From Halichondria panicea (Eukaryota > Porifera > Demospongiae > Suberitida > Halichondriidae), in NCBI RefSeq assembly GCF_963675165.1, contig NC_087388.1, positions 5,985,651 through 6,049,650 of the forward strand: a stretch of 64,000 nt of DNA, given 5' to 3'. Of this stretch, positions 1 to 64,000 are shown piece by piece. How positions within the stretch are numbered: the first letter of the stretch is position 1; each line of letters starts with the position of its first letter. Under the pieces are notes generated by a model that saw nothing but the letters and a program-made list of their open reading frames with translations, made no database searches and was not told the origin of the DNA. The translations under genes and the position numbers were made by a program.

Positions 1-7
1 TACATAA

Positions 8-2007
8 TTATAGTATATACAACAGTATCTTAGCAACTACCATGAAGTTGAATATTGCACACACCAAAGCAAATAAGTTTGGAGTGCTCCGTTTGCCATT
101 GCTGACACTCACACCAATTACACTAGTAAGATTAACAGGAAATACTATAGCAACAACACACAGTTCATCATTGTCCTCAGTCATAGTGATACTAGTAGAT
201 AGTGAAATGGTACATTGCTTGATGTTATTGTCATATAAAATGAAGCAGGATTTCTCACTAATCACATGGATATTATACTGGTGAGAAATTCCAGAGATGC
301 GTAGATTGATGGTAGTAGGTACAATAGTAGTACAGATCACCAGACCAGCGTATAAATAGGAGTTTTTATCGACCACTATTTTTGTAGACAGCTCGTCTCG
401 ATTGAAGCAAAAGTCAACGATAAAACCAGTTTGTATACCAGTTTTAAGAAACTCGGTATATATTTCCAGGTCATCATATATCACTAGAATAACTGGGCAA
501 TCACATGAGCTGGACACAATATCTTGAGATGAGGTAATTGAATATGTTAGACTGGACCCATTCAAATAATAACCTTCATCAACGTGTTGTATTGGTCTAG
601 TTACATTCAGGGAGATCGATTTATCCACAGCAATACGGTCAACATCCAGTTCTTGACAATCTTTGACTGTGAAGACAATGAGAGATCCGTGAGAAAACCG
701 GATTTTTTCGAATACAGTGAAAGTTATTGAGTCGTATGCATGCTTGATAAACGAGTTAACAAAGATTATATACCCCCCAGGCAGTTCGTATATGCTGTTT
801 ACAGTGATGTTTAGGTTTTTTTCTGATACAGGAAGGACAGTAGTCATGTCTGTTACAGCAATTGCAGGAAACACTAAAGAATCGTCAGAAACATTAGTGG
901 GCGGAGTTGATGTTGTCCATGGAGATTCAGAAACAGTGGTGTATACGATGGGTGGAGGTGAAGTTGACTTATCAGTATGAGATAGTTCTAGTGTGAGAAC
1001 AGGCAGTAAGACTGCTAAGACCACCACTGTTAGTACCACAATGATGACCAATAAGATTATTATCGTCAACAGCCACGACCATTTGCAACGCCTTGAATGA
1101 TGATGAAAAAGGTTGAATACATGTATACATTCAAGTTTAGGCTTACCATTGTCACCAGAGACTGATCGCCAGTGCTGGATATTTCCCCATGATTGGATGT
1201 TTTAGCTTGGCTTGCGTGATCTGCATACATCAGTGCATGTTGTAAATAGAATTGGTCCCTCGGTGCATTAACTTACCTTTGGTGGGATCAAGCTGACTTC
1301 TCTGATCCATCTCACTGATGTTGGTCATTTCCATTATGCTACCAGACCCTTAATAATTATGATCAAAATTATTGCTTATACATGCAGGTACCACTAACCA
1401 TTTGTTGAACTCAGCCTGTACCCTTTAGATACTGTATGTCCAGCATGTCCACTAAGACGTCTTTCGACCACCTTAGCGAGATCACTGTGCTCGACACTAG
1501 AGCGTGAGAGAGCCTTAAATACGTCTGTCCAGCTTCTCTCTTCACCTTTTAGCCACTCTGATAGACCCTCAAGATAGCAGTTATCAGGATCTTGACGACA
1601 TCTTATGTTGATAGTTTCAATGTTAACTTGCAAAGCTAACAACATTATGCATACCTGCTGAGTTTGCTTGATCCACAGCTTCTAATTTCTTCTGTAAGCA
1701 CGGAGATGAGGAGGTCATCATGTCGCTCATTCTTTTCCTGAAGTATTGTAATGAATTTATCATAAGAAAACTTTTTACTTTTGCTTGCAATTCTAGCACT
1801 AGCATCCTGGCTTTATCCGTATTTATCGTGATAAGCTGATTGATTTTATGATTCATTTCGTCTGATATCAGATGGTTTTGAAACAAAACTCCAGCATTTC
1901 GTTTTAAATCGAAAGCGGTGAGTAACTATATCTTCTCGTTGCAACTCACCAATACATTGTAACCAATATTTGTTGTCATATTGCACCTCTTATACAGACC
2001 TGCCATG
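8..2007 (-). pseudogene. Gene A: broken CARD2/Death chimera with TM and alpha ectodomain
   Basis: Minus-strand member of the cluster. The last exon (about 1099-8) encodes TM1 (LLVIIVVLTVVVLAVLLPVL), a Pro/Thr-rich stalk, the alpha ectodomain (motifs CDCPVILVIYDD, NSYLYAGL, DELCVVAIV) and a hydrophobic C-terminus. Linker exons lie near 1149-1340. The 3' half of a Death domain (DPDNCYLEGLSEWLKGEERSW, 1645-1394) follows directly on a CARD2 exon end (about 2007-1650) with no intervening first half of the Death domain. The CARD2 reading frame is itself damaged. Before the TM exon, paralogues B and C read CAACAG or CATCAG at the splice acceptor; here it is CATCATCAT with no AG, so normal splicing into the TM exon is not possible. 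The ectodomain ORF is otherwise open. Probably a recombinant pseudogene. Confidence 0.7.
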
Positions 2008-2765
2008 CAATAAAGTCTGTTAGCAACTGGACGAGTCAATCCTAGAAAAGGTAGCTCACGCGATCATACATACTCAGAATTGCTTGCAATGAATCAGCTC
2101 CAACCACAACCGCAAGATTACGATGGCTCAGCTCTTCAAATGGTGACCCAGTTTGCAGAGTGCATGGAGGGTAGCAATTATGTTCGCCAACCGTTCACTT
2201 TTTATTGCTTTTGCTTGCATAAAATGCTCCATAAGATATTGAAGAATCGTGATCAAGTTACAATCGCTGGAATATTAGATCGCATTAAAGAGAACGTGTT
2301 ACCTCTTCCAGGAAAACCTGATGAGATTTACGATTTGCTTACTGGTATTCAAAGCCTATCGGACGAGTTTGACATACGTGGGGAGCATACTAATGTTGCG
2401 GATATTCGAATAAGAAAGAAAGGTAATTAGTGAGTAGCTAATTATAATATTATACTGTGCTTGTGTAAGCACATAATTAATTACTCCACAGGAGATATAT
2501 CTTTAACAGAAGTCTTTCAACGTGGAATTGAAGATGAAAAAGCACCTGGCGACTGCTCTAATACAAGCGACATACCACCTTCATTATATATGCTGGTATA
2601 AAATTATACTGTACGAAAGATGTACACTAAGTAAAGTACTATACTGTACCCTCAGAATGTCACGGTTCCAGCAGATATTGAAGATAAGGTGACACCTGAC
2701 TACTCTAGTGCAAGTGAGGTACTACCGATTTTGCAACCTTCAGATACTGAACATGAGGTTTATAA
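2008..2765 (+). pseudogene. Fragment D: MID-domain and linker exons of a gamma-type gene
   Basis: Plus-strand fragment matching the middle of gene M. An ORF from inside the ankyrin exon runs to the MID region and donor at about 2425 (key stretches SELLAMNQLQPQPQDYDGSA, MLHKILKNRDQVTI, SDEFDIRGEHTN). Two linker exons follow: about 2492-2598 (TEVFQRGIEDE) and about 2656-2757 (NVTVPADIEDK). No CARD, TM or ectodomain is present. The 5' end abuts the truncated CARD2 exon of gene A in opposite orientation, so the junction near 2007 is a rearrangement breakpoint. The 3' end is followed by a small TA-flanked MITE. A relic, not a functional gene. Confidence 0.75.
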
Positions 2766-2767
2766 TA

Positions 2768-2906
2768 CCGTAATCGTTCTAATTATAGAACCAATAAAAA
2801 ATAATTATTTTTCTACAATGTACGCAAAAAATTGATTTTATATGGTAGTATACGGGCGTTATAAAAAACCTAACCAAGGCTGGTTCTATAATTAGAACGC
2901 CTACGG
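2768..2906. mobile_element. MITE with TA target duplication
   Basis: Inverted ends of about 26 bp: CCGTAATCGTTCTAATTATA at the left, and at the right the complement of CCGTAGGCGTTCTAATTATA. TA flanks both sides (2766-2767, 2907-2908), as for Tc1/mariner-type insertions. No coding capacity. It interrupts the 3' part of fragment D. Confidence 0.7.
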
Positions 2907-2908
2907 TA

Positions 2909-3382
2909 GGCAGTTTTTCGCATCAAGGAATTCATTAACCACTAATTGCATGACGTCACGGCTGGGGTACATTCCAGCGCCATTTTTTAACCACTAACAA
3001 TAAGTAAAAGTTCATCAACTTCTGCGCAATGGACAATGTTCTAATAAAGCGAATGGGGCCAGTAAGTTTTTAAAATCTTGGCTGAAAACTAGGTGTCATA
3101 AACGAGCATGTTGGCATTAATTATCGGATTAGAAACTTCCGGATCTCGGAGCGAGTTGTGAGTATAATAATAGCTGCTCAGGACGCAACCTTTGACCCCG
3201 AAATTTTCTTAGTAACGAGCTCTTATTTTCTCTTGCGCAAAAGCGCTCAGAACCCATTCATACACACCGTGAACACTAAAAAAAATACACAGAGATTCCA
3301 AAATGTTAATGATCTAAATAAATTCTATTTTGGAGCAACTCTATTCGTTTTTTCTTGATTTACTTTTATATCAATGTCAGTT
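2909..3382. other. No gene recognised; 3' flank of gene E
   Basis: No convincing exon is seen. The last 70 bases (about 3313-3382) closely match 59581-59650, the region just downstream of gene G. This looks like a conserved 3' untranslated region of the beta-type genes. Confidence 0.5.
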
Positions 3383-6300
3383 CTAAAGTTTTGTATATTC
3401 ACGTCGATTGGGGAACGCAACTGATCCCTCTGAGTCTTTTTTCAGTTTCGTACAGTACTTCAGTTTCTTACAGCAATTGTAGAAAAATGGCACTAAAAGC
3501 CACAGAAGAAATAATGTAATTAGTAGTAGCCACAAACCAAGCAAAAATAATAATGCCGTTGATGACAATATTGAATACGAATACTGGATTTCTGCTTTCC
3601 TTACTACATCACTGGCATTTCGTTTGGGAACAACTCCTACGATACAGAACTCTGGTGTGTCCACAAAACTATTGAAATTGTGATTACACTCTGTTGTAGT
3701 TGTGGATGTTATTGAGCAAAAGCTTGTGAAGGAGCTAGTTGAGTTTTCCTCATTCCAACCATTGATACGATAAGTTATGTTTCCCATGACATGTGAGTTG
3801 GCTTCAAAGTGAACGCCAAAAAAATAATAACTGTTTCCTGCAAGTATGATACTGATCGAGAAATTATTATTTTTGATGCAGTGCTCCATATAGGTGAACG
3901 TCCAAGATCCATTGAGCAAAAAGGATTCGTATTCGTCAACATTGTCATAAACTACCAAAACAACTGGGCATTCTGAGCTGTTATAGTCTGCTGATACTTG
4001 AATTTGCAACCTCAGAGAGGCGATATATTGTGTGTAGAGCTCATAAATTGGAGTATTTTCTTCTGGAGTGAGTATTCCTTCCTCGTGTATTGTGGTATTT
4101 TCTTTTCTGATATCATCACAATTGCTAATGTTGAAGTAAATTGGGATAATCTGAGTATTTGGGGTCTCAGTGAATGTTAGCTGCTTTACATTCGGTCTGA
4201 CTCGAGCTATAGGTAGTACTGACTGCTGGATCAGTTGAGTGATATGTACTGAACCATGATTGGATTCTTGGTGTATTGATATTATCGTGGAGGATAATGC
4301 AGAAGCAGTACACATTGCGAAGAAAATAATGATATAAAAGAAGAAGAACATGTTACATTTTCTCTTTAGTGTAGTCGGAATACAGCATCGACAAAGTATC
4401 TATAAAGAAAAAGGGATTTACATTAATGAGGTTATAATATCTCAAACACTGCTGCATGCAATAGCTACGTAATTACCTTGGACATCCAAACGTCACTGTG
4501 ATTGTTAACAAAGTCGAGGCATCTGACCTTTGTGGTATCCCGCTGCATGTGCAGTTTTAGAGATATCACCATCATTTTAGGATAGTACAGTACAAGTACA
4601 GTGTACAGTTTAGGTCATTGTCGCAATTCGATAGATCACAACAAAGAATCATAAAAAAATACCATGAACTGAGACTAATTAATTGTGGAAGAACCACGAA
4701 AATTTACTATAGCTACCTCATTACCTTATATTCTTGTTTTGAGTTTGAATCATTGGGTGGTGTGCAGAGTTCGTTTATGACTTCTGAACCTCGCAATAAG
4801 GTAGTAGATTGCAGCTGGAGAGACTTTGCAGGAGAACGAACATGCGGAGAACAAGGAGCCAAACTATTGTATGTGGGAGAAGGAATTATTGACAGTCTAG
4901 GATTTTTAATGCACTCTGATTCAGAAGAAGCTTTAGAATCTGTTGTCTCATCAATTGTAGTACACTGTTGATTTGGCTCTGAATTATCACTCCGAAGATT
5001 TCTTGATCGTATGGCACAGCCATGCCTTTCAGCCCGGCTTTGATCTGTGTATGCATGTGCACGAATATAATAATGTAACACAGTGTGTACACAGTAAAAA
5101 CACATTCATTACAGTAACATAAAACATCATGCACTCAAACTGTGAGTATGTATGTTGATCAATCTACATAACAAGCTGGCAATTAATAGCCTGAGCTTCT
5201 GGATCTCGGGGTGAGGTTGTAGCTGTTGAGTGGTGTTATTTGTGGGAGAACAAACAATAATGAGCAGCTAAATTCACTATTATTATAATCAAGAAGACCT
5301 TGCACAGGCAAAAATGAACAAATTAATATACTCATGGTTACCTGTGATGCTATCAGCCAAATTGATGAGCCCCACTGTAGGATTTTTGAGAGCGTCTGAC
5401 AGGAGACTCCATGTTACGTGTTGTGTACTCAGGAGTGTAGCCAACATTTCACGCAAGCATGACATATTAGATGTGTCGTGATGCTTCCTATTGATGTCGG
5501 TGAGAACATGATAAGATAGATCTAGAGCCAATCCCAGATCGAACCAGTGAGAGCTTGCACTTTCATGAAGTTGCTCAAAAACGTGCTGTAGATCGTTAAT
5601 TGTCAAAGCCTGTATAAAAGCAACAATCAACAGAGTTTCGTTTGGTGGGGAGGAGAAAATTACCCCTCTCGGAAATAATTCATAGAATAAAATTGAGTGA
5701 TACTGGTGACATTTCTTATATGTAAGTATCTACTGGGATGCATGCCACAAACCCTCTAGATACATGTATGTCACCCCCCTCTATACATAATTATTATGCA
5801 TCATTAGCCTCCCTTAATAAAACTAAAGGCAGCTAGGATGATAAAACTAATTACTGACTATATACCTTGTCCAGGTGAGAAGATTTATCCACTAATAGGA
5901 TGATGTCACTCTCAGGGATTTCTGGATTGAGTTGTTGGTCCCTCACTCCAGTCTTCTTACACACATCTTCCATTACTGTAACAGAGGACAATTCATCTGA
6001 AGAAAGTGTTAAGCACTAGATCAATGTTTCATTAAAATATTTGCGTAGAGTTTAGCCACAGTGCATGTCAATTTAGCTTCGCAGGAACTTCTGCATGGTT
6101 AAAACTTTTTACCTCTAAAGCATATTAAAGCATAATTATGGACAATACAAAAGTGCCTTTATTTTAAGGAATCCGTGTAAAGGTATACGAAGTATATTAT
6201 GAGGGCAAACTCAACGCAAATAGACCTTAAAATAACCTGTTAGAACTTCTCTACTACTATAGCATCATTCTTACACATGCTCCATTACATAATCCTATTA

Positions 6301-9300
6301 AAAAGTGATACAGCTTACCAGATGTAATGCGCTGATCATGAACATGACTTTGTACTTCCGTATTCAAGCACACATCTTCCATTACAGAATTACCTGAGGA
6401 AAAGCAGACACAGCAGTTACGCTCACGTAGTACGTTTGTCAAGTAACATGCTCACTCAAAGAAGGCTGTTGATCATGCATGGGTTTAGGTTTTTATAACC
6501 GTTTCTTGTGCATTACTATGAAGTGCGTGGGAGTCGGATATATATACTGATATTACATTGTATGCTATAAGTATACTTCATAGTGATAGTGTATGTAACC
6601 TACATGTTAAGCTGGTACTCAATGCTGATGAGGCACCTTCCACTGTAGATGCACTAGTCATTGAATTCCAACCGTCCTCTTGAGTGCTTGTGGATTCATC
6701 TGTGAGCACAATATACATGCATGCATGTGCGGTCAAAATCATTGACGTATGTTTTACCTGCACTGGGAGACATTGGCAATGTATCTGAGTCACTGCTTGT
6801 CCCATGTATGGGTTCGTCTGACTGAGAATCGTCGTGAGTGCTGATTATTGGAACGCTTATTATTGGAATGTTGGCAAATATTTCATCGCACTCGACCAAC
6901 ACTCTCAAAACTTCTTGATGTTGCTTTTGATCTGCAATGTCAAAGGCAGTTAACCCAACATTGTTTCTAGCGTTGGCATCACTGAGCTCAAGAAGATATT
7001 CCGCAGCTCCTCTGTTGTTGAATCGAGCAGCTATGTGAAGAGGTGTGTCTCCATCCTCATTCACAACTGAGACATTATGATGGTGTGTTTCGACCAATTG
7101 GGTGACTAAGAGTCCCCATTTTGACCAATCCCAGCGACAGGCAAGATGGAGGAGGGTCATTCCATCACTGTCCCTGATTGAACTGACATCAACTGTCGGA
7201 TCAAGCCCTATCAGTAAGGTTAAGGCAGAAGTCGGGTCACCACCATCTTGGCCAAACGCTTTTAGCAGTTTCTTTGTTGAATTATCTTCTGCCTGTAAAG
7301 TGTGCGTGTTAGAATAGAATACGGATACATTGTTTAGAAGTACAGCTAGCTGCATCAGAGTATAAAACAAGATACCTACCACTTTATACAAGTCTAACGT
7401 GAATATGATTATTACCTTCAATATTACTTGTTGACCAATTTTGACCTCAATGAATGCATTTTCTTTCAGGTGCTGCATCTGTTCAAGACTCAACTGGCCA
7501 TAAATATGCTTAAAATAAGCTGGAACTCGAAACACCAGCTCTGTACAGCCTTCTCGAACATTCTTCAAATTCAAAACTTGGTGTGGTATTATTTGTTCCC
7601 AGCATTTCATAAAAACTAGCTCCAATTTTTGAATTTGATCAAAAGTGATTGTTTGAAAGTCAACATCAATCTTACATGTTATCTCCACTGATTCAATGTG
7701 AGACGGTTGAGGGCCAAAGTCATCAACAAATAAGAAACATCGTCGATTAACATATTGCCGAAACAAATGCTCGTATCTCAGTAATGCTTGATCATTTTCA
7801 TATGGGAAAAGAAATTCTTCTCGCATTACGGAAATCAGTGAGTAATTGAACCAAGAGCAGAAATTATTCTGTAGGAAGACTGACAATTCGCTAAAGCTGG
7901 TAACATCACGGAACAGAATCTGTTCAGAAGGTCTACGATAAATTGGGTTGAAATACGATTCTTGTGGTGTTAAAAGCGCCTGGACGTACTGCTTCACTTT
8001 AGTGATGTCATATTGTTTTTCCAGATTCATAATCGTGTTTGTGAGTAAGCTACAAAACTTCGAATGAATGTGTCGTGTTTCATCACGTAGGGCTGTCATG
8101 AACATTTTATAAGAGATTTCTGTGGCTGATACTGTATCACTACAAGGAGTATCACGAGTGCATCTTTTAATTTGAGGTGGCTTGGAGCTTAAGCACTTAT
8201 CTCTGCCAGTGACATGACCCAAGATAGTACACTTTCCACAGTCACATTGGAAGCTAAAGAATTTAGAATCAGGTGCCGTGAGTGATGCAAATCCAGATAA
8301 GCTTGTACTGACGGATCTTGGTTGTAACTCTTCACCTGCCTGACCTTCGTTATCTGCTATAACGAGGTGACAATTTATTGGCTCACTATCATGCATGGTG
8401 TGGTACAAACTACTGGATCAGTATAAATTATCTGATATATTTATTGGCTCACTATAATTATTACGCATGTTGTATATAAATTATCTTATTCATCAGCCAT
8501 GACAAGCCCAAACGGCTGGGGAAGGGTTGTAGCAGGTTTATTGGATAGCTCTCATATCTTGTTAATCATGCAAAATCAGTGAATGCTTTGCACACACTTA
8601 AGTATATGCGACCCTTTTTACTCACGTGAAATGCAACCTTTACAAGCCTTATTAAAGTCAACCACTACCGTATAAATGTTCGCGGTTTTCGCGGATTGAG
8701 CCTCTACCGCGAAAATTTATACCCACAAAAATTTATATGAATAGTAGGCGTGTTCAGTATTATTGACCACACCTATCGACAATAAAAGGTGCCTCACCGT
8801 TATAGGCTAGGCCTGGATTCGAGGGTAACGGTGTGGAGGTACAGCTAGCTGCATGTTGATGTGCGCATGCGCCAAAAGGCTGGAACTCAGACCACGAAAA
8901 TAAAATCCGCAAAATCCTTTGTTATGGTCCATCCGCCAAAATTTATACCCTCGAAATATACCCGCTATACGGTATATACAGTGTGCACAGTGACATTGCT
9001 CTCCTGATTCTTTCTTTGATACATTTTTGCGGAAATGCCTTTAGAAAGGTTTTCGTGGATTTAATGTTCGTGAAATAGCAGCCTTTTGCAGCATGCATGC
9101 ATGCATGGGATATTAAGTTCGTGGTTATAACTGTTCGTGGTCCAGCTTAATCTGCAAAAACCACAAACATTTATACCCTCGAAATATACCCGCTATACGA
9201 TACATAGTGCAATACATGAGTTGAGTTTTCATAAAGCAATCTAGGATTTATATTTATACAACCTACCTCCTATTCTTTGAGTTTGATCGCACTGTTGATG

Positions 9301-9609
9301 TTGTCTCTGTAATGCATCAATGAGTTTTTGCACTGTAGCTTTCGTAAAACTACCAGCTTCTTCAAGAGCACTAACGAATGAATGAAAAACCAGTGGATTG
9401 TTTTTTATCTGGAGCAGCACAGATTCCATTATTCTTCGTGCTTTGTCACCAGCATCATGAGTGTCATTCCTAAGATAATCTCGATCGTTTGGTGCTAAGA
9501 TCTCAAAACGGAGTAAATGATCGCTGACATCTTTAGGAGACTGCTTGATGCAAGTAAGAAGGCTGCTGTGACAGTCCTTGATTGCTTTGTACTCTGCTGA
9601 CTCAGACAT
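3383..9609 (-). CDS. Gene E: intact CARD1-WFNY-ankyrin-Death-TM-beta receptor-like protein, 1249 aa
   Basis: Ten exons whose phases all agree: 9609-9267, 8335-7416, 7292-6758, 6699-6604, 6393-6319, 5975-5866, 5609-5342, 5044-4725, 4542-4477, 4399-3383 (3750 nt). Residues 1-110 are CARD-like (DKARRI, VFHSFVSALE). Residues 115-421 are an uncharacterised domain (CSWFNYSLI, YVNRRCFLFVDDF, CTELVFRVP). Residues 422-600 are ankyrin repeats (GMTLLHLACRWDW, GDTPLHIAARFNN). Residues 694-782 are a Death domain (SHWFDLGLALDL, TWSLLSDALKNP). TM1 lies near 928-950, the beta ectodomain near 951-1189 (ECPVVLVVYDNVDEY, NSYYFFGVHF, FCIVGVVPKRN, several N-glycosylation sequons), TM2 near 1190-1218 and a basic tail follows. 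The start ATG is that of the conserved MSESAEYK. Role inferred: membrane sensor signalling through CARD and Death. The Death cassette (exons 5-7) can be skipped without changing frame; F and G lack it. Confidence 0.8.
5150..5260 (-). other. Possible duplicate linker-exon end inside gene E
   Basis: In an intron of E, this stretch resembles the 3' end plus donor (TTATGTAG) of the DEST linker exon seen in E, F and G. Using it after the Death exon would give a stop at the donor. It is either a relic of cassette duplication or a way to end the protein before the membrane. No expression evidence. Confidence 0.3.
8668..9205. repeat. MITE-like repeats with CCGTATAGCGGGTATA ends
   Basis: Three related segments read inward from ATACCGTATAGCGGGTATATT-type ends, with runs of CGCGAAAA/TTTATACC (8668-8720, 8935-8978, 9152-9205). 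A similar end occurs near 44762. They lie in the first intron of gene E. GCGCATGCGC is present at 8863-8872. Confidence 0.5.
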
Positions 9610-9995
9610 GATGCTTGACAGTAAATGAAGAATAAGCTTTAAGAATGAAACTTTAAAGAAGCAGTATCCCATGTCACATGGCACACCTGCCACACTCTAC
9701 CATACCTAGCATTGTGTATCATGGTTGTAGAGTAATACAAATTAGTCGACAAACAAGTTCCCCAAAACGATAAATATTAGTTTAAGGACTGTTAGAATTG
9801 TGAGATGGCTATGTGGTACAACCATATTCTACACAGTAGTTTTAATCAAACAATATGACTATTCTACTCATCTGATCACGAGCACTATGATTATAATTAT
9901 GAACACACTGTCAGCAAAGTAAGCCATTAACCCTACACACACTGTATATACATGTAAGTATAGACAGTAAATGTACTCACACACACATCTCCGAG

Positions 9996-10680
9996 TCACC
10001 TGATCATGTTAGCGTAGAGTGTGATGAGTGCTTGTCTCAGGTACTGTATTGTGGGAGGTGTGAGGAGACCATTCTCCAGGAGTGTGAGGAGGGGGGTGCT
10101 CCGATGAGTGTTGTGGGACCTCTGGAACCGTTGGACCGAGGAGAAGGTGGAGTCAGAGTAGAGTCCGTCCAATCGATGGCTACTGCTCAGATAGTTGAGG
10201 TGTTAGAGGAACAGCTATATGTGTGTGTGCATGGGTCATTTCAATTCCTGTAAACACCACACATACCCGCCCCCCCCGTACCTCCTAAAAAGTAGTGTCA
10301 GCAATGACAGCCAGTTCCAATGGAGTGGGGGAACAGGAGAGTCTGTTGAGGGAATCCCCCACTTCCCTCAGGGGTCCAGAGAAAACAGAAAAGAGTGTCA
10401 TTACAGCTAATGTTGAAGTAGAGGCTAACAGGTTTGGAAGTGTATACAGTGTAACAATTTCACTGAGACAATGTGGTAAAAGAATGTACAAGGTCCTGCA
10501 TGGCATGGTACATTATTTTAAGCTCAGAGTCCCCCCCTATATAAGTAGATACTTCATAGCTGTCACTGAGTTGAACAAAATGTTACTATACTTTTTCCTT
10601 CATGCACTGTTGGGTTGGAGGTGAGTCCACTGGACTGGTGGAAGCCCCCATTGAACGGGGAGTCAATCTACACCAGAGAG
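9996..10680 (-). CDS. Gene R: last three exons of an unrelated minus-strand gene
   Basis: Three minus-strand exons can be joined in phase. The first is about 10673-10590 (IDSPFNGGFHQSSGLTSNP). The second is about 10377-10285 (KWGIPSTDSPVPPLHWNWL, SLLTLLFR). The last is about 10185-9996 (HRLDGLYSDSTFSSVQRFQR, LLENGLLTPPTIQYLRQALI, TLYANMIR then TGA). Codon choice is more GC-rich than in the receptor genes. I do not recognise the family; the sequence looks like helices from the end of a larger helical protein. Partial copies of upstream exons occur at 19.1-19.5 kb and 22.0-22.1 kb on the same strand. The 5' part is not in a continuous form here. Confidence 0.5.
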
Positions 10681-11044
10681 AGAACACGTCAATGCTAGTA
10701 GTCACCGCCTTGCATATAAAGGTATAGTTGTGCACACACCGAGGCTGAATTGAATGTACATTGTGCTCAATAAGGAAAGTAATAGATACTGGCCTATAGT
10801 ACACACATACAGGTGCATGCATATCATTGTTATACGTACCCTGTACTGTAAATGTTAGTACCGTTATGACAATGCTAGTATAGCACCCAGGACAATGCCT
10901 TGCATAGAGTAATTGTGCACACCGAAGGCTGAGCTTCAAATGTTAGTACCCCTCTTCCCCCCTATGCAATGAGTCCCCATCATTCCCACAAAATGTGACA
11001 TAATAATTATAAACAAAATTAAGACGTATATAGACATAAGACGG

Positions 11045-11163
11045 CAATCTTCTATTGAAGATCCACTATCAATGAAACATTCAATCAATAATTATTATTG
11101 TGTTAAGGTTACAGAAGATTGTGATTATTCCACTTGTAATAGTGGATTTCCAATAGAAGATTG
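11045..11163. mobile_element. Short MITE with 25-bp inverted ends
   Basis: CAATCTTCTATTGAAGATCC at the left is mirrored by GGATTTCCAATAGAAGATTG at the right, with about 70 bp between. No coding potential. The rest of 10.7-11.4 kb shows no recognisable gene. Confidence 0.55.
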
Positions 11164-11445
11164 ATCTTTACCAAAAATGGACTAATTATTTATGCTAAAA
11201 TTGCATAATTTATCAGTATAGTCCTACTGTTGAGCGTAACGATGTAGCCGAGAAAATTGAAGACAAATATGTGAGGACATGCATGTACCGTAACTATGTA
11301 GTTGCTATGTAAGTCTATAGCGGATCAACAAATTAAAACAGTTATAACAGTTAGAACCACTGTGAAGAGTATTGGCATGTAACACAATGTGACATTTCCT
11401 TGTATAAATCATTGACTCACATGGCATGAAAATCTCTACATAATA

Positions 11446-13169
11446 TAATAATTTGGAGTGCTCTGTTTGCCACCGCTGACATCATTAGGAAGTAGATGTA
11501 CACTTTGTACAAAAGGAGATACTATAGCAACAACACACAATTCATCGTTGTCCTCAGTCATAGTGATACTAGTAGATAGTGAAATGGTACATTACTTGAT
11601 GTTATTGTCATAAAAAATGACAGTGCACCTACTTATGGATTTATCTGAAATCGCACGAATATTATACTGGTGAGAAATTCCAGAGATGCGTAGATTGATG
11701 GTAGTAGGTACAATAGTAGTACAGATCACCAGACCAGCGTATAAATAGGAGTTTTTATTGAGCACTATTTTTATAGACAGCTCGTCTCGATTAAAGCAAA
11801 AGTCAACGATAAAACCAGCTTGTATACCAGTTTTAAGAAACTCAGTATATATTTCCAGGTCATCATATATCACTAGAATAACCGGGCAATCACATGAGCT
11901 GGACACAATATCTTGAGATGGGGTAATTGAATATGTTAGACTGGACCCATCCAAATAATAGCCTTCGTCAACGTGTTGTATTGGTCTAGTTATGCTCAAG
12001 GAGATCGGTTTATTCACAGCAATACGGTCAACATCCAGTTCTTGACAATCATTGACTGTGAAGACAATGAGAAGTTCATGAGAAAACTGGATTTTTTCGA
12101 ATACAGTGAAAGTTATCGAGTCGTATGCATGCTCGATAAACGAGTTAACAAAGATTATATACCCTCCAGGCAGTTCGTATATGCTGTTTACAGTGATGTT
12201 TATTACAGGAAGGACTGTAGTCATGTTTGTTACAGCAATTGTAGGAAACACTAAAGAATCGTCAGGAACAGTAGTGGGCAGAGTTGACGTTGTCCATGGA
12301 TATTCAGAAACAGTAGTAGTTGGAGTTGATGTTGTCCATGGAGATTCAGAAACAGTAATGTATATGATGGGTGGAGGTGAAGTTGACGTATCAGAATGAG
12401 ATAGCTCTAGTTTGAGAACAGGCAGTAAGACTGCTAAGACCACCACTGTTAGTACCACAATGATGACCAATAAGATTATTATCGTCAACAGCCACGACCA
12501 TTTGCAACGCCTTGAATGCTGTTGAAAAAGTTGAATTAATAATACATTCAATGTAATGCTAGTTAAGGCTTACCGTTGTTACTAGAGACTGATCGCCAGT
12601 GCTGGATATTTCCCCATGATTGGTGTCAGTTTGGCTTGTGTGATCTGCATACATCAGTGCATGTTGTAAAGAAAAGTGTCTTAGAGTTAATATACCGTTG
12701 GTGGGCTCAACGGAGCTTCTCTGCTTCACTGAATTGATGCTGGTCATTTCCATTATGTCGCTATCAGACCCTTAATAGAGTATAATATAATGATTGTAAT
12801 TGCGAGCATGCAGGTATAGCACTAACCATTAGTTGCCAGCTGCAGTGAAAAGGAACTCTCTGTATTTCCGGTAGCTTTAGTAAGACGTCTTTCGACCACC
12901 TTAGCGAGATCACTGTGCCCAACACTAGAGCGTGAGAGAGCCTTAAATACGTCTGTTCAGTTTCTCTCTTCACCTTTTAGCCACTCTGATAGACCCTCAA
13001 GATAGCAGTTATCAGGATCTTCACGACATCTTATATTGATAGTTTCAATAGTAGTATTATTAACTTGCAGAGCTAACAACATCTGCTTCCATTTGGCTCT
13101 AGCTTGATATGTTGCTTCATAGACTGCACTAAGATCATCTAAACTTATTGAGAGTTTGGAGTCGGCCAT
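11446..13169 (-). pseudogene. Gene B: Death-TM-alpha gene with two nonsense codons
   Basis: Starts at ATG 13169 (MADSKLSISLDDL). The Death-domain exon (KWKQMLLALQVNN, CYLEGLSEWLKGEER) is stopped by TGA at 12959-12957, where A reads TGG. After the stop the homology continues (TDVFKALSRSSVGHSDLAKV). A linker exon (MEMTSINSVKQRSSVEPTNG, then a segment with HGEISSTGDQSLVTT) has a good donor; the acceptor CAACAG precedes the TM exon. The TM and alpha ectodomain (12529-11592) are open until TAA at 11594-11592, where A reads CAA. Homology resumes up to 11446 but then diverges, so the C-terminal hydrophobic helix is absent. Architecture was Death-TM-alpha with no CARD or ankyrin. Two independent nonsense changes make it a pseudogene. 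Confidence 0.8.
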
Positions 13170-13984
13170 AACAGCTAATGTTTGAGTTACAAAAGGTTTA
13201 CTGTTTCTCACATAGTTTTTTTGGAATGATTGTGGTTGGCTCACTGTACACAAAGCATGTACACAAAAGGGTATCAGGTACAACACCAATTAAGGCACAA
13301 CCAGTATATATACAGTGGCCCAGATGGTCATCTGCCACTGCTATGGCCACCACCAATTGTACACTATGGCAACCCCTTATTTCCTGGCGGTACCAGTCAG
13401 GTGTTGACATCAATCAAGTTAACGCTGTATACTTTACTTTGTCTTACTTGCCATGCAGGGAATGTTCTGAAGCCTGCTAAGGTAGTCATACTTTTAAATA
13501 AATAAATCTAGTTAATGTACTACTGCTACATAATATGTATCCAATCACTTATTGCATAAGATAGCGTGGGAGTCAGCACACGCGGGGGGTGGGGTTATTT
13601 ATTTTATGTACCGGTATTATGTATTATAGTCTATAGATAAGCAAAACAGTTCGTGAAACCACTTATATAAGAGTATTAATCATGAGGATATTGGATATAT
13701 AACTTGAAGTTGTTGCTAAGTCACTGACTCACATTGTTAAAAGCAAATCGCTAAAAGTTATACGTACAACTATAGTATAATTATGAGCTATATCCAATTA
13801 TAACTATTAATTAAACTGTACATTATTGCGGGTACCAAAACAAAGAAATTAGCAGTGCACTGTTTACCATTGTTAGGGGGAGTACAAGTAGGAGCAAGAG
13901 GAGATAGTCTCAGAGATACCAGAGCAACAACACACAGTTCATTATTTTCCTGGTACACATTAGAGAGTGAATTTTAAGTACATG

Positions 13985-16105
13985 TGTTGATGTAGTGTTG
14001 GATAACGGTGCACCTGCTCAAGGATTTCTCCGCAATCGCAAGGATATTATATTTCCAGAGATACGTAGATTGATGGTAGCAGGTACAATAGTGGTACAGA
14101 TCACCAGACCAGCGTATAAATAGGAGTTTTTATCAACAATTATTTTTGTAGACAGCTCGTCTCGATTGAAGCAAAAGTCAAAGATAAAACCAGTTTGTAT
14201 ACCAGTTTTCTGATTCAGAAACTCGGTATATATTTCCAGGTAATCATATATCATATCACTATAGTAACTGGGCAATCACATGAGCTGGACACAATATCTT
14301 GAGACGGGGTAATAGAATATGTTAGACTGGACCCATCCAAATAATAACCTTCGTCAACATGTTGTATTGGTCCAGTCACATCAAATTATTCACTAATGTA
14401 TGGTCAACATCTAATTTTTGACAATCGTTGATCGTGAAGTCAATGAAAGCCCCTCGAGGAAGCCAGCTCCCTTCGAATATAGATAAAATTAAGGAATCAA
14501 AGGTATGTTTGGTCAACGAAGATTGCTGACACTTTAGGCAGTTGATATATGCTGTTTAAATTGATGGGTATAGGTCTGATGCAGGATTAATTAGAGTTGT
14601 GCCACCTGCTACGGTGACGTCTATTGTATAGCTGTAGGAAATGTGCTCTCTGAACTAATTGTCCATGGGTATTCAGAAAAAGTAGTGGGCGGAGTTGCTG
14701 TTGGCAATATAATTATATGGGTGGAGGTGAAGTTGACGTATCAGAATGAGATAGTTCTAGTTTGAGAACAGGCAGTAAGACTGCTAAGACCACCACTGTT
14801 AGTACCACAATGACAACCAATAAGATTATTATCGTCAACAGCCACGACCATTTGCAACACCTTGAATGCTGATGAAGAAAGGGAATTTCGCATTCACACG
14901 AAAATGTATAGCTCAGTCAATTGGCTGTCCTGCATGCACAGCCACATGAGAGTAACTTACCATTGTCACCAGATATTGATTCTCAATGCTGGTGTGCATG
15001 CATGTCAGCTTGTTTTCATGATCTGCGATAATAATAGAGTTAACTTATGTTTTTTGAGAGTTAACTTACTTGTATATGTGATATCAAGCTGACTTCTCTG
15101 ATCCACCTCACTGATGTTGGTCATTTCCATTATGCCGCTATCAGATCCTGAGATATAATTGCATGCAGGTATATATAATACTAGCCTCGATTCAAGGCCG
15201 ATTAAAATACGGCCTGGTACCTATTGCAGGGGTGATAGTGCGCATGCGCTTCAAATTACCCAGAATATGGGTAATCGTACCACGAACGTAAAACCTTAGT
15301 AAATTATACCGGAAATTAATCCGTTTACTAAAATATGTTCCGTAATACTTTATCTCTATGACTGAGTTCTGTGAAGCTGTGGCTTATGCGGTCTATAGCG
15401 TTGGTCTAGAAGGCTTGAACACTAGTTTTAAGACAAAAGATGCTCTCATTTACGTCTAGGACTGTCCTATAGCCGGGTTGTCTTCGCGAGTAGCAGTTTG
15501 AGGCACCATACACTTCCCATAGCCTGTACAGATCCATGGTAAGACATCCTGACCATACAACCGTCATAGAGGTAGATGAGAGCCTCTCCTGGCTTCAGAC
15601 TAGTGTGAAAGCCTTCTGGAACAACGCAATAGAGAGCTAAGCTGATGTTTACAAAGATAGAAAATAGATGAGGGAAGAAAAAGGGGAAAAACTAACGCAT
15701 GCGCACTATCACCCCTGCAATATGTACCAGGCCGTATTTTAATTGGCCTGGAATCGAGGCTAATATAATACATGCATCCATGGACTAACCATTAATAGCC
15801 AGTGAAGATGAAATCAGTCTGTACTCTGTATTTCCGGTAGCTTTAGTACGACGTCTTTCGACCACCTTAGCGAGATCATTGTGCCCAACACTAGAGCGTG
15901 AGAGAGCCTCAAACACGTACTGTCCAGCTTCTCTCGCAACCTTTTAACCACTCTGATAGACCCTCAAGATAGCAGTTATCAGGATCTTCACGACATCTAT
16001 ATATTGATAGTTTCAAATAGTAGCATTGTTAACTTGCAGAGCTAAGAACATCTGCTTCCATTTGGCTCTAGCTTGAAATGTTGCTTCATAGACTGCACGA
16101 AGATT
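13985..16105 (-). pseudogene. Gene C: heavily degraded Death-TM-alpha copy, split by a transposon
   Basis: Third copy of the B type. Death-domain remnants lie at about 16105-15785 and linker at about 15140-15060. A TM segment with intact CATCAG acceptor is at about 14872-14730, and alpha ectodomain pieces run from about 14530 to 13990 (CFNRDELSTKI, DKNSYLYAGLVICTT). Multiple frameshifts and deletions are present. A 581-bp inverted-repeat element sits between the Death and linker exons. The region 13500-13985 on its 3' side holds no gene I can see. Confidence 0.8.
15182..15762. mobile_element. TAGCCTCG-family element, 581 bp, 9-bp target duplication
   Basis: Ends are inverted repeats of about 65 bp (TAGCCTCGATTCAAGGCCGA at left; the right end is the complement with few differences). 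The flanks are perfect 9-bp repeats ATATAATAC (15173-15181, 15763-15771). Both subterminal regions contain the palindrome core CGCATGCGC (15240-15249, 15696-15704). No transposase ORF. The 9-bp duplication suggests a Mutator-like (MULE) non-autonomous element. Confidence 0.85.
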
Positions 16106-16476
16106 ATTGGAATCATTGATTATTTATATCTATAGCTACAAACTGATCCTTTGCATGTGAATGCATGTGTTGCAATTGACCCAGTATAAACAGAGCCCTA
16201 ATTAAAAACACAACACAAGCCACACAACCATAATGCAAATCATTTTTTGCCCCCAGCGGTGGGAGTTAGCTTCGATTACAGGCCACCGGCGCTGCAGTCC
16301 GCGCGCGTAGCCTCGAATCCAGGCTGATTATTTTTTAATCGGCCTGGATTCTCTTTTTTACTCCATTATTTGACACGCCCACTTTCTAAGGTCTTCTCTA
16401 CTGCAGCACGAGCCCCACCCCCAAAAGTTAATTAAATGTTTGTTTGTCTATTAAAGTTGATCTACTACCACAATTT
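16106..16476. repeat. Partial TAGCCTCG-type ends upstream of gene I
   Basis: A TAGCCTCGAATCCAGGC end starts at 16309 after a CG-rich stretch and is followed by an inverted AATCGGCCTGGATTC without the terminal GAGGCTA. Another imperfect end (TTAGCTTCGATTACAGG) lies at about 16266. This looks like a decayed or nested element. It is also the candidate promoter region of gene I, but no core promoter motif is clear. Confidence 0.45.
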
Positions 16477-18965
16477 ATGGCCCAATTGAACATAGGTTAT
16501 GAAGCTCTTGTGAGCTGTCATGAAAAGCTGGTCTCCGAAATTGCTCAAGACCCAAAGCAGATGGCTGTCTCATTATTCCAGCATCGCTTTATATTCGAAG
16601 ATACGAAAGCTAAAATCAATGAGCTAGACCGAACCAGAAGAGATAAAGCTATATTACTAGTGGACGACATTGAAAGCAAAGTCAAGTGTTATCCAGAATT
16701 CTACGAAAAATTTCTGCTAATTCTCGGTAAAAATGAATTGCTGTATTGCGACCTTGTGAAGTCGCTCCGGGAGGAGTATGAAAAGATTGAAGCTGAGTCT
16801 AAATACGGTGATTTGATTGCCTACCATCACATGCCTGTATACTATGCGTCTACTTCATATAGCTATACAGTCATTTTAGTAAAACTTGCAATATTTTGTG
16901 TAACTTGGCTGCAACCACAGTAGTAACCACAGAAAGGACATGATTATGAATATAATTAAACCATGCAGTAGCAAGACCAAGTCAAATATCAGTTATGTAA
17001 CAGCAAGCATACGTTGAATGACTTCAGCACAGCCTCAGAAAACAGCTCCATATGCCAATAAAACTCGTTGAGAATGGTTATGTTATACCCATTATAATTA
17101 TTTTGCGAGTTTCCCTATAATTATATACATCGCAGGGTGGCAATGTCAGTGTTGTAGGCTAGTAGAAAAGGGAAGCAACATGCATTACAGCATGCTGAAA
17201 ATAAGTTACATGGGTATATAATTATAGTGTTATCTCGAAATTAATGAGAACCCTGGACACTTATACAACATTCTCTTCATTGGCATGTTTGAGCTGTTCT
17301 CTGAGGCCGTGCGAAGTCATTTTATGGTGTACAGTGTACATGCAGTGCAGAAAAACTAGTGCTTGCAGTTAGACTTTCCATGCTTAATCTATGTGGTTAC
17401 AACTGTGGTTACAGCAAAGTTTATCAGAATATTGCAAGTTTTACTAAAATGACTGTAGACTACAGTGTGTATAGCTACTACTGAGCTCACTAGATTATCA
17501 CTAATCAATTTTAGCCCCAGTGTATATCACACATTTATGCAGGATACGAAAGCTATCCATTGAGCCTGCTACAACCATTACCTGGGTTTGTCATGGCTGA
17601 GGGAACTGGTACAGGTATTTTCGCTATTATTATTATGATAAAAGTCATAAATGCAGAACTCAGCATTATTTCTTGTAGGCCTTCCTGAGTTACCCTCCAG
17701 GGACGATGATGATGGAGATAAACTAATCAGAGCAGCTGCAACAAGTCAGCAAGGAGCCCTTACTGGTATGATGTGCAGTATACTTGCTATTGATGACCCT
17801 GGTAATATTATAGATGAGGGAGGACCTGACCACAACACCGATACAAGTTATTCAGACCCTCATCTGCATAGGTATGGTAATTCAGTGTAACTGATGATAA
17901 TCCAGTATCTAATTAATCTCCAGCATTAACAGGGAGTTCAACATCCAAGTAAACGTGAAAATAAGAAGCCAAACAAAACCTCAACAAAAGCGTGAAATTA
18001 CAAAGCCAAAAGAAAAGCTAACCCATAAAAACAAATGTTACAATTGTTTCTTAAGCTTATTTGTTGGATTCTTGTTCTTGTTTGTACTGGGCTTTTTAGG
18101 TTCACTATTGTACGATGGCTATTCACTCATTAATACTACAATTGTGGCACAAATTCACCGGCAATCTATGCCACTAATTGGAATACTCGACAATCCATCC
18201 ACTTTTGATAGTCTTAGATTCTCAGAACCAACCAACGGAACAGACTTTGTCCCCATTAGCTTCTATACATTGAGGAATTGTTCTTCTTCAGCTGCGTTCA
18301 TAGATGTTGATATCAATGAGATTGTGACTGCAAGCTTTGACTCTCTGACTGAAAAGAGCAAGGCTGTTACTGAGTTGTATCTGGCAAGTAATACTACACT
18401 TACTGTAGATATCACCACTGAAGTCCTCTCAAACTATTCAGTCGGTCATTGTAATGCATTTCTCCTCGTTTTTGATGATTTTAACAATTTCTTAAACTTC
18501 ATTTCAAGCTCTTCTTTAGTCGAAAGTTTCTATTACAAAGGATGTATTGAGAACAACAAATCACAAGCTATGATCATGACATTCGACAAACCATCATACT
18601 ACTATATCGGTGTGTACACAGACATTCCGATTGAAGCTACTACTTTCTCTTTACACTTTCTCGGAACATATCTTCAATACAACATTTCAAACGAGAATGC
18701 TGGTTGCTCTATAGACTCTCGTGACGATTTAAGTTGTGAAATAAAATTATATCCGAATACCAACCAGCAAACCTGTATTGTTGGTTCTATACCACCTAGT
18801 GCTACATTACTTGGAATAAAAGTAACAGCTGTAGACTTTTACGCCGCTGTTAACTCAGACACCAGCATTAATTTTTATTTTTATCTTCCTCTAATATTCC
18901 TTACGATTGTTATTTGTATTGTGTTTTTTGTTTACTGCTATCCAAAGTTTAGGCTTTTGCACTAA
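16477..18965 (+). CDS. Gene I: intact CARD2-TM-gamma receptor-like protein, 545 aa
   Basis: Four exons with matching phases: 16477-16807, 17543-17614, 17679-17871, 17924-18965 (1638 nt). The ATG at 16477 opens the CARD2 exon (NIGYEALVSCHEKLVSEI, RDKAILLVDDIESKV). Exon 2 is the 72-nt linker shared with J and M (LLQPLPGF); exon 3 is acidic (RDDDDGDK). The last exon gives a lysine-rich juxtamembrane stretch, TM1 near residues 238-262 (SLFVGFLFLFVLGFLG), the gamma ectodomain (TIVAQIHRQSMPLIG, FLLVFDDFNNFLNF, PSYYYIGVYTDIP, TCIVGSIPP) and TM2 near 515-538. There is no ankyrin, MID or Death domain. It is the shortest complete receptor here, so the minimum kit is CARD-TM-ecto-TM. Confidence 0.85.
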
Positions 18966-19127
18966 CTGTCCATTATCATGCACTTTATGTTAATTGGTTT
19001 AAATTGGTTCATATTGAGAAAAATATACATTTGCATCTATAGTGAATTAAGTCATAGTTGCAGCTAATTTAGCTACTATATATATACGGCTGTACTGTCA
19101 CTAAGTTAAACGAAAATTAATTTCTCC

Positions 19128-19490
19128 TTCATGCACTGTTGGGGTTGGAGGTGAGTCCACTGGACTAATGAAAGCCCCCATTGCATGGGTAGTCAATCTA
19201 CAGCAGAGAGATAATATACTTATAGGAGAGTAGCTGTGCAATAACAATTATACAAATGCGGATAGATCTCTGTATACTGATTATAGTATATAATACTAGC
19301 TGTTCTATATATAATTATAGTGTACAGGTGGATGTGTACTGACTGGTGTATGTACACACATACCTCTTCTTGCTTGATCTGGAAATCAATTCCTGGGCTG
19401 GATTTGAGCAGTTCTGATAATTCCTCTGTGCCCCCCAACACTGGAGACCAAGAGTCACTGAGCCTGCAGAGCCTGAGGGGGAGAGTATTG
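19128..19490 (-). pseudogene. Displaced copy of two gene-R exons
   Basis: One minus-strand exon-like stretch at about 19486-19370 (LSDSWSPVLGGTEELSELLK, SSPGIDFQIKQEE, donor GTATGT) is followed by a copy of the R exon IDSPFNGGF at about 19205-19128, here IDYPCNGGFH with a TAG stop. It lies 8.7 kb from the R 3' exons, with gene B and others between. Either remnants of R's upstream part or a segmental duplicate. Confidence 0.45.
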
Positions 19491-19734
19491 CATGAGCCTA
19501 ATTATAATAATAATTATAGCAAGACCATGCATGTGGTACAAGATTGATACATGCATGGCTATTACTATATATATACAGATAAATTGTGAAGTTGAAAATT
19601 GCAGTTTAACTATATAATTTTTATAGAGCATTATAGCTATAAGTGCTAAATAAAGTGATCTGCTGATCACCAGTATAATTATGGCTCACTCAGAGCTTGA
19701 CTTGCTGTCTGTGAATCTGGGTTGAGAGGGAACG

Positions 19735-21524
19735 TGTGCACGAGCTGTCGGATCAAGCCCTCTCAGTAAGGCTGAGGCAGAAATCGGGTCACCACCATCT
19801 TGGCCAAATGCTTTTAGCAACTTGTTTGTTGAATTATACCTTCTGCCTGTATTAAAATGTACGAGTTAGACTACGAATACATTGTATAAAAGTACAGCTA
19901 GCTGCACAGGAAAGCAATTAATTAAGTACCACTTTAGTATTGTAAATGAGTCTATATAGTTATTACCTTCAGTAATACTTTTTGACCAATTTTGACTTCA
20001 ATGAATGCATTTTCTTTCAGGTACTGCATCTGTTCAGGACTCAACTGGCCGTAAATATGACTAAAATATGCTGGAACTCGAAACACCAGCTCAGTACAGC
20101 CTTCTCGAACATTCTTCAATTTCAGAGCGTGTTGTGGCATTATTTGTTCCCAGCATTTTATAAAAACTAGCTCCAATTGTTGAAGGTGATTGTTTAATAG
20201 TCAACATCAACCTTACATGTTATCTCCACTGATTCAATGTGAGGGTCAAAGTCATCAACAAATAGAAAACATCGCCGATTAACATATTGCTGAAATAAAT
20301 GCTCGTATTTCTGTAGTATTTGATCATCCTCCGGGAAAAGAAACTGTTTTCGTATTGCGGAAATGAGTGAATAATTGAACCAAGAGCAGAAATTATTCAG
20401 TAGGAAGACTGACAATTTGCTAAAGCTGGTAACATCACGGAATGCATGGAATCTGTTCAGAAGGGCTAAGATAAATTGGTTTGTAATACGATCCTCCTGG
20501 TGTTAAAAGCATCTGGACGAACTGCTTTACTTCAGTAACATCACACTGTTTTTCCAGATTTGTAATTGTGTTTGCGAGTAAGCTACAAAACTTCGTATGA
20601 ATGTGTTGTGTTTTAACACCTAGGGCCGTCTTGAATTTACTATAAGAGATTTCTGTGGGTGATACTCTGTTTTTACTACAAGCAGTATCACGAGTGAATC
20701 TTTTAATTTGCGGTGGCTTGGAGCTTAAACACTTATCTCTGCCAGTGATATGACCCAAGATGGTACACTCTCCACAGCCATATTTGAAGCTAACGAAATC
20801 ATTTGATACTGTGTTAACTCTCCACCTGCTTGACCTTTGTAGTCCGCTAAATGATAGCGTATCTGTGTTAACTCTCCATCTGCTTTACCGCTAAATGATA
20901 GTGACAGAATGCATTTTGTCAATCATAAAATTATTAAAGAATGTAGAGGCATGTAAAATACAGTCATTATAGAGGGGGTCTCTCACAATTTATATAGATG
21001 CACTCACTGGTTGCAAGAATCCTCTGCCCTTTTACCGGGCTTTCCAGATCTTCAGTTGTTTCTGCATGCAATTGCAAGCAACATTATTAATGTGTGTATA
21101 ATTAAAAGCCAGGTTTTGGCTCACTCATGCACATGTATGCATAATTATAGGTACCGGGTGCAGCTAGTATTATTATATACCTGTTGAGTTTGCTTCATCC
21201 ACAGCTTCTAACTCCTTGTACTTATCTGTATAAGTACTGATAAGAGGGGGTCATTATGTCTCTCATTCCTTTCTCGAAGTACTTCGATGAATTTACCATA
21301 AGTTTCCGGAAAACTTTTGACTTTTGTCTGCAATTCTACCACTATAGCCTCCTGGCTTTATCCGTGTTTGTCTATTCAAGCTGATTGATTTTCTGATTAG
21401 TTTCCTCTGATATCAGACCGTTCTGAAACATAACTCCAGCATTTCCTTTAGGATTTGAAGCGAGGTGAGCAACTAGCTTCTCGTTGCAGCTCACCAATAC
21501 GTTGTAAACAATATTTGTTGTCAT
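19735..21524 (-). pseudogene. Gene H: degraded CARD2-WFNY-ankyrin fragment
   Basis: The CARD2 exon starts at ATG 21524 (MTTNIVYNVLVSCNEKLVAH). The frame meets TAG where F reads AAG (after INQLE), and a second stop follows. The WFNY exon (about 20825-19975) is recognisable (SKPPQIKRFTRDTACS, NNFCSWFNYSLISAIRKQF, YVNRRCFLFVDDF, CTELVFRVPAYF) but carries several frameshifts. Only the first part of the ankyrin exon remains (about 19853-19735), after which unrelated sequence begins. No TM or ectodomain. Same layout as gene F. Confidence 0.8.
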
Positions 21525-21750
21525 ATTGCACCTCTCATAGACCTGCCATGCAAGTGTAGCATTCAAAGCAATGAGTATAATTATAACATACCTATGCAAT
21601 CTGGTTTCCAGAATGTAAAATAGCTTTAAGTTGCAGTTAATCTTACTCCAGTACAACACACCTGACTCTTCTATATATGATATGATATTTATGAGAAAAC
21701 TAAGTACATGTGACTGAGAGCTTGTTTACTACACCATGCATGCATTGCAC

Positions 21751-21784
21751 TAGCCTCGATTCCAGGCCGCTGGAGTAGAGGCTA
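21751..21784. mobile_element. 34-bp micro-element of the TAGCCTCG family, perfect 9-bp TSD
   Basis: The whole element is TAGCCTCGATTCCAGGCCGC followed by TGGAGTAGAGGCTA. It is flanked on both sides by GCATTGCAC (21742-21750 and 21785-21793). It has the same terminal bases as the 0.6-kb elements but almost no interior. Confidence 0.85.
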
Positions 21785-22014
21785 GCATTGCACTATAAAG
21801 TTACATTCAATATAAATTGCATGCACAATTCAATAACACACAAATACAACAGTAAAAAAACAAATGCTAAATTCTTTAATGTTATTCTGATTGGCACATG
21901 TGAAGTCATATAATTATATAGTTGCAGATAACTTAGCTACTATATATATAGCATATAGCTGCCAGTGAGTTGAACGAAAATTAATGTCATTATGTATAAT
22001 AATTATGTTCTCCA

Positions 22015-22140
22015 TCATGCATGCACTGTGCATGGGGTTGGAGGTGAGCCCACAATTGCAATATATATATAGCTGAACTGATGGAAATCCCCATGGAACG
22101 GGATAATAAGCAGTACCTTACACCTAAACGGTACTGGCCA
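22015..22140 (-). pseudogene. Second displaced copy of the gene-R IDSPF exon
   Basis: Minus-strand match to the R exon (CATGGGGATTTCCATCAG, GGGCTCACCTCCAACCCC) with an AT-rich insertion in the middle. Short and broken. Nothing else of R is recognisable around it. Confidence 0.4.
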
Positions 22141-22229
22141 CACCGCTTTTTTAATATACTTTTATGTTCTGGCTCTATATCTAAGATGGTGTTGTTCTCA
22201 CAAATAATTGAGAGTGACAAACGTAGTAT

Positions 22230-23633
22230 TAATTGTATTAATGTGGTGTTGTATTAGCGTTATTATAGCTATACAACAATAAAGCATACGGCATATGTAT
22301 ACGTACAAAGCAGTAAAAGTCAACATCATACAGATTTGTAATCGTGTTTGTGAGTAAGCTACAAAACCTTGTTATGCTTGTATGAATGTGTTATGTTTCT
22401 TCCACGTAGTTCTGTCACGAACATATACCAGTATAAGAGATTTCTGTGGCTGATATTCTGTTTTCACCACAAACAGTGTCACTATAATTATAGTGCATCT
22501 TTTACATGCAATTGCAAGTGACAATATTAATGTGTGTAGATCTATAATTAATTAGCCAAACTTGTTTACCGAGTGTTGCTACTCTACTTAGTAGTTAGCT
22601 CTGCACTAGAACGCTAGCTATTGGTAGTTTCAAGAGTGAGAAGAGAGCTGCAAGGCTCTGCTGACTTGCAGCCGTTAATTTTAGACTTGAACTTTTGGCA
22701 TCGATCGTTTTTAACAATTCGATCATTACCCACTCTTTGAGTTTCCCTGGATTTTGCATATTATAGAGTAAAATTAATCATGATAATTATAATCGTGTGT
22801 ATAAAAGCTAGCTTGTAGCTTTATGTTATGTAGCTTTGGCACCCTCCACCGAGGCATCAGCACCTGCGGTGCTTTCATTATTATGGTACCAATAAAAAGT
22901 GACGACCTACCTTTCTTAATAAGTGCCTTTATCCGTGATAATCTCAAACAGTATAATTATGCTACTACATTTTGTTGTCTCCACTTTCTTTTCCATTAAG
23001 AGTATTTGCTTTAGAGCTGCAATTTTTGTTGCCTTTATTTCTTTTTGTTTGAATGGCTGCTGGGTTCAATGGAAACACCAAATGATGGGAAGTATCAACT
23101 CATGTACATGAATGTGTGCTGGACAGCCCACTTTGCGTATGCGTGTACCATGCATGGAGACTATAGATGTTGAAGTTTGTCCCTTAAAGTATACTGCTGA
23201 CCAAACTACTGCTTTCGCGCGGAATGCTCAAAACAATAAATCAGTGGGATGCCATTGAATCAATGAAGGATTCCAAAACACCGTATACATGTTCTTAATA
23301 ATTTTAACTTACTGTCATTACTTACTTTGGTAACAATGGGAGTCTGTTTTCATCGTCCACATGCACCTGCACCTTGCTTACTGAAGTCCTGGTACCAATG
23401 TACTCATAGTACAGTCAGCTGTCCAGCCCTAGGAGGCATTCAACATCATCCACTACTCCTCCATATGTTGACCCTATTGTTGTGCCCAGTTTGCCTTCCC
23501 TGCAACTGCTAAAGAATTTGCAGGGTGTGTTGTGGTTAAATTTAACTCCCGTTCCTGGCATCGAGTGAACAACTAATTCTACACTAAGACTCCCGGTGGT
23601 ATTGTGTATTATACCATAGATAATAGAGCATAA
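22230..23633. other. No gene recognised
   Basis: Contains a short decayed WFNY-exon piece on the minus strand near 22330-22500 (like the ETRHIHSKFCSLLTNTI stretch of E). Otherwise only short ORFs without recognisable domains. Confidence 0.4.
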
Positions 23634-23720
23634 TATTACACCAGGGATATCACACACACAGCAACTCTATTACACCAGGGATATCACACACACAGCAACT
23701 CTATTACACCAGGGATATCC
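23634..23720. repeat. 34-bp tandem repeat, 2.5 copies
   Basis: The unit TATTACACCAGGGATATCAC plus ACACACAGCAACTC starts at 23634, 23668 and 23702. Confidence 0.9.
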
Positions 23721-23742
23721 TTCAATAGTTAGATACTGTTTA

Positions 23743-25663
23743 CACAGCCAAAAATCCACGGGTCCGTTTCAGGCCGTTAGTTGAAAACGGGCCGTTACGG
23801 GCCCGTGAACGGCCTGTATACAGGATGTAGCCCACCCACGTCCTGTATACAGGCCGTTCTCACGGGCTGTAAACAGGACGTTAGCCCACGTCCTGTTTAC
23901 AGCCCGTGGATACAGGCCTGTATCAGGGCGTAGCACCCACGTCCTGTATACAGGCTGTTGCAGCTGTAGCTTATGCGCATGCGCTAGCTTGGGGCAGGAT
24001 GACGTCACCTGACTACAAAAAGAGAATGAGACAGACAGAGCTCTAAGAAAAAATCCTGCTGCTTGTCACAAGAGGAGCTGCTGGTCCAAAAAGACAACTT
24101 GAAGAGGACTATACAGTCCATTACTATTAGTCTACCTGTGAACAGAAAAAGGTGAAGCTGTAGCAGCATGTTATTATAACAGTTATATTATTTTTATTGA
24201 ACTTTCTCATAGCAGTTTGTGTTCCTCTAGTTCCACAACTATTTCAAATCTGTAGTGAATTTGACCTCTAGTGTAGTTGGCAGCAAAGGTCTGTAAATTT
24301 CACCTCTACTGTATGTTTATAAATTCAGGTTTGCACGTTGTTATGGACTTTTGAAGCTGGAACACCGGCCAATTTTACAAGGTAAACGTTTCGTTTTGCT
24401 TCCTTTTTGAAATAATCCTCCTCATCGTAGGCTCCCATCTGAAGTTTTTTCACTTTTGATAAAGAGGTGTTGAAGAATGCTCCCAGGTTTGTTATTCTCT
24501 TTCACTAGCATTCACATATTAAACATGCGATCAAATTGACTTTAGATAATGCTGCCGAGTTGAAGTCTGGACTAATTACGTAAGTGCCACTGTTCTATTG
24601 TGTTTTGTGATACGTTATTGCTTCTGTAGACACTAGATGTTGTCAGAAGAATGAACTAAAAATAAAGCAACAGTTTCCTGGTAAGAAAATTCAGCAACTA
24701 TGTAATCTGTGTGAATAGCGTATTGGTGTACAGTTGCGAGATATCTTCGAGATGAAAAAGAGCCCTTGTAATGTGTACAGCACACTGTAAGCTGTTGACT
24801 GACTTCATAGTACGCCGGTAAGATTATTCACAGTGGTGTGTTCTTCTTTTAATCTCCTAACTCTTATTCAGATGTTGCAAAACTCAAGGTTTGTTTATTG
24901 TTTTCATCTTTAGCACTCGTTACACATGTTATTTAATAGATTTCTTTATTGGCATGCCGAGTTGGAGTCTGGATGTGTTAGGTAAGTGCCATTATTTTGT
25001 ATGTGTTTGGTGATGCATTATATGCCTCATAGATTGAAGTTTTTAGACGAATGATAAAGAGAATGCAACAATTGCCTGGTAAGCAACTTAGTTTAATCTA
25101 TGTGAATAAGTATTATTAGTGTACAGCTGGCGAGCTATCTCGGAGATGAAGAACGGCCCTTCAAGCTGACTTCATAGTACGCCGGTAAGCAGTGGTGTAT
25201 TTTTTGTACAATTCCCAGCCTCTTCTCCTCAGAGTCTATCTTTGTGTATCTGCACAAAAACAAGACGAATATAAATACAGTAAGTTAGTATACTTATGTG
25301 GCGTTAACGTACGGTTCAACTGGTTGTTTTTATCTGCAGTGCCACCGTGGGATGTGAAGACACGGACATGATAATGAGAGACATAATTATATAATGTAGC
25401 TGAACAGAAATTAATATATCTTGTTCTTGTCTTCTTTGTCTTTGAATTGTGACCTTTTGAAGCATGATATACTAGCTTATTAAATTGTGCATGAGAACAG
25501 TATGATACAGGCTGAATACAGGCCGTTTGTACGGGCTGTTTACAGGCTGTATGTGAACGGCCTGTTTAGTAGTGTCTACCCAACGGTTCCGTATCAGGAT
25601 GTGGTAAACGTCCTGTAACGGACATGTAACGGACCTGACACGCCCTGTGGATTTTTGGCTGTG
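23743..25663. mobile_element. 1.9-kb DNA element with CACAGCCAAAAATCCAC ends and TA duplication
   Basis: Left end CACAGCCAAAAATCCACGGG, right end its complement; TA at 23741-23742 and 25664-25665. Subterminal regions are packed with variants of CGGCCTGTATACAGG and CGTCCTGTATACAGG in both orientations (23790-23960 and 25505-25630). No transposase ORF is visible. GCGCATGCGC at 23975-23984. The interior holds a diverged duplication. Confidence 0.7.
24551..25200. repeat. Diverged tandem duplication inside the 1.9-kb element
   Basis: Copy 1 (24551-24832) and copy 2 (24951-25200) share GCCGAGTTG(A/G)AGTCTGGA, AAGTGCCA, GAGCTATCT/GAGATATCT and CTTCATAGTACGCCGGTAAG. GTAAGT-like steps recur at the same places, as if exon-intron units had been copied. 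No ORF of useful length. Confidence 0.6.
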
Positions 25664-25888
25664 TAGGAGGTATCTATGGGAATTATAAGCCCAAAGGCCT
25701 GCTGTAGTATCCCGAGCAAAGCGAGGGTACTACGAGTGCCTGCGGGCTTATAATTCCCATAGATACCGACTAAACAGTATCTAACGAGTTTAGTTGCTAG
25801 GTTCATTTCAAAAACTAACCGAAAGAATGGACGCGGACGAAGACCTAGGCCTAGACAAGCTCTTTCTGAAGAAGTACTCAGCATAATA

Positions 25889-26575
25889 ATGACCGAGCCC
25901 ATAGACCCCGCCCTCTATGACATAAATGTGGAGGCGGAGCTGGCTACTCTTTCTACAGAACAAAGAAAGGAGGAGGAGCTGGACAAGCCAACAGAACCTG
26001 CACAATCTTCTCTACCTAACTCATCGAATGAAGCAAAGTGTCTGCAGGCCTCTTATCACGGCAGGTGCAGTGTACAGTTTGGATATAGTGATGTCTGCAT
26101 AAGGTGAATAATTAGAATGGAAATCCCGGGATTGACCTGTTCAAGGATGCTTGTTTTGCTGACTTTCGAGTGTGCCTAGACTCCGAAATGAAGCGCTTGC
26201 AGAGAGCTGGACTAGGGTCACAAAAGAAGGCTGAACCTCTAATACATACTCCGTGCAACTGCTGCTACTAGACTCTACAACGCTGGAGTGGACGAACAAA
26301 TGATAATGGAAACAACTGGACACCGAAGCTTGGAAGGAGTTTGCAGCTACAAGAGAACTTCTGAGTGTCAAAAGAAGTCAGTTTCAGACATCCTCAACGT
26401 AAAGCCAATTAACATACTGGCACACACTGATCACTCACAGATGGCAGTGCAACAGAAATCACAAACCAACTGCTGTCAATTTATGCCTCCAAACTTTAAC
26501 TTTAGTGCCTGCAACGTTATACCATCAATCTCTCTATATGCCTACATCCAACAACCAACGTACAGCGACTGAACA
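25889..26575 (+). pseudogene. Crypton/DUF3504-type tyrosine recombinase relic
   Basis: Pieces of one protein in shifting frames: acidic segment EAELATLSTEQRKEEELDKP (25889 on), then GIDLFKDACFADFRVCLDSE (about 26115), then the C-terminal region VDEQMIMETTGHRSLEGVC-SYKRTSE with the H-R and tyrosine arrangement typical of tyrosine recombinases. Most of the catalytic domain is missing and frames are broken. Similar to domesticated KIAA1958-like proteins and Crypton elements by pattern. Non-functional. Confidence 0.6.
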
Positions 26576-26800
26576 TTATAATTTTTTGTCATTACCAAAA
26601 CAAAACAGTTACTTCTCATTGTTTTTTATAATACAATAATTATACAAAAAACATGTTTGAAAAACACAAAAATTAATAATGAATGGTTGTTGTGAACATG
26701 AAAATTACAGGTTTATATGAGAATTTACAGGTTAATATGGGAAATATAAACCCTGTACTGACCAATCAGATTGCTGGATTCTGGGCTACTAGTAACTAAT

Positions 26801-26866
26801 AGTATTTATATCCCGTTGCTACGTTGTTGCCAAGTATTTATATCCCGTTGCTACGTTGTTGCCAAG
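26801..26866. repeat. 32-bp tandem repeat, two copies
   Basis: AGTATTTATATCCCGTTGCT plus ACGTTGTTGCCA occurs twice in a row (26801, 26833). From here to 27562 I see no gene. Confidence 0.9.
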
Positions 26867-27562
26867 TGCAATATGAAGCATATTGCACTGCTGAAAGTCA
26901 TATTGCACTGACCGCAAAACGCCCCTCTGGCAATTAGAGTAAGTCGCCAAACTCCGTCAGACATCAAATTGTGTCAGGTAAAAGGGCGTGTAACGCACAA
27001 ACAAAATAAGACTGACTCAAACTAATTACACACACTAACAGATGGCCATGGGCCTATTGTCCAGCGAAAACTTGGATAGGCCAAGTCGCTTCCAGTCCGA
27101 GCAGTAATAACTTGAAAAAAACCACCGAATTTTTCGATTTTTGTCAGAACCTACCTATCGCCGTTTTTGCCAAACTACACAGCTAGAGCTAACTGACACA
27201 AGCTGAGTACAATCTAGATAGAGTGCAGTACAGAGTGGAGCAATTCCCAGAATCAGGCGACCCTGCAAAGCGGAGCTACACTTGTTTCTTTGTGAGGGTT
27301 GTAAGTGCTGAGTCAGCAATATTCTAGCTATAAGCGCTAGTATATAGCGCCTGTAGTTATAAGCGCTATATATTTTGGCTGTGTAACTTACAAGCCACAA
27401 ACAGAATTGTTATGTAACCACAAGGAAATTTACTCACTATGATGCAAAACCACAATTACATCATTTGAAGCCAAATTTGTAGTCTTAGTGTAGACGTAGA
27501 CTGAGTACCTAAGATTGGGGGTGGGGTTCACTCACCTAAAAGCTCACTTACTGTCAAGCGTC

Positions 27563-28935
27563 ATGTCTGAGTCAGCGGAGTACAAAGCAATCAAGGACTG
27601 TAACAGCAGTCTTCTTACTTGTATTAAGCAGTCTCCCAAAGATATCAGCGATCATTTAGAGATCCTTGCACCAGACGATCGAGATTATCTCAAGAATGAC
27701 ACTCATGATGCTGGTGACAAAGCACGAAGAATACTTGATGCTGTGCTGCTCCAGATAGAAAACAATCCAAAGGTTTTCGATTCATTCATTAGTGCTCTCA
27801 AAGCAGCTGGTAGTTTTACGAAGGCTGCAGTGCAAAAACTTAACGGTGCATTACAGAGACGAAAGAGCGATCAAACTCAAAGAATGGAAGATGATGGTGA
27901 GTTGTAACAGCTTAGAAAACCCAACTCATGGTCAATCCGCCATGTATATCTGGATGACCTTGTATAGACCTCTTTTATGTCATCAAAGGTTGTATAAAAA
28001 TATTTCAAGAAGGGATCTCTTTAGTGCACGCGATTCATACATTTACTTACAAGTCATCCAATAATCTTTGCAGGATATGAGAACGATTCAATGATTCTAC
28101 TACAACCATTACTCAGGCCAGTGATGACTGAAGAAACTGGGTCAGGTATAATTATAGTCAATGTCTATATCAGTATATAGTCATAATAATAATAATTATA
28201 TAGTCATATACTTGCTTTTCTTGTATATAGTTCTTGAGTTACCTACCATGGACGATGGAGGGACAACTGTTAAGCTTCTATCCCAAGCTGAAAGTCAGTC
28301 CATTGATCTGAGAGGTGTGTCTGATGCAGACGGCAAAATTCTGCTTCATCTTGCATGTCGCAAAAACTGGGTGGAATGGTATCATAATATTTTTATTGTG
28401 TATAGTCTCATCGATAATCACCATTGCGATGTTGCAGCAGTGGATAAAGACGGGAACACGCCCCTTATGAAGCATATTATGAAGCATATCAATGCGGCAA
28501 TATCCCAATAGTAAAGTACCTGCTTAGCTTACCGATTTGTAATCCTGATGCCCTTAACAAGCACGAGTACACTGTACTGGGATTGGCCCTTGAGTTAAAT
28601 GACAAACCAACTGTGATAGATCTTCTATATATAGTGTCAGGGCGAGTCGATCCTAGAAAAGGTAGCTCACACGGTCATATACTTACTCAGAATTGCTTGC
28701 AATGAATCAACTCCAACCACAACTACAAAATTACGATGGCTCATCAGCTATTCAAATGGTGACCCAGTTTGCAGAGTGCATGGAGAGTAGCAATCATGTT
28801 TGGCCGCCGTTTACTTTTTATTACTCGTTAAAAGCAGTTCACAACATCTTAAAGAAATTTCAATCGCTGGAATAGTAGGTCACATTAAAGAGAACATGTT
28901 GCCTCTTCTTGTTGGCAGGAGATCTAATGCCTCGG
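27563..28935 (+). pseudogene. Gene J: CARD1-ankyrin-MID gene, frameshifted and truncated
   Basis: The CARD1 exon 27563-27896 (SSLLTCIKQSPKDISDHLEI) and the 72-nt linker exon 28074-28145 are intact and in phase. Exon 3 (from 28231) joins the acidic linker directly to the ankyrin part (DGGTTVKLLSQAESQ), so the intron and some coding sequence found in gene M are deleted. A duplication of TATGAAGCATAT with a lost base near 28466 shifts the frame. A second shift occurs at about 28677 (CATATACTTACTCAG against CATACATACTCAG in M). The MID exon is cut off at about 28910 by the insertion starting at 28936. No TM or ectodomain remains. Confidence 0.8.
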
Positions 28936-28983
28936 TAGACTGGAAACCACTCCCCTTCTCTCAGGAGAAAGGGACTGGCAAGC

Positions 28984-29208
28984 TAGCCTCGATACCAGCC
29001 ATTCGTTATCTGAAAGAACGCATGGTCAAGTTCCAATGTACAACTCGCCTAGCTGAGTCAGCGGTTTACAGCATCATAATGATATATTCATGGGTAATAC
29101 ACCTTAATTGTGCGGGCAATTATCGGTCCAAGAAATTCCTGGACCAGTTGTACATTGGAACTTGACCAGGCGTTCTTTCAGACAACGAACGGCCTGGTCT
29201 TGAGGCTA
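28984..29208. mobile_element. TAGCCTCG-family element, 225 bp, 9-bp TSD
   Basis: Long inverted ends of about 80 bp (TAGCCTCGATACCAGCC; GAAAGAACGC, GGTCAAGTTCCAATGTACAA). Flanks CTGGCAAGC (28975-28983) and CTGCCAAGC (29209-29217), 8 of 9 identical. Nested in the 28936-29574 element. Confidence 0.75.
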
Positions 29209-29335
29209 CTGCCAAGCTGCTGTGTTGACCAGTGCATGAAGAATGTCACGCTGCCACAAGAATGTAAATGTCACAAATACTCATGTGCCACCGCCCACAC
29301 TCTAACTACATGCGCTATGCATGACCGTATTTATA

Positions 29336-29379
29336 TAGCCTCGAATCCAGGCCGATTAATTGGCCTGGTCTAGAGGCTA
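29336..29379. mobile_element. 44-bp micro-element of the TAGCCTCG family, perfect 9-bp TSD
   Basis: TAGCCTCGAATCCAGGCCGA...GGCCTGGTCTAGAGGCTA, a near palindrome, with GTATTTATA on both sides (29327-29335, 29380-29388). Confidence 0.9.
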
Positions 29380-29599
29380 GTATTTATACTGCACAAAATA
29401 TTATCGGCCTCGAGTACAAGTACATCACTGGCGGTCTGTTACCGAGGCTGAAATAATATCACCCACTCATTACGCATTTTGTGGTTTGTTCTAATTGCAT
29501 TCCAACGGGACAACTCTCAACACAGCAACTTTCCAGTCCCAGAGCCCAGAGCGAAGGGAGTAGTTTTCAGTCTAATGCCTCTATTAGATTAGCTAGGTC

Positions 29600-30286
29600 A
29601 GACGGACAGAGGTTCAGATAACAACAAATCGGAATCAGTAAACACACAGAGACACACAATGCTATTTATACAAATCGGAAAACCAGAAGAAATTTCTAAT
29701 ACAGAACTTACTAAATAAGGTCATGCAACTAAAGCTACCACTAGAACTAACAAGAATATAGTGACAGTGCAAAAAGGCCTGCACTTAAGGGCCACAGCAT
29801 GATCCTTTTTTCTTCTTGTGAGTCTCATGTCTGACAATTCCACATCTGTGGTAATCTTTTCCTGTTTTCCTTTCATTCCGTGACCTGGGGGTTTGTACCC
29901 AAGCATATAGTATCGCATTCCTCAGTATACTCAGAAAAAGCATATATGACACAGTTTACTCTTTAAAGCGTTTACTGATGTAAAAACTTCCTTCATGTTG
30001 ATATCATTGACCAGTACTTCACCTCCTTTGTTCTTTGGATTAATGATTCAATACGTATATGTAGCAAAACCACCACTATAGCACTGTCATCAGCTGATGA
30101 AATCTGCACACAAACAAGACAATCACGCAACTTTAGAGTATTTAATTGTTGGGAGGGGTGGTGTGGAGTATGGTATATAGCATTGATATTAACCTCATCA
30201 ATAGCTAATGAGGAGTATAGACCATAATAGATCCTCTACTGTCTATGAATAAATCAGTAAAGCGTAAAAACTATCATTTTTAACTA
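29600..30286. other. No gene recognised
   Basis: AT-rich sequence with only short ORFs lacking recognisable domains. Confidence 0.4.
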
Positions 30287-30295
30287 GGCGTCTAG

Positions 30296-30919
30296 TAGTC
30301 TCGCGAGCAGCTGTCAAAGGGGGAAGGACGTCTGGTTGAACCCACCGCTTTTCCGTGATACTCAGGAATGTGACATGTGTATAAATATCATTATTATTGT
30401 TGTCATACCACGTCACTATAATTGATTAATGTTAAGTATTGTCAGAGCACGTCATAATAAATATTGAACAAAGAAAAACACAGTATTTTAATAGTCTGCA
30501 AAGAGTATTATTCTCTAAAAGAATGGCTACAGAACACATATTTCCCTCAAGAGCTGTTCCCAGACAAACAAGTTTCTAGGTACCATTCCACAACATTCTT
30601 CACAAAATCTTTTATCAACACTTTTACAGCAAGCTTTTGATTGGGTTTGAGCTCCTTATAACCTAGCTTTATGGCAGCAACACTGTCACGAATAGCAGCA
30701 GCTGACTCTTTTGTGCAGAGTAATCTAGCTTCTAGGCTTCTGATCTAGCTGCTTATCTTTATAGCACACACTTCCTTTCTACAGGTTACGTAAAACCACA
30801 CCCTTAATTATTAGAAATCTGGCAATCTGATTGGTGCGACAGCATTCCGAAACAGGGCCATGGAAAGCGGCGGGTTCGACCAGGCGTCCTTCCCCCTTCG
30901 ACGGCTGCTCGCGAGACTA
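30296..30919. mobile_element. TAGTCTCGCG-family element, 624 bp, perfect 9-bp TSD
   Basis: Inverted ends of about 60 bp (TAGTCTCGCGAGCAGC; AAGGGGGAAGGACG). Flanks GGCGTCTAG at 30287-30295 and 30920-30928. No ORF. Same terminal TAG...CTA logic as the TAGCCTCG family. Confidence 0.85.
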
Positions 30920-31337
30920 GGCGTCTAGCTAATAATTAGAACACAATAGCTTTAGTCACCTTGATTTCCTCATTTTCAAAAGAGACTTCAGTATTTCACT
31001 TTGCTGCACAGAAACACTTGCTGAGTTAACAGAACACGCTACACGGCCAGACGTTAAGACTGAGAAATGACAAGTCTATACAAGCAGAACTGAAGATTGG
31101 CTTTCCTCAGCGAAGAATTCAGCTATTGATGACAATAGCAAGAAAAAGTAAGGCCTGGGAACGAGGCTAGTGACTATCAACGTTGCGCCCAAAATGTTGC
31201 GAAAGTAATTCAGGAAAAAGGGTATGATCACCAGTGTTGCGGATAATTATCACACAACTAGCTCAGCCACCTACGCAAACTTAATTTCAATCACAACTGC
31301 TGCAAAACTTAAAGATGTCCGAGTCTGGAGCTAGCTG

Positions 31338-31560
31338 TCACCTGGATGTACCGAGTTCTTGTCTTGCCTGTGGCAATGATACCACTGTAAATAGAATCCC
31401 ATCAAATATTGCTGGAAATAGGGCAAAGCAAAGGGACTTGCCATAACCAGTTGGCAGAGAGACAAAATATACATCTCTGTCACTAACAAAGTTCACAAAA
31501 GCTTCTGTCTGTTCTTTTTGCAGTGCCTTGTAGCCAGCCAAGTTAGCTTCTTGCAGAGTA
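31338..31560 (-). pseudogene. RecQ-like helicase fragment
   Basis: A minus-strand ORF piece (GYKALQKEQTEAFVNFVSDR, then DVYFVSLPTGYGKSLCF) contains a Walker A motif (PTGYGKS) and the upstream Q-motif-like region of RecQ/DEAD helicases. It stops after about 50 residues (FPAIFDG) and nothing of motifs II-VI follows. Probably a piece carried by, or left over from, a repeat. Confidence 0.6.
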
Positions 31561-31820
31561 ACTCAGTTTAGCAATTGATTCTTGAAAGTACTGGTAGACA
31601 ACTTATCCAAGTAGACTTATCCAAACAGCTTCTTGTATATATCTTATGGTAGTAGCCATATAATTTATACTGGCAGTGCTGTACAGCTATTAGCCTACAT
31701 GTACTCGAAAAAAATCAAATTTATGTTTAGTGTGCAATAATTGTGATTTAAATTTCTCCCACGCATTCATGCCACACTACATTCCAAACATTCCTTTGGG
31801 ACGAGTCGTTGGTAGTCACC

Positions 31821-31962
31821 CAGAGGAGGTACGACAGGCGCGGTGCAGCTCAAGCAATAGCTTTTGATTGAGCAATAATTATCCGCCCACGTCGTATGTT
31901 TTTGCTGAGAGTAATCAGAGGCTAATTACTTGAGCTGCACCGCGCCTGTTGGACCTCCTCTG
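31821..31962. repeat. Palindromic MITE
   Basis: CAGAGGAGGT-ACG-ACAGGCGCGGTGCAGCTCAA is mirrored by TTGAGCTGCACCGCGCCTGT-TGG-ACCTCCTCTG. Its right arm supplies the 9-bp target of the next element. Confidence 0.7.
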
Positions 31963-32284
31963 TAGTCTCGCGCAGCCAGCCCCGGATGTTTTCTATTTGA
32001 ACGCTAGGTCGATAACATGGGTCTGGTGAACTTCCTATGTACAAGTTGTGTCGACACGCCGAAGATTTCTTGGCGTGTTAACTGCTGCGGTCAATTGGAG
32101 GCAAAAAGAAGGAAAAGAAGTTATGCAAAGCAGCCTCTTGTTGCCCAACTTGCTACAGTTTCCAGCTACAATAATGGCTTATTTATGTTATAAGACTATC
32201 CCAGAAGATCACAGAAAGAGAGAGAAGTGTCATGGGTAGTTGGTTTTCACATTATTGTAACCACTTAGGGCTGGTGCGAGACTA
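31963..32284. mobile_element. TAGTCTCG-family element, 322 bp
   Basis: Ends TAGTCTCGCGCAGCCAGCCC and GGGCTGGTGCGAGACTA; flanks CCTCCTCTG (31954-31962) and CCTCCTCTA (32285-32293). No credible ORF. Confidence 0.7.
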
Positions 32285-32427
32285 CCTCCTCTAGTAGTCA
32301 CCTGGCCAGTCTCTTTCCCTAAAGAAAGGGGCGTGATTTCCAGTCTAAGCACGAGATTGGGAAATTAACAGTACACAGCTTCACTCGTGCGTGTGCGCAC
32401 ATTGGATATTATTGGCTCAGTATAGTG

Positions 32428-33877
32428 CAGGGCGTAGCCAGGGGGGTGCTCGAGCACCCTTAACCAGCCTGAGTCCAGTATACAAATCACAGAGAAATGT
32501 ATCTGATTATCCAGCTGAGCACCCCTTCTCTTCCAGATTTTCTCCCTTTTCTCTGATTGGACGGGGGCGGGAGAAAAGGGACTTGGGCTACAGCTTATGT
32601 AAATCAGGAATGAATAATGTCACGTGCAAATTATATTCTGATGCGTCAAAGTAGAGTCAAAGTTAAAGACAAGTACACAGATCTATCTAGCCAGCCTTTT
32701 GATATTATAGATCCTTGTACCACAGTATCTGTTGTGCCACAACTTGTGGATTAGCATGGAACAGCTGATGAACGTAGAAATTTTGACAGTCCTTTTTTGT
32801 AGTCTCATAGACCAGCCAATATGTTTAATATTGTCTGGCAAATTACACATTAGCTACTTGTGCAGCGGTCTAAGTGGCTGTTTGCATTGATAAGTGGTTA
32901 GTGGGTGGAGGACAGATGTGTGAAACCAGATTTGCCAAATCTATTTTAGCTAGCGGTGCAGCTGTGCGGTTTCATAACTTACTACAAACACTTATCAGCC
33001 ACTTAGAGCGCCACAATATTTGTGGTGCGGTCAACACAACTCTGTACGGTGAAATTCACCTGACCCTTATTCAGGGTCTGGATCCGCGAGACTACCTTTT
33101 TTGAACCGAGGAGTGGCAGCCTGAAAACTACTCCATGGCTGTCTCAATTTAACTGCTGCCCTCTGCCATTATCTGTATTGTATTAATTGTACAGGTTATT
33201 AAAAGCCTTGGGCAACCAATGTAACACACTGACTTTCGGGTGCCAGTTCACATCATATAGAACTGAAACACAGCTAATCTCTGCTGGTCTCTTATGACTA
33301 TATCCTAGCTGAATGCCTGATGTGTTGTTACTCTTTAATCTTCTCTTTTCTAGCACTAACATCCATTCTCAAACTGTAGCTAAGAGGCCCGCGAGCATTT
33401 TTGCAGGCTACGCAATTCTATTTAACCTCACGCAATTTTTGAATCACGTGGAAAAACCAATGAATAATCTCTACCCAAATTCTGGTAGAGACAGAAGGCT
33501 CAAGCTGTAGCCCAGAGTCACTAGTCCCGTTTCTCTCGCCCCCGTCCAATAGAGAAAAGGGAGTGGCTTGCGAGTCTAATTTTGCTGCAGTTAGGCTGTT
33601 ATAGCAAAGAAAACGATTCAGTCTCTAAACTGTGAGCTATTCTGGCTTAAATCGTTCCTCTTTTGTGATCGTGGCCAGCTTCTCTTAGGCAAATAAAGGT
33701 TCAGCCAGCCCAATTTGACAGATAAGTTAATTATAACGTCATTATAAGAGGTGTGGCTTCTGGTTAACCAAGTTTCAAAAGTCAAATTTCGGCGCTGTGC
33801 GGCTAAAAATTGGGTGCTTCGCGTCCTCTTTCATCTATACATGCACCCCTTTCTCCAAAATCCTGACTACGCCCCTT
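32428..33877. mobile_element. hAT-like non-autonomous element, about 1.45 kb
   Basis: Left end CAGGGCGTAGCCAGGGGGGT, right end TCCTGACTACGCCCCTT, the CAGGGGCG-type terminus of hAT elements. Internal GC-rich palindromes (32545-32580, 33515-33565) are inverted relative to each other. Target duplication is unclear. No transposase found. Confidence 0.5.
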
Positions 33878-34120
33878 AGTGCCTTTGCCCTTGGGGCCGG
33901 GCCTAAGTCACTTACTGAGTCAATATATCCCATGTGGCATTCGTGTGTGTCACAACTATTACACAAAGCAAAATAATTACCTCTTCTAATACTTTTAAGC
34001 GAAAGCGAAACATGGTGAGAGACATTAGCACAGCGCAGCTTGCAGCACTCGTAGTGTAAGAGTGTCCGTAATTTTATAATTATAGTGACATTTTATTGTT
34101 TTTGTATCATACCCATGCAG

Positions 34121-35716
34121 GCCAAGAACTAAATGAGTCACCCCGGTGTTGTAACTGTTGTACTCGTATTAGTGTAACTTTCAGTGTTACATTGATTGGC
34201 TTAATTGCCCTTGCTGTCTACTGTTTCACTCCACAAAAAGGTGAGTGTGCATGGATGGTACAATGTACATGTACGTACAGCGGTTTTCAGAGTTCTCGCA
34301 TCTCAATGTCTAGAGCGGAAGTACCTGTCACGTGATATTTTTGTAACAGTACATCACACTAACATTAATATTGCTGAGTCAGGCAAGTGTTTTTACTCTG
34401 ACTTGTAAATTTTCGATCTATTTAGTACTAACTAGAGACTACTGAAAATAGGAGTGTAGCTTCCCAGTATTAAAGAACTGTTTGAAGTGGCTTTACCCGG
34501 CCTGTCCGCTCATTTTGTTTTGCTGCAAGCTATTAAATGAGAGTCATATGGACATCAAAATCTGTCTTAGCTCCAGACGTCCAGTCCTGTGTGTCTAGTA
34601 GTAGTAGCTCACAAAACTATTGGAACTGCTCAAAGATATAACTTTCAGCTTCAGCTAGCTAGAGCTAGCTGTGGCGCAAAGATTTGCAAAGCCTTCCTAG
34701 ATCGATTTTCTCCCAGCTTAACGCAAATCGAGAAAACTTGGTTTTGAATGACTAGTGTATTATGTAACCATTCACGTGACAGGTACTTCTGCTCTAGACA
34801 CTGAAATGCAAGAACTCTGAAAACCGCTGTATGTCCTGATATAAATTATAATTGGGGGTGGGGGCAATAGTATCTATTGTAGAGCAGTGTTTACCAGAGG
34901 AGGAAGGACTCATTTGACCTTATAGGCACTAATTTATTGTAACAGTTTAATGAACTTCTTTGAGCGTTTCATCTTTTTTCTTTATAAATCCACGTGTTGG
35001 ACACATATTTCCATCTTATTTCGATTATGGATGTTTCTTTAGCCTTTGCAGATCCTCCACCTCTTGAAATGGCCACAATCCCTCCCAGATATTTTACCAC
35101 TGCAGACCCGCCTAAAACCACACCCTCTGTAATACCAGCCTACACTGGCAAGCTAACAGGCACTATCATTACTAGAGGTATGCAATTGCAGTATAACCTT
35201 CCATTCAACTTAATAGCATCTTGATATTTACGAGCGTAATGATAGCCCATGGTATACATTTCAATACATCACCTTCATCAGATCTCCCATGCACTCCTTA
35301 GCTCTTTCACTCGGAGTACTCTATTTTTCACAACTGCTATAATTATAGTATTAATTCTTGCACTGTGTTCTATTATACATGTAGGTGATCGTCCTAAAAT
35401 GACACAGCTTCGTAGCTTCAAACTGAGGACTGGAAAAACAATCGATTTCGCCTCCAATATTGCCCTTGACTACAGAAAAGTGGGCCAACTTTTGCTTGAA
35501 GGATCCAATGACGTTGATATTCTAGAAATGAGTCATCATCATGAAACCAAGGATATTGCTGATAGAATTCTAGTGGACTGGCTGAGTGCAAAAGGCAAAC
35601 TCCCTGTTACATGGGGAACATTGATTGACGTTATAAAAGAGTCTGGTTTGAGTAGTTTAGTATATGATATTGAAGGTCAGTTGTCAGATCTACATAGAGA
35701 TCATGATGAATTGTAG
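34121..35716 (+). CDS. Gene K: single-TM protein with C-terminal Death domain (5' exon not found)
   Basis: Three exons join in phase: 34121-34240, 35052-35177, 35385-35716. Exon 1 encodes CCNCCTRISVTFSV then a TM helix (TLIGLIALAVYCF). Exon 2 is Pro/Thr-rich (PPRYFTTADPPKTTPSVIPA). Exon 3 is a Death domain of about 100 residues (DYRKVGQLLLEGSNDVDILE, ILVDWLSAKGKLPVTWGTLI) ending at TAG 35716. The start exon, which must end in phase 1, was not identified. An ATG at 34014 gives a short ORF with a donor in the wrong phase. Unlike the other genes the Death domain is C-terminal to the TM. Possibly an adaptor or co-receptor for the Death-containing receptors; that is inference. Confidence 0.65.
34278..34829. 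mobile_element. Tc1/mariner-like MITE in gene K intron, 552 bp
   Basis: Inverted ends of about 60 bp (CAGCGGTTTTCAGAGTTCT; GAAGTACCTGTCACGTGA) flanked by TA on both sides. No ORF. Confidence 0.75.
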
Positions 35717-35719
35717 GCT

Positions 35720-37000
35720 TTTGTATACGTATATATATAGAACAATGTTTATGTGCAAATTATAATTATGGCCAAATACCTATCTACGTAGGTATATCTT
35801 AATAATTAGTGAGTCAGGGCCATGTAGTGACAGACGCGCAGTTGGAGCCAAAGAGATCAGCCATAGTTTCTAAAATTCAATCTGTGAAAAATTAATTACT
35901 ACATCAGCTGCTCATGATAAGCTGATGTGTGTGAAGGCAAGTTTAAATTTGCAAATATATAGAAACTATAACTGCAGACCATAATTACATTTAGGGGGGA
36001 GAGGATTATTAAGAGGGCAGCGTATAGGGAATGTTTTGAAGCCTGCAAAGGTAGTCATGCCTTGAGGCTTAAATGCGATTATGTGACCAAGAGGCATTAA
36101 TAACCATCCCTACGGTAGATGAATACAGCATGCATGTAGCCACCAAGATATAGCGTGGGAGTCATGCAATAGATGCAGGGATTCATTTACTATTCATGTG
36201 TGTTACACAGGGGCGTACACAGGGTGGTGCTTAGGGTGCTCCAGCACCCCCATCCAGACTCTGGTGCTCCAGCACCCTATCCAGACTCAGACTGAGAAGC
36301 TCAAGTAGATAGTTCAACCATCACTGGCTGGCTAGAAGGAAGCTACACTTACTGCAGCTATCTACAGCTTAATAGTGATAGTTACAATAACTTTATACCA
36401 GTTAGATCTAGCTAGCTAGCTAAGCTGGCCTAAAAAACTTACTTTTCTTCGATCGTTACTGGGATATCCATGGGAACTAGTAAAGAGTGGGGAGGGGCTC
36501 AATAATAAGGCTAGGCAGCAGGAAGTGGTTTGCTGTATCAAACACATGCAACACTGAGCTTGCTTCACAACATGCAGCACAACAAGGTCCTTGGATCCAG
36601 GTACATGAGGTACATGAATGTATAGTATAATTATATAATTAAGCCTACATGTATGTACAATAAATTAATAATAATCAATGTTTGCAATGTAAACTACAAA
36701 GTCTCTTTTCCTCAACATCAAGGTACTGGTGGTCATACTTTGTACGCTGCCTGTCACCTCCTGGTAAGGTGATCAATCTTTTAGTGGCCTGAAAAGAAAA
36801 GAATCAAGACTGTCGTCAGATCAAGCAAAGGAACAAACGTTTATCATCACTTACACTTCTACATTTACACAGAGACTAGACTAGACATGATTGCATTGAC
36901 ATTTGACATACCTTAAGAAGAGTTGGCTAGAGTTTGCCATCCCAGGCTAATTGTTATAGTGGGTAATCGGTTAGAGTAATAAAACAGTAATCTTGTGCAG
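35720..37000. other. No gene recognised; repeat remnants
   Basis: Contains a hAT-like end (CAGGGGCGTACACAGGGTGG at about 36208). A segment at 36030-36170 (GGGAATGTTTTGAAGCCTGC, ATAGCGTGGGAGTCA) is also found at about 13455-13580. Confidence 0.45.
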
Positions 37001-38696
37001 ATAGTGACCCAGTTTGCAGAATGTATGGAGGGTAGCAATCATGTTCGCCAACCGTTCACTTCTTATTGCTTGCATAAAATGCTTCACAAGATCCTGAAGA
37101 ATCGTAATCAAGTTACAATTCCTAGAATAGTAGACCGTATTAAAGAGAACATGTTACCTCTTCCAGAAGAACCTGATGAGATTCATGATTTGCTTACTGG
37201 TATTCAAAGCCTGTCAGACGAGTTTGAGTTTGTATGTGGGGAGCATACTAATGTTGCAGATATTCAAATAAGAAAGAAAGGTAAGTGAGTAGCTATACTG
37301 TACGTGCAAAGTGTCACATTACTCTACAGGATCGAGAGACAGAAGTCTTTCAACAACAAGAAAGTATAAACGTCCCTCAGAATGTTACAGTTCCAGCTGA
37401 TACTGAAGATCAGGAAACATCCGATTACTCTAATGCAAGTGAGGTACTACCAAATTTGTTTTATATTGTAAGAAAAGTGTACAGTAAAGTACTATTACTA
37501 AACACCCCTCAGAATTTTGTGATTCCAGCAGATAATGAAAAACTGGAAATACCTGGCTACCACTCTAATTAATGCAAGCAGCAATAAACTACCGTTTTTG
37601 CAAACATCACGTACAGAGGTATACTGCATGTAATGTATGATGCATGTGCACATTAGTATAGGCAAGAATGTAGTTTTTTTATAATACGATAATTATGTGC
37701 ATTCAGTTATGTTCTTCTTTGATCTTAAACAGGTGCAGAATACAACACAAAACTATGAGACAAATGAATGTTACCAAATTACATTGGGAGCATGCTTTTG
37801 CAGTTGCTGTTGTTGTTTTATTGTCTCCTTAATCCTCGGAATATGTGGTGCAGTATTGTACGATAGATATTTACTCGTTGGTACTACTGATGTGGTACAA
37901 ATTCACCGGCAATCTGTACCACTAATCGCAATACAGGATCCATCGACTAACTTTGTTAGGCTATCCGAAATTAGTGGAACAGACTTAGTTACCATTATCT
38001 TCTATAAGTTAAGCGATTGCTCTTCTTCAGCTGCATTCATGGACGTTGAGTTCAATGAGATGGTGAATGTAAGCTTTAGCTCTCCAACTATCAAGAGCAA
38101 GGCTGTTACTGAGTTGTATCTGGCAGAAAACACTACACTTACTGTAAATATCACCACCAATGTGCCCTCAACAAATTCTTGTTTTATAGCTCTCGTTGTT
38201 TTTGACGATTTTACCAATTACTTAAACTTCATTTCAAGCTCTTCGTTGGGCAATTACTATTTTATGGATTGCATTGCTAACGAAAAATCACGAACAAAGA
38301 TTTTAATGTTCAACAGACCATCGTACTACTATATTGGTGTTTATACAGATTTTCCAACTGAAGCTACTACTTTCTCTTTACACTTGGTTGGTTGGGACAT
38401 ATCTTCAATATGACACTTCAGAAGGGACCCCTGTCTGCTTTATAAGCTCTCTTGAGGATTTAAGTTGTGAGTTTTCTCCGAGCACCAACCAGGAATTTTG
38501 TATTGTTGGCTTTGTGCCACCTGCTAATCAGCAATTTGGAATAAGAGGAACAACTGTAGAATATTACACTGCTGATAACTCAGATACAGCAATAAACACA
38601 TTTTTTTTTATTCCTCTAATTTGCTCTGTTTTTGGGTGTTGTCTTCTGCTATGTTTTATTAGTTGTACAATGTATAGACCAGACCAACGCCAGTGA
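37001..38696 (+). pseudogene. Gene L: MID-TM-gamma gene, 5'-truncated with a 4-bp frameshift
   Basis: Begins at an acceptor (TCTTGTGCAG) into the middle of the MID domain (IVTQFAECMEGSNHVRQPF), exon 37001-37280. Two linker exons follow (NVTVPADTEDQETSDYSNAS; NFVIPADNEKLEIPGYHSN). The exon 37733-38696 carries Cys-rich TM1 (CFCSCCCCFIVSLILGICG), the gamma ectodomain and TM2. In the ectodomain, TTGGTTGGTTGGG at 38386-38393 has an extra GGTT compared with gene I and stops the frame at WDISSI. The remaining 100 codons are open in the next frame. No CARD or ankyrin exons are seen upstream. The single clean lesion suggests recent inactivation, or a sequencing or allelic difference. Confidence 0.75.
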
Positions 38697-38825
38697 AGCT
38701 CAATGTTTAATTATTGTTTGATCTTGTTAATTACAGTACACTCTCGTCACCCTTGGGTATGAGGCAGCAGCTTGGCCGCAATATATTTTAGAAAATAGCC
38801 ATGGCTAAATAGCTGGTCCTACCTA

Positions 38826-38895
38826 TAGTCTCAATTCAAGGCCGATTAAAATATGGCCTGGGGGTGATAGTGCGCATGCGCTTCAAATTACCTAA
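38826..38895. mobile_element. Left end of a TAGCCTCG-family element
   Basis: TAGTCTCAATTCAAGGCCGA through GGGTGATAGTGCGCATGCGC matches the first 70 bp of the 15182 element. No right end found. GCGCATGCGC at 38872-38881. Confidence 0.6.
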
Positions 38896-39180
38896 GTAAT
38901 AAATCAGTTGTTGACTGGTTGCCTAGTAAATTATAGTCAACCAGTCAATAATAACATGCATGTACATCAGTAAAAGGAATTATTGGTACAAACGGCGCCC
39001 CATAGTTGCCAGCCCCTGCATGGCAATAATTATAATAAACAAATTCATTTCCATATAAACAGAAAGAGAGCATGCAACTGTATAGCTACAGAAATTCTAT
39101 ATAGGCATGCATGCACAAAACAATTCATCTGCAACACAAAACTGACTACATACATATAACCATGCACTTTTACATAATAA

Positions 39181-40766
39181 TTATAACAAAATAAATACTG
39201 ATATCAAACTTAAAAATATTAGAAGTGTAGTGCAAGCCATCGATCTTACAGCAGCTGCTTCAACTACAGCAAGAAGACAAAATTCAGTTGAAGTTGAAGC
39301 CTCCAATATCTCTAGTTGAATTGTACAATTGTCCACAGAGTTATAGGTTTCACATTTACCATACAAATTATTCCTAAGTTTCTTGATATCATATTTATAC
39401 ACAGTTCCAGAAATCTTAATATTAAAGGTGAATTCGTTTGTAGATGTATAAACGTACAGACCAGTAGAGTAGTACGAATTCTTCTTAAATATTACTGTTT
39501 TGGATGTTTTATAGTCATTAATGCAGATCACACTGAGCGAGTTATATTATGTACTCCAGCATCAAAAAACTCCAAATAAAGTTCTTGATCATCGAATATT
39601 ACTAGACTGACAGCTAGACAGTCTGAAGAATTTTTAGGGATACTAGAAGTACTAAATGATGTATGAAACACAGTAATACTGTACGACAGAGTAGTCCCAC
39701 TCAAATAATATGCTTGATCTATATGTTTGCTTGAGGTTAGTTCTGAATATGTTGTCTTCACTTTAACCATGTTGATGTCATCACCTTGACAGCCAGTAAG
39801 AAAGAATACCATGATAAATCCGTAGTAAATAATCACAACATTTGGATGATTATCCCAACTTTCCGATAAAATAACTCGTATGTCTAACGAGTCATATGCA
39901 CCACTTAGGGTTAATTTTTGAACAAAGATCACAGATATAGGGCTGGCAGTGGATATACACCAGTATATCTTATAGTATATCTATCTGGCATGCCCTTGGT
40001 ATTCAAAGCACATAGTTCTGTTCGAATAATCCCTTTTATCATCTGCTGATACTCAGTACTCGGTTCTATTAGAATAATCTTCGGCTGATACTCGGTACTC
40101 GAAGTACTCGGTTCTGTTTGAATAATCTTCTGCTGATACTCAGAGGGTTTTAATGTTGTACCCTGTGTGGTAGCCAAAAAAAAAAGCCCAACTAGGATAA
40201 AGATGAAAAATAGCAAACAAATATTGTTATCGACCTCCAGCTTAATAATAGGTTGATTGATTCCTGCTTTGATTCCTGCTACGTTGACCTATATATATAT
40301 ACATTATGTTGAAATGCAGTTAATTTATAGTATAATTATACTGAAACATAAAACAAGTCTGTCTACATGTCATCCCATAATTATAACTACTATCTATCGT
40401 TGACAATCTACAAGTTAGATTCTGGGATTGATTATACAACTCACATTGTTCTAATTGATTTTGTCTCTGTATAAATGCATCATCGAGTTTTTGCACTGTA
40501 AACTCCGTAAAATCACCAGCTGTTTTAAGAGCACTAACGAATGAATGGAATACCTGTGGATTATTTTCTATCTGACTTGCCACAGCATCAAGTATTAATC
40601 GTGCTTTGTCACCAACATCATGAGTGTCATTCCTAACATATTCTTGATTGGCTGGTGCTAGGAACTCTAATATCTTATCACTGACATCTTTAGGAGACTG
40701 CTTGATGCAAATAAGAAGACTACTGCGACAGTCATTGAATGCTTTGCACTCTGCTGACTTAGACAT
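39181..40766 (-). pseudogene. Gene P: CARD1-TM-alpha gene with frameshifts
   Basis: The CARD1 exon starts at ATG 40766 (SSLLICIKQSPKDVSDKILE, HDVGDKARLILDAV) with a GTGAGT donor at about 40440. The TM exon starts near 40216 (MLFFIFILVGLFFLATTQG), then a Ser/Thr/Glu stalk with repeats of EYQ(P/Q)KII. The alpha-type ectodomain (SKHIDQAYYLSGTTLSYSI, SLVIFDDQELYLEFFDAGVH, NSYYSTGLYVYT) ends with a hydrophobic C-terminus. The frame is broken at about 39970 and again at 39528-39532, where an extra TG makes GTGTGATC. No ankyrin or Death domain. It pairs CARD1 with the alpha ectodomain, a combination not seen elsewhere in the window. Confidence 0.7.
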
Positions 40767-41049
40767 AATGCTTCTTGATAGTAAGGCCACACAAAGTCAA
40801 TTTGTAGTTTTAAAATAATAATGATATTCATATAATTTTTAATTGAAACACACCCCCAACTTCCTCAATAAGCGGAAGTGCATAATTATTTTTCTGTGAT
40901 CTCTCATTATCTACTTGATAGAGCAAAACAATCTCTTCTTTTATCTATGCTTCAGTGTATTTCTGAAATTTGAAAGCCATGGTATACATGGCGACTTAAT
41001 TGCTGAAGTGGTTTCAGGCCTTTCTAATGAATAATAGGGCATGCATAAA

Positions 41050-41480
41050 TCACTGCTACTCACAATGGTCCAGCGTCACATCTGGGGTTCCCCAGGACTC
41101 AATCGTAGGCCTACTAACTAGTATACATTAATGATACGTAACATCCAAGGCCAGGCTGTTTGCAGACGATTATGAGAAGTCAAAACACTGGCCATGCAGT
41201 GACTCCAAATTACTTCAAAGTGACCTCAACAAATTGGTCTAACAGATGGCAACTCACCAAAATTACAGTACGTGTGTATTTCCAATAACAAACCACCACT
41301 TATCAATACCTCAACAATGCCAACCTTGAATGGCTTCAAGCATTCCTTCGCCTTCACCGCCCTTGTACTCCCACACCTGGAGTTCTCAGCCCCAGTCTGC
41401 ATGCATGGTCGCCACACTTGAAAAAACATTTGAGCACAAGCATGAAACGGTGCCCAAAGCTATCGCTCTATAGTGTAGAC
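41050..41480 (+). pseudogene. Non-LTR reverse transcriptase fragment (decayed)
   Basis: Plus-strand remains of an RT: SVTSGVPQDSIVGLL, then LFADDY (catalytic FADD box), then DSKLLQSDLNKLV, and LVLPHLEFSAPV near the end, all in shifting frames. The pattern fits Jockey/CR1-type LINEs. Internal stops and deletions throughout. Confidence 0.7.
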
Positions 41481-41499
41481 TAGAGCTAGCTAACTATAT

Positions 41500-42313
41500 A
41501 TATATATATATATATAATATACACTATTGTAAGTAGAATAGCAACCTCCTACTGACAAACAGCTATTATTGATTTTGGAGAGAATCTGAGACTGCAATAG
41601 CGTTCAATGTACTATAGTAAGTAGTCTTTGCTCGAGAAAAAGCTTTTGTTTGCAAGATAGCATTGCTAAAATCACTTAGCTATACAATAGACTCTCGCTA
41701 ATCCGGCTCTAGGTTTTAAGTTAAGTGCCTGCAGCTGATCAAATCATGATCTAACCGTGTACCCAGCCTTCTCAAATAGTACAATGCATATTACTCATAT
41801 ACTGACCTATAACTGAATTCAATGCAATATAGGGGGGAGGTTGAACTAGGGGGATATCCCCCTTCTCTCTCCCTGTATGAAGGGGCGTTTCTAGAAATTG
41901 AAACAGAGGGTGCTCAGGGGCAGATCGGGTTCTAAAAGCGTTACTGAGAATTTGCTAAAAGTGGTCAACTGCCTATAATTATAGCTACAGGCTTGTGACG
42001 GTCAAGATTGTTCTTTTGGATGACTAATTAGACGACAGAAGGAAGTCACTGCACTATACATGTACATGTACATAATAACATTGCCAATGCTGATTGTGCA
42101 TACTCAATTAGGCGTAGTCATGGACTTATAACACGAGCCAATGCAGTTTGATGTGCATCAGTCTAGAATTCGAGAGACAACTGCTAGACCAGTACTACTG
42201 ATAGCTATAGATTAGTCACATGGTTGTCTGGGAGGCCATGGGGTGCTCAAGCCCCATTAGATCGATTGACACGCCACTGCTGTAATACTGTACTTTCGTG
42301 CCATGTACACCCT
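41500..42313. other. No gene recognised
   Basis: Starts with a TA-repeat stretch (41494-41516). Contains hAT-like fragments (GGGGCGTTTCTAGAAATTG at 41882). No coding signal. Confidence 0.4.
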
Positions 42314-43069
42314 GATTGCAATTACAGACAGCGCATGCAACTGTTTGCAATTTGCAAGCAGTTGCATGCGCTGTCTGTAATCAGTGGACTGGACTACTGG
42401 ACTGAACTTTGACCTGACATAACAAGACCACAATGACAAAATGGTTGTAAACATAAAACACATACTTTTACCACATAGATATCTAGCTATACATTACAAA
42501 CATACCCAATAACACAATGATAAGCAGCATTCTTGCTTGCATGGACAATTGTTTATAGGCTCAAAGTAGGGGAAATTACACAAACACAGGAAACGTTACA
42601 GGTAGATCTACAGTGAGTAAACATTTCCCAAGTGTGCCTTTTTCAAACCCCTTCTGAAACAGCACCCCCTTTTTCAAGTGATTTTCCTTGTACAGGAACA
42701 TCCTTTGTATCTACTACGACCGGATCTGATACAAATAGTGAGGGGGATGCTCATCCGTCTTGTTTGTGGTTTATAGTTTACTAGAAAAGATAAGTGTGTA
42801 TGTGCAACGGCTTCATGGAAAGTATGACAGCAGTATGCACACAGCTAGAGCATGCACATAGACTCGATCTTCGTACACCTACGTTTGAGCCTAAAAGCAA
42901 CAGTTCTATACAATTGTGGTTCAATTAAAGCAAGAATGCATCATGGCAGCTAAGCCCCAGTTACCTGTCCTCCTATACAGAAAGCTAAACATGCTCTTCC
43001 ATCATCATGCAAACCTAAAGACAAGCATTACTTTTTGTTCTTGCAACAGTAGGTGTTTTGTAATGTAGC

Positions 43070-44377
43070 TTTTTTTTTTTTTTTTTTGGGAGTAAACAAC
43101 ACCTTTATGGTGGAAGCAAGTAAATAATAGTATAATAAAATAATAAAACAAAGAACAGTGTATGTAAAATAGTGTGTACATGAGGTGAACAGTTAGTTTG
43201 TTATTTTTGCTGCAAGCTGGCCTCTGCTATAACCAGGTCCACAGGTGACATCTTCATAGCGTGGCCTCTTGATGAACGAGCGCCACGTATGCATTGAATG
43301 GCGGACCTGAGCAGGCTGAAAGAGAGGGAGCATCTCAGCCAGTGCAGGGTGGTGCTGTAGGGTTGGTCCCATTTCTCTGCTAGCAGGGAGGCCAGTCGTT
43401 TGTAGAAGTTTGTAGCTTGTTTTGAAAGGCCGCCAGTCGCAGACATCACAATGGGGACGAAAGTAGCATGCTCCACTTCTCTCACCCTTTGTCCGTATGC
43501 ACGGATTTTTTCCCTCTCGTGCTTCCTGAAGCATTGGTCTAGGGTTGTGTTGCGATTTGAGGGAGCAAAAGGGTTGAAGACTCTGACGTCCATCAGGGTT
43601 CTCTCGCGTCTGCCTCCCCAGAGACCACTGGCAGCAACATCAAGCCTAGCACCTATGGTGGTATTTGCGCTTCTCCCGGACATGGTCTCTGTGGTGATCT
43701 CCTGAAGCTCTGGTTCAATTTGCACATCATTGCATACTTCAGTTAAGAGTCTCGCTGTTAAATCTCTTATTTCATTGTGACGCAGGGAAGGAAACCCACC
43801 GCGTGGGCAAGAAAGTATATGATCCACAACAAACGCAGCGCCACAGGCACAGTGTGTGGGGGTCTTGATGGGTGTCCAGCCGTAGCGTAGGGCCATGGCA
43901 TCAACAAAGGCACCCTTGTGGAGACAGAAGCCATGTTCCTTGATTGGCAGAGAAGTCAGCCAGCTCGAGGCACCTGATTGGCTTGCGAGGTCCATAGCTT
44001 TAGAGAGCTCAGGGGTTACTTCCTCTTGTAGGGTGGATGCAGCTTGCGTCATGTGCTCCCTTCGGTCACGCTGGATCTCGCGTTTGGCAGTTATCTGGTC
44101 CGCAAAGGCTTTGTAGGTGGGTTCACTACCCCTTAGGTTTATCAGAGGGGTGGTGATCTTGATGGAAGCATCCTGAGCGGGAGGAGGCGTCTGGTATTCC
44201 TAATCCACCTAGCCTTGCGGGTAGTGCCAGCAATTTTCTCATAGAGTCGTTTGGTGGTGGATGACCCGTGATGGATGGTAAAAATTCAGAGCGGATAGTG
44301 TCCTCTAGACTTCGTAGGTGGTTGCTTACATTGGGGACCGTACGGGAGATGTATGACCACTTGCTCGCCATGCCATG
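43070..44377 (-). mobile_element. 5'-truncated non-LTR retrotransposon, poly(A) and 13-bp TSD
   Basis: Minus-strand insertion. It ends in an 18-nt poly(A) (T run 43070-43087) and is flanked by TTTGTAATGTAGC on both sides (43057-43069, 44378-44390). The sharp duplication and intact tail show a fairly recent insertion by target-primed reverse transcription. It is truncated at the 5' end, directly before the ATG at 44371. Confidence 0.9.
43201..44371 (-). pseudogene. Retrotransposon polyprotein C-terminus (RT end plus nuclease-like region), frameshifted
   Basis: The first part (44371 to about 44180) matches the end of the reverse transcriptase/thumb region (KWSYISRTVPNVSNHLRSLE, LLALPARLGGLGIPDA). 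A frameshift near 44180 moves the rest (IKITTPLINLRGSEP on) to another frame, open to 43201. This part has a zinc-finger-like CACGAAFVVDHILSCPRGG, a following RHNEIRDLTARLLTEV, then GARLDVAASGLWGG and LMDVRVFNPFAPSN. The Cys/His motif followed by D...DVRV resembles the restriction-like endonuclease end of some non-LTR elements; this assignment is by pattern only. The ORF closes with TAA at 43201, 113 bp before the poly(A). Confidence 0.7.
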
Positions 44378-45141
44378 TTTGTAATGTAGCTAGATGTACT
44401 GTTTGCACAGACATTGCAAAATACTAAATCATTTACTGCATTACCACAAACCACCATACAATGTTGCTAAGTATAAATACATGTACATGCATTCATGTAA
44501 AAATAAAAGAGCAATGATGGCTTCTAGACTAGACTATGGGAACTCATAGAACAGTAGGGATCTACCAATTAACGCTTTATGCTGAGACTTGCATGCTGTT
44601 CAGTCTTCACACTGCTTTCCATACATGCAGTGGACGGTATAATTATCTGCTGGTATATGCAAGCTAGTCCCAGCTCATTCTCCGCTTTAAATCCTCACCA
44701 TAATTTGTATGTGAGTTTCCATACCACCAAGAGTAGATAAGAGCATCTACCATTGATACTACCTTATATATAGCGGGTAATTTTTGAGGGTCTAATTTTA
44801 TCTCGCAGATCAGCCATTTTTGTTATTAGCCCTCAAAGGTTCTATAGAAGCCATCATTGCTCAGGACTACATGTTGTTTGCATATTGTATGGTGATTTTG
44901 TGTAATCAGTGAGCTGATTTAGCAAGGTCTATGCAAACAGCTATACATGTGTCCAATCATTTGTCATTGTGGTCTTGTTATATATGAGGAAAAGGAATGT
45001 AATTGGTGTTGCAATAGTCAGGTCAAAGTCCAGTCCACTGATTACAGACAGCCTGCTAGTTGCATGCCCTCTTCTCCTTTATGGTGATACATTAATTTAT
45101 TCATGAGTTGGGTTTTCACTAACGGACTATTAGTCTGTAGT

Positions 45142-45477
45142 CTACAACTCATGACATATTTTACACATTCCTCTCAGCAATGCATTGTTGAGTATTTGCG
45201 CGGCAGCCTTCGGAAATCCATCAGTTGCTTCAAGTGCACTAACGAATGAATGAAAAACCAGTGGATCATATTCTATCTGAAGCAGCACAACATCAAGTAT
45301 TCGTCGTGCTTTGTCACCGTCATCATGAGTGTCATTCCTATGATCTCGATCGGCTCGTGCTAAGATCTTAAAAGGGAGTAAATGATCACTGACATCTTTA
45401 GGAGACTGCTTAATACAAGTAAAAAGACTGCTGTGACAGTCGTTGAATGCTTTGTACTCCGCTGACTTTATAGACAA
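45142..45477 (-). pseudogene. Gene N: CARD1-only ORF without ATG
   Basis: An open CARD1 (SAEYKAFNDCHSSLFTCIKQ, DKARRILDVVLLQIEYD) in which the conserved start ATG of MSES is TTG. It ends at about 111 codons without linker exons or other family exons downstream. Head-to-head with gene O, 162 bp apart, as an inverted duplication. Confidence 0.6.
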
Positions 45478-45639
45478 TCTATGTTTTAGATCTAGATCTA
45501 TCTACATGCAGTCATGCATGCAGGAAGTGAAATAATTAATATGTGTAATTGAGAGGTGTGTGCTTAGCCTTTGTCTTTGGTCAGATATATGAAAGGGAGT
45601 GGTTTCCAGTCTATAGATCTATTTACTGGCATATGCATC

Positions 45640-45966
45640 ATGTCTGAGACAGCCCAGTACAAAGCCTTCAAGGACTGTCACAGCAGCCTTCTTACTTGTG
45701 TTAAGCAGTCTCCCAAAGATGTCAGCGATCATTTACTCCCATTTGAGATCCTAGCACCAAACGATCGAGATTATCTCAAGAATGACACTCATGATGATGG
45801 TGACAAAGCACGAAGAATACTTGATGCTGTGCTGCTCCAGATAGAAAACGATCCACGGGTTTTCCAATCATTCATTAGTGCTCTCAAAGCAGCTGGTAGT
45901 TTTACGAAGGCTGCAGTACAAAAACTCGACTCTGCACTACAGAGACGAAGTCGGTGTGGTGGATAG
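45640..45966 (+). CDS. Gene O: CARD1-only protein, 108 aa
   Basis: ATG 45640 (MSETAQYKAFKDCHSSLLTC) opens a complete CARD1 domain (FEILAPNDRDYLKNDTHDDG, VFQSFISALKAAG, VQKLDSALQRRSRCGG) that ends in TAG at 45966. The usual GTGAGT donor after the CARD is replaced by an in-frame stop, so the ORF would give a free CARD. No linker, TM or ectodomain exon follows in the next kilobases. Could be an inhibitor or decoy like vertebrate CARD-only proteins, or a retained first exon of a lost gene. A TAGACTGG-type repeat end lies directly upstream. Confidence 0.55.
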   Translation: MSETAQYKAFKDCHSSLLTCVKQSPKDVSDHLLPFEILAPNDRDYLKNDTHDDGDKARRILDAVLLQIENDPRVFQSFISALKAAGSFTKAAVQKLDSALQRRSRCGG

Positions 45967-45969
45967 TGC

Positions 45970-46559
45970 ACAGCCACTTAACTTGTACTTAACTTTGATT
46001 GCATGTGTAGAATATTATTATAGCTGCCTGTTAATTAATGACACTTGTTTAGTATTAATTGGAGTTTATTAGCTATTTTTGTGTTTTGTAGATTTGGCCC
46101 TATATATAATTATATAGACATATATGGCCTAACTTGGAGTAAGTAATCTAGTTAATAAACTTTGTGCTTAATAATATACTCATTGTTGTAAAGAGGGCCT
46201 GCGCATCTCTGTTCCTATACCAGTGCATGCATTGCATGTTCTTTGTGATTCAGTGTGTGTTTCTCTGTGATCTCTCATTATCTACTTGCTTGTTGTGCTT
46301 ACTCTAGCTATATATATAATATAGCTATTCCTGGACAGGCCATGCACTGACCCTGATGAACAGACAGACGTGAAAGAAGCATATTATAGCAATATTCTGG
46401 CAATCATGTGGAGTGCTTGGTGATCTGGATTTTTATAGAGACCATCGTCAGGATTGATCTTGATATTAATAATATCGACACATTGCAAGCAACACAGTAT
46501 AGTTTTACAAAGCATCAGTAAAGTAAAAAGTCTTATTATATTTATTGTGACATTTGTTC
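45970..46559. other. No gene recognised
   Basis: AT-rich sequence without recognisable exons. Confidence 0.4.
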
Positions 46560-46938
46560 ATCAGTACTAGCAGTGAGGTTGAGATGGAGCGTGTGGGGGC
46601 GGGTAGTGTGTGAGCGTGGAGTAGGTTATGATGGAACAGTGACCGTACAATCCATTGGCTGCTTGAGTGGTATGAAGTTGGGTTGAATTGTCGACAGTGG
46701 ATGGGCTGATGAAGGAGAGATGGTGAAGATTGATGAGATAATCACATGTGGCCTTCCTCTGATCACTAACAATGAGGAGCTGAACATCTTTCATGGGCAG
46801 GTTCTAATGGTAAAGATCGTCATGCTAGGCTGCACTTTGGGGGTGGGGCTCATGAAGCAGAGTCTGACACACATCTCCAACTTGTGTAAAAGTAAAACAA
46901 AAGGAACAGACTCCGGAGAGGCAAAACAACAATTTGAG

Positions 46939-46969
<31 letters not shown>

Positions 46970-46985
46970 TGTGAACTTTACAGCT
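46560..46985. other. Copy of the IF-3-flank segment plus open stretch of unknown coding status
   Basis: 46567-46690 closely matches 59418-59535 (segment upstream of the IF-3-like exon, minus strand: HTLHLNLTAS). Beyond it both strands are open for 70-80 codons; the plus strand reads VKIDEIITCGLPLITNNEEL. I cannot decide whether it is an exon. Confidence 0.35.
46942..46971. repeat. (ATT)n microsatellite
   Basis: About ten ATT units. Confidence 0.9.
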
Positions 46986-46989
46986 ATGC

Positions 46990-47983
46990 ACAAAAGAAAT
47001 TAAGTGAAAATATTGGGTGAGAGGAAATAGCTGACAAACTTACTCCAACATTGGAGCAGCTGATGTATATTATATAATCTATAGAGTGATAAGTATAGTT
47101 AACAGAGGATCCTATATATGACATTTAGAGCATGGGCAAACCATATGAAATGAACATAAGTTATATGTGTCAAAGTTTTCTAGAAAATTTGACACTAAAA
47201 AGTCCGAAGTCTTTTTCTTGATTGTTCCTAGAGATGAATCTAGATTTATTTTATGATGAGTCTATCTTAGATGATTGAGCACCAGTGTGGCTACTTACCA
47301 CACCACCAGGTGCAATGCTCCATCTATTACCACTCTATGCAGCTACAGTGGTTTTCCATACCCTTTGCAGGCTATACTCCAAGAGCACAGCAACCACAAT
47401 GTAGTGATTACCTGTCTGTGTTATTTTAGTCCACCCACACATCACAAAAATCAATGATGGGTAAAATACTGGCTATTGCAGACTTTTCACACAACTCAAG
47501 GGGTTACTACTCTACTTTCACAGCACTCCTTCTATAATTATAATGCTTGAGGTCAACAAGCTGCTTTCGGAAATATCCAATTTTGAGCCTAGTAAATATA
47601 GTCCCTCCTCCGCTGCTATACATACAAGTTTTAGCTCATATCATTTTGCCACAATGAACCGAGCAACAAGTTAGCTGAGCTACCATCAGAGCTACCATCA
47701 CTTCAGTCAGACAAAATATGAGACACCTGGAACATTTAGCGGCTATTATAATTATTTGGCGAGTGAGCTATTAGACTTTGGCGATTTTAATTTGACTCTT
47801 AGGCTACTACAGCAATTAGGTCCACTAATTTTGCAGTTTTGAAATTGCCAAATTAAAACCAGATACAGTTTGCATTTTGCAGGCCATACATATAGCAAGT
47901 AATTTTGTTGGCTTGTTACTAACAATCATAACAGAAGCCAACCAAAATACTACACTGTGGTTGCAGCTCTTGCAGTATAGCCT
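46990..47983. other. No gene recognised
   Basis: Only short ORFs without domains. Confidence 0.4.
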
Positions 47984-47992
47984 GCAAAGGTA

Positions 47993-48597
47993 TAGCCTCC
48001 TTCACTGGCCTCCCTTGAAGAGAAGGCCTGCTAACTGACTGCTTGCGCATGCGCGAAATTATTGGATATATTTTCCCGTAAAATGCCCTATAATACTAAA
48101 TAATACTGAATTTATCACGAAAATATCCTGACAAAGTATTGAAAGTCATACACAGAGCTATTATAGCTAGCTAGCTAGCTAGAGACAGAGCTGTAGGTTT
48201 GTTGTACAGCTATTTTCTTTCTGATAGAGTCAGTAGCAGTAGTATAGTAGACTTTTCACCAAGTTAGTATTTGATGGGCGTGGCCTGTCCATATAGGCTC
48301 TTGTCAGCTTTCACTCTGTTCAGACGATTGTCATCCACACTGTTGCTGGCTGTGAGTCTTTTGTTAACATAGCAGGCTAAGGGTAGCTATCAGAATACTA
48401 TCAGATGAGCTAGAAACCTTCAATGGAACCTTCTATCTACTTCCTTTAATCCACTTCCGTTTGTTGTGACGTCACTGTTTTACTGACCATAAACGTTGTT
48501 ATCCGGATCCGCCAGATACCGGCGGAAGATTAGGGCATGCGCAAGCAGTCGATACCAGGCCCACTCTTCGAGGAAGTGCGGCCTGGGATCGAGGCTA
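47993..48597. mobile_element. TAGCCTC-family element, 605 bp, perfect 9-bp TSD
   Basis: Inverted ends of about 65 bp (TAGCCTCCTTCACTGGCCTC; GACTGCTTGCGCATGC) flanked by GCAAAGGTA (47984-47992, 48598-48606). GCGCATGCGC lies at 48045-48054, with its mirrored counterpart at about 48536-48543. No transposase. Confidence 0.85.
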
Positions 48598-49040
48598 GCA
48601 AAGGTAAGGAAAACCACTGTACCATGATCGCACTGGTGAGTATGAGGCATTAACAACATATTATATAGATTGGGTGATCAAAATGTCTTGCAGTAATTTG
48701 AGGGAGCAAACTATTGTGTTCATGATGACATAATTTTATAACTGAATCATGTTTGTGGCGTAATTACCATCATCATAATCATAGAAATCATGCATGCATA
48801 CCTAGGACACAGGTGTGCCAGAGGCCAGGAGATTGGTCATGACTCATGTTTTACAACTCATGTTTTACGGAGGAATGTGCGTAAATGGAGAATATAAAAA
48901 ATTAATTAATATACAGAAACTTACAGAGAAAGGTAGCTATTCTAGATAAGCTAACATACTGCAAATGATTGTAGCCCTCTATGATGCTAACAATGTGACA
49001 CTAGAAAGTGAGTAGCATAGTTGTACTACAGAAGAAGTAC

Positions 49041-49165
49041 AACACGCGTGCCTCGATTTAGCAATTATCCTCTGCAATATCGTTGAGCGTGGGCGGAATT
49101 ATGCCTCGATTATCCGCCCACGCTCAACGTTATTGCAGAGGCTAATTGCTAAAGGCACGCGTGTT
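49041..49165. repeat. 125-bp near-perfect palindrome
   Basis: AACACGCGTGCCTCGATTTA...GCGTGGGCGG is mirrored by CCGCCCACGC...GGCACGCGTGTT; arms of about 55 bp. The inner arms resemble those of the palindrome at 31821-31962 (TCCGCCCACG), so it is a MITE family. The flanking 48.6-49.0 and 49.2-49.5 kb show no gene. Confidence 0.8.
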
Positions 49166-49517
49166 AAACTACTACGACTCATAAACTAACAGGAGATGTT
49201 ATACAAGAGAGATAAATGTTTGAGAGTAGATAAAAAATGCCCACTCAGCGAAACATAGGCGCACATACATGACTCTTAATCGTGACAACCTCCTCTGCAG
49301 GTGTGCCTTGTTGTATGAGATATTAGACATAATCGTACCACCGCATTGCCAAAGATCTATAATGCTTCAGTGTGTAAGGTACAGCTAATATAACGTTAGC
49401 CAGTAGCCACATTGTCTGACCACTATTGTGAGAATTATACACCATGCCTTCAATTTATGAGCCACGTCATTGGTATATAGCTAAATATAGCAACTAGAGT
49501 ATTCATAGACTTTATCC

Positions 49518-50465
49518 TAGTCTGGGGGCCAGACCTAATAGCTCGGGGGCAAAATCAAGAGAGCTAGGATTAGGTTTGGAGACTCTTGCAGCATTTCCGT
49601 GTGCTCTAGCGGAATGTGGCCAGAGCCAATGAAATGCATATCCTATGTCATGTGATTTTTAATCCAATGAAATGCGAGTATTGCCTTTGTGGAATTTGGA
49701 TTACAGCCAATGAAATGAAAGTATTGCTACATCTACTCTTCTTTATAACCTCCAATATCACAGTCTCCTCCCTATTGACATTCCAAGAGCACACGGAAGT
49801 GCTGCAAGAGTCTCCAGACCTCTTTCTCTCTTCAGGGGCGTAGCTACCATTGTTTCCTGGTTGCCCAGAAACCCCCCCCAGGAGCTGCTGAGAAAATTGG
49901 GCAGGGCTCCCTATAATTGAAATCATGCAGCCCTGCCCATCTTTTCACACGTGGCTGCAAATCAATAATCAGAGCAGCACCGTGAAGCGTTTCACTTTGG
50001 CTTTGTCTCAGCTAGTTAGTCTCAGCTAGCTAGCTACCTCAAACAAAGAAGACTAAGACTTAAGTTCTAGATCTAGTATCAATCCTGAATGCTCCAGTAT
50101 TCTCAGACTCAGCTCTAAGCACAACTTTATTCAGGAAGTGTACAAGTTTAGAACAATCTCAGCCACATGAAACCTCTCAGGTAAATGACATTTAATTGTT
50201 GCTCAGCTAGACTAGCAATACACAATTGGCACCTGCATGCCTAGTATGTTACGTCTATAGCTAGCTAGCTTCTCACAAACATGTAAAAAAAGTCATGAAC
50301 AATAGATAGTCAATAACAGTAGGTGTGGTACCGGAAGTGGGCGTGGCCACAAAATTTCGCTATCGCGCCGCTGATTTTTCTGCAGAAACCCCTGTCTCAA
50401 AAGTCTGGCTACGCCCCTGACTCTTCCCCCTCCCCCCTCTGAGAAAGAGGTCTGGCCCCAGACTA
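49518..50465. mobile_element. TAGTCTGG-family element, 948 bp, perfect 10-bp TSD, with a hAT-like insert
   Basis: Ends TAGTCTGGGGGCCAGACC and GGTCTGGCCCCAGACTA; flanks GACTTTATCC at 49508-49517 and 50466-50475. A nested element at about 49833-50419 has ends CAGGGGCGTAGC and GGCTACGCCCCTG, typical of hAT elements; its target duplication is not clear. It lies directly upstream of gene M. Confidence 0.8.
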
Positions 50466-50554
50466 GACTTTATCCATACAAGCGACTTCCTGTGCATGAC
50501 GGCTGTGTTTGTTTAGTTATACAAAATTAGTATGTGTTCTCACTGTAAAGTATA

Positions 50555-53500
50555 ATGTGTGAATCAGCTGAGTACAAAGCATTCAAGGACTGTCACAGCA
50601 GTCTTCTTACTTGTATTAAGCAGTCCCCTAAAGATGTCTGTGATCATTTACTCCCTTTCGAGATCCTAGCACCGGATGATCGCGATTATCTTAGGAATGA
50701 CACTCATGATGCTGGTGACAAAGCCCGACGAATACTTGATGCTGTGCTACTTCAGATAAAAAATGATCCACAGGTTTTCCATTCATTCGTTAGTGCTCTT
50801 GAAGCAGCTGGTGGCTTTACGAAGGCTGGTGTACAAGAACTCAAGGATGCATTACAGAGACAACATCAGCAGTGCGATCAAAGTCAAAGAATGGAAGAGA
50901 ACCGTGAGTTGTAATGCCCCCCAAAAAACCCAACTCATGGTCCATTTGATTGCCATGTGATATTAGCCAGTACATGCATGGATGACATCGTAGATATTGA
51001 GTTACATCATGTAGGACCAGCTGCAGGAAGTTATGTGGCCAATTATGGCTTCATATGCTTTATGTGGTTGCATAACTTTTACCTGGTTGAAGTTTAATAT
51101 CGCCTCTAAAGCATAACTTTTAATAGTACTTAACAACATTATTATGGAGGCCTAACTCAACTCATGGTTCTAAAATCTTTGCAGGCTATGAGAACAGTCC
51201 AATGAGCCTACTACAGCCATTACCCGAGTTAGCTGTGACTGAAGAAGCTGGGTCAGGTATTATAACTATCTCAAACCAAGTGTTAGAGTCCATTCTTTTC
51301 TTCTTGTGTAGTTTTTGAGTTACCTACCATGGACGATGGAGATGGAGGAACACTACCTGATCCATTAGAGCACCCTCCTGATGACACTGAAGTGGGAGCG
51401 GACCTCAGAGCAGCTGCAACAAGTCGACAAGTAGCACCCACTGGTATGTGATACATTTAATATGATTATAACAATTATGACTGACTGATGTATTATTATA
51501 CAGCTGATTCATTTGGAGGACGATTGCTACAAACTTTCCAAAGTGGAGAAATTGAACAAGTCATTGAGCTTTTATCCCAGGCTAAAAGTCAGTCCATTGA
51601 TCTGAGAGGTGTGTCTGATGCAGACGGCAAAACTCTCCTTCATCTTGTTTGTCGCAAAAACTGGGTGGACTGGTACCACATTGTGAGTAGCCTTGTCGAA
51701 AATCACTATTGTGATGTTGCAGCAGTGGATGAAGATGGGAACACACCCCTTCATGAGGCATATCAATGTGGCAATCTCCCATCCGTAGAGTACCTACTTA
51801 GTCTACCGAGTTGTAATCCTGACGCAATCAACAAGTACGAGTACACTGTACTGAGAATGGCCCTTGAGAAAAATGACAAACAAACTGTGGCACAACTTCT
51901 AGCAACAGGACGAGTTGATCCTAGAAAAGGTAGCTCATGCGGTCATACATACTCAGAATTGCTTGCAATGAATCAGCTCCAACCACAACCACAAGATTAC
52001 GATGGCTCAGCTCTTCAAATGGTGATCCAGTTTGCAGAATGCATGGAGGGTAACAATCACGTTCGCCAACCGTTCACTTCTTATTGCTTGCATAAAATGC
52101 TTCACAAGATATTGAAGAATCGTAATCAAGTTACAATTACTAGAATAGTAGACCGCATTAAAGAAAACATGTTACCTCTTCCAAAAGAACCTGATAAGAT
52201 TCATAATTTGATTATTGATATTCAAAGCCTGTCAGACGAGTTTGACATACGTGGGGAGCCCACTAATGTTGTGGATATTCAAATAAGAAAGAAAGGTAAG
52301 TGAGTAGCTAATTATACGTGTTAAGTGTCATTACTCCACAGAAGGTAGAGAAATCTTTCAACGTGATATTCAACAAGAGAGCATAAACACAACTCAGAAT
52401 GTTACTGTTCCAGCTGATGTTGAAGATCAGGAAACATCCGACTACTCTAATGCAAGTGATGTACTACCAAATGTTCAACATTCATAATTATACTGAGATA
52501 TTTTATATCGTAAGAAAGGTGCATGTACGGTTATTACTTGATGCAGGAGAGTATGGGAAATACCCTAGGGCTTCAGAATTTCGTAATTCTAGCAGATAAT
52601 GAAGAACAGGAAATACCTGACTACTACTCTAATGCAAGCGATGAACTACCGATGTTGCAACCTTCACATACAGAGGTACACTGTACTGCATGTAATGCAT
52701 GATACTTTAGAAAAGGAATTAATGCAAGAATTAATTCATATAAAATTATGCTATAATTATAATAGCTACATTATGTAGTTTTTTTATGACACAATAATTT
52801 ATGTTCTTCTTTGATCTTAAACAGGAGCAGAATACAACACAAAATGATGAGTGTTGCGAAAATACATATATAGTATGTGTATGCAGTTGCTGTTGTTGTT
52901 TTATTGTCTCTTTAATTCTTGGAATATGCGGTGCAGTATTGTACGATGGCTATTCACTTGTTGGTACTACTGATGTGGTACAAATTCACCGGCAATCCAT
53001 TCCACTAATCGCAATACAGGATCCATCGACTAACTTCGTTAGGCTCTCAGAAATAATTACTAGTGGAACAGACTTAGTTACCATTATCTTCTATAAGTTA
53101 AGCGATTGTTCTTCTTCAACTGCCTTTATAGGCGTCGAGATCAATGAGATAATGACTGTAAACTTTGGCTCTCCAACTATCAAGAGCAAGCCTGTTACTG
53201 AGTTATATCTGGTAGGAAACACTACACTTACTGTAGATATCACCACCAATGTGCCCTCAACAAATTCTTTTACGGCTCTCGTTGTTTTTGACAATCTTAG
53301 AAACTACTTAAATTTCATTTCAAGCTCTTCGTTGGACAATTACTATTTTATGGATTTCATTGCTAACGGAAAATCACAAACTAAGATCAGTTTAATTTTC
53401 AACAAAACATCGTACTACTATATTGGTTTGTACACAGACATTCCGACTGAAGTTACTACTTTTACTGTACACTTTCGTGGGAGAATTCTTCAATATGACA

Positions 53501-53802
53501 TTACAAAAGGAAACACTTTCTGCTTTATAAGCTCTCTTGATGATTTAAGTTGTGAATTTTCTCCGAATTCCAACCAGCAAACTTGTATTGTTGGTTCTGT
53601 GCCACCTATATATACTGATACACCATTTGGAATAAGAAGAGCAACTGTAGAGTATTCCACTGCTCTCAACTCAGATACAGCAACCAACACTTTATTTTTT
53701 ATTCCTTTAATGTTATCTTGTTTATGGGTTTGTTTTCTGAGCTGTTTTCTATGGGTTTATGGTAGTTTACCACCTCAGCAGCATCAGGCAGCACACAACT
53801 AA
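50555..53802 (+). CDS. Gene M: intact CARD1-ankyrin-MID-TM-gamma receptor-like protein, 846 aa
   Basis: Seven exons in agreeing phases: 50555-50903, 51185-51256, 51312-51443, 51504-52295, 52342-52460, 52577-52675, 52825-53802 (2541 nt). Residues 1-108 are CARD1 (DKARRILDAVLLQIKND). Residues 117-184 are an acidic linker and 185-345 ankyrin repeats (GKTLLHLVCRKNWVDW, GNTPLHEAYQCGN). Residues 346-448 are an unknown helical MID region (LHKMLHKILKNRNQVTI). The linker has repeated NVTVPAD/NFVILAD exons. TM1 near 536-563 is preceded by a cysteine run (VCVCSCCCCFIVSLI), a likely palmitoylation site. The gamma ectodomain (DVVQIHRQSIPLIAIQDPST, TSYYYIGLYTDIP, TCIVGSVPP) is followed by TM2 near 811-836. 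The internal exon boundaries at 52460 and 52577 are the least certain. Inferred membrane sensor; same family as J, L and D. Confidence 0.82.
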
Positions 53803-54000
53803 TTACGTCATACTTATGATTGCTATTTTTTATCTTTTTACTATAACGATTGATCAAGCCGCAGTGCAAAATGCCCGGGTCAAGCACATGTTGCTTCGCT
53901 CACAAAGTATTACGTTAGAAAGAGGTTACTATAAAGTTTGAGGTGTAAATTATAATTATAGGGAAAATTACTGAATTATGCGATCATTAGTTTGAACCAA

Positions 54001-54212
54001 AACTTTAACTCAAGAGTGTTATGGAAGAGAAATGGAAGAGAAGAAGAGAAGGTTAATGGAAACAAAAGTAGCTAGAGATCATGTTGGATGGATTTTAGAG
54101 TGTAGCCTACATTTCCTGTCATAGCCACGTCCCCAGGCCGATTTTATAAGACTTTTGTTTCCATTAACCTCCTCTTCCATTTCTCTTCCGTAACACTCTT
54201 GAGCTAAAGTTA
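54001..54212. mobile_element. 212-bp MITE between convergent genes M and F
   Basis: Inverted ends of about 65 bp (CTTTAACTCAAGAGTGTTA; GGTTAATGGAAACAAAAGT). No ORF. Confidence 0.8.
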
Positions 54213-54430
54213 AAAAAAAAAATGGAGAATGTGACAACTACCATGTGTTCAACATGCACTTTGTGAAATAACTATGAGGAGATCCACTGTGGCAAAATAT
54301 TCTAGAATTCTACACAAAACATTTAAAAAATTTCGTGGTAACTATATACTAGGTTACACTAGTAATCTAATAGGACAACTCAACACCACACACAGATACT
54401 ACAATACAGATCTTGTTCAAACCATAGATA

Positions 54431-57400
54431 CTAAATTTGTGACTCGAATGAATTTGAATTCCGAAAGCTACGATGTCGCTTGGGACTGATTTGAAGTGAG
54501 TTTGTTGTGAACTTGGTGTTGGTTTTTATTTTGTACAAGACTAGAAAGACTAGCACTAATAACCACAGAAGAAGGATTAGAGATAAACTTATCAAGAGTA
54601 AAATTATCAGTTCTTCTGTATATAGGAAGTTCGAGTACGAATACAGTATTTCCACTTCCCTTACTCCATTGTTAAAATTGCGTTTTAGCACAATTCCTAT
54701 GATACACAACTCCGGTGTTACAGGAATGTGTCTATCAAATACGACATTACATACTGTTGTGGATGATATCATAGAGCAAAGGCTTGTAAAAGAATTTTTT
54801 GAATTTTCCTTATTCCAGCCATTAATACGATATGATATGCTGTTGATGACGTTCAAATTTTCTTCTATGTGGACTCTAATAAAATAATAACTACTCTTTT
54901 GGAGCGAGATGCTTATTGAGAAATTATCGTTCTTGATGCAGTACTCCATATAGGTAAACATCCAGGTTCCATTGTTCAAAAATGATTTATATTCATCAAC
55001 ATTGTCAAAAACTACCAAAACAACCGGGCATTCTGAGCTGTTATAGTCCGCTGATAAGTGAATTTGTAGCCTCAGAGAGACGTTATATTCTGTGTAGAGC
55101 TCATAAACCCAATTGCTGATGTTGAAGTGAATTGAGATGTTAGTATTAGTGATCTCGTTAATTGTTAGTTGCTTTACATTCGGTCCGACTCGAGCTATAG
55201 GTAGTATTGATTGCTGGATAAGTTGAGTGATATGTACTAAACCACCAAAAGGTTTTGATTCTTGGTCGTTGAGTATCGTGAAGGAGAGTGCACAAGCAAA
55301 AATTACCATTGTGAATAACACACTCATAACAAAGCACAAACATTTAGAAGCTGTTTTCCTCTCACTGATATTCAGAGTATGTCATTGACATATCTGTATA
55401 GGTTCAAATGTGATACGTTATAAGTTATACACCAGACACTGCATGCAATAGCCATTAGCTCTTGTATTCACCTTGAAGCAAACATGACAGAGGCAGCTGG
55501 CCTTCATGGTATCCCACTGCAATAACAGTTTTAATTATAGAGATACCACAATAACAGTTTTAAGATACCACTAGAATTAATTTAGCTAATAGTAGATCAA
55601 GCAAGCATAGACTATAGTAAGATTATAGCTATAGTTAGCAATCACAGCAAGGTGTCTAACAAATCAACGACCAGTGGTCTTATAACTACAATACACATAA
55701 TAAATGCTACTTCTTACCTGATGTTTTCGTTTTGAATTTATAAGGCCATCCAAGTCTGAATCGTTGGGTTGTGTGTGGAGATCGGGAATGGAACCTCGGG
55801 GTATAGATTGCCGTTGAAGAGAAGTCTTTGCTGGAGAACGAGGTGGATTGTATGTGGGAGGATTTTTTTCAGGAATTGTAGGATTTTTAATGCACTCTGA
55901 AGCTTTAGAATTTTTTGTCTGATCAATTGAAGTATACTGTTGATCTGGCTCTGAATCATCACTCCGAAGATTTCTTGATCGTATGGTATGGCCATACCTT
56001 TCAGCCCGGCTTTGATCTGTGTATGCATGTGCATGCAATTATTATATCACAGTGTGTATAATGAGCTGTGAGTATGTATGTCAACCTACGTGGTAAACTG
56101 ACACTGATTGCTGGTGAGGTACGTTCCACTGTTGATACACCAGTCGTTGAATTGCAACTGTCCTCTTCAGTACTTGTGGATTCATCTGTAAGCATAATAT
56201 ACATGCATGAATGCATGTGCAGTCAAAATCATTTTACCTGCACTTAGAGCCATTGGCAATGCATCTGTCAGTGAGTTAATGCTTGTCCTGTGAATATCCT
56301 CTAAAATTCCCCATTGGAATGTTGGCAAATATTTCATCGCACTCGACCAGCACTCTCAAAACGTTTTGATGTTGCTTTTGATGTGCAATGTTAAAGGCAG
56401 TTAATCCATCGTTATTTCTAGCGTTGACATCACTGAGCTCAAGAAGATATTCGGCAGCTCCTTCATTGTTGAATCGAGCAGCTATGTGAAGAGGTGTGTC
56501 TCCATCTTCATTCACAACTGAGACTTTATGGTGGTGTGTTTCGACCAATTGGGTGACTAAGAGTCCCCAGTTTGACCAGTCCCAGCGACAGGCAAGATGG
56601 AGGAGGGTCATTCCATTATTGTCCCTGATTGAACTCACATCAACTGTCGGATCAAACCCTATCAGTGAGGCTAAGGCAGAAGTCGGGTCACCACCATCTT
56701 GGCTAAACGCTTTTAGCAGCTTCTTTGTTGAATTACTTTCTGCCTGTAAAGTGTACGTGTTAGAATACGAACACATTGTTTAGCTAGCTGTATAGGGTAC
56801 AAACACCATGCAATTTAGTACGAGTCTAACATGAATATAGTTATCACCTTCAGTAATACTTGTTGACCAATTTTGACCTCAATGAATGCATTTTCTTTCA
56901 GGTGCTGCATCTGTTTAGGACTCAATTGGCTGTATAAATGACTAAAACATGCTGGAACTCGGAACACCAGCTCTGTACAGCCTTCTCGAACATGCTTCAA
57001 ATTAAGAACTTGGTGTGGTAGTTCTTGTTCCCAGCATTCTATAAATACTAACTTCAATTCTTGAATTTGATCGTAGGTGATTGTATGAAAATCAACATCA
57101 ACCTTACATGTTATCTCCACTGATTCAATGTGAGACGGTTCAGGGCCAAAGTCATCAACAAATAGAAAACATCGTCGATTAACATATTGCTGAAACAAAC
57201 GCTCATATTTGTGTAATGCTTCATTATCCTCATATGGGAAAAGATTTTCTTTTCGTATTTCGGATATTAGTGAGTAATTGAACCAAGAGCAGAAATTATT
57301 CTGTAGAAACTCAATTAAATCATTAAAGCTGATAGCATCACAGAGCAAAATCTGTTCAGAAGGGCTACGATAAATTTGGCTAAAATATGAACCTTGTGGT

Positions 57401-58383
57401 GTTAACAACTTCTGAACGTATTGCGTGAGATCATATTGTTCTTGTTTTTCAAGATTTATAATCGTGTTTGTAAGTAAGCTACAAAATTTCGAATGGATTT
57501 TGCGAGTTTCTTTATTTAGGGCTTTCATGAAGAAGCTTACAGAAATTTCTGTCGGTGATACTGTATCACTACAAGCAGTATCACGAGTGCATCTTTTAAT
57601 TTGAGGTGGCTTGGAGCTTAAACACTTATCTCTGCCAGTGACATGACCCAAGATGGTACACTCTCCACAGCCGCATTGGAAGTTAAAAAATGTCAGATGA
57701 TCAGAAGTCGTGAGTGATCCAGTTCCAGATGAGCTTGTACTGGCAGATCTTGGTATTAACTCTCCACCTGCTTAAGCGAACATTTATTGGAGGCACATGT
57801 AATTAAATCTCACTCCAAGATAATTATGTACAATGGTATAACTTTATATTATTATAGTTGCATTTATAGCAACAATCCTCTGTAGTTCTACTGGAACTTC
57901 AGTTTCTGCATGCAATTGCAATACAAGTGTGTTTTTGGCTTACGGTATACGCATGCACATTTTATAGCATAAACTACTGGTTACAGCTACTGCATGGATC
58001 ACACACACATATACATATATACCTGCTGAGTTTGCTTCATCAACTGTCTGATGTCTGTCTGTTACAGCTTCTAACTCCTTGTACTTATCTGTAAGTACTG
58101 AGAGAAGCTCGTCATCATGTCGCTCATTCCTTTCCCGAAGTATTGTAATGAATTTATCGTAAGTTCCCGGAAAACTTTTTACTTTTGCCTGCAATACAAC
58201 CACTAGCATCCTGGCTTTATCCGTATTCGTCTTGTCAAGCTGAATGATTTTCTGATTTGTTTCGTCTGATATCAGATGGTTTTGAAACATAACTCCAGCG
58301 AGTCCTCCTGGATCTGAAGCAAAGTCAGCAACTAGCTGCTCGTTGCAGCTCACTAATACATCGTAACCAATATTTGTTGTCAT
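54431..58383 (-). pseudogene. Gene F: CARD2-WFNY-ankyrin-TM-beta gene broken in the middle
   Basis: Exons: CARD2 58383-58023 (MTTNIGYDVLVSCNEQLVAD); WFNY 57767-56848 (NNFCSWFNYSLISEIRKEN, CTELVFRVPACFSH); ankyrin 56743-56238; linkers 56185-56090 and 56016-55718; short exon about 55525-55465; TM/beta 55393-54431 (ECPVVLVVFDNVDEYKSF, SSYYFIRVHI). The first two exons have exactly the length and phase of their homologues. The ankyrin exon is 29 nt shorter than in E; the loss after FANIP shifts the frame and a TAA follows (SQDKH). In the TM exon, TGTCGATGC of E/G reads TGTCAATGA, a stop before TM1. The 5' half could still make a soluble CARD2-WFNY-ankyrin protein of about 595 aa. There is no Death cassette. 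Confidence 0.75.
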
Positions 58384-58399
58384 ATTGCACCTCTCACAG

Positions 58400-59189
58400 A
58401 CCTGCCATGCAAGTGAAGCATTCTTGTATTTATCAAAATAATGTTGTCTCAATAATATAAATACCTTACTCACTTGCATACAGTCTTTGCCAGATTGATA
58501 TAGAGATTCTAATGGAGTAGCTAGCTCCAATGCACACTATTAGTATATCCCAAAAAGAGTATAGTATATTCATTACAGGGGATTGTCAATACATGTCATG
58601 CAGTCATGAGATTGACTCTGAGAGCTTATTCACTGCTACACCTGCACTGCACATGCATGTTGCATAAAGGCTCCATGTGGAATGCACAATTCAATAAAAT
58701 AGTTAGGACATGTCTCACAGTATCACTAATACTCCTAGCTATAGCTGACAACGTCCAATCAGATTGTTCGATTCTTGGAACTCTTCTGTACACACTCTTT
58801 AAGTTTTAAATAGAGACGTCAGTTGAGGTGGGGTCCAAGTTCACTCCGACTGAATTTCTCTGTCGATGATATTAATTATACAGACACCGAGGTGCTTGTC
58901 AAGACCGGAACTGTGCAGATAACTTGCTACAGCAGATGCCACACCTGCATGCTTAGAATGACATTCATTAGCTGAACACAAACACTACTCCTCCATAACC
59001 ACTACAATATTATCAGGGCCTATAATTATGTATGTGCAGTCAAGTGTTCCAGCCTCCTCTGACTACAAGCTAGGGAAATCCCCTACAGTCAAGCATCATG
59101 CAATTTATTGCCTCAATGTGACGGATTGTAATTACATGTACATGAAAGCTGGTGGACTTGCTGTATTATACCTCATCACAAATACATCA
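58400..59189. other. Gene F upstream region; no further gene recognised
   Basis: In frame upstream of the CARD2 ATG, the stretch LAWQVCERCN is conserved with gene H and partly with A. Either the real start is further upstream or this is a conserved 5' splice-acceptor region (CATGGCAG/GTCT). No other coding signal. Confidence 0.4.
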
Positions 59190-59545
59190 GAATCAGTATA
59201 ATTGTAGAGGGCATCCGAGTGATTGTTTCCTTTCTATAAATATGCAAGTTTCCAATCCTCTGACCATTTGTACGGCCATATCTGTTGAGAGTATACCCAA
59301 GTTTTCACCCGTTTCGTCTATAACCAGAACTTCTTTGTCTTCTCTTTGATTCTCTTGCCTCTTTGGTTCGTCTTCTTGATCAGTCAAGATTTGCCGACAT
59401 CTCCTCTGTTTGTTACTAGCAGTGAGGTTGAGATGGAGCGTGTGGAGGCGAGTAGTGTGTGGGCGTGGAGTGGGTTATGATGGAACAGTGAACAGTGACC
59501 GTATGATCCATCGGCTGCTTGAGTGGTATGAAGTTGTAAATAACA
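59190..59545 (-). pseudogene. Exon resembling the N-terminal domain of translation initiation factor IF-3
   Basis: The minus-strand ORF reads CRQILTDQEDEPKRQENQRE then DKEVLVIDETGENLGILSTD and MAVQM, the signature of the IF-3 N-terminal domain (V.LID..GE.LG..S...AL), probably a mitochondrial IF-3. A donor-like GTCAGAGG follows QM. The upstream part (HTLHLNLTAS) is duplicated at 46.6 kb. I find no exon for the C-terminal domain on either side. It may be an isolated or retroduplicated exon or a relic. Confidence 0.5.
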
Positions 59546-59669
59546 GCAATTCTTAATAATTCTATAAAAATGGTACAAATCCTACATGTACAAATAATTT
59601 TGAAGCAACTCCATTCGTTTTTTCTTGAGTTAATTTTATATCAATGTCAGTTCTATATACTCACGTTAA

Positions 59670-61924
59670 TTACATGACACGAACTCTATTGCTACTTTTT
59701 AGCTTCTTAATGTATAAGATTGCCACGGGCACTAAAAGCAACAGAACAAATACTGTAATCAGTAGTATCAGTAGTAGCCACAAAGCAAATGATGAGAATA
59801 TTGAATACGAATACTGGATTTCTGATTTCCTTACTACATCACTAGTGTTTCGTTTGGGAACAACTCCTATGATACACAATTCTGGTCTGTTCACAAAACT
59901 GTCGAAGTTGTGATTGCACTCTGTTATAGTTGTTATTGAGCAAAGGCTTGTAAACGAGCTAGTTGAGTATTCCTCATTCCGACCATTGATACGATATGTT
60001 ATGTTGCTCATGACATGTGAGTTGGCTTTAAAATGGACGCCAAAAAAATAATAACTATTTTCTGCAAGCATGATACCGATCGGGTAATTATCATTTTTAA
60101 TGCAGTACTCCATATAGGTGAACATCCAAGATCCATTGTGCAAAAAGGATTTGTATTCATCGACATTGTCAAAAACTACCAAAACAACTGGGCATTCCGA
60201 GCTTTTATAGTCTGCTGCTACTTGAATTTGCAACCTCAGAGAAACGTTATATGGTGCATAGAGCTCATAAATTGGAGTATTTTCTTCTGGAGTGAGTATT
60301 CCTTCCTCGTATATTGTGGTATTTTCTTTTCTGATATCATCACAATTGTTGATGTTGAAGTGAATTGAGATGTTAGTATTAGTGATCTCATTGATTGCTA
60401 GCTGCTTTACATTCGGTCCGACTCGAGCTATAGGTAGTACTGATTGCTGGATCAGTTGAGTGATATGTACTGAACCATCAAAACTTTCTGATTCTTGGTC
60501 TATGAGTATTGTGGTGAAGATTGTTGTAACAGCAAAAATGAGTGTGAAGATAGTAATCATATAAAAGAAAAACAATTTATTATATTTTCTCCTCTCCTTG
60601 CTAGTAAAAAATGAGCGACGTGGAGTTGGATGATTCTTATCGAATGATGGATGGATTGTAGTCGGAGTGCAGCATCGACACAGTATCTATATAATAGTAT
60701 AGTCCAATGAAAGGGAATGTACATTATTATAAATGAGGTTAGCCTCAGACACTGCATGCGTGCAATAGCTATAATTATGTAATTACCTTGGACATCCAAA
60801 CGTCACTGTGGTTGTTAACAAAGTCGAGGCATCTGGCCTTTATGGTATCCTGCTGCATGTACAGTTAATAGAGTATCACCAGTATTATTATACTGGCTAC
60901 TAAAGTTTAGATCATAATTATTTGTCACACATCAGTTGTGCAATTAATTGTGGGAGAACCGCAAACATTTATCTACTACATCTTACCTGCTTTGAATCAG
61001 TAATTATAAGACCATCCTTATCAGAGTTTGAATCATTGAATTGTGTGCGGAGTTCATTTATGACTTCTGAACCTCGCGGCAAGGTAGTAGAGTTCTTTAC
61101 AGGAGAACAAACATGTGGAGGATCCTTTCTAGGATTTGTAATGTACTCGGAATCTGTTGTCTCATCAATAATTATTGGTTGACTTGACTCTGAATCATCA
61201 CCCCGAACATTTCTTGATCGTATGGTACGGCCATGCAGTTTAGCCCGGCTTTGATCTGCATGCATGCACGAATATACATTATCAAGGGCATATAAAAGAA
61301 GAGAGGGCAGCAATAGCGAAACAGCGTGGGCGGATGAATGTGCACTATAGATAGTGAGCTGCTCTCTTATAATTATACGCCTTTGGTATTATACCAGTGA
61401 GCATATCAACCTACATAATAAGCTGGAATTGGGAGCATCCACTGTAGATGCATCAGTTGTTGAATTTCCACCATCTTTTTGAGTACTGGTGGATTCATCT
61501 GCGAGCACGATGTTATACATGCATGCATGCATGTGCGGTCAAAATCATTGAGGAATGTTTTACCTACACTTGGTGACATTGCATCTGTTATCCTGTGTAT
61601 GTGTTCATCTGACTGAGAAATTAGACAAACGTTGATTGTTGGAATGTTGGCAAATATTTCATCGCACTCGACCAGCACTCTCAACACTTCTTGATGTTGC
61701 TTTTGATATGCAATGTCAAAGGCAGTTAATCCAACGTTATTTCTAGCGTTGACATCACTGATCATGAGCTTAAGAAGATATTCGGCAGCTCCTTCGTTGT
61801 TGAATCGAGCAGCTATGTGAAGAGGTGTGTCTCCATCTTCATTCACAACTGAGATATTATGATGGTGTGTTTCGACCAATTGGGTGACTAAGAGTCCCCA
61901 CTTTGACCAGTCCCAGCGACAGCA
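59670..61924 (-). CDS. Gene G: 5'-truncated ankyrin-TM-beta gene, otherwise open
   Basis: Exons 61924-61564, 61498-61415, 61255-60987, 60852-60787, 60686-59670 (1797 nt) join without a stop. The ankyrin exon begins in the middle of the first repeat (CCRWDWSKWGLLVTQLVET) where a foreign repeat joins, but the junction forms a good acceptor (TTTGTTTTTACAG). Linkers (DESTSTQKD; DQSRAKLHGRTIRSRN), the 66-nt exon (ARCLDFVNNHSDVWMSK) and TM/beta exon (ECPVVLVVFDNVDEYKSFLH, NSYYFFGVHFKANSH, LCIIGVVPKRN, TM2) are intact. The TM exon has the same length as in E. No CARD or WFNY exon is found upstream within the window. Either a pseudogene by truncation or transcribed from a new 5' exon. Confidence 0.7.
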
Positions 61925-61929
61925 CTGTA

Positions 61930-62160
61930 AAAACAAACGTGTTACCGTAACACACGTGTAGCGTGTCACATGTGTGCTAAATTGCTCTACGTATGTCAAA
62001 TCAGCACATTAGTAAGTATATGCGTGCTATTTTAGCCCACTGGTACCACTTTAACCCATGTGTATGTGTGTTACACATGTGCTAATTGACCCAACGTGTG
62101 TTATATAAGCACAGTAGTAAACTACATGTGTGCTATTTCAGCACTGGTATTACAGCAATA
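61930..62160. repeat. Diverged tandem repeat of CACATGTGTGCTA units at the gene G breakpoint
   Basis: Two copies of about 105 bp (CACATGTGTGCTAAATTG..., AGCACA(T/G)TAGTAA, GTGCTATTT(T/C)AGC). They begin exactly where the ankyrin exon of G is cut. Confidence 0.6.
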
Positions 62161-62474
62161 GAATGTGGTATATTACGGTTTATAATCAAGTGTAGTGATA
62201 ATTGTAGTGATATTTGAGCCATTTCTGAGAGTGAGTAGCATCACTAACTTGATTAGTAAATTATTATGGCATGTGAGCACTGATCTAAGTCAACATAAGA
62301 AAGTTTGGATCATGTCTAATTATAGATATCTTGCTGACAGGTGGTACAGTCTTTATCCTTCATAAAAGAGCAAGAGAAGACCATTGAGTTCTCATTTATA
62401 AAGTATTTTGTTTGTTGGCTGTTTTAAATCTTTTTTTAGCTTTTCTATATAAAGCCCAGTGCAGAAGTTGCTAC

Positions 62475-62484
62475 GCGCATGCGC
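62475..62484. promoter_or_regulatory. NRF1-like palindrome GCGCATGCGC
   Basis: A perfect core of the NRF1 recognition palindrome, in a region with a duplicated segment downstream that may be leader exons. It is the copy most plausibly outside a transposon. Function unproven. Confidence 0.35.
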
Positions 62485-62574
62485 AGTTTCTAGTTGCTAT
62501 AGCTCCTTCGCAGCTGGATTCTAGAACAAAAGCAGAAGAGTCAAAAGCAGTCTAAAGGATACCACCAAGGACCA

Positions 62575-62905
62575 AGAGTTGTTTAAAAGCTGAAAGAGCT
62601 GAAAGAGGATGGTGCCAAGACCAGGGTAGCAAGTGGTGAGTTTCTCCAGACAGTTGTTCTGGCTAGCTGTACACAACAGTACAAAAATAATAATACCTAT
62701 ATTTATACTTCGCAGCTGCAGCTTGTAGCCTATACTACTAAGATACTACTAGGAGACTACACTATAGAGTGTCTAAAATAAGGAGGGACCAGGAGTTAGT
62801 TAAAAGCTGAAAGAGGATTGTTTCATGACCAGACTCGACTGCATGGAGTAAAGCAAGTGTTTTTCTAGGTGAGTTTCTCCAGGCAGTTGTTCTGGCTATA
62901 GCTGT
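62575..62905. repeat. Duplicated leader-like segment
   Basis: TTTAAAAGCTGAAAGAG...GTGAGTTTCTCCAG(A/G)CAGTTGTTC occurs at 62582-62665 and again at 62790-62892. Each copy contains a possible donor (GTGAGT), like duplicated first exons. Confidence 0.5.
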
Positions 62906-62948
62906 TGACTGAAAATGATAATACCTACCTGTTTGTATTAATGGCAGG

Positions 62949-63080
62949 CATTGACGGAAAAAGGCTATGGTTATTTGTGGATGACTTTGACGAGCTGTAT
63001 ATATAGTTCCAACCCAGTGGACAGGCTTCAGCACCTTGTTCATGTTCACACCCAACTGTACTTCGGCACTCAACTAGATA
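62949..63080 (+). other. Possible exon of unknown gene
   Basis: Acceptor AATGGCAG, open reading ALTEKGYGYLWMTLTSCIYS then SNPVDRLQHLVHVHTQLYFG, and a GTAAAT donor. No family recognised. Lies downstream of the duplicated leader-like segments. The rest to 64000 shows only a TAGCCTCGATTTCATGCC element end at 63473 and short ORFs. Confidence 0.3.
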
Positions 63081-64000
63081 TGGTAAATCATTCTATTTGT
63101 ACTATAAAATTAGCGACCCATTCCATAGCAGTGCATATATCCATTCCACGTGGCTATAATAAAATTAATTGTACAGCTCCAATGGTAGAACTATAATTAT
63201 ACTTGCCAGTTTTAAAGCATTCCCTTTTGAATACGTTTGCGTAGCTGATTAGTTAGCATGTGTGTGTGAGCGACCATAACCAACCAACAAGCTAAAATGT
63301 ATGCTGCTACTGCTGATACATATTGGGTACAGATATATAATAGATAGATCACAATTAGTCTTGGCTCTATAACAGTAATATTCGAGGCAACCAGGTCACT
63401 GTAGCGTTGTTAGCTCCACCCTATTCTAAGAACTATAAACACTCTTTTAGAATAATTATTCTAACAATTGTATAGCCTCGATTTCATGCCGCGCGTTGTA
63501 ATTCTAACCTAAGCGCCAGAAAATATGTACCGTGTGAGGTGCAAAATTTTGTGTTTTTCGAGGCCAAGTAAAAACTGCACCCACTGGTATTTCATTCTTG
63601 GTAGGTGGTTTCCTGTCATTGAAACATTACAACTGCGAGCATCTATTCTGAAGGCAAATAGCACTCGCGAAATGTTCTCGATATACATGTACGGTACTCG
63701 GTGCTCAAATTGAGCAAAGCAAAAATTGGGACTTGCCCCTTTATTGTAGGTAGTAGGGAGACACTGTGTGTAATTATTATGTGCCTTTTATTTAAACAAA
63801 AGGTGATTGCGTATGTTTTGATAGCCCATAATTATGACATAAACAACAATTGGAGTGGCATGGTCATCACATCAATATACATAATTATGTTGCATGGTCT
63901 TCATTTGTCTCCATTTCGATCCTTTGTAGGCATGGCTCTATCCTGAAATTTCATCACCGAAGACGATTGCCAAGAAGGCCGTACCTGCCTCTGCATGTTG

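Follow-up and report, generated by a model that had tools for sequence, protein, structure and literature searches.

What kind of protein is encoded by the crowded death-fold, ankyrin and membrane exons of a 64-kb stretch of Halichondria panicea DNA (the window), and are these exons parts of one chain? An earlier note had described a single family there, in which death-fold and ankyrin parts are followed by a first transmembrane segment (TM1), an ectodomain and a second segment (TM2). That family and its part order are present, but the array is wider than described, spanning 305 kb that include the window and containing 48 or more copies of an exon for two membrane passes (TM1, a loop of 210-300 aa, TM2); one extra copy lies outside it on contig C6. 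The note had also overlooked a TRADD-N-like module, its link to a sponge expansion, a weak likeness of the loop to APD1-4_M and one gene, G50. We distinguish three types by their N-terminal part, namely beta (genes E and M; CARD, a 280-aa module and ankyrins), gamma (genes I and G50; CARD, with or without ankyrins) and alpha (a short death-like exon). Our reading, to which we give a probability of roughly 0.6, is that these genes form a tandem birth-and-death family encoding two-pass, membrane-anchored death-fold proteins with a putative sensor function.

Gene models in the window

The window holds ten ecto loci, six with an open ecto ORF (8-1201, 3383-4399, 17913-18965, 52798-53802, 54431-55381 and 59670-60686), and ten CARD copies or remnants. 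Gene E (beta type; 3383..9672, minus strand), a splice-scored model with Pfam matches whose joins are predicted, comprises a CARD exon (9267-9672), the TRADD-N-like module with ankyrins (6758-8353), linker exons at 6604-6699, 5342-5665 (death-like by eye, without a Pfam Death match) and 4725-5044, and a TM-ecto-TM exon (3383-4399). It would encode 1252 aa from the first ATG, or ~1231 aa from a conserved MSESAEY start that is our own reading of the alignment, and its middle exons include two weak acceptors (-3.1 and -2.7). Gene I (gamma type; 16477..18965, plus strand) reads as a chain of 521 aa from a CARD exon (16477-16807), a linker (17679-17871) and a TM-ecto-TM exon (17924-18965). G50 (gamma type; 50555..53802, plus strand) reads cleanly as five exons encoding 797 aa, with CARD at 50555-50903, ankyrins at 51504-52295, linkers at 52342-52455 and 52515-52675, and TM-ecto-TM at 52825-53802; two of the six conserved cysteines are absent from its loop. 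The size of G50 matches none of the three gene sizes given in the earlier note.

Gene M (beta type; 54431..58479, minus strand) consists of a CARD exon (58023-58479), the module (56848-57767), an ankyrin ORF (56276-56779), a linker ORF (55664-56038) and a TM-ecto-TM ORF (54431-55381); the frames of CARD, module, ankyrins and TM-ecto-TM are each open. Its first three exons join well, and a short intron of 104 nt is spliced whose counterpart the E model reads through. Towards the 3' end, joining depends on weak splice sites: the best chain at normal thresholds (862 aa) drops TM1 together with half of the ankyrins, and the chain that keeps TM1 (1014 aa) requires poor sites. About two dozen loop residues, including one conserved cysteine, are also missing, and together these defects make the completeness of M doubtful. 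After M, E and G50 were rescored with looser splice thresholds, we trusted M less and G50 more. Of the three genes described earlier as complete, E and I can be read as chains and M is questionable. The agreement of exon phases held: in E, I, M and G50 the CARD exon is followed by a phase-1 intron, as is the death-like exon of the C6 gene. At the right edge, the 3' part of another beta gene (ankyrins, linker, TM-ecto-TM; 59670..61924, minus strand) runs out of the window, and its module lies beyond, at C12:6050274-6051245. At the left edge is an alpha-type gene (8..1991, minus strand) with a CARD remnant (1647-1991), a death-like piece (1397-1681) and an open TM-ecto-TM frame of 397 aa (8-1201).

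Death-fold domains and the TRADD-N-like module

An N-terminal death-fold domain, as in the sponge TRADD-N expansion, is present: four of the nine scanned window CARD ORFs (9241-9696, 16432-16923, 45568-45963 and 50549-50911) reached the Pfam CARD cut-off of 23.9 (scores 23.9-24.9), and the CARD of M scored 21.7, under it. None of the 27 places listed by a genome-wide CARD search lies inside the window. When solved structures were searched with one CARD profile, the three weak matches were all CARDs (ICEBERG, caspase-1; E 0.34-0.44); another profile gave 25 matches, headed by a designed protein (E 0.023), with the caspase-9 type from E 0.033, APAF1 CARDs from E 0.15 and unrelated ones between. 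The label "Death" used previously was not borne out by a family test: ORFs 5292-5729, 12960-13289 and 35246-35713 had no Pfam Death match at E<=0.5, and a C6 relative matched at E=0.11. UvrD, Melibiase and similar Pfam matches were dismissed as chance.

The 280-aa module occurs at 54 places genome-wide, some of which are pieces of one copy. Six of the eight genome matches to TRADD-N (PF20694) at E<=1 fall inside module copies, all below the cut-off (best score 20.7 vs 23.7); all six copies come from one C5 group, and the window copies reach PF20694 only via relatives. Among 16 aligned members, five matched PF20694 (best E 8.8e-4), and in one member an unrelated family scored the same. A Gly-Cys pair precedes the module's last part in 14 of the 16 members, which fits the uS/uC turn described in the text of Kaur et al. 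(PMC8195603). A search of solved structures by sequence found nothing convincing for the module, and an AlphaFold2 model from five window rows was too poor to use (pLDDT 36.6). One copy (L002) is followed by a Roc GTPase part. A variable C-terminus and a lineage-specific expansion are both present (ankyrins in E, M and G50; the 54 module places). The PF20694 matches and the Gly-Cys pair lend support, short of proof, to a putative TRADD-N identity of the module, through which the genes would be linked to the TRADD-N expansion described for sponges in the text of Kaur et al. (2021; PMC8195603).

A proposed mechanism

The order of parts, the two hydrophobic segments, the conserved cysteines, the CARD and ankyrin matches, the extent of the array and the purifying selection are legible in the DNA itself; an immune or allorecognition role would be a step beyond them. 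We propose that the N-terminal part, a CARD or death-like domain to which the beta type adds the TRADD-N-like module and ankyrins, is cytosolic, that TM1 is a signal anchor, and that the loop, in which as many as six cysteines are conserved, faces the cell exterior or a lumen, TM2 leading the chain back to a short cytosolic tail. The loop would sense a ligand or the state of a compartment, and binding or clustering would gather the CARDs into a nucleated assembly that might recruit caspase or NF-kB type effectors, TRADD-N and ankyrins offering adaptor surfaces. In this scheme the sensing step, the clustering and any output in immunity or cell death are putative. Against this reading stand the sub-cut-off PF20694 scores, the poor AlphaFold2 models and the weak splice sites of E and M, together with the trimmed C6 chain, the modules that have no beta ecto, the unrelated loop and unclear two-pass layout of L043, a charge rule obeyed in 14 of 27 cases, the lack of a hypervariable face and the absence of a sequon excess in alpha and many gamma loops.

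Likeness to APD1-4 proteins

Plant APD1-4 proteins have a TM - loop - TM membrane layout. When gamma loops were trimmed to end ahead of TM2, six of seven pieces matched APD1-4_M (E 4.6e-4 to 0.019; from profile positions 6-8 to 62-79 of 108), as did four of 26 whole ecto ORFs, all gamma, with none in beta or alpha ectos. All are below the cut-off (best 22.4 vs 25), and the best whole-ORF match (L014) was lost once its end was cut. The genome has its own PF16041 proteins, over the cut-off at 12 places on contigs C8 and C17, with a TM-ecto-TM layout in 6/6 read. Profile comparison with these proteins gave E=0.001 (21% probability) with membrane segments included, and noise once they were removed (14.3 vs 14.2 reversed, up to 19.3 in 60 shuffles). 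The direct comparison was therefore discarded, and it is the Pfam matches that carry the APD claim. Compared with the APD1-4 two-pass RING E3 ligases (PF16040/PF16041), the family shares the TM - loop - TM layout and a weak APD1-4_M match in the second half of the gamma loop, but has N-terminal death-fold, TRADD-N-like and ankyrin parts and no C-terminal RING, either in window ORFs or among the matches listed.

A bolder proposal, which we consider less likely than not, is a new animal class of "inverted" death-fold receptors, in which a two-pass lumenal module from APD-type ubiquitin ligases was fused to the sponge CARD/TRADD-N/ankyrin immune chassis and amplified into a single array whose ~50 copies would sense microbes or non-self. 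Alternatively, the same proteins might sit in endomembranes as trafficking adaptors or as sensors in a lumen, related to two-pass proteins of the APD1-4 type, and would inform death-fold assemblies about the condition of ER, Golgi or lysosome instead of binding ligands outside the cell. The gamma matches and the genome's own PF16041 proteins favor this placement, but with every family match below the cut-off, the L014 match lost, beta and alpha types unmatched, profile comparison at noise level and no RING among the matches listed, we consider it unlikely.

One chain or two genes

In all eight beta loci a same-strand module is found 0.55-3.9 kb upstream of the beta ecto, so the arrangement is not due to chance. 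Four of the 12 modules at C12:5.85-6.12 Mb have no beta ecto: one has a gamma ecto at 2.8 kb, two have only alpha ectos (5-6 kb) with an opposite-strand gamma ecto nearer (~1 kb), and one has none. On the C6 contig the order is death-like exon - module - ankyrin - TM-ecto-TM, readable as a scored chain of 834 aa that trims the module end and TM1. Of 20 ecto ORFs closed by an upstream in-frame stop, 14 lacked an ATG ahead of TM1 or within its first residues. Part order, exon phases, the C6 copy and these startless loop ORFs support exon joining. The two-pass chain is further backed by the clean G50 chain and by L043 (C12:5852212-5853714), where a single frame of 501 aa combines a copy of the module with one strong TM and several weaker hydrophobic stretches and is preceded by a CARD ORF below the threshold. 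A two-pass layout is not clear in L043, however, and the loop there is unrelated, with one weak match elsewhere. The charge rule across TM1 is obeyed in only 14 of 27, and window frames end soon after TM2. The predicted joins and topology are supported, not proven.

The alternative of two adjacent genes duplicated together, one for a CARD-TRADD-N-ankyrin adaptor in the cytosol and the other for a two-pass membrane protein, would account for linker exons that are hard to place and for the lack of good splice sites in the 3' joins of M. It seems quite improbable to us in view of the startless ecto ORFs, the order and strand kept in the C6 copy, the clean chain of G50 and the recurrence of the same membrane exon behind different N-terminal exons in three types.

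The loop, selection and decayed copies

Six loop cysteines are invariant or 90% conserved among 26 aligned sequences. The earlier claim of an N-glycosylated ectodomain suits E (8 sequons in 231 loop residues vs 8 in 927 before TM1) and I (7 in 247 vs 0 in 211), but G50 has only 2 in 239, and alpha and many gamma loops show no excess. Neither a search of solved structures by ectodomain sequence (nothing convincing) nor AlphaFold2 on eight window copies (pLDDT 41.5, too poor to use) indicated a fold.

Pairwise dN/dS was below 1 in 93/93 ecto pairs (0.33-0.83; medians 0.40, 0.56 and 0.65) in a set of eight beta, 11 gamma and five alpha ORFs, from which frame-shifted or cut copies (L017, L025, window 37685-38410 and 11595-12569) and unfetched copies were left out. 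The TM segments and their flanks were the most variable part of the ecto exon in sliding windows, with no hypervariable face; pN/pS rose above 1 in just two regions, the flank of TM1 in the beta type (1.03) and, in the gamma type, a stretch that precedes TM2 (1.48, 1.35). These values indicate purifying selection on the array copies and a loop that is not hypervariable; positive selection was rejected as an immune mark, and ectodomain divergence, previously taken as a sign of an immune repertoire, does not serve as one.

The pseudogene load reported earlier is evident in many decayed window copies. Alpha-type remains comprise a copy at 11439..13289 (minus; death-like exon 12960-13289, TM-ecto 11592-12569 stopping before TM2), a frame-broken relic at 13791..16123 (minus) and a divergent alpha-like ecto relic at 39238..39824 (minus). 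A beta relic spans 19743..21563 (minus; CARD 21176-21563, module 19955-20797, ankyrin scrap 19743-19835). On the plus strand are a frame-broken relic at 27506..28907 (CARD 27506-27886, gamma ankyrins 28254-28907), a gamma relic at 36983..38666 (ankyrin end 36983-37285, TM-ecto 37829-38666 with a frame break) and a gamma ankyrin remnant at 2017..2424 with no ecto exon found downstream. Three CARD copies have no recognised partner (40404-40817, minus; 45172-45468, minus; 45637-45948, plus). A mostly decaying array of little current function, its open frames due to recent copying, would suit the 15 of 48 ecto loci without an open frame of >=300 aa (our count) and the 97-98% identity between some copies, but is very improbable with 33 of 48 loci open and dN/dS well below 1 at median dS 0.32-0.61.

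Comparison with known systems

The layout is neither that of a TLR/IL1R nor of an NLR or TNF receptor, as the earlier note had held: NACHT, TIR and TNFR repeats had no match at E<=1 in 20 window ORFs >=150 aa, and TNFR repeats were absent among 25 of the 27 families listed for 26 ecto sequences. Sponge membrane-bound NLRs, as the text of PMC12909245 presents them, are likewise of immune type, carry transmembrane segments and form an expanded family, but NACHT and LRR were not found here. In TRADD/TNF-receptor signalling, death-fold and TRADD-N also form an adaptor pair (PMC8195603); the difference is that here adaptor parts and membrane sensor lie on one predicted polypeptide and TNFR repeats were not found. 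Death-fold and TRADD-N genes number in the hundreds in sponges. If sensor, CARD and TRADD-N-like module share a chain, such proteins would illustrate one means of monitoring the outside or a lumen that needs no separate receptor. The array offers a defined set of candidate genes for sponge immunity, and its receptor layout could belong to an early animal immune system.

A close likeness in domain order is to the TRADD-N expansion of the sponge Amphimedon (357 TRADD-N proteins; NCOA6 clade), where, according to the text of PMC8195603, an N-terminal death-fold and TRADD-N also precede a variable C-terminus, ankyrins are among the commonest C-termini and the expansion is large and lineage-specific; a two-pass membrane C-terminus, present here, is unmentioned in that text. 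Receptor-like TRADD-N proteins of Crassostrea virginica (same text) likewise combine an ectodomain, TM and intracellular death-fold and TRADD-N in one chain, but they have a single TM and carry the cysteine-rich ectodomain at the N-terminus, whereas in the predicted sponge proteins it is C-terminal, between two TMs.

Gene architecture and array extent

We searched the genome (131.5 Mb, 39 contigs) three times, once per ectodomain type, and found that the family, in which death-fold N-terminal exons precede a two-pass membrane exon (TM1-ectodomain loop-TM2), forms one array on contig C12 (5,874,225-6,179,464), with a single further copy on contig C6. The array holds at least 48 loci (8 beta, 19 gamma and 21 alpha), a lower bound counted once adjacent matches had been merged, and 10 of them lie inside the window, which spans C12:5985651-6049650. 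Gamma loci are on the plus strand, and beta and alpha loci on the minus strand. Tallied from the search tables, 33 of the 48 loci carry a stop-free frame of at least 300 aa (8/8 beta, 15/19 gamma and 10/21 alpha), an open ectodomain frame being no proof of an intact TM1. A 332-aa open frame in a gap between family members (43201-44199, minus strand) looked mobile-element-like by eye and had no Pfam match.

Gene structures were taken from stop-to-stop ORFs and splice-scored models. The beta gene E (3383-9672, minus strand) reads as CARD, a 280-aa module, ankyrins, linkers and TM-ecto-TM, and the gamma gene I (16477-18965, plus strand) as CARD, linker and TM-ecto-TM. For a second gamma gene, G50 (50555-53802, plus strand), the splice-scored model gave CARD, ankyrins, linkers and TM-ecto-TM (797 aa, five exons), with an identical chain under all three splice thresholds. 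The beta gene M (54431-58479, minus strand) has the ORFs of E in the same order; its model at normal thresholds is missing half of its ankyrins together with TM1, and poor splice sites have to be accepted to obtain a full chain. The earlier note had called E, I and M complete; for M this is doubtful. Its claim that paralogues share exon phase was borne out: the first exon is followed by a phase-1 intron in E, I, M and G50, as well as in the C6 gene, and this intron would permit exchange of N-terminal exons. Within the first intron of E, the translation YRIAGIFRGYK occurs twice within ~400 bases (8810-9250, minus strand), probably as a small repeat element. Alpha loci have a short death-like exon followed by the membrane exon. 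CARD reached the Pfam cut-off in four of nine CARD ORFs of the window and the ankyrin matches were unambiguous; the 'Death' domains named in the earlier note did not pass a family test (best relative E = 0.11).

Proposed linkage of the N-terminal and membrane halves

We predict that the two halves form a single chain. That they are instead separate genes could be argued from the weak splice sites in M and at two exons of E, and from the fact that, of the 12 modules located at C12:5.85-6.12 Mb, four lack a beta ectodomain after them; this appears unlikely, since a module lies upstream on the same strand, 0.55-3.9 kb away, at all eight beta ectodomain loci. Moreover, the C6 copy keeps the full part order and is readable as an 834-aa chain, which trims the module end and part of TM1. 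Also against separate genes, 20 of 27 ectodomain ORFs are closed by an in-frame upstream stop and 14 of these 20 have no ATG ahead of TM1 or within its opening residues (L017, whose first segment was missed owing to a frame break, is counted with the six that do have a Met). Finally, a locus ~20 kb from the array (L043, C12:5851500-5854500) has a single 501-codon open frame in which a copy of the module is joined to a short loop between hydrophobic segments, with a sub-threshold CARD ORF besides. A search found this loop unrelated to the family loop, and three weaker hydrophobic segments follow the first strong one, so that a two-pass fold there is not certain.

The 280-aa module

Module copies in the window had no convincing Pfam match, and a genome search placed the module at 54 positions, some being pieces of one copy. 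PF20694 (TRADD-like_N) gave eight genome matches at E <= 1, all below cut-off, of which six fell inside module copies, all from one C5 group. Five of 16 aligned module members matched it (best E = 8.8e-4); an unrelated family reached an equal score of 19.5 bits in one member. A Gly-Cys pair conserved in 14/16 members agrees with the TRADD-N turn motif in the available text of Kaur et al. (PMC8195603); a structure model was unusable. That text counts 357 TRADD-N proteins of the NCOA6 clade in Amphimedon; most combine one to three death-fold domains and TRADD-N with a C-terminus that varies, where ankyrins rank among the most frequent elements. Elsewhere in the genome, the module shares one ORF with a sub-threshold CARD at two loci (L039, L040), and the L002 copy is followed by a Roc GTPase domain that passes its cut-off and by a sub-threshold COR-A match. 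A weak kinase-like match also follows the module at L002, which L003-L005 resemble by eye (L002-L005; C10, C6 and C1), a separate family in this genome.

Loop composition and divergence

Three loop cysteines are invariant and three are present in at least 90% of 26 aligned copies. The G50 loop has four, and M has lost one conserved cysteine with a deletion. Two conserved cysteines are missing from the G50 ectodomain ORF (52798-53802), and one of those two is also absent from L022, a close copy, hinting that both pair as a disulfide. The eight beta copies carry 6-9 sequons each versus shuffled means of 3.0-4.4 (matched in 0-38 of 200 shuffles); the same comparison revealed no excess in alpha and many gamma copies, both TMs being detected in 25 of the 26 sequences.

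The commonest Pfam name was APD1-4_M, a domain of two-pass RING ligases, found in 4/26 members, all gamma, and also in six of seven gamma pieces truncated ahead of TM2 (E 4.6e-4 to 0.019; gene I 6.3e-4), with every family match below the 25-bit cut-off. The seventh piece, from L014, gave no match, though its whole ORF had matched best. In profile comparison without membrane segments, the loop gave noise against the genome's APD-like proteins (C8, C17), whereas the three loop types matched one another clearly (scores 72-105). We take an APD relation of the loop as no more than possible. APD1-4_M exceeded its cut-off at 12 genome places, six of which were read; L029-L034 (C8:5.48-5.61 Mb, C17:1.91 Mb) are short TM-ecto-TM proteins, and inspection of their frames by eye showed no RING (a RING profile scan covered part of L029).

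Median dN/dS was 0.40, 0.56 and 0.65 for 28 beta, 55 gamma and 10 alpha pairs, respectively, and no pair exceeded 1. Sliding windows placed the greatest divergence in the membrane segments and their flanks, with values above 1 at the beta TM1 flank (1.03) and ahead of gamma TM2 (1.48, 1.35). These substitution patterns indicate that most of the loop is constrained, and they speak against ectodomain divergence as the sign of a repertoire that the earlier note took it for. Between E and M, dS rises sixfold from the ankyrin exon (0.12) through the module (0.29) to the ectodomain exon (0.74), which suggests gene conversion or exon exchange between paralogues.

Predicted topology and relation to known proteins

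No signal peptide precedes the conserved start; in E, an upstream in-frame ATG would add a hydrophobic stretch. Together with the two hydrophobic segments and conserved cysteines, this suggests that both ends are cytosolic and the loop outside or lumenal, a topology weakly supported by the charge rule across TM1, which holds in 14/27. Clustering of the loops could then bring CARDs together, with the TRADD-N-like module and ankyrins as putative adaptor surfaces. An immune role is plausible given that, in the available text of PMC6208332, DEATH-, CARD- and ankyrin-containing genes were raised in two sponges after microbial signals; only copy number speaks for allorecognition.

Among the titles and abstract openings listed in our literature searches, none described a death-fold/TRADD-N protein with a C-terminal TM-ecto-TM. 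Among the nearest are putative membrane-bound sponge NLRs, as far as described in the available text of PMC12909245, and oyster receptor-like TRADD-N proteins, whose ectodomain lies at the opposite end from that of this family.
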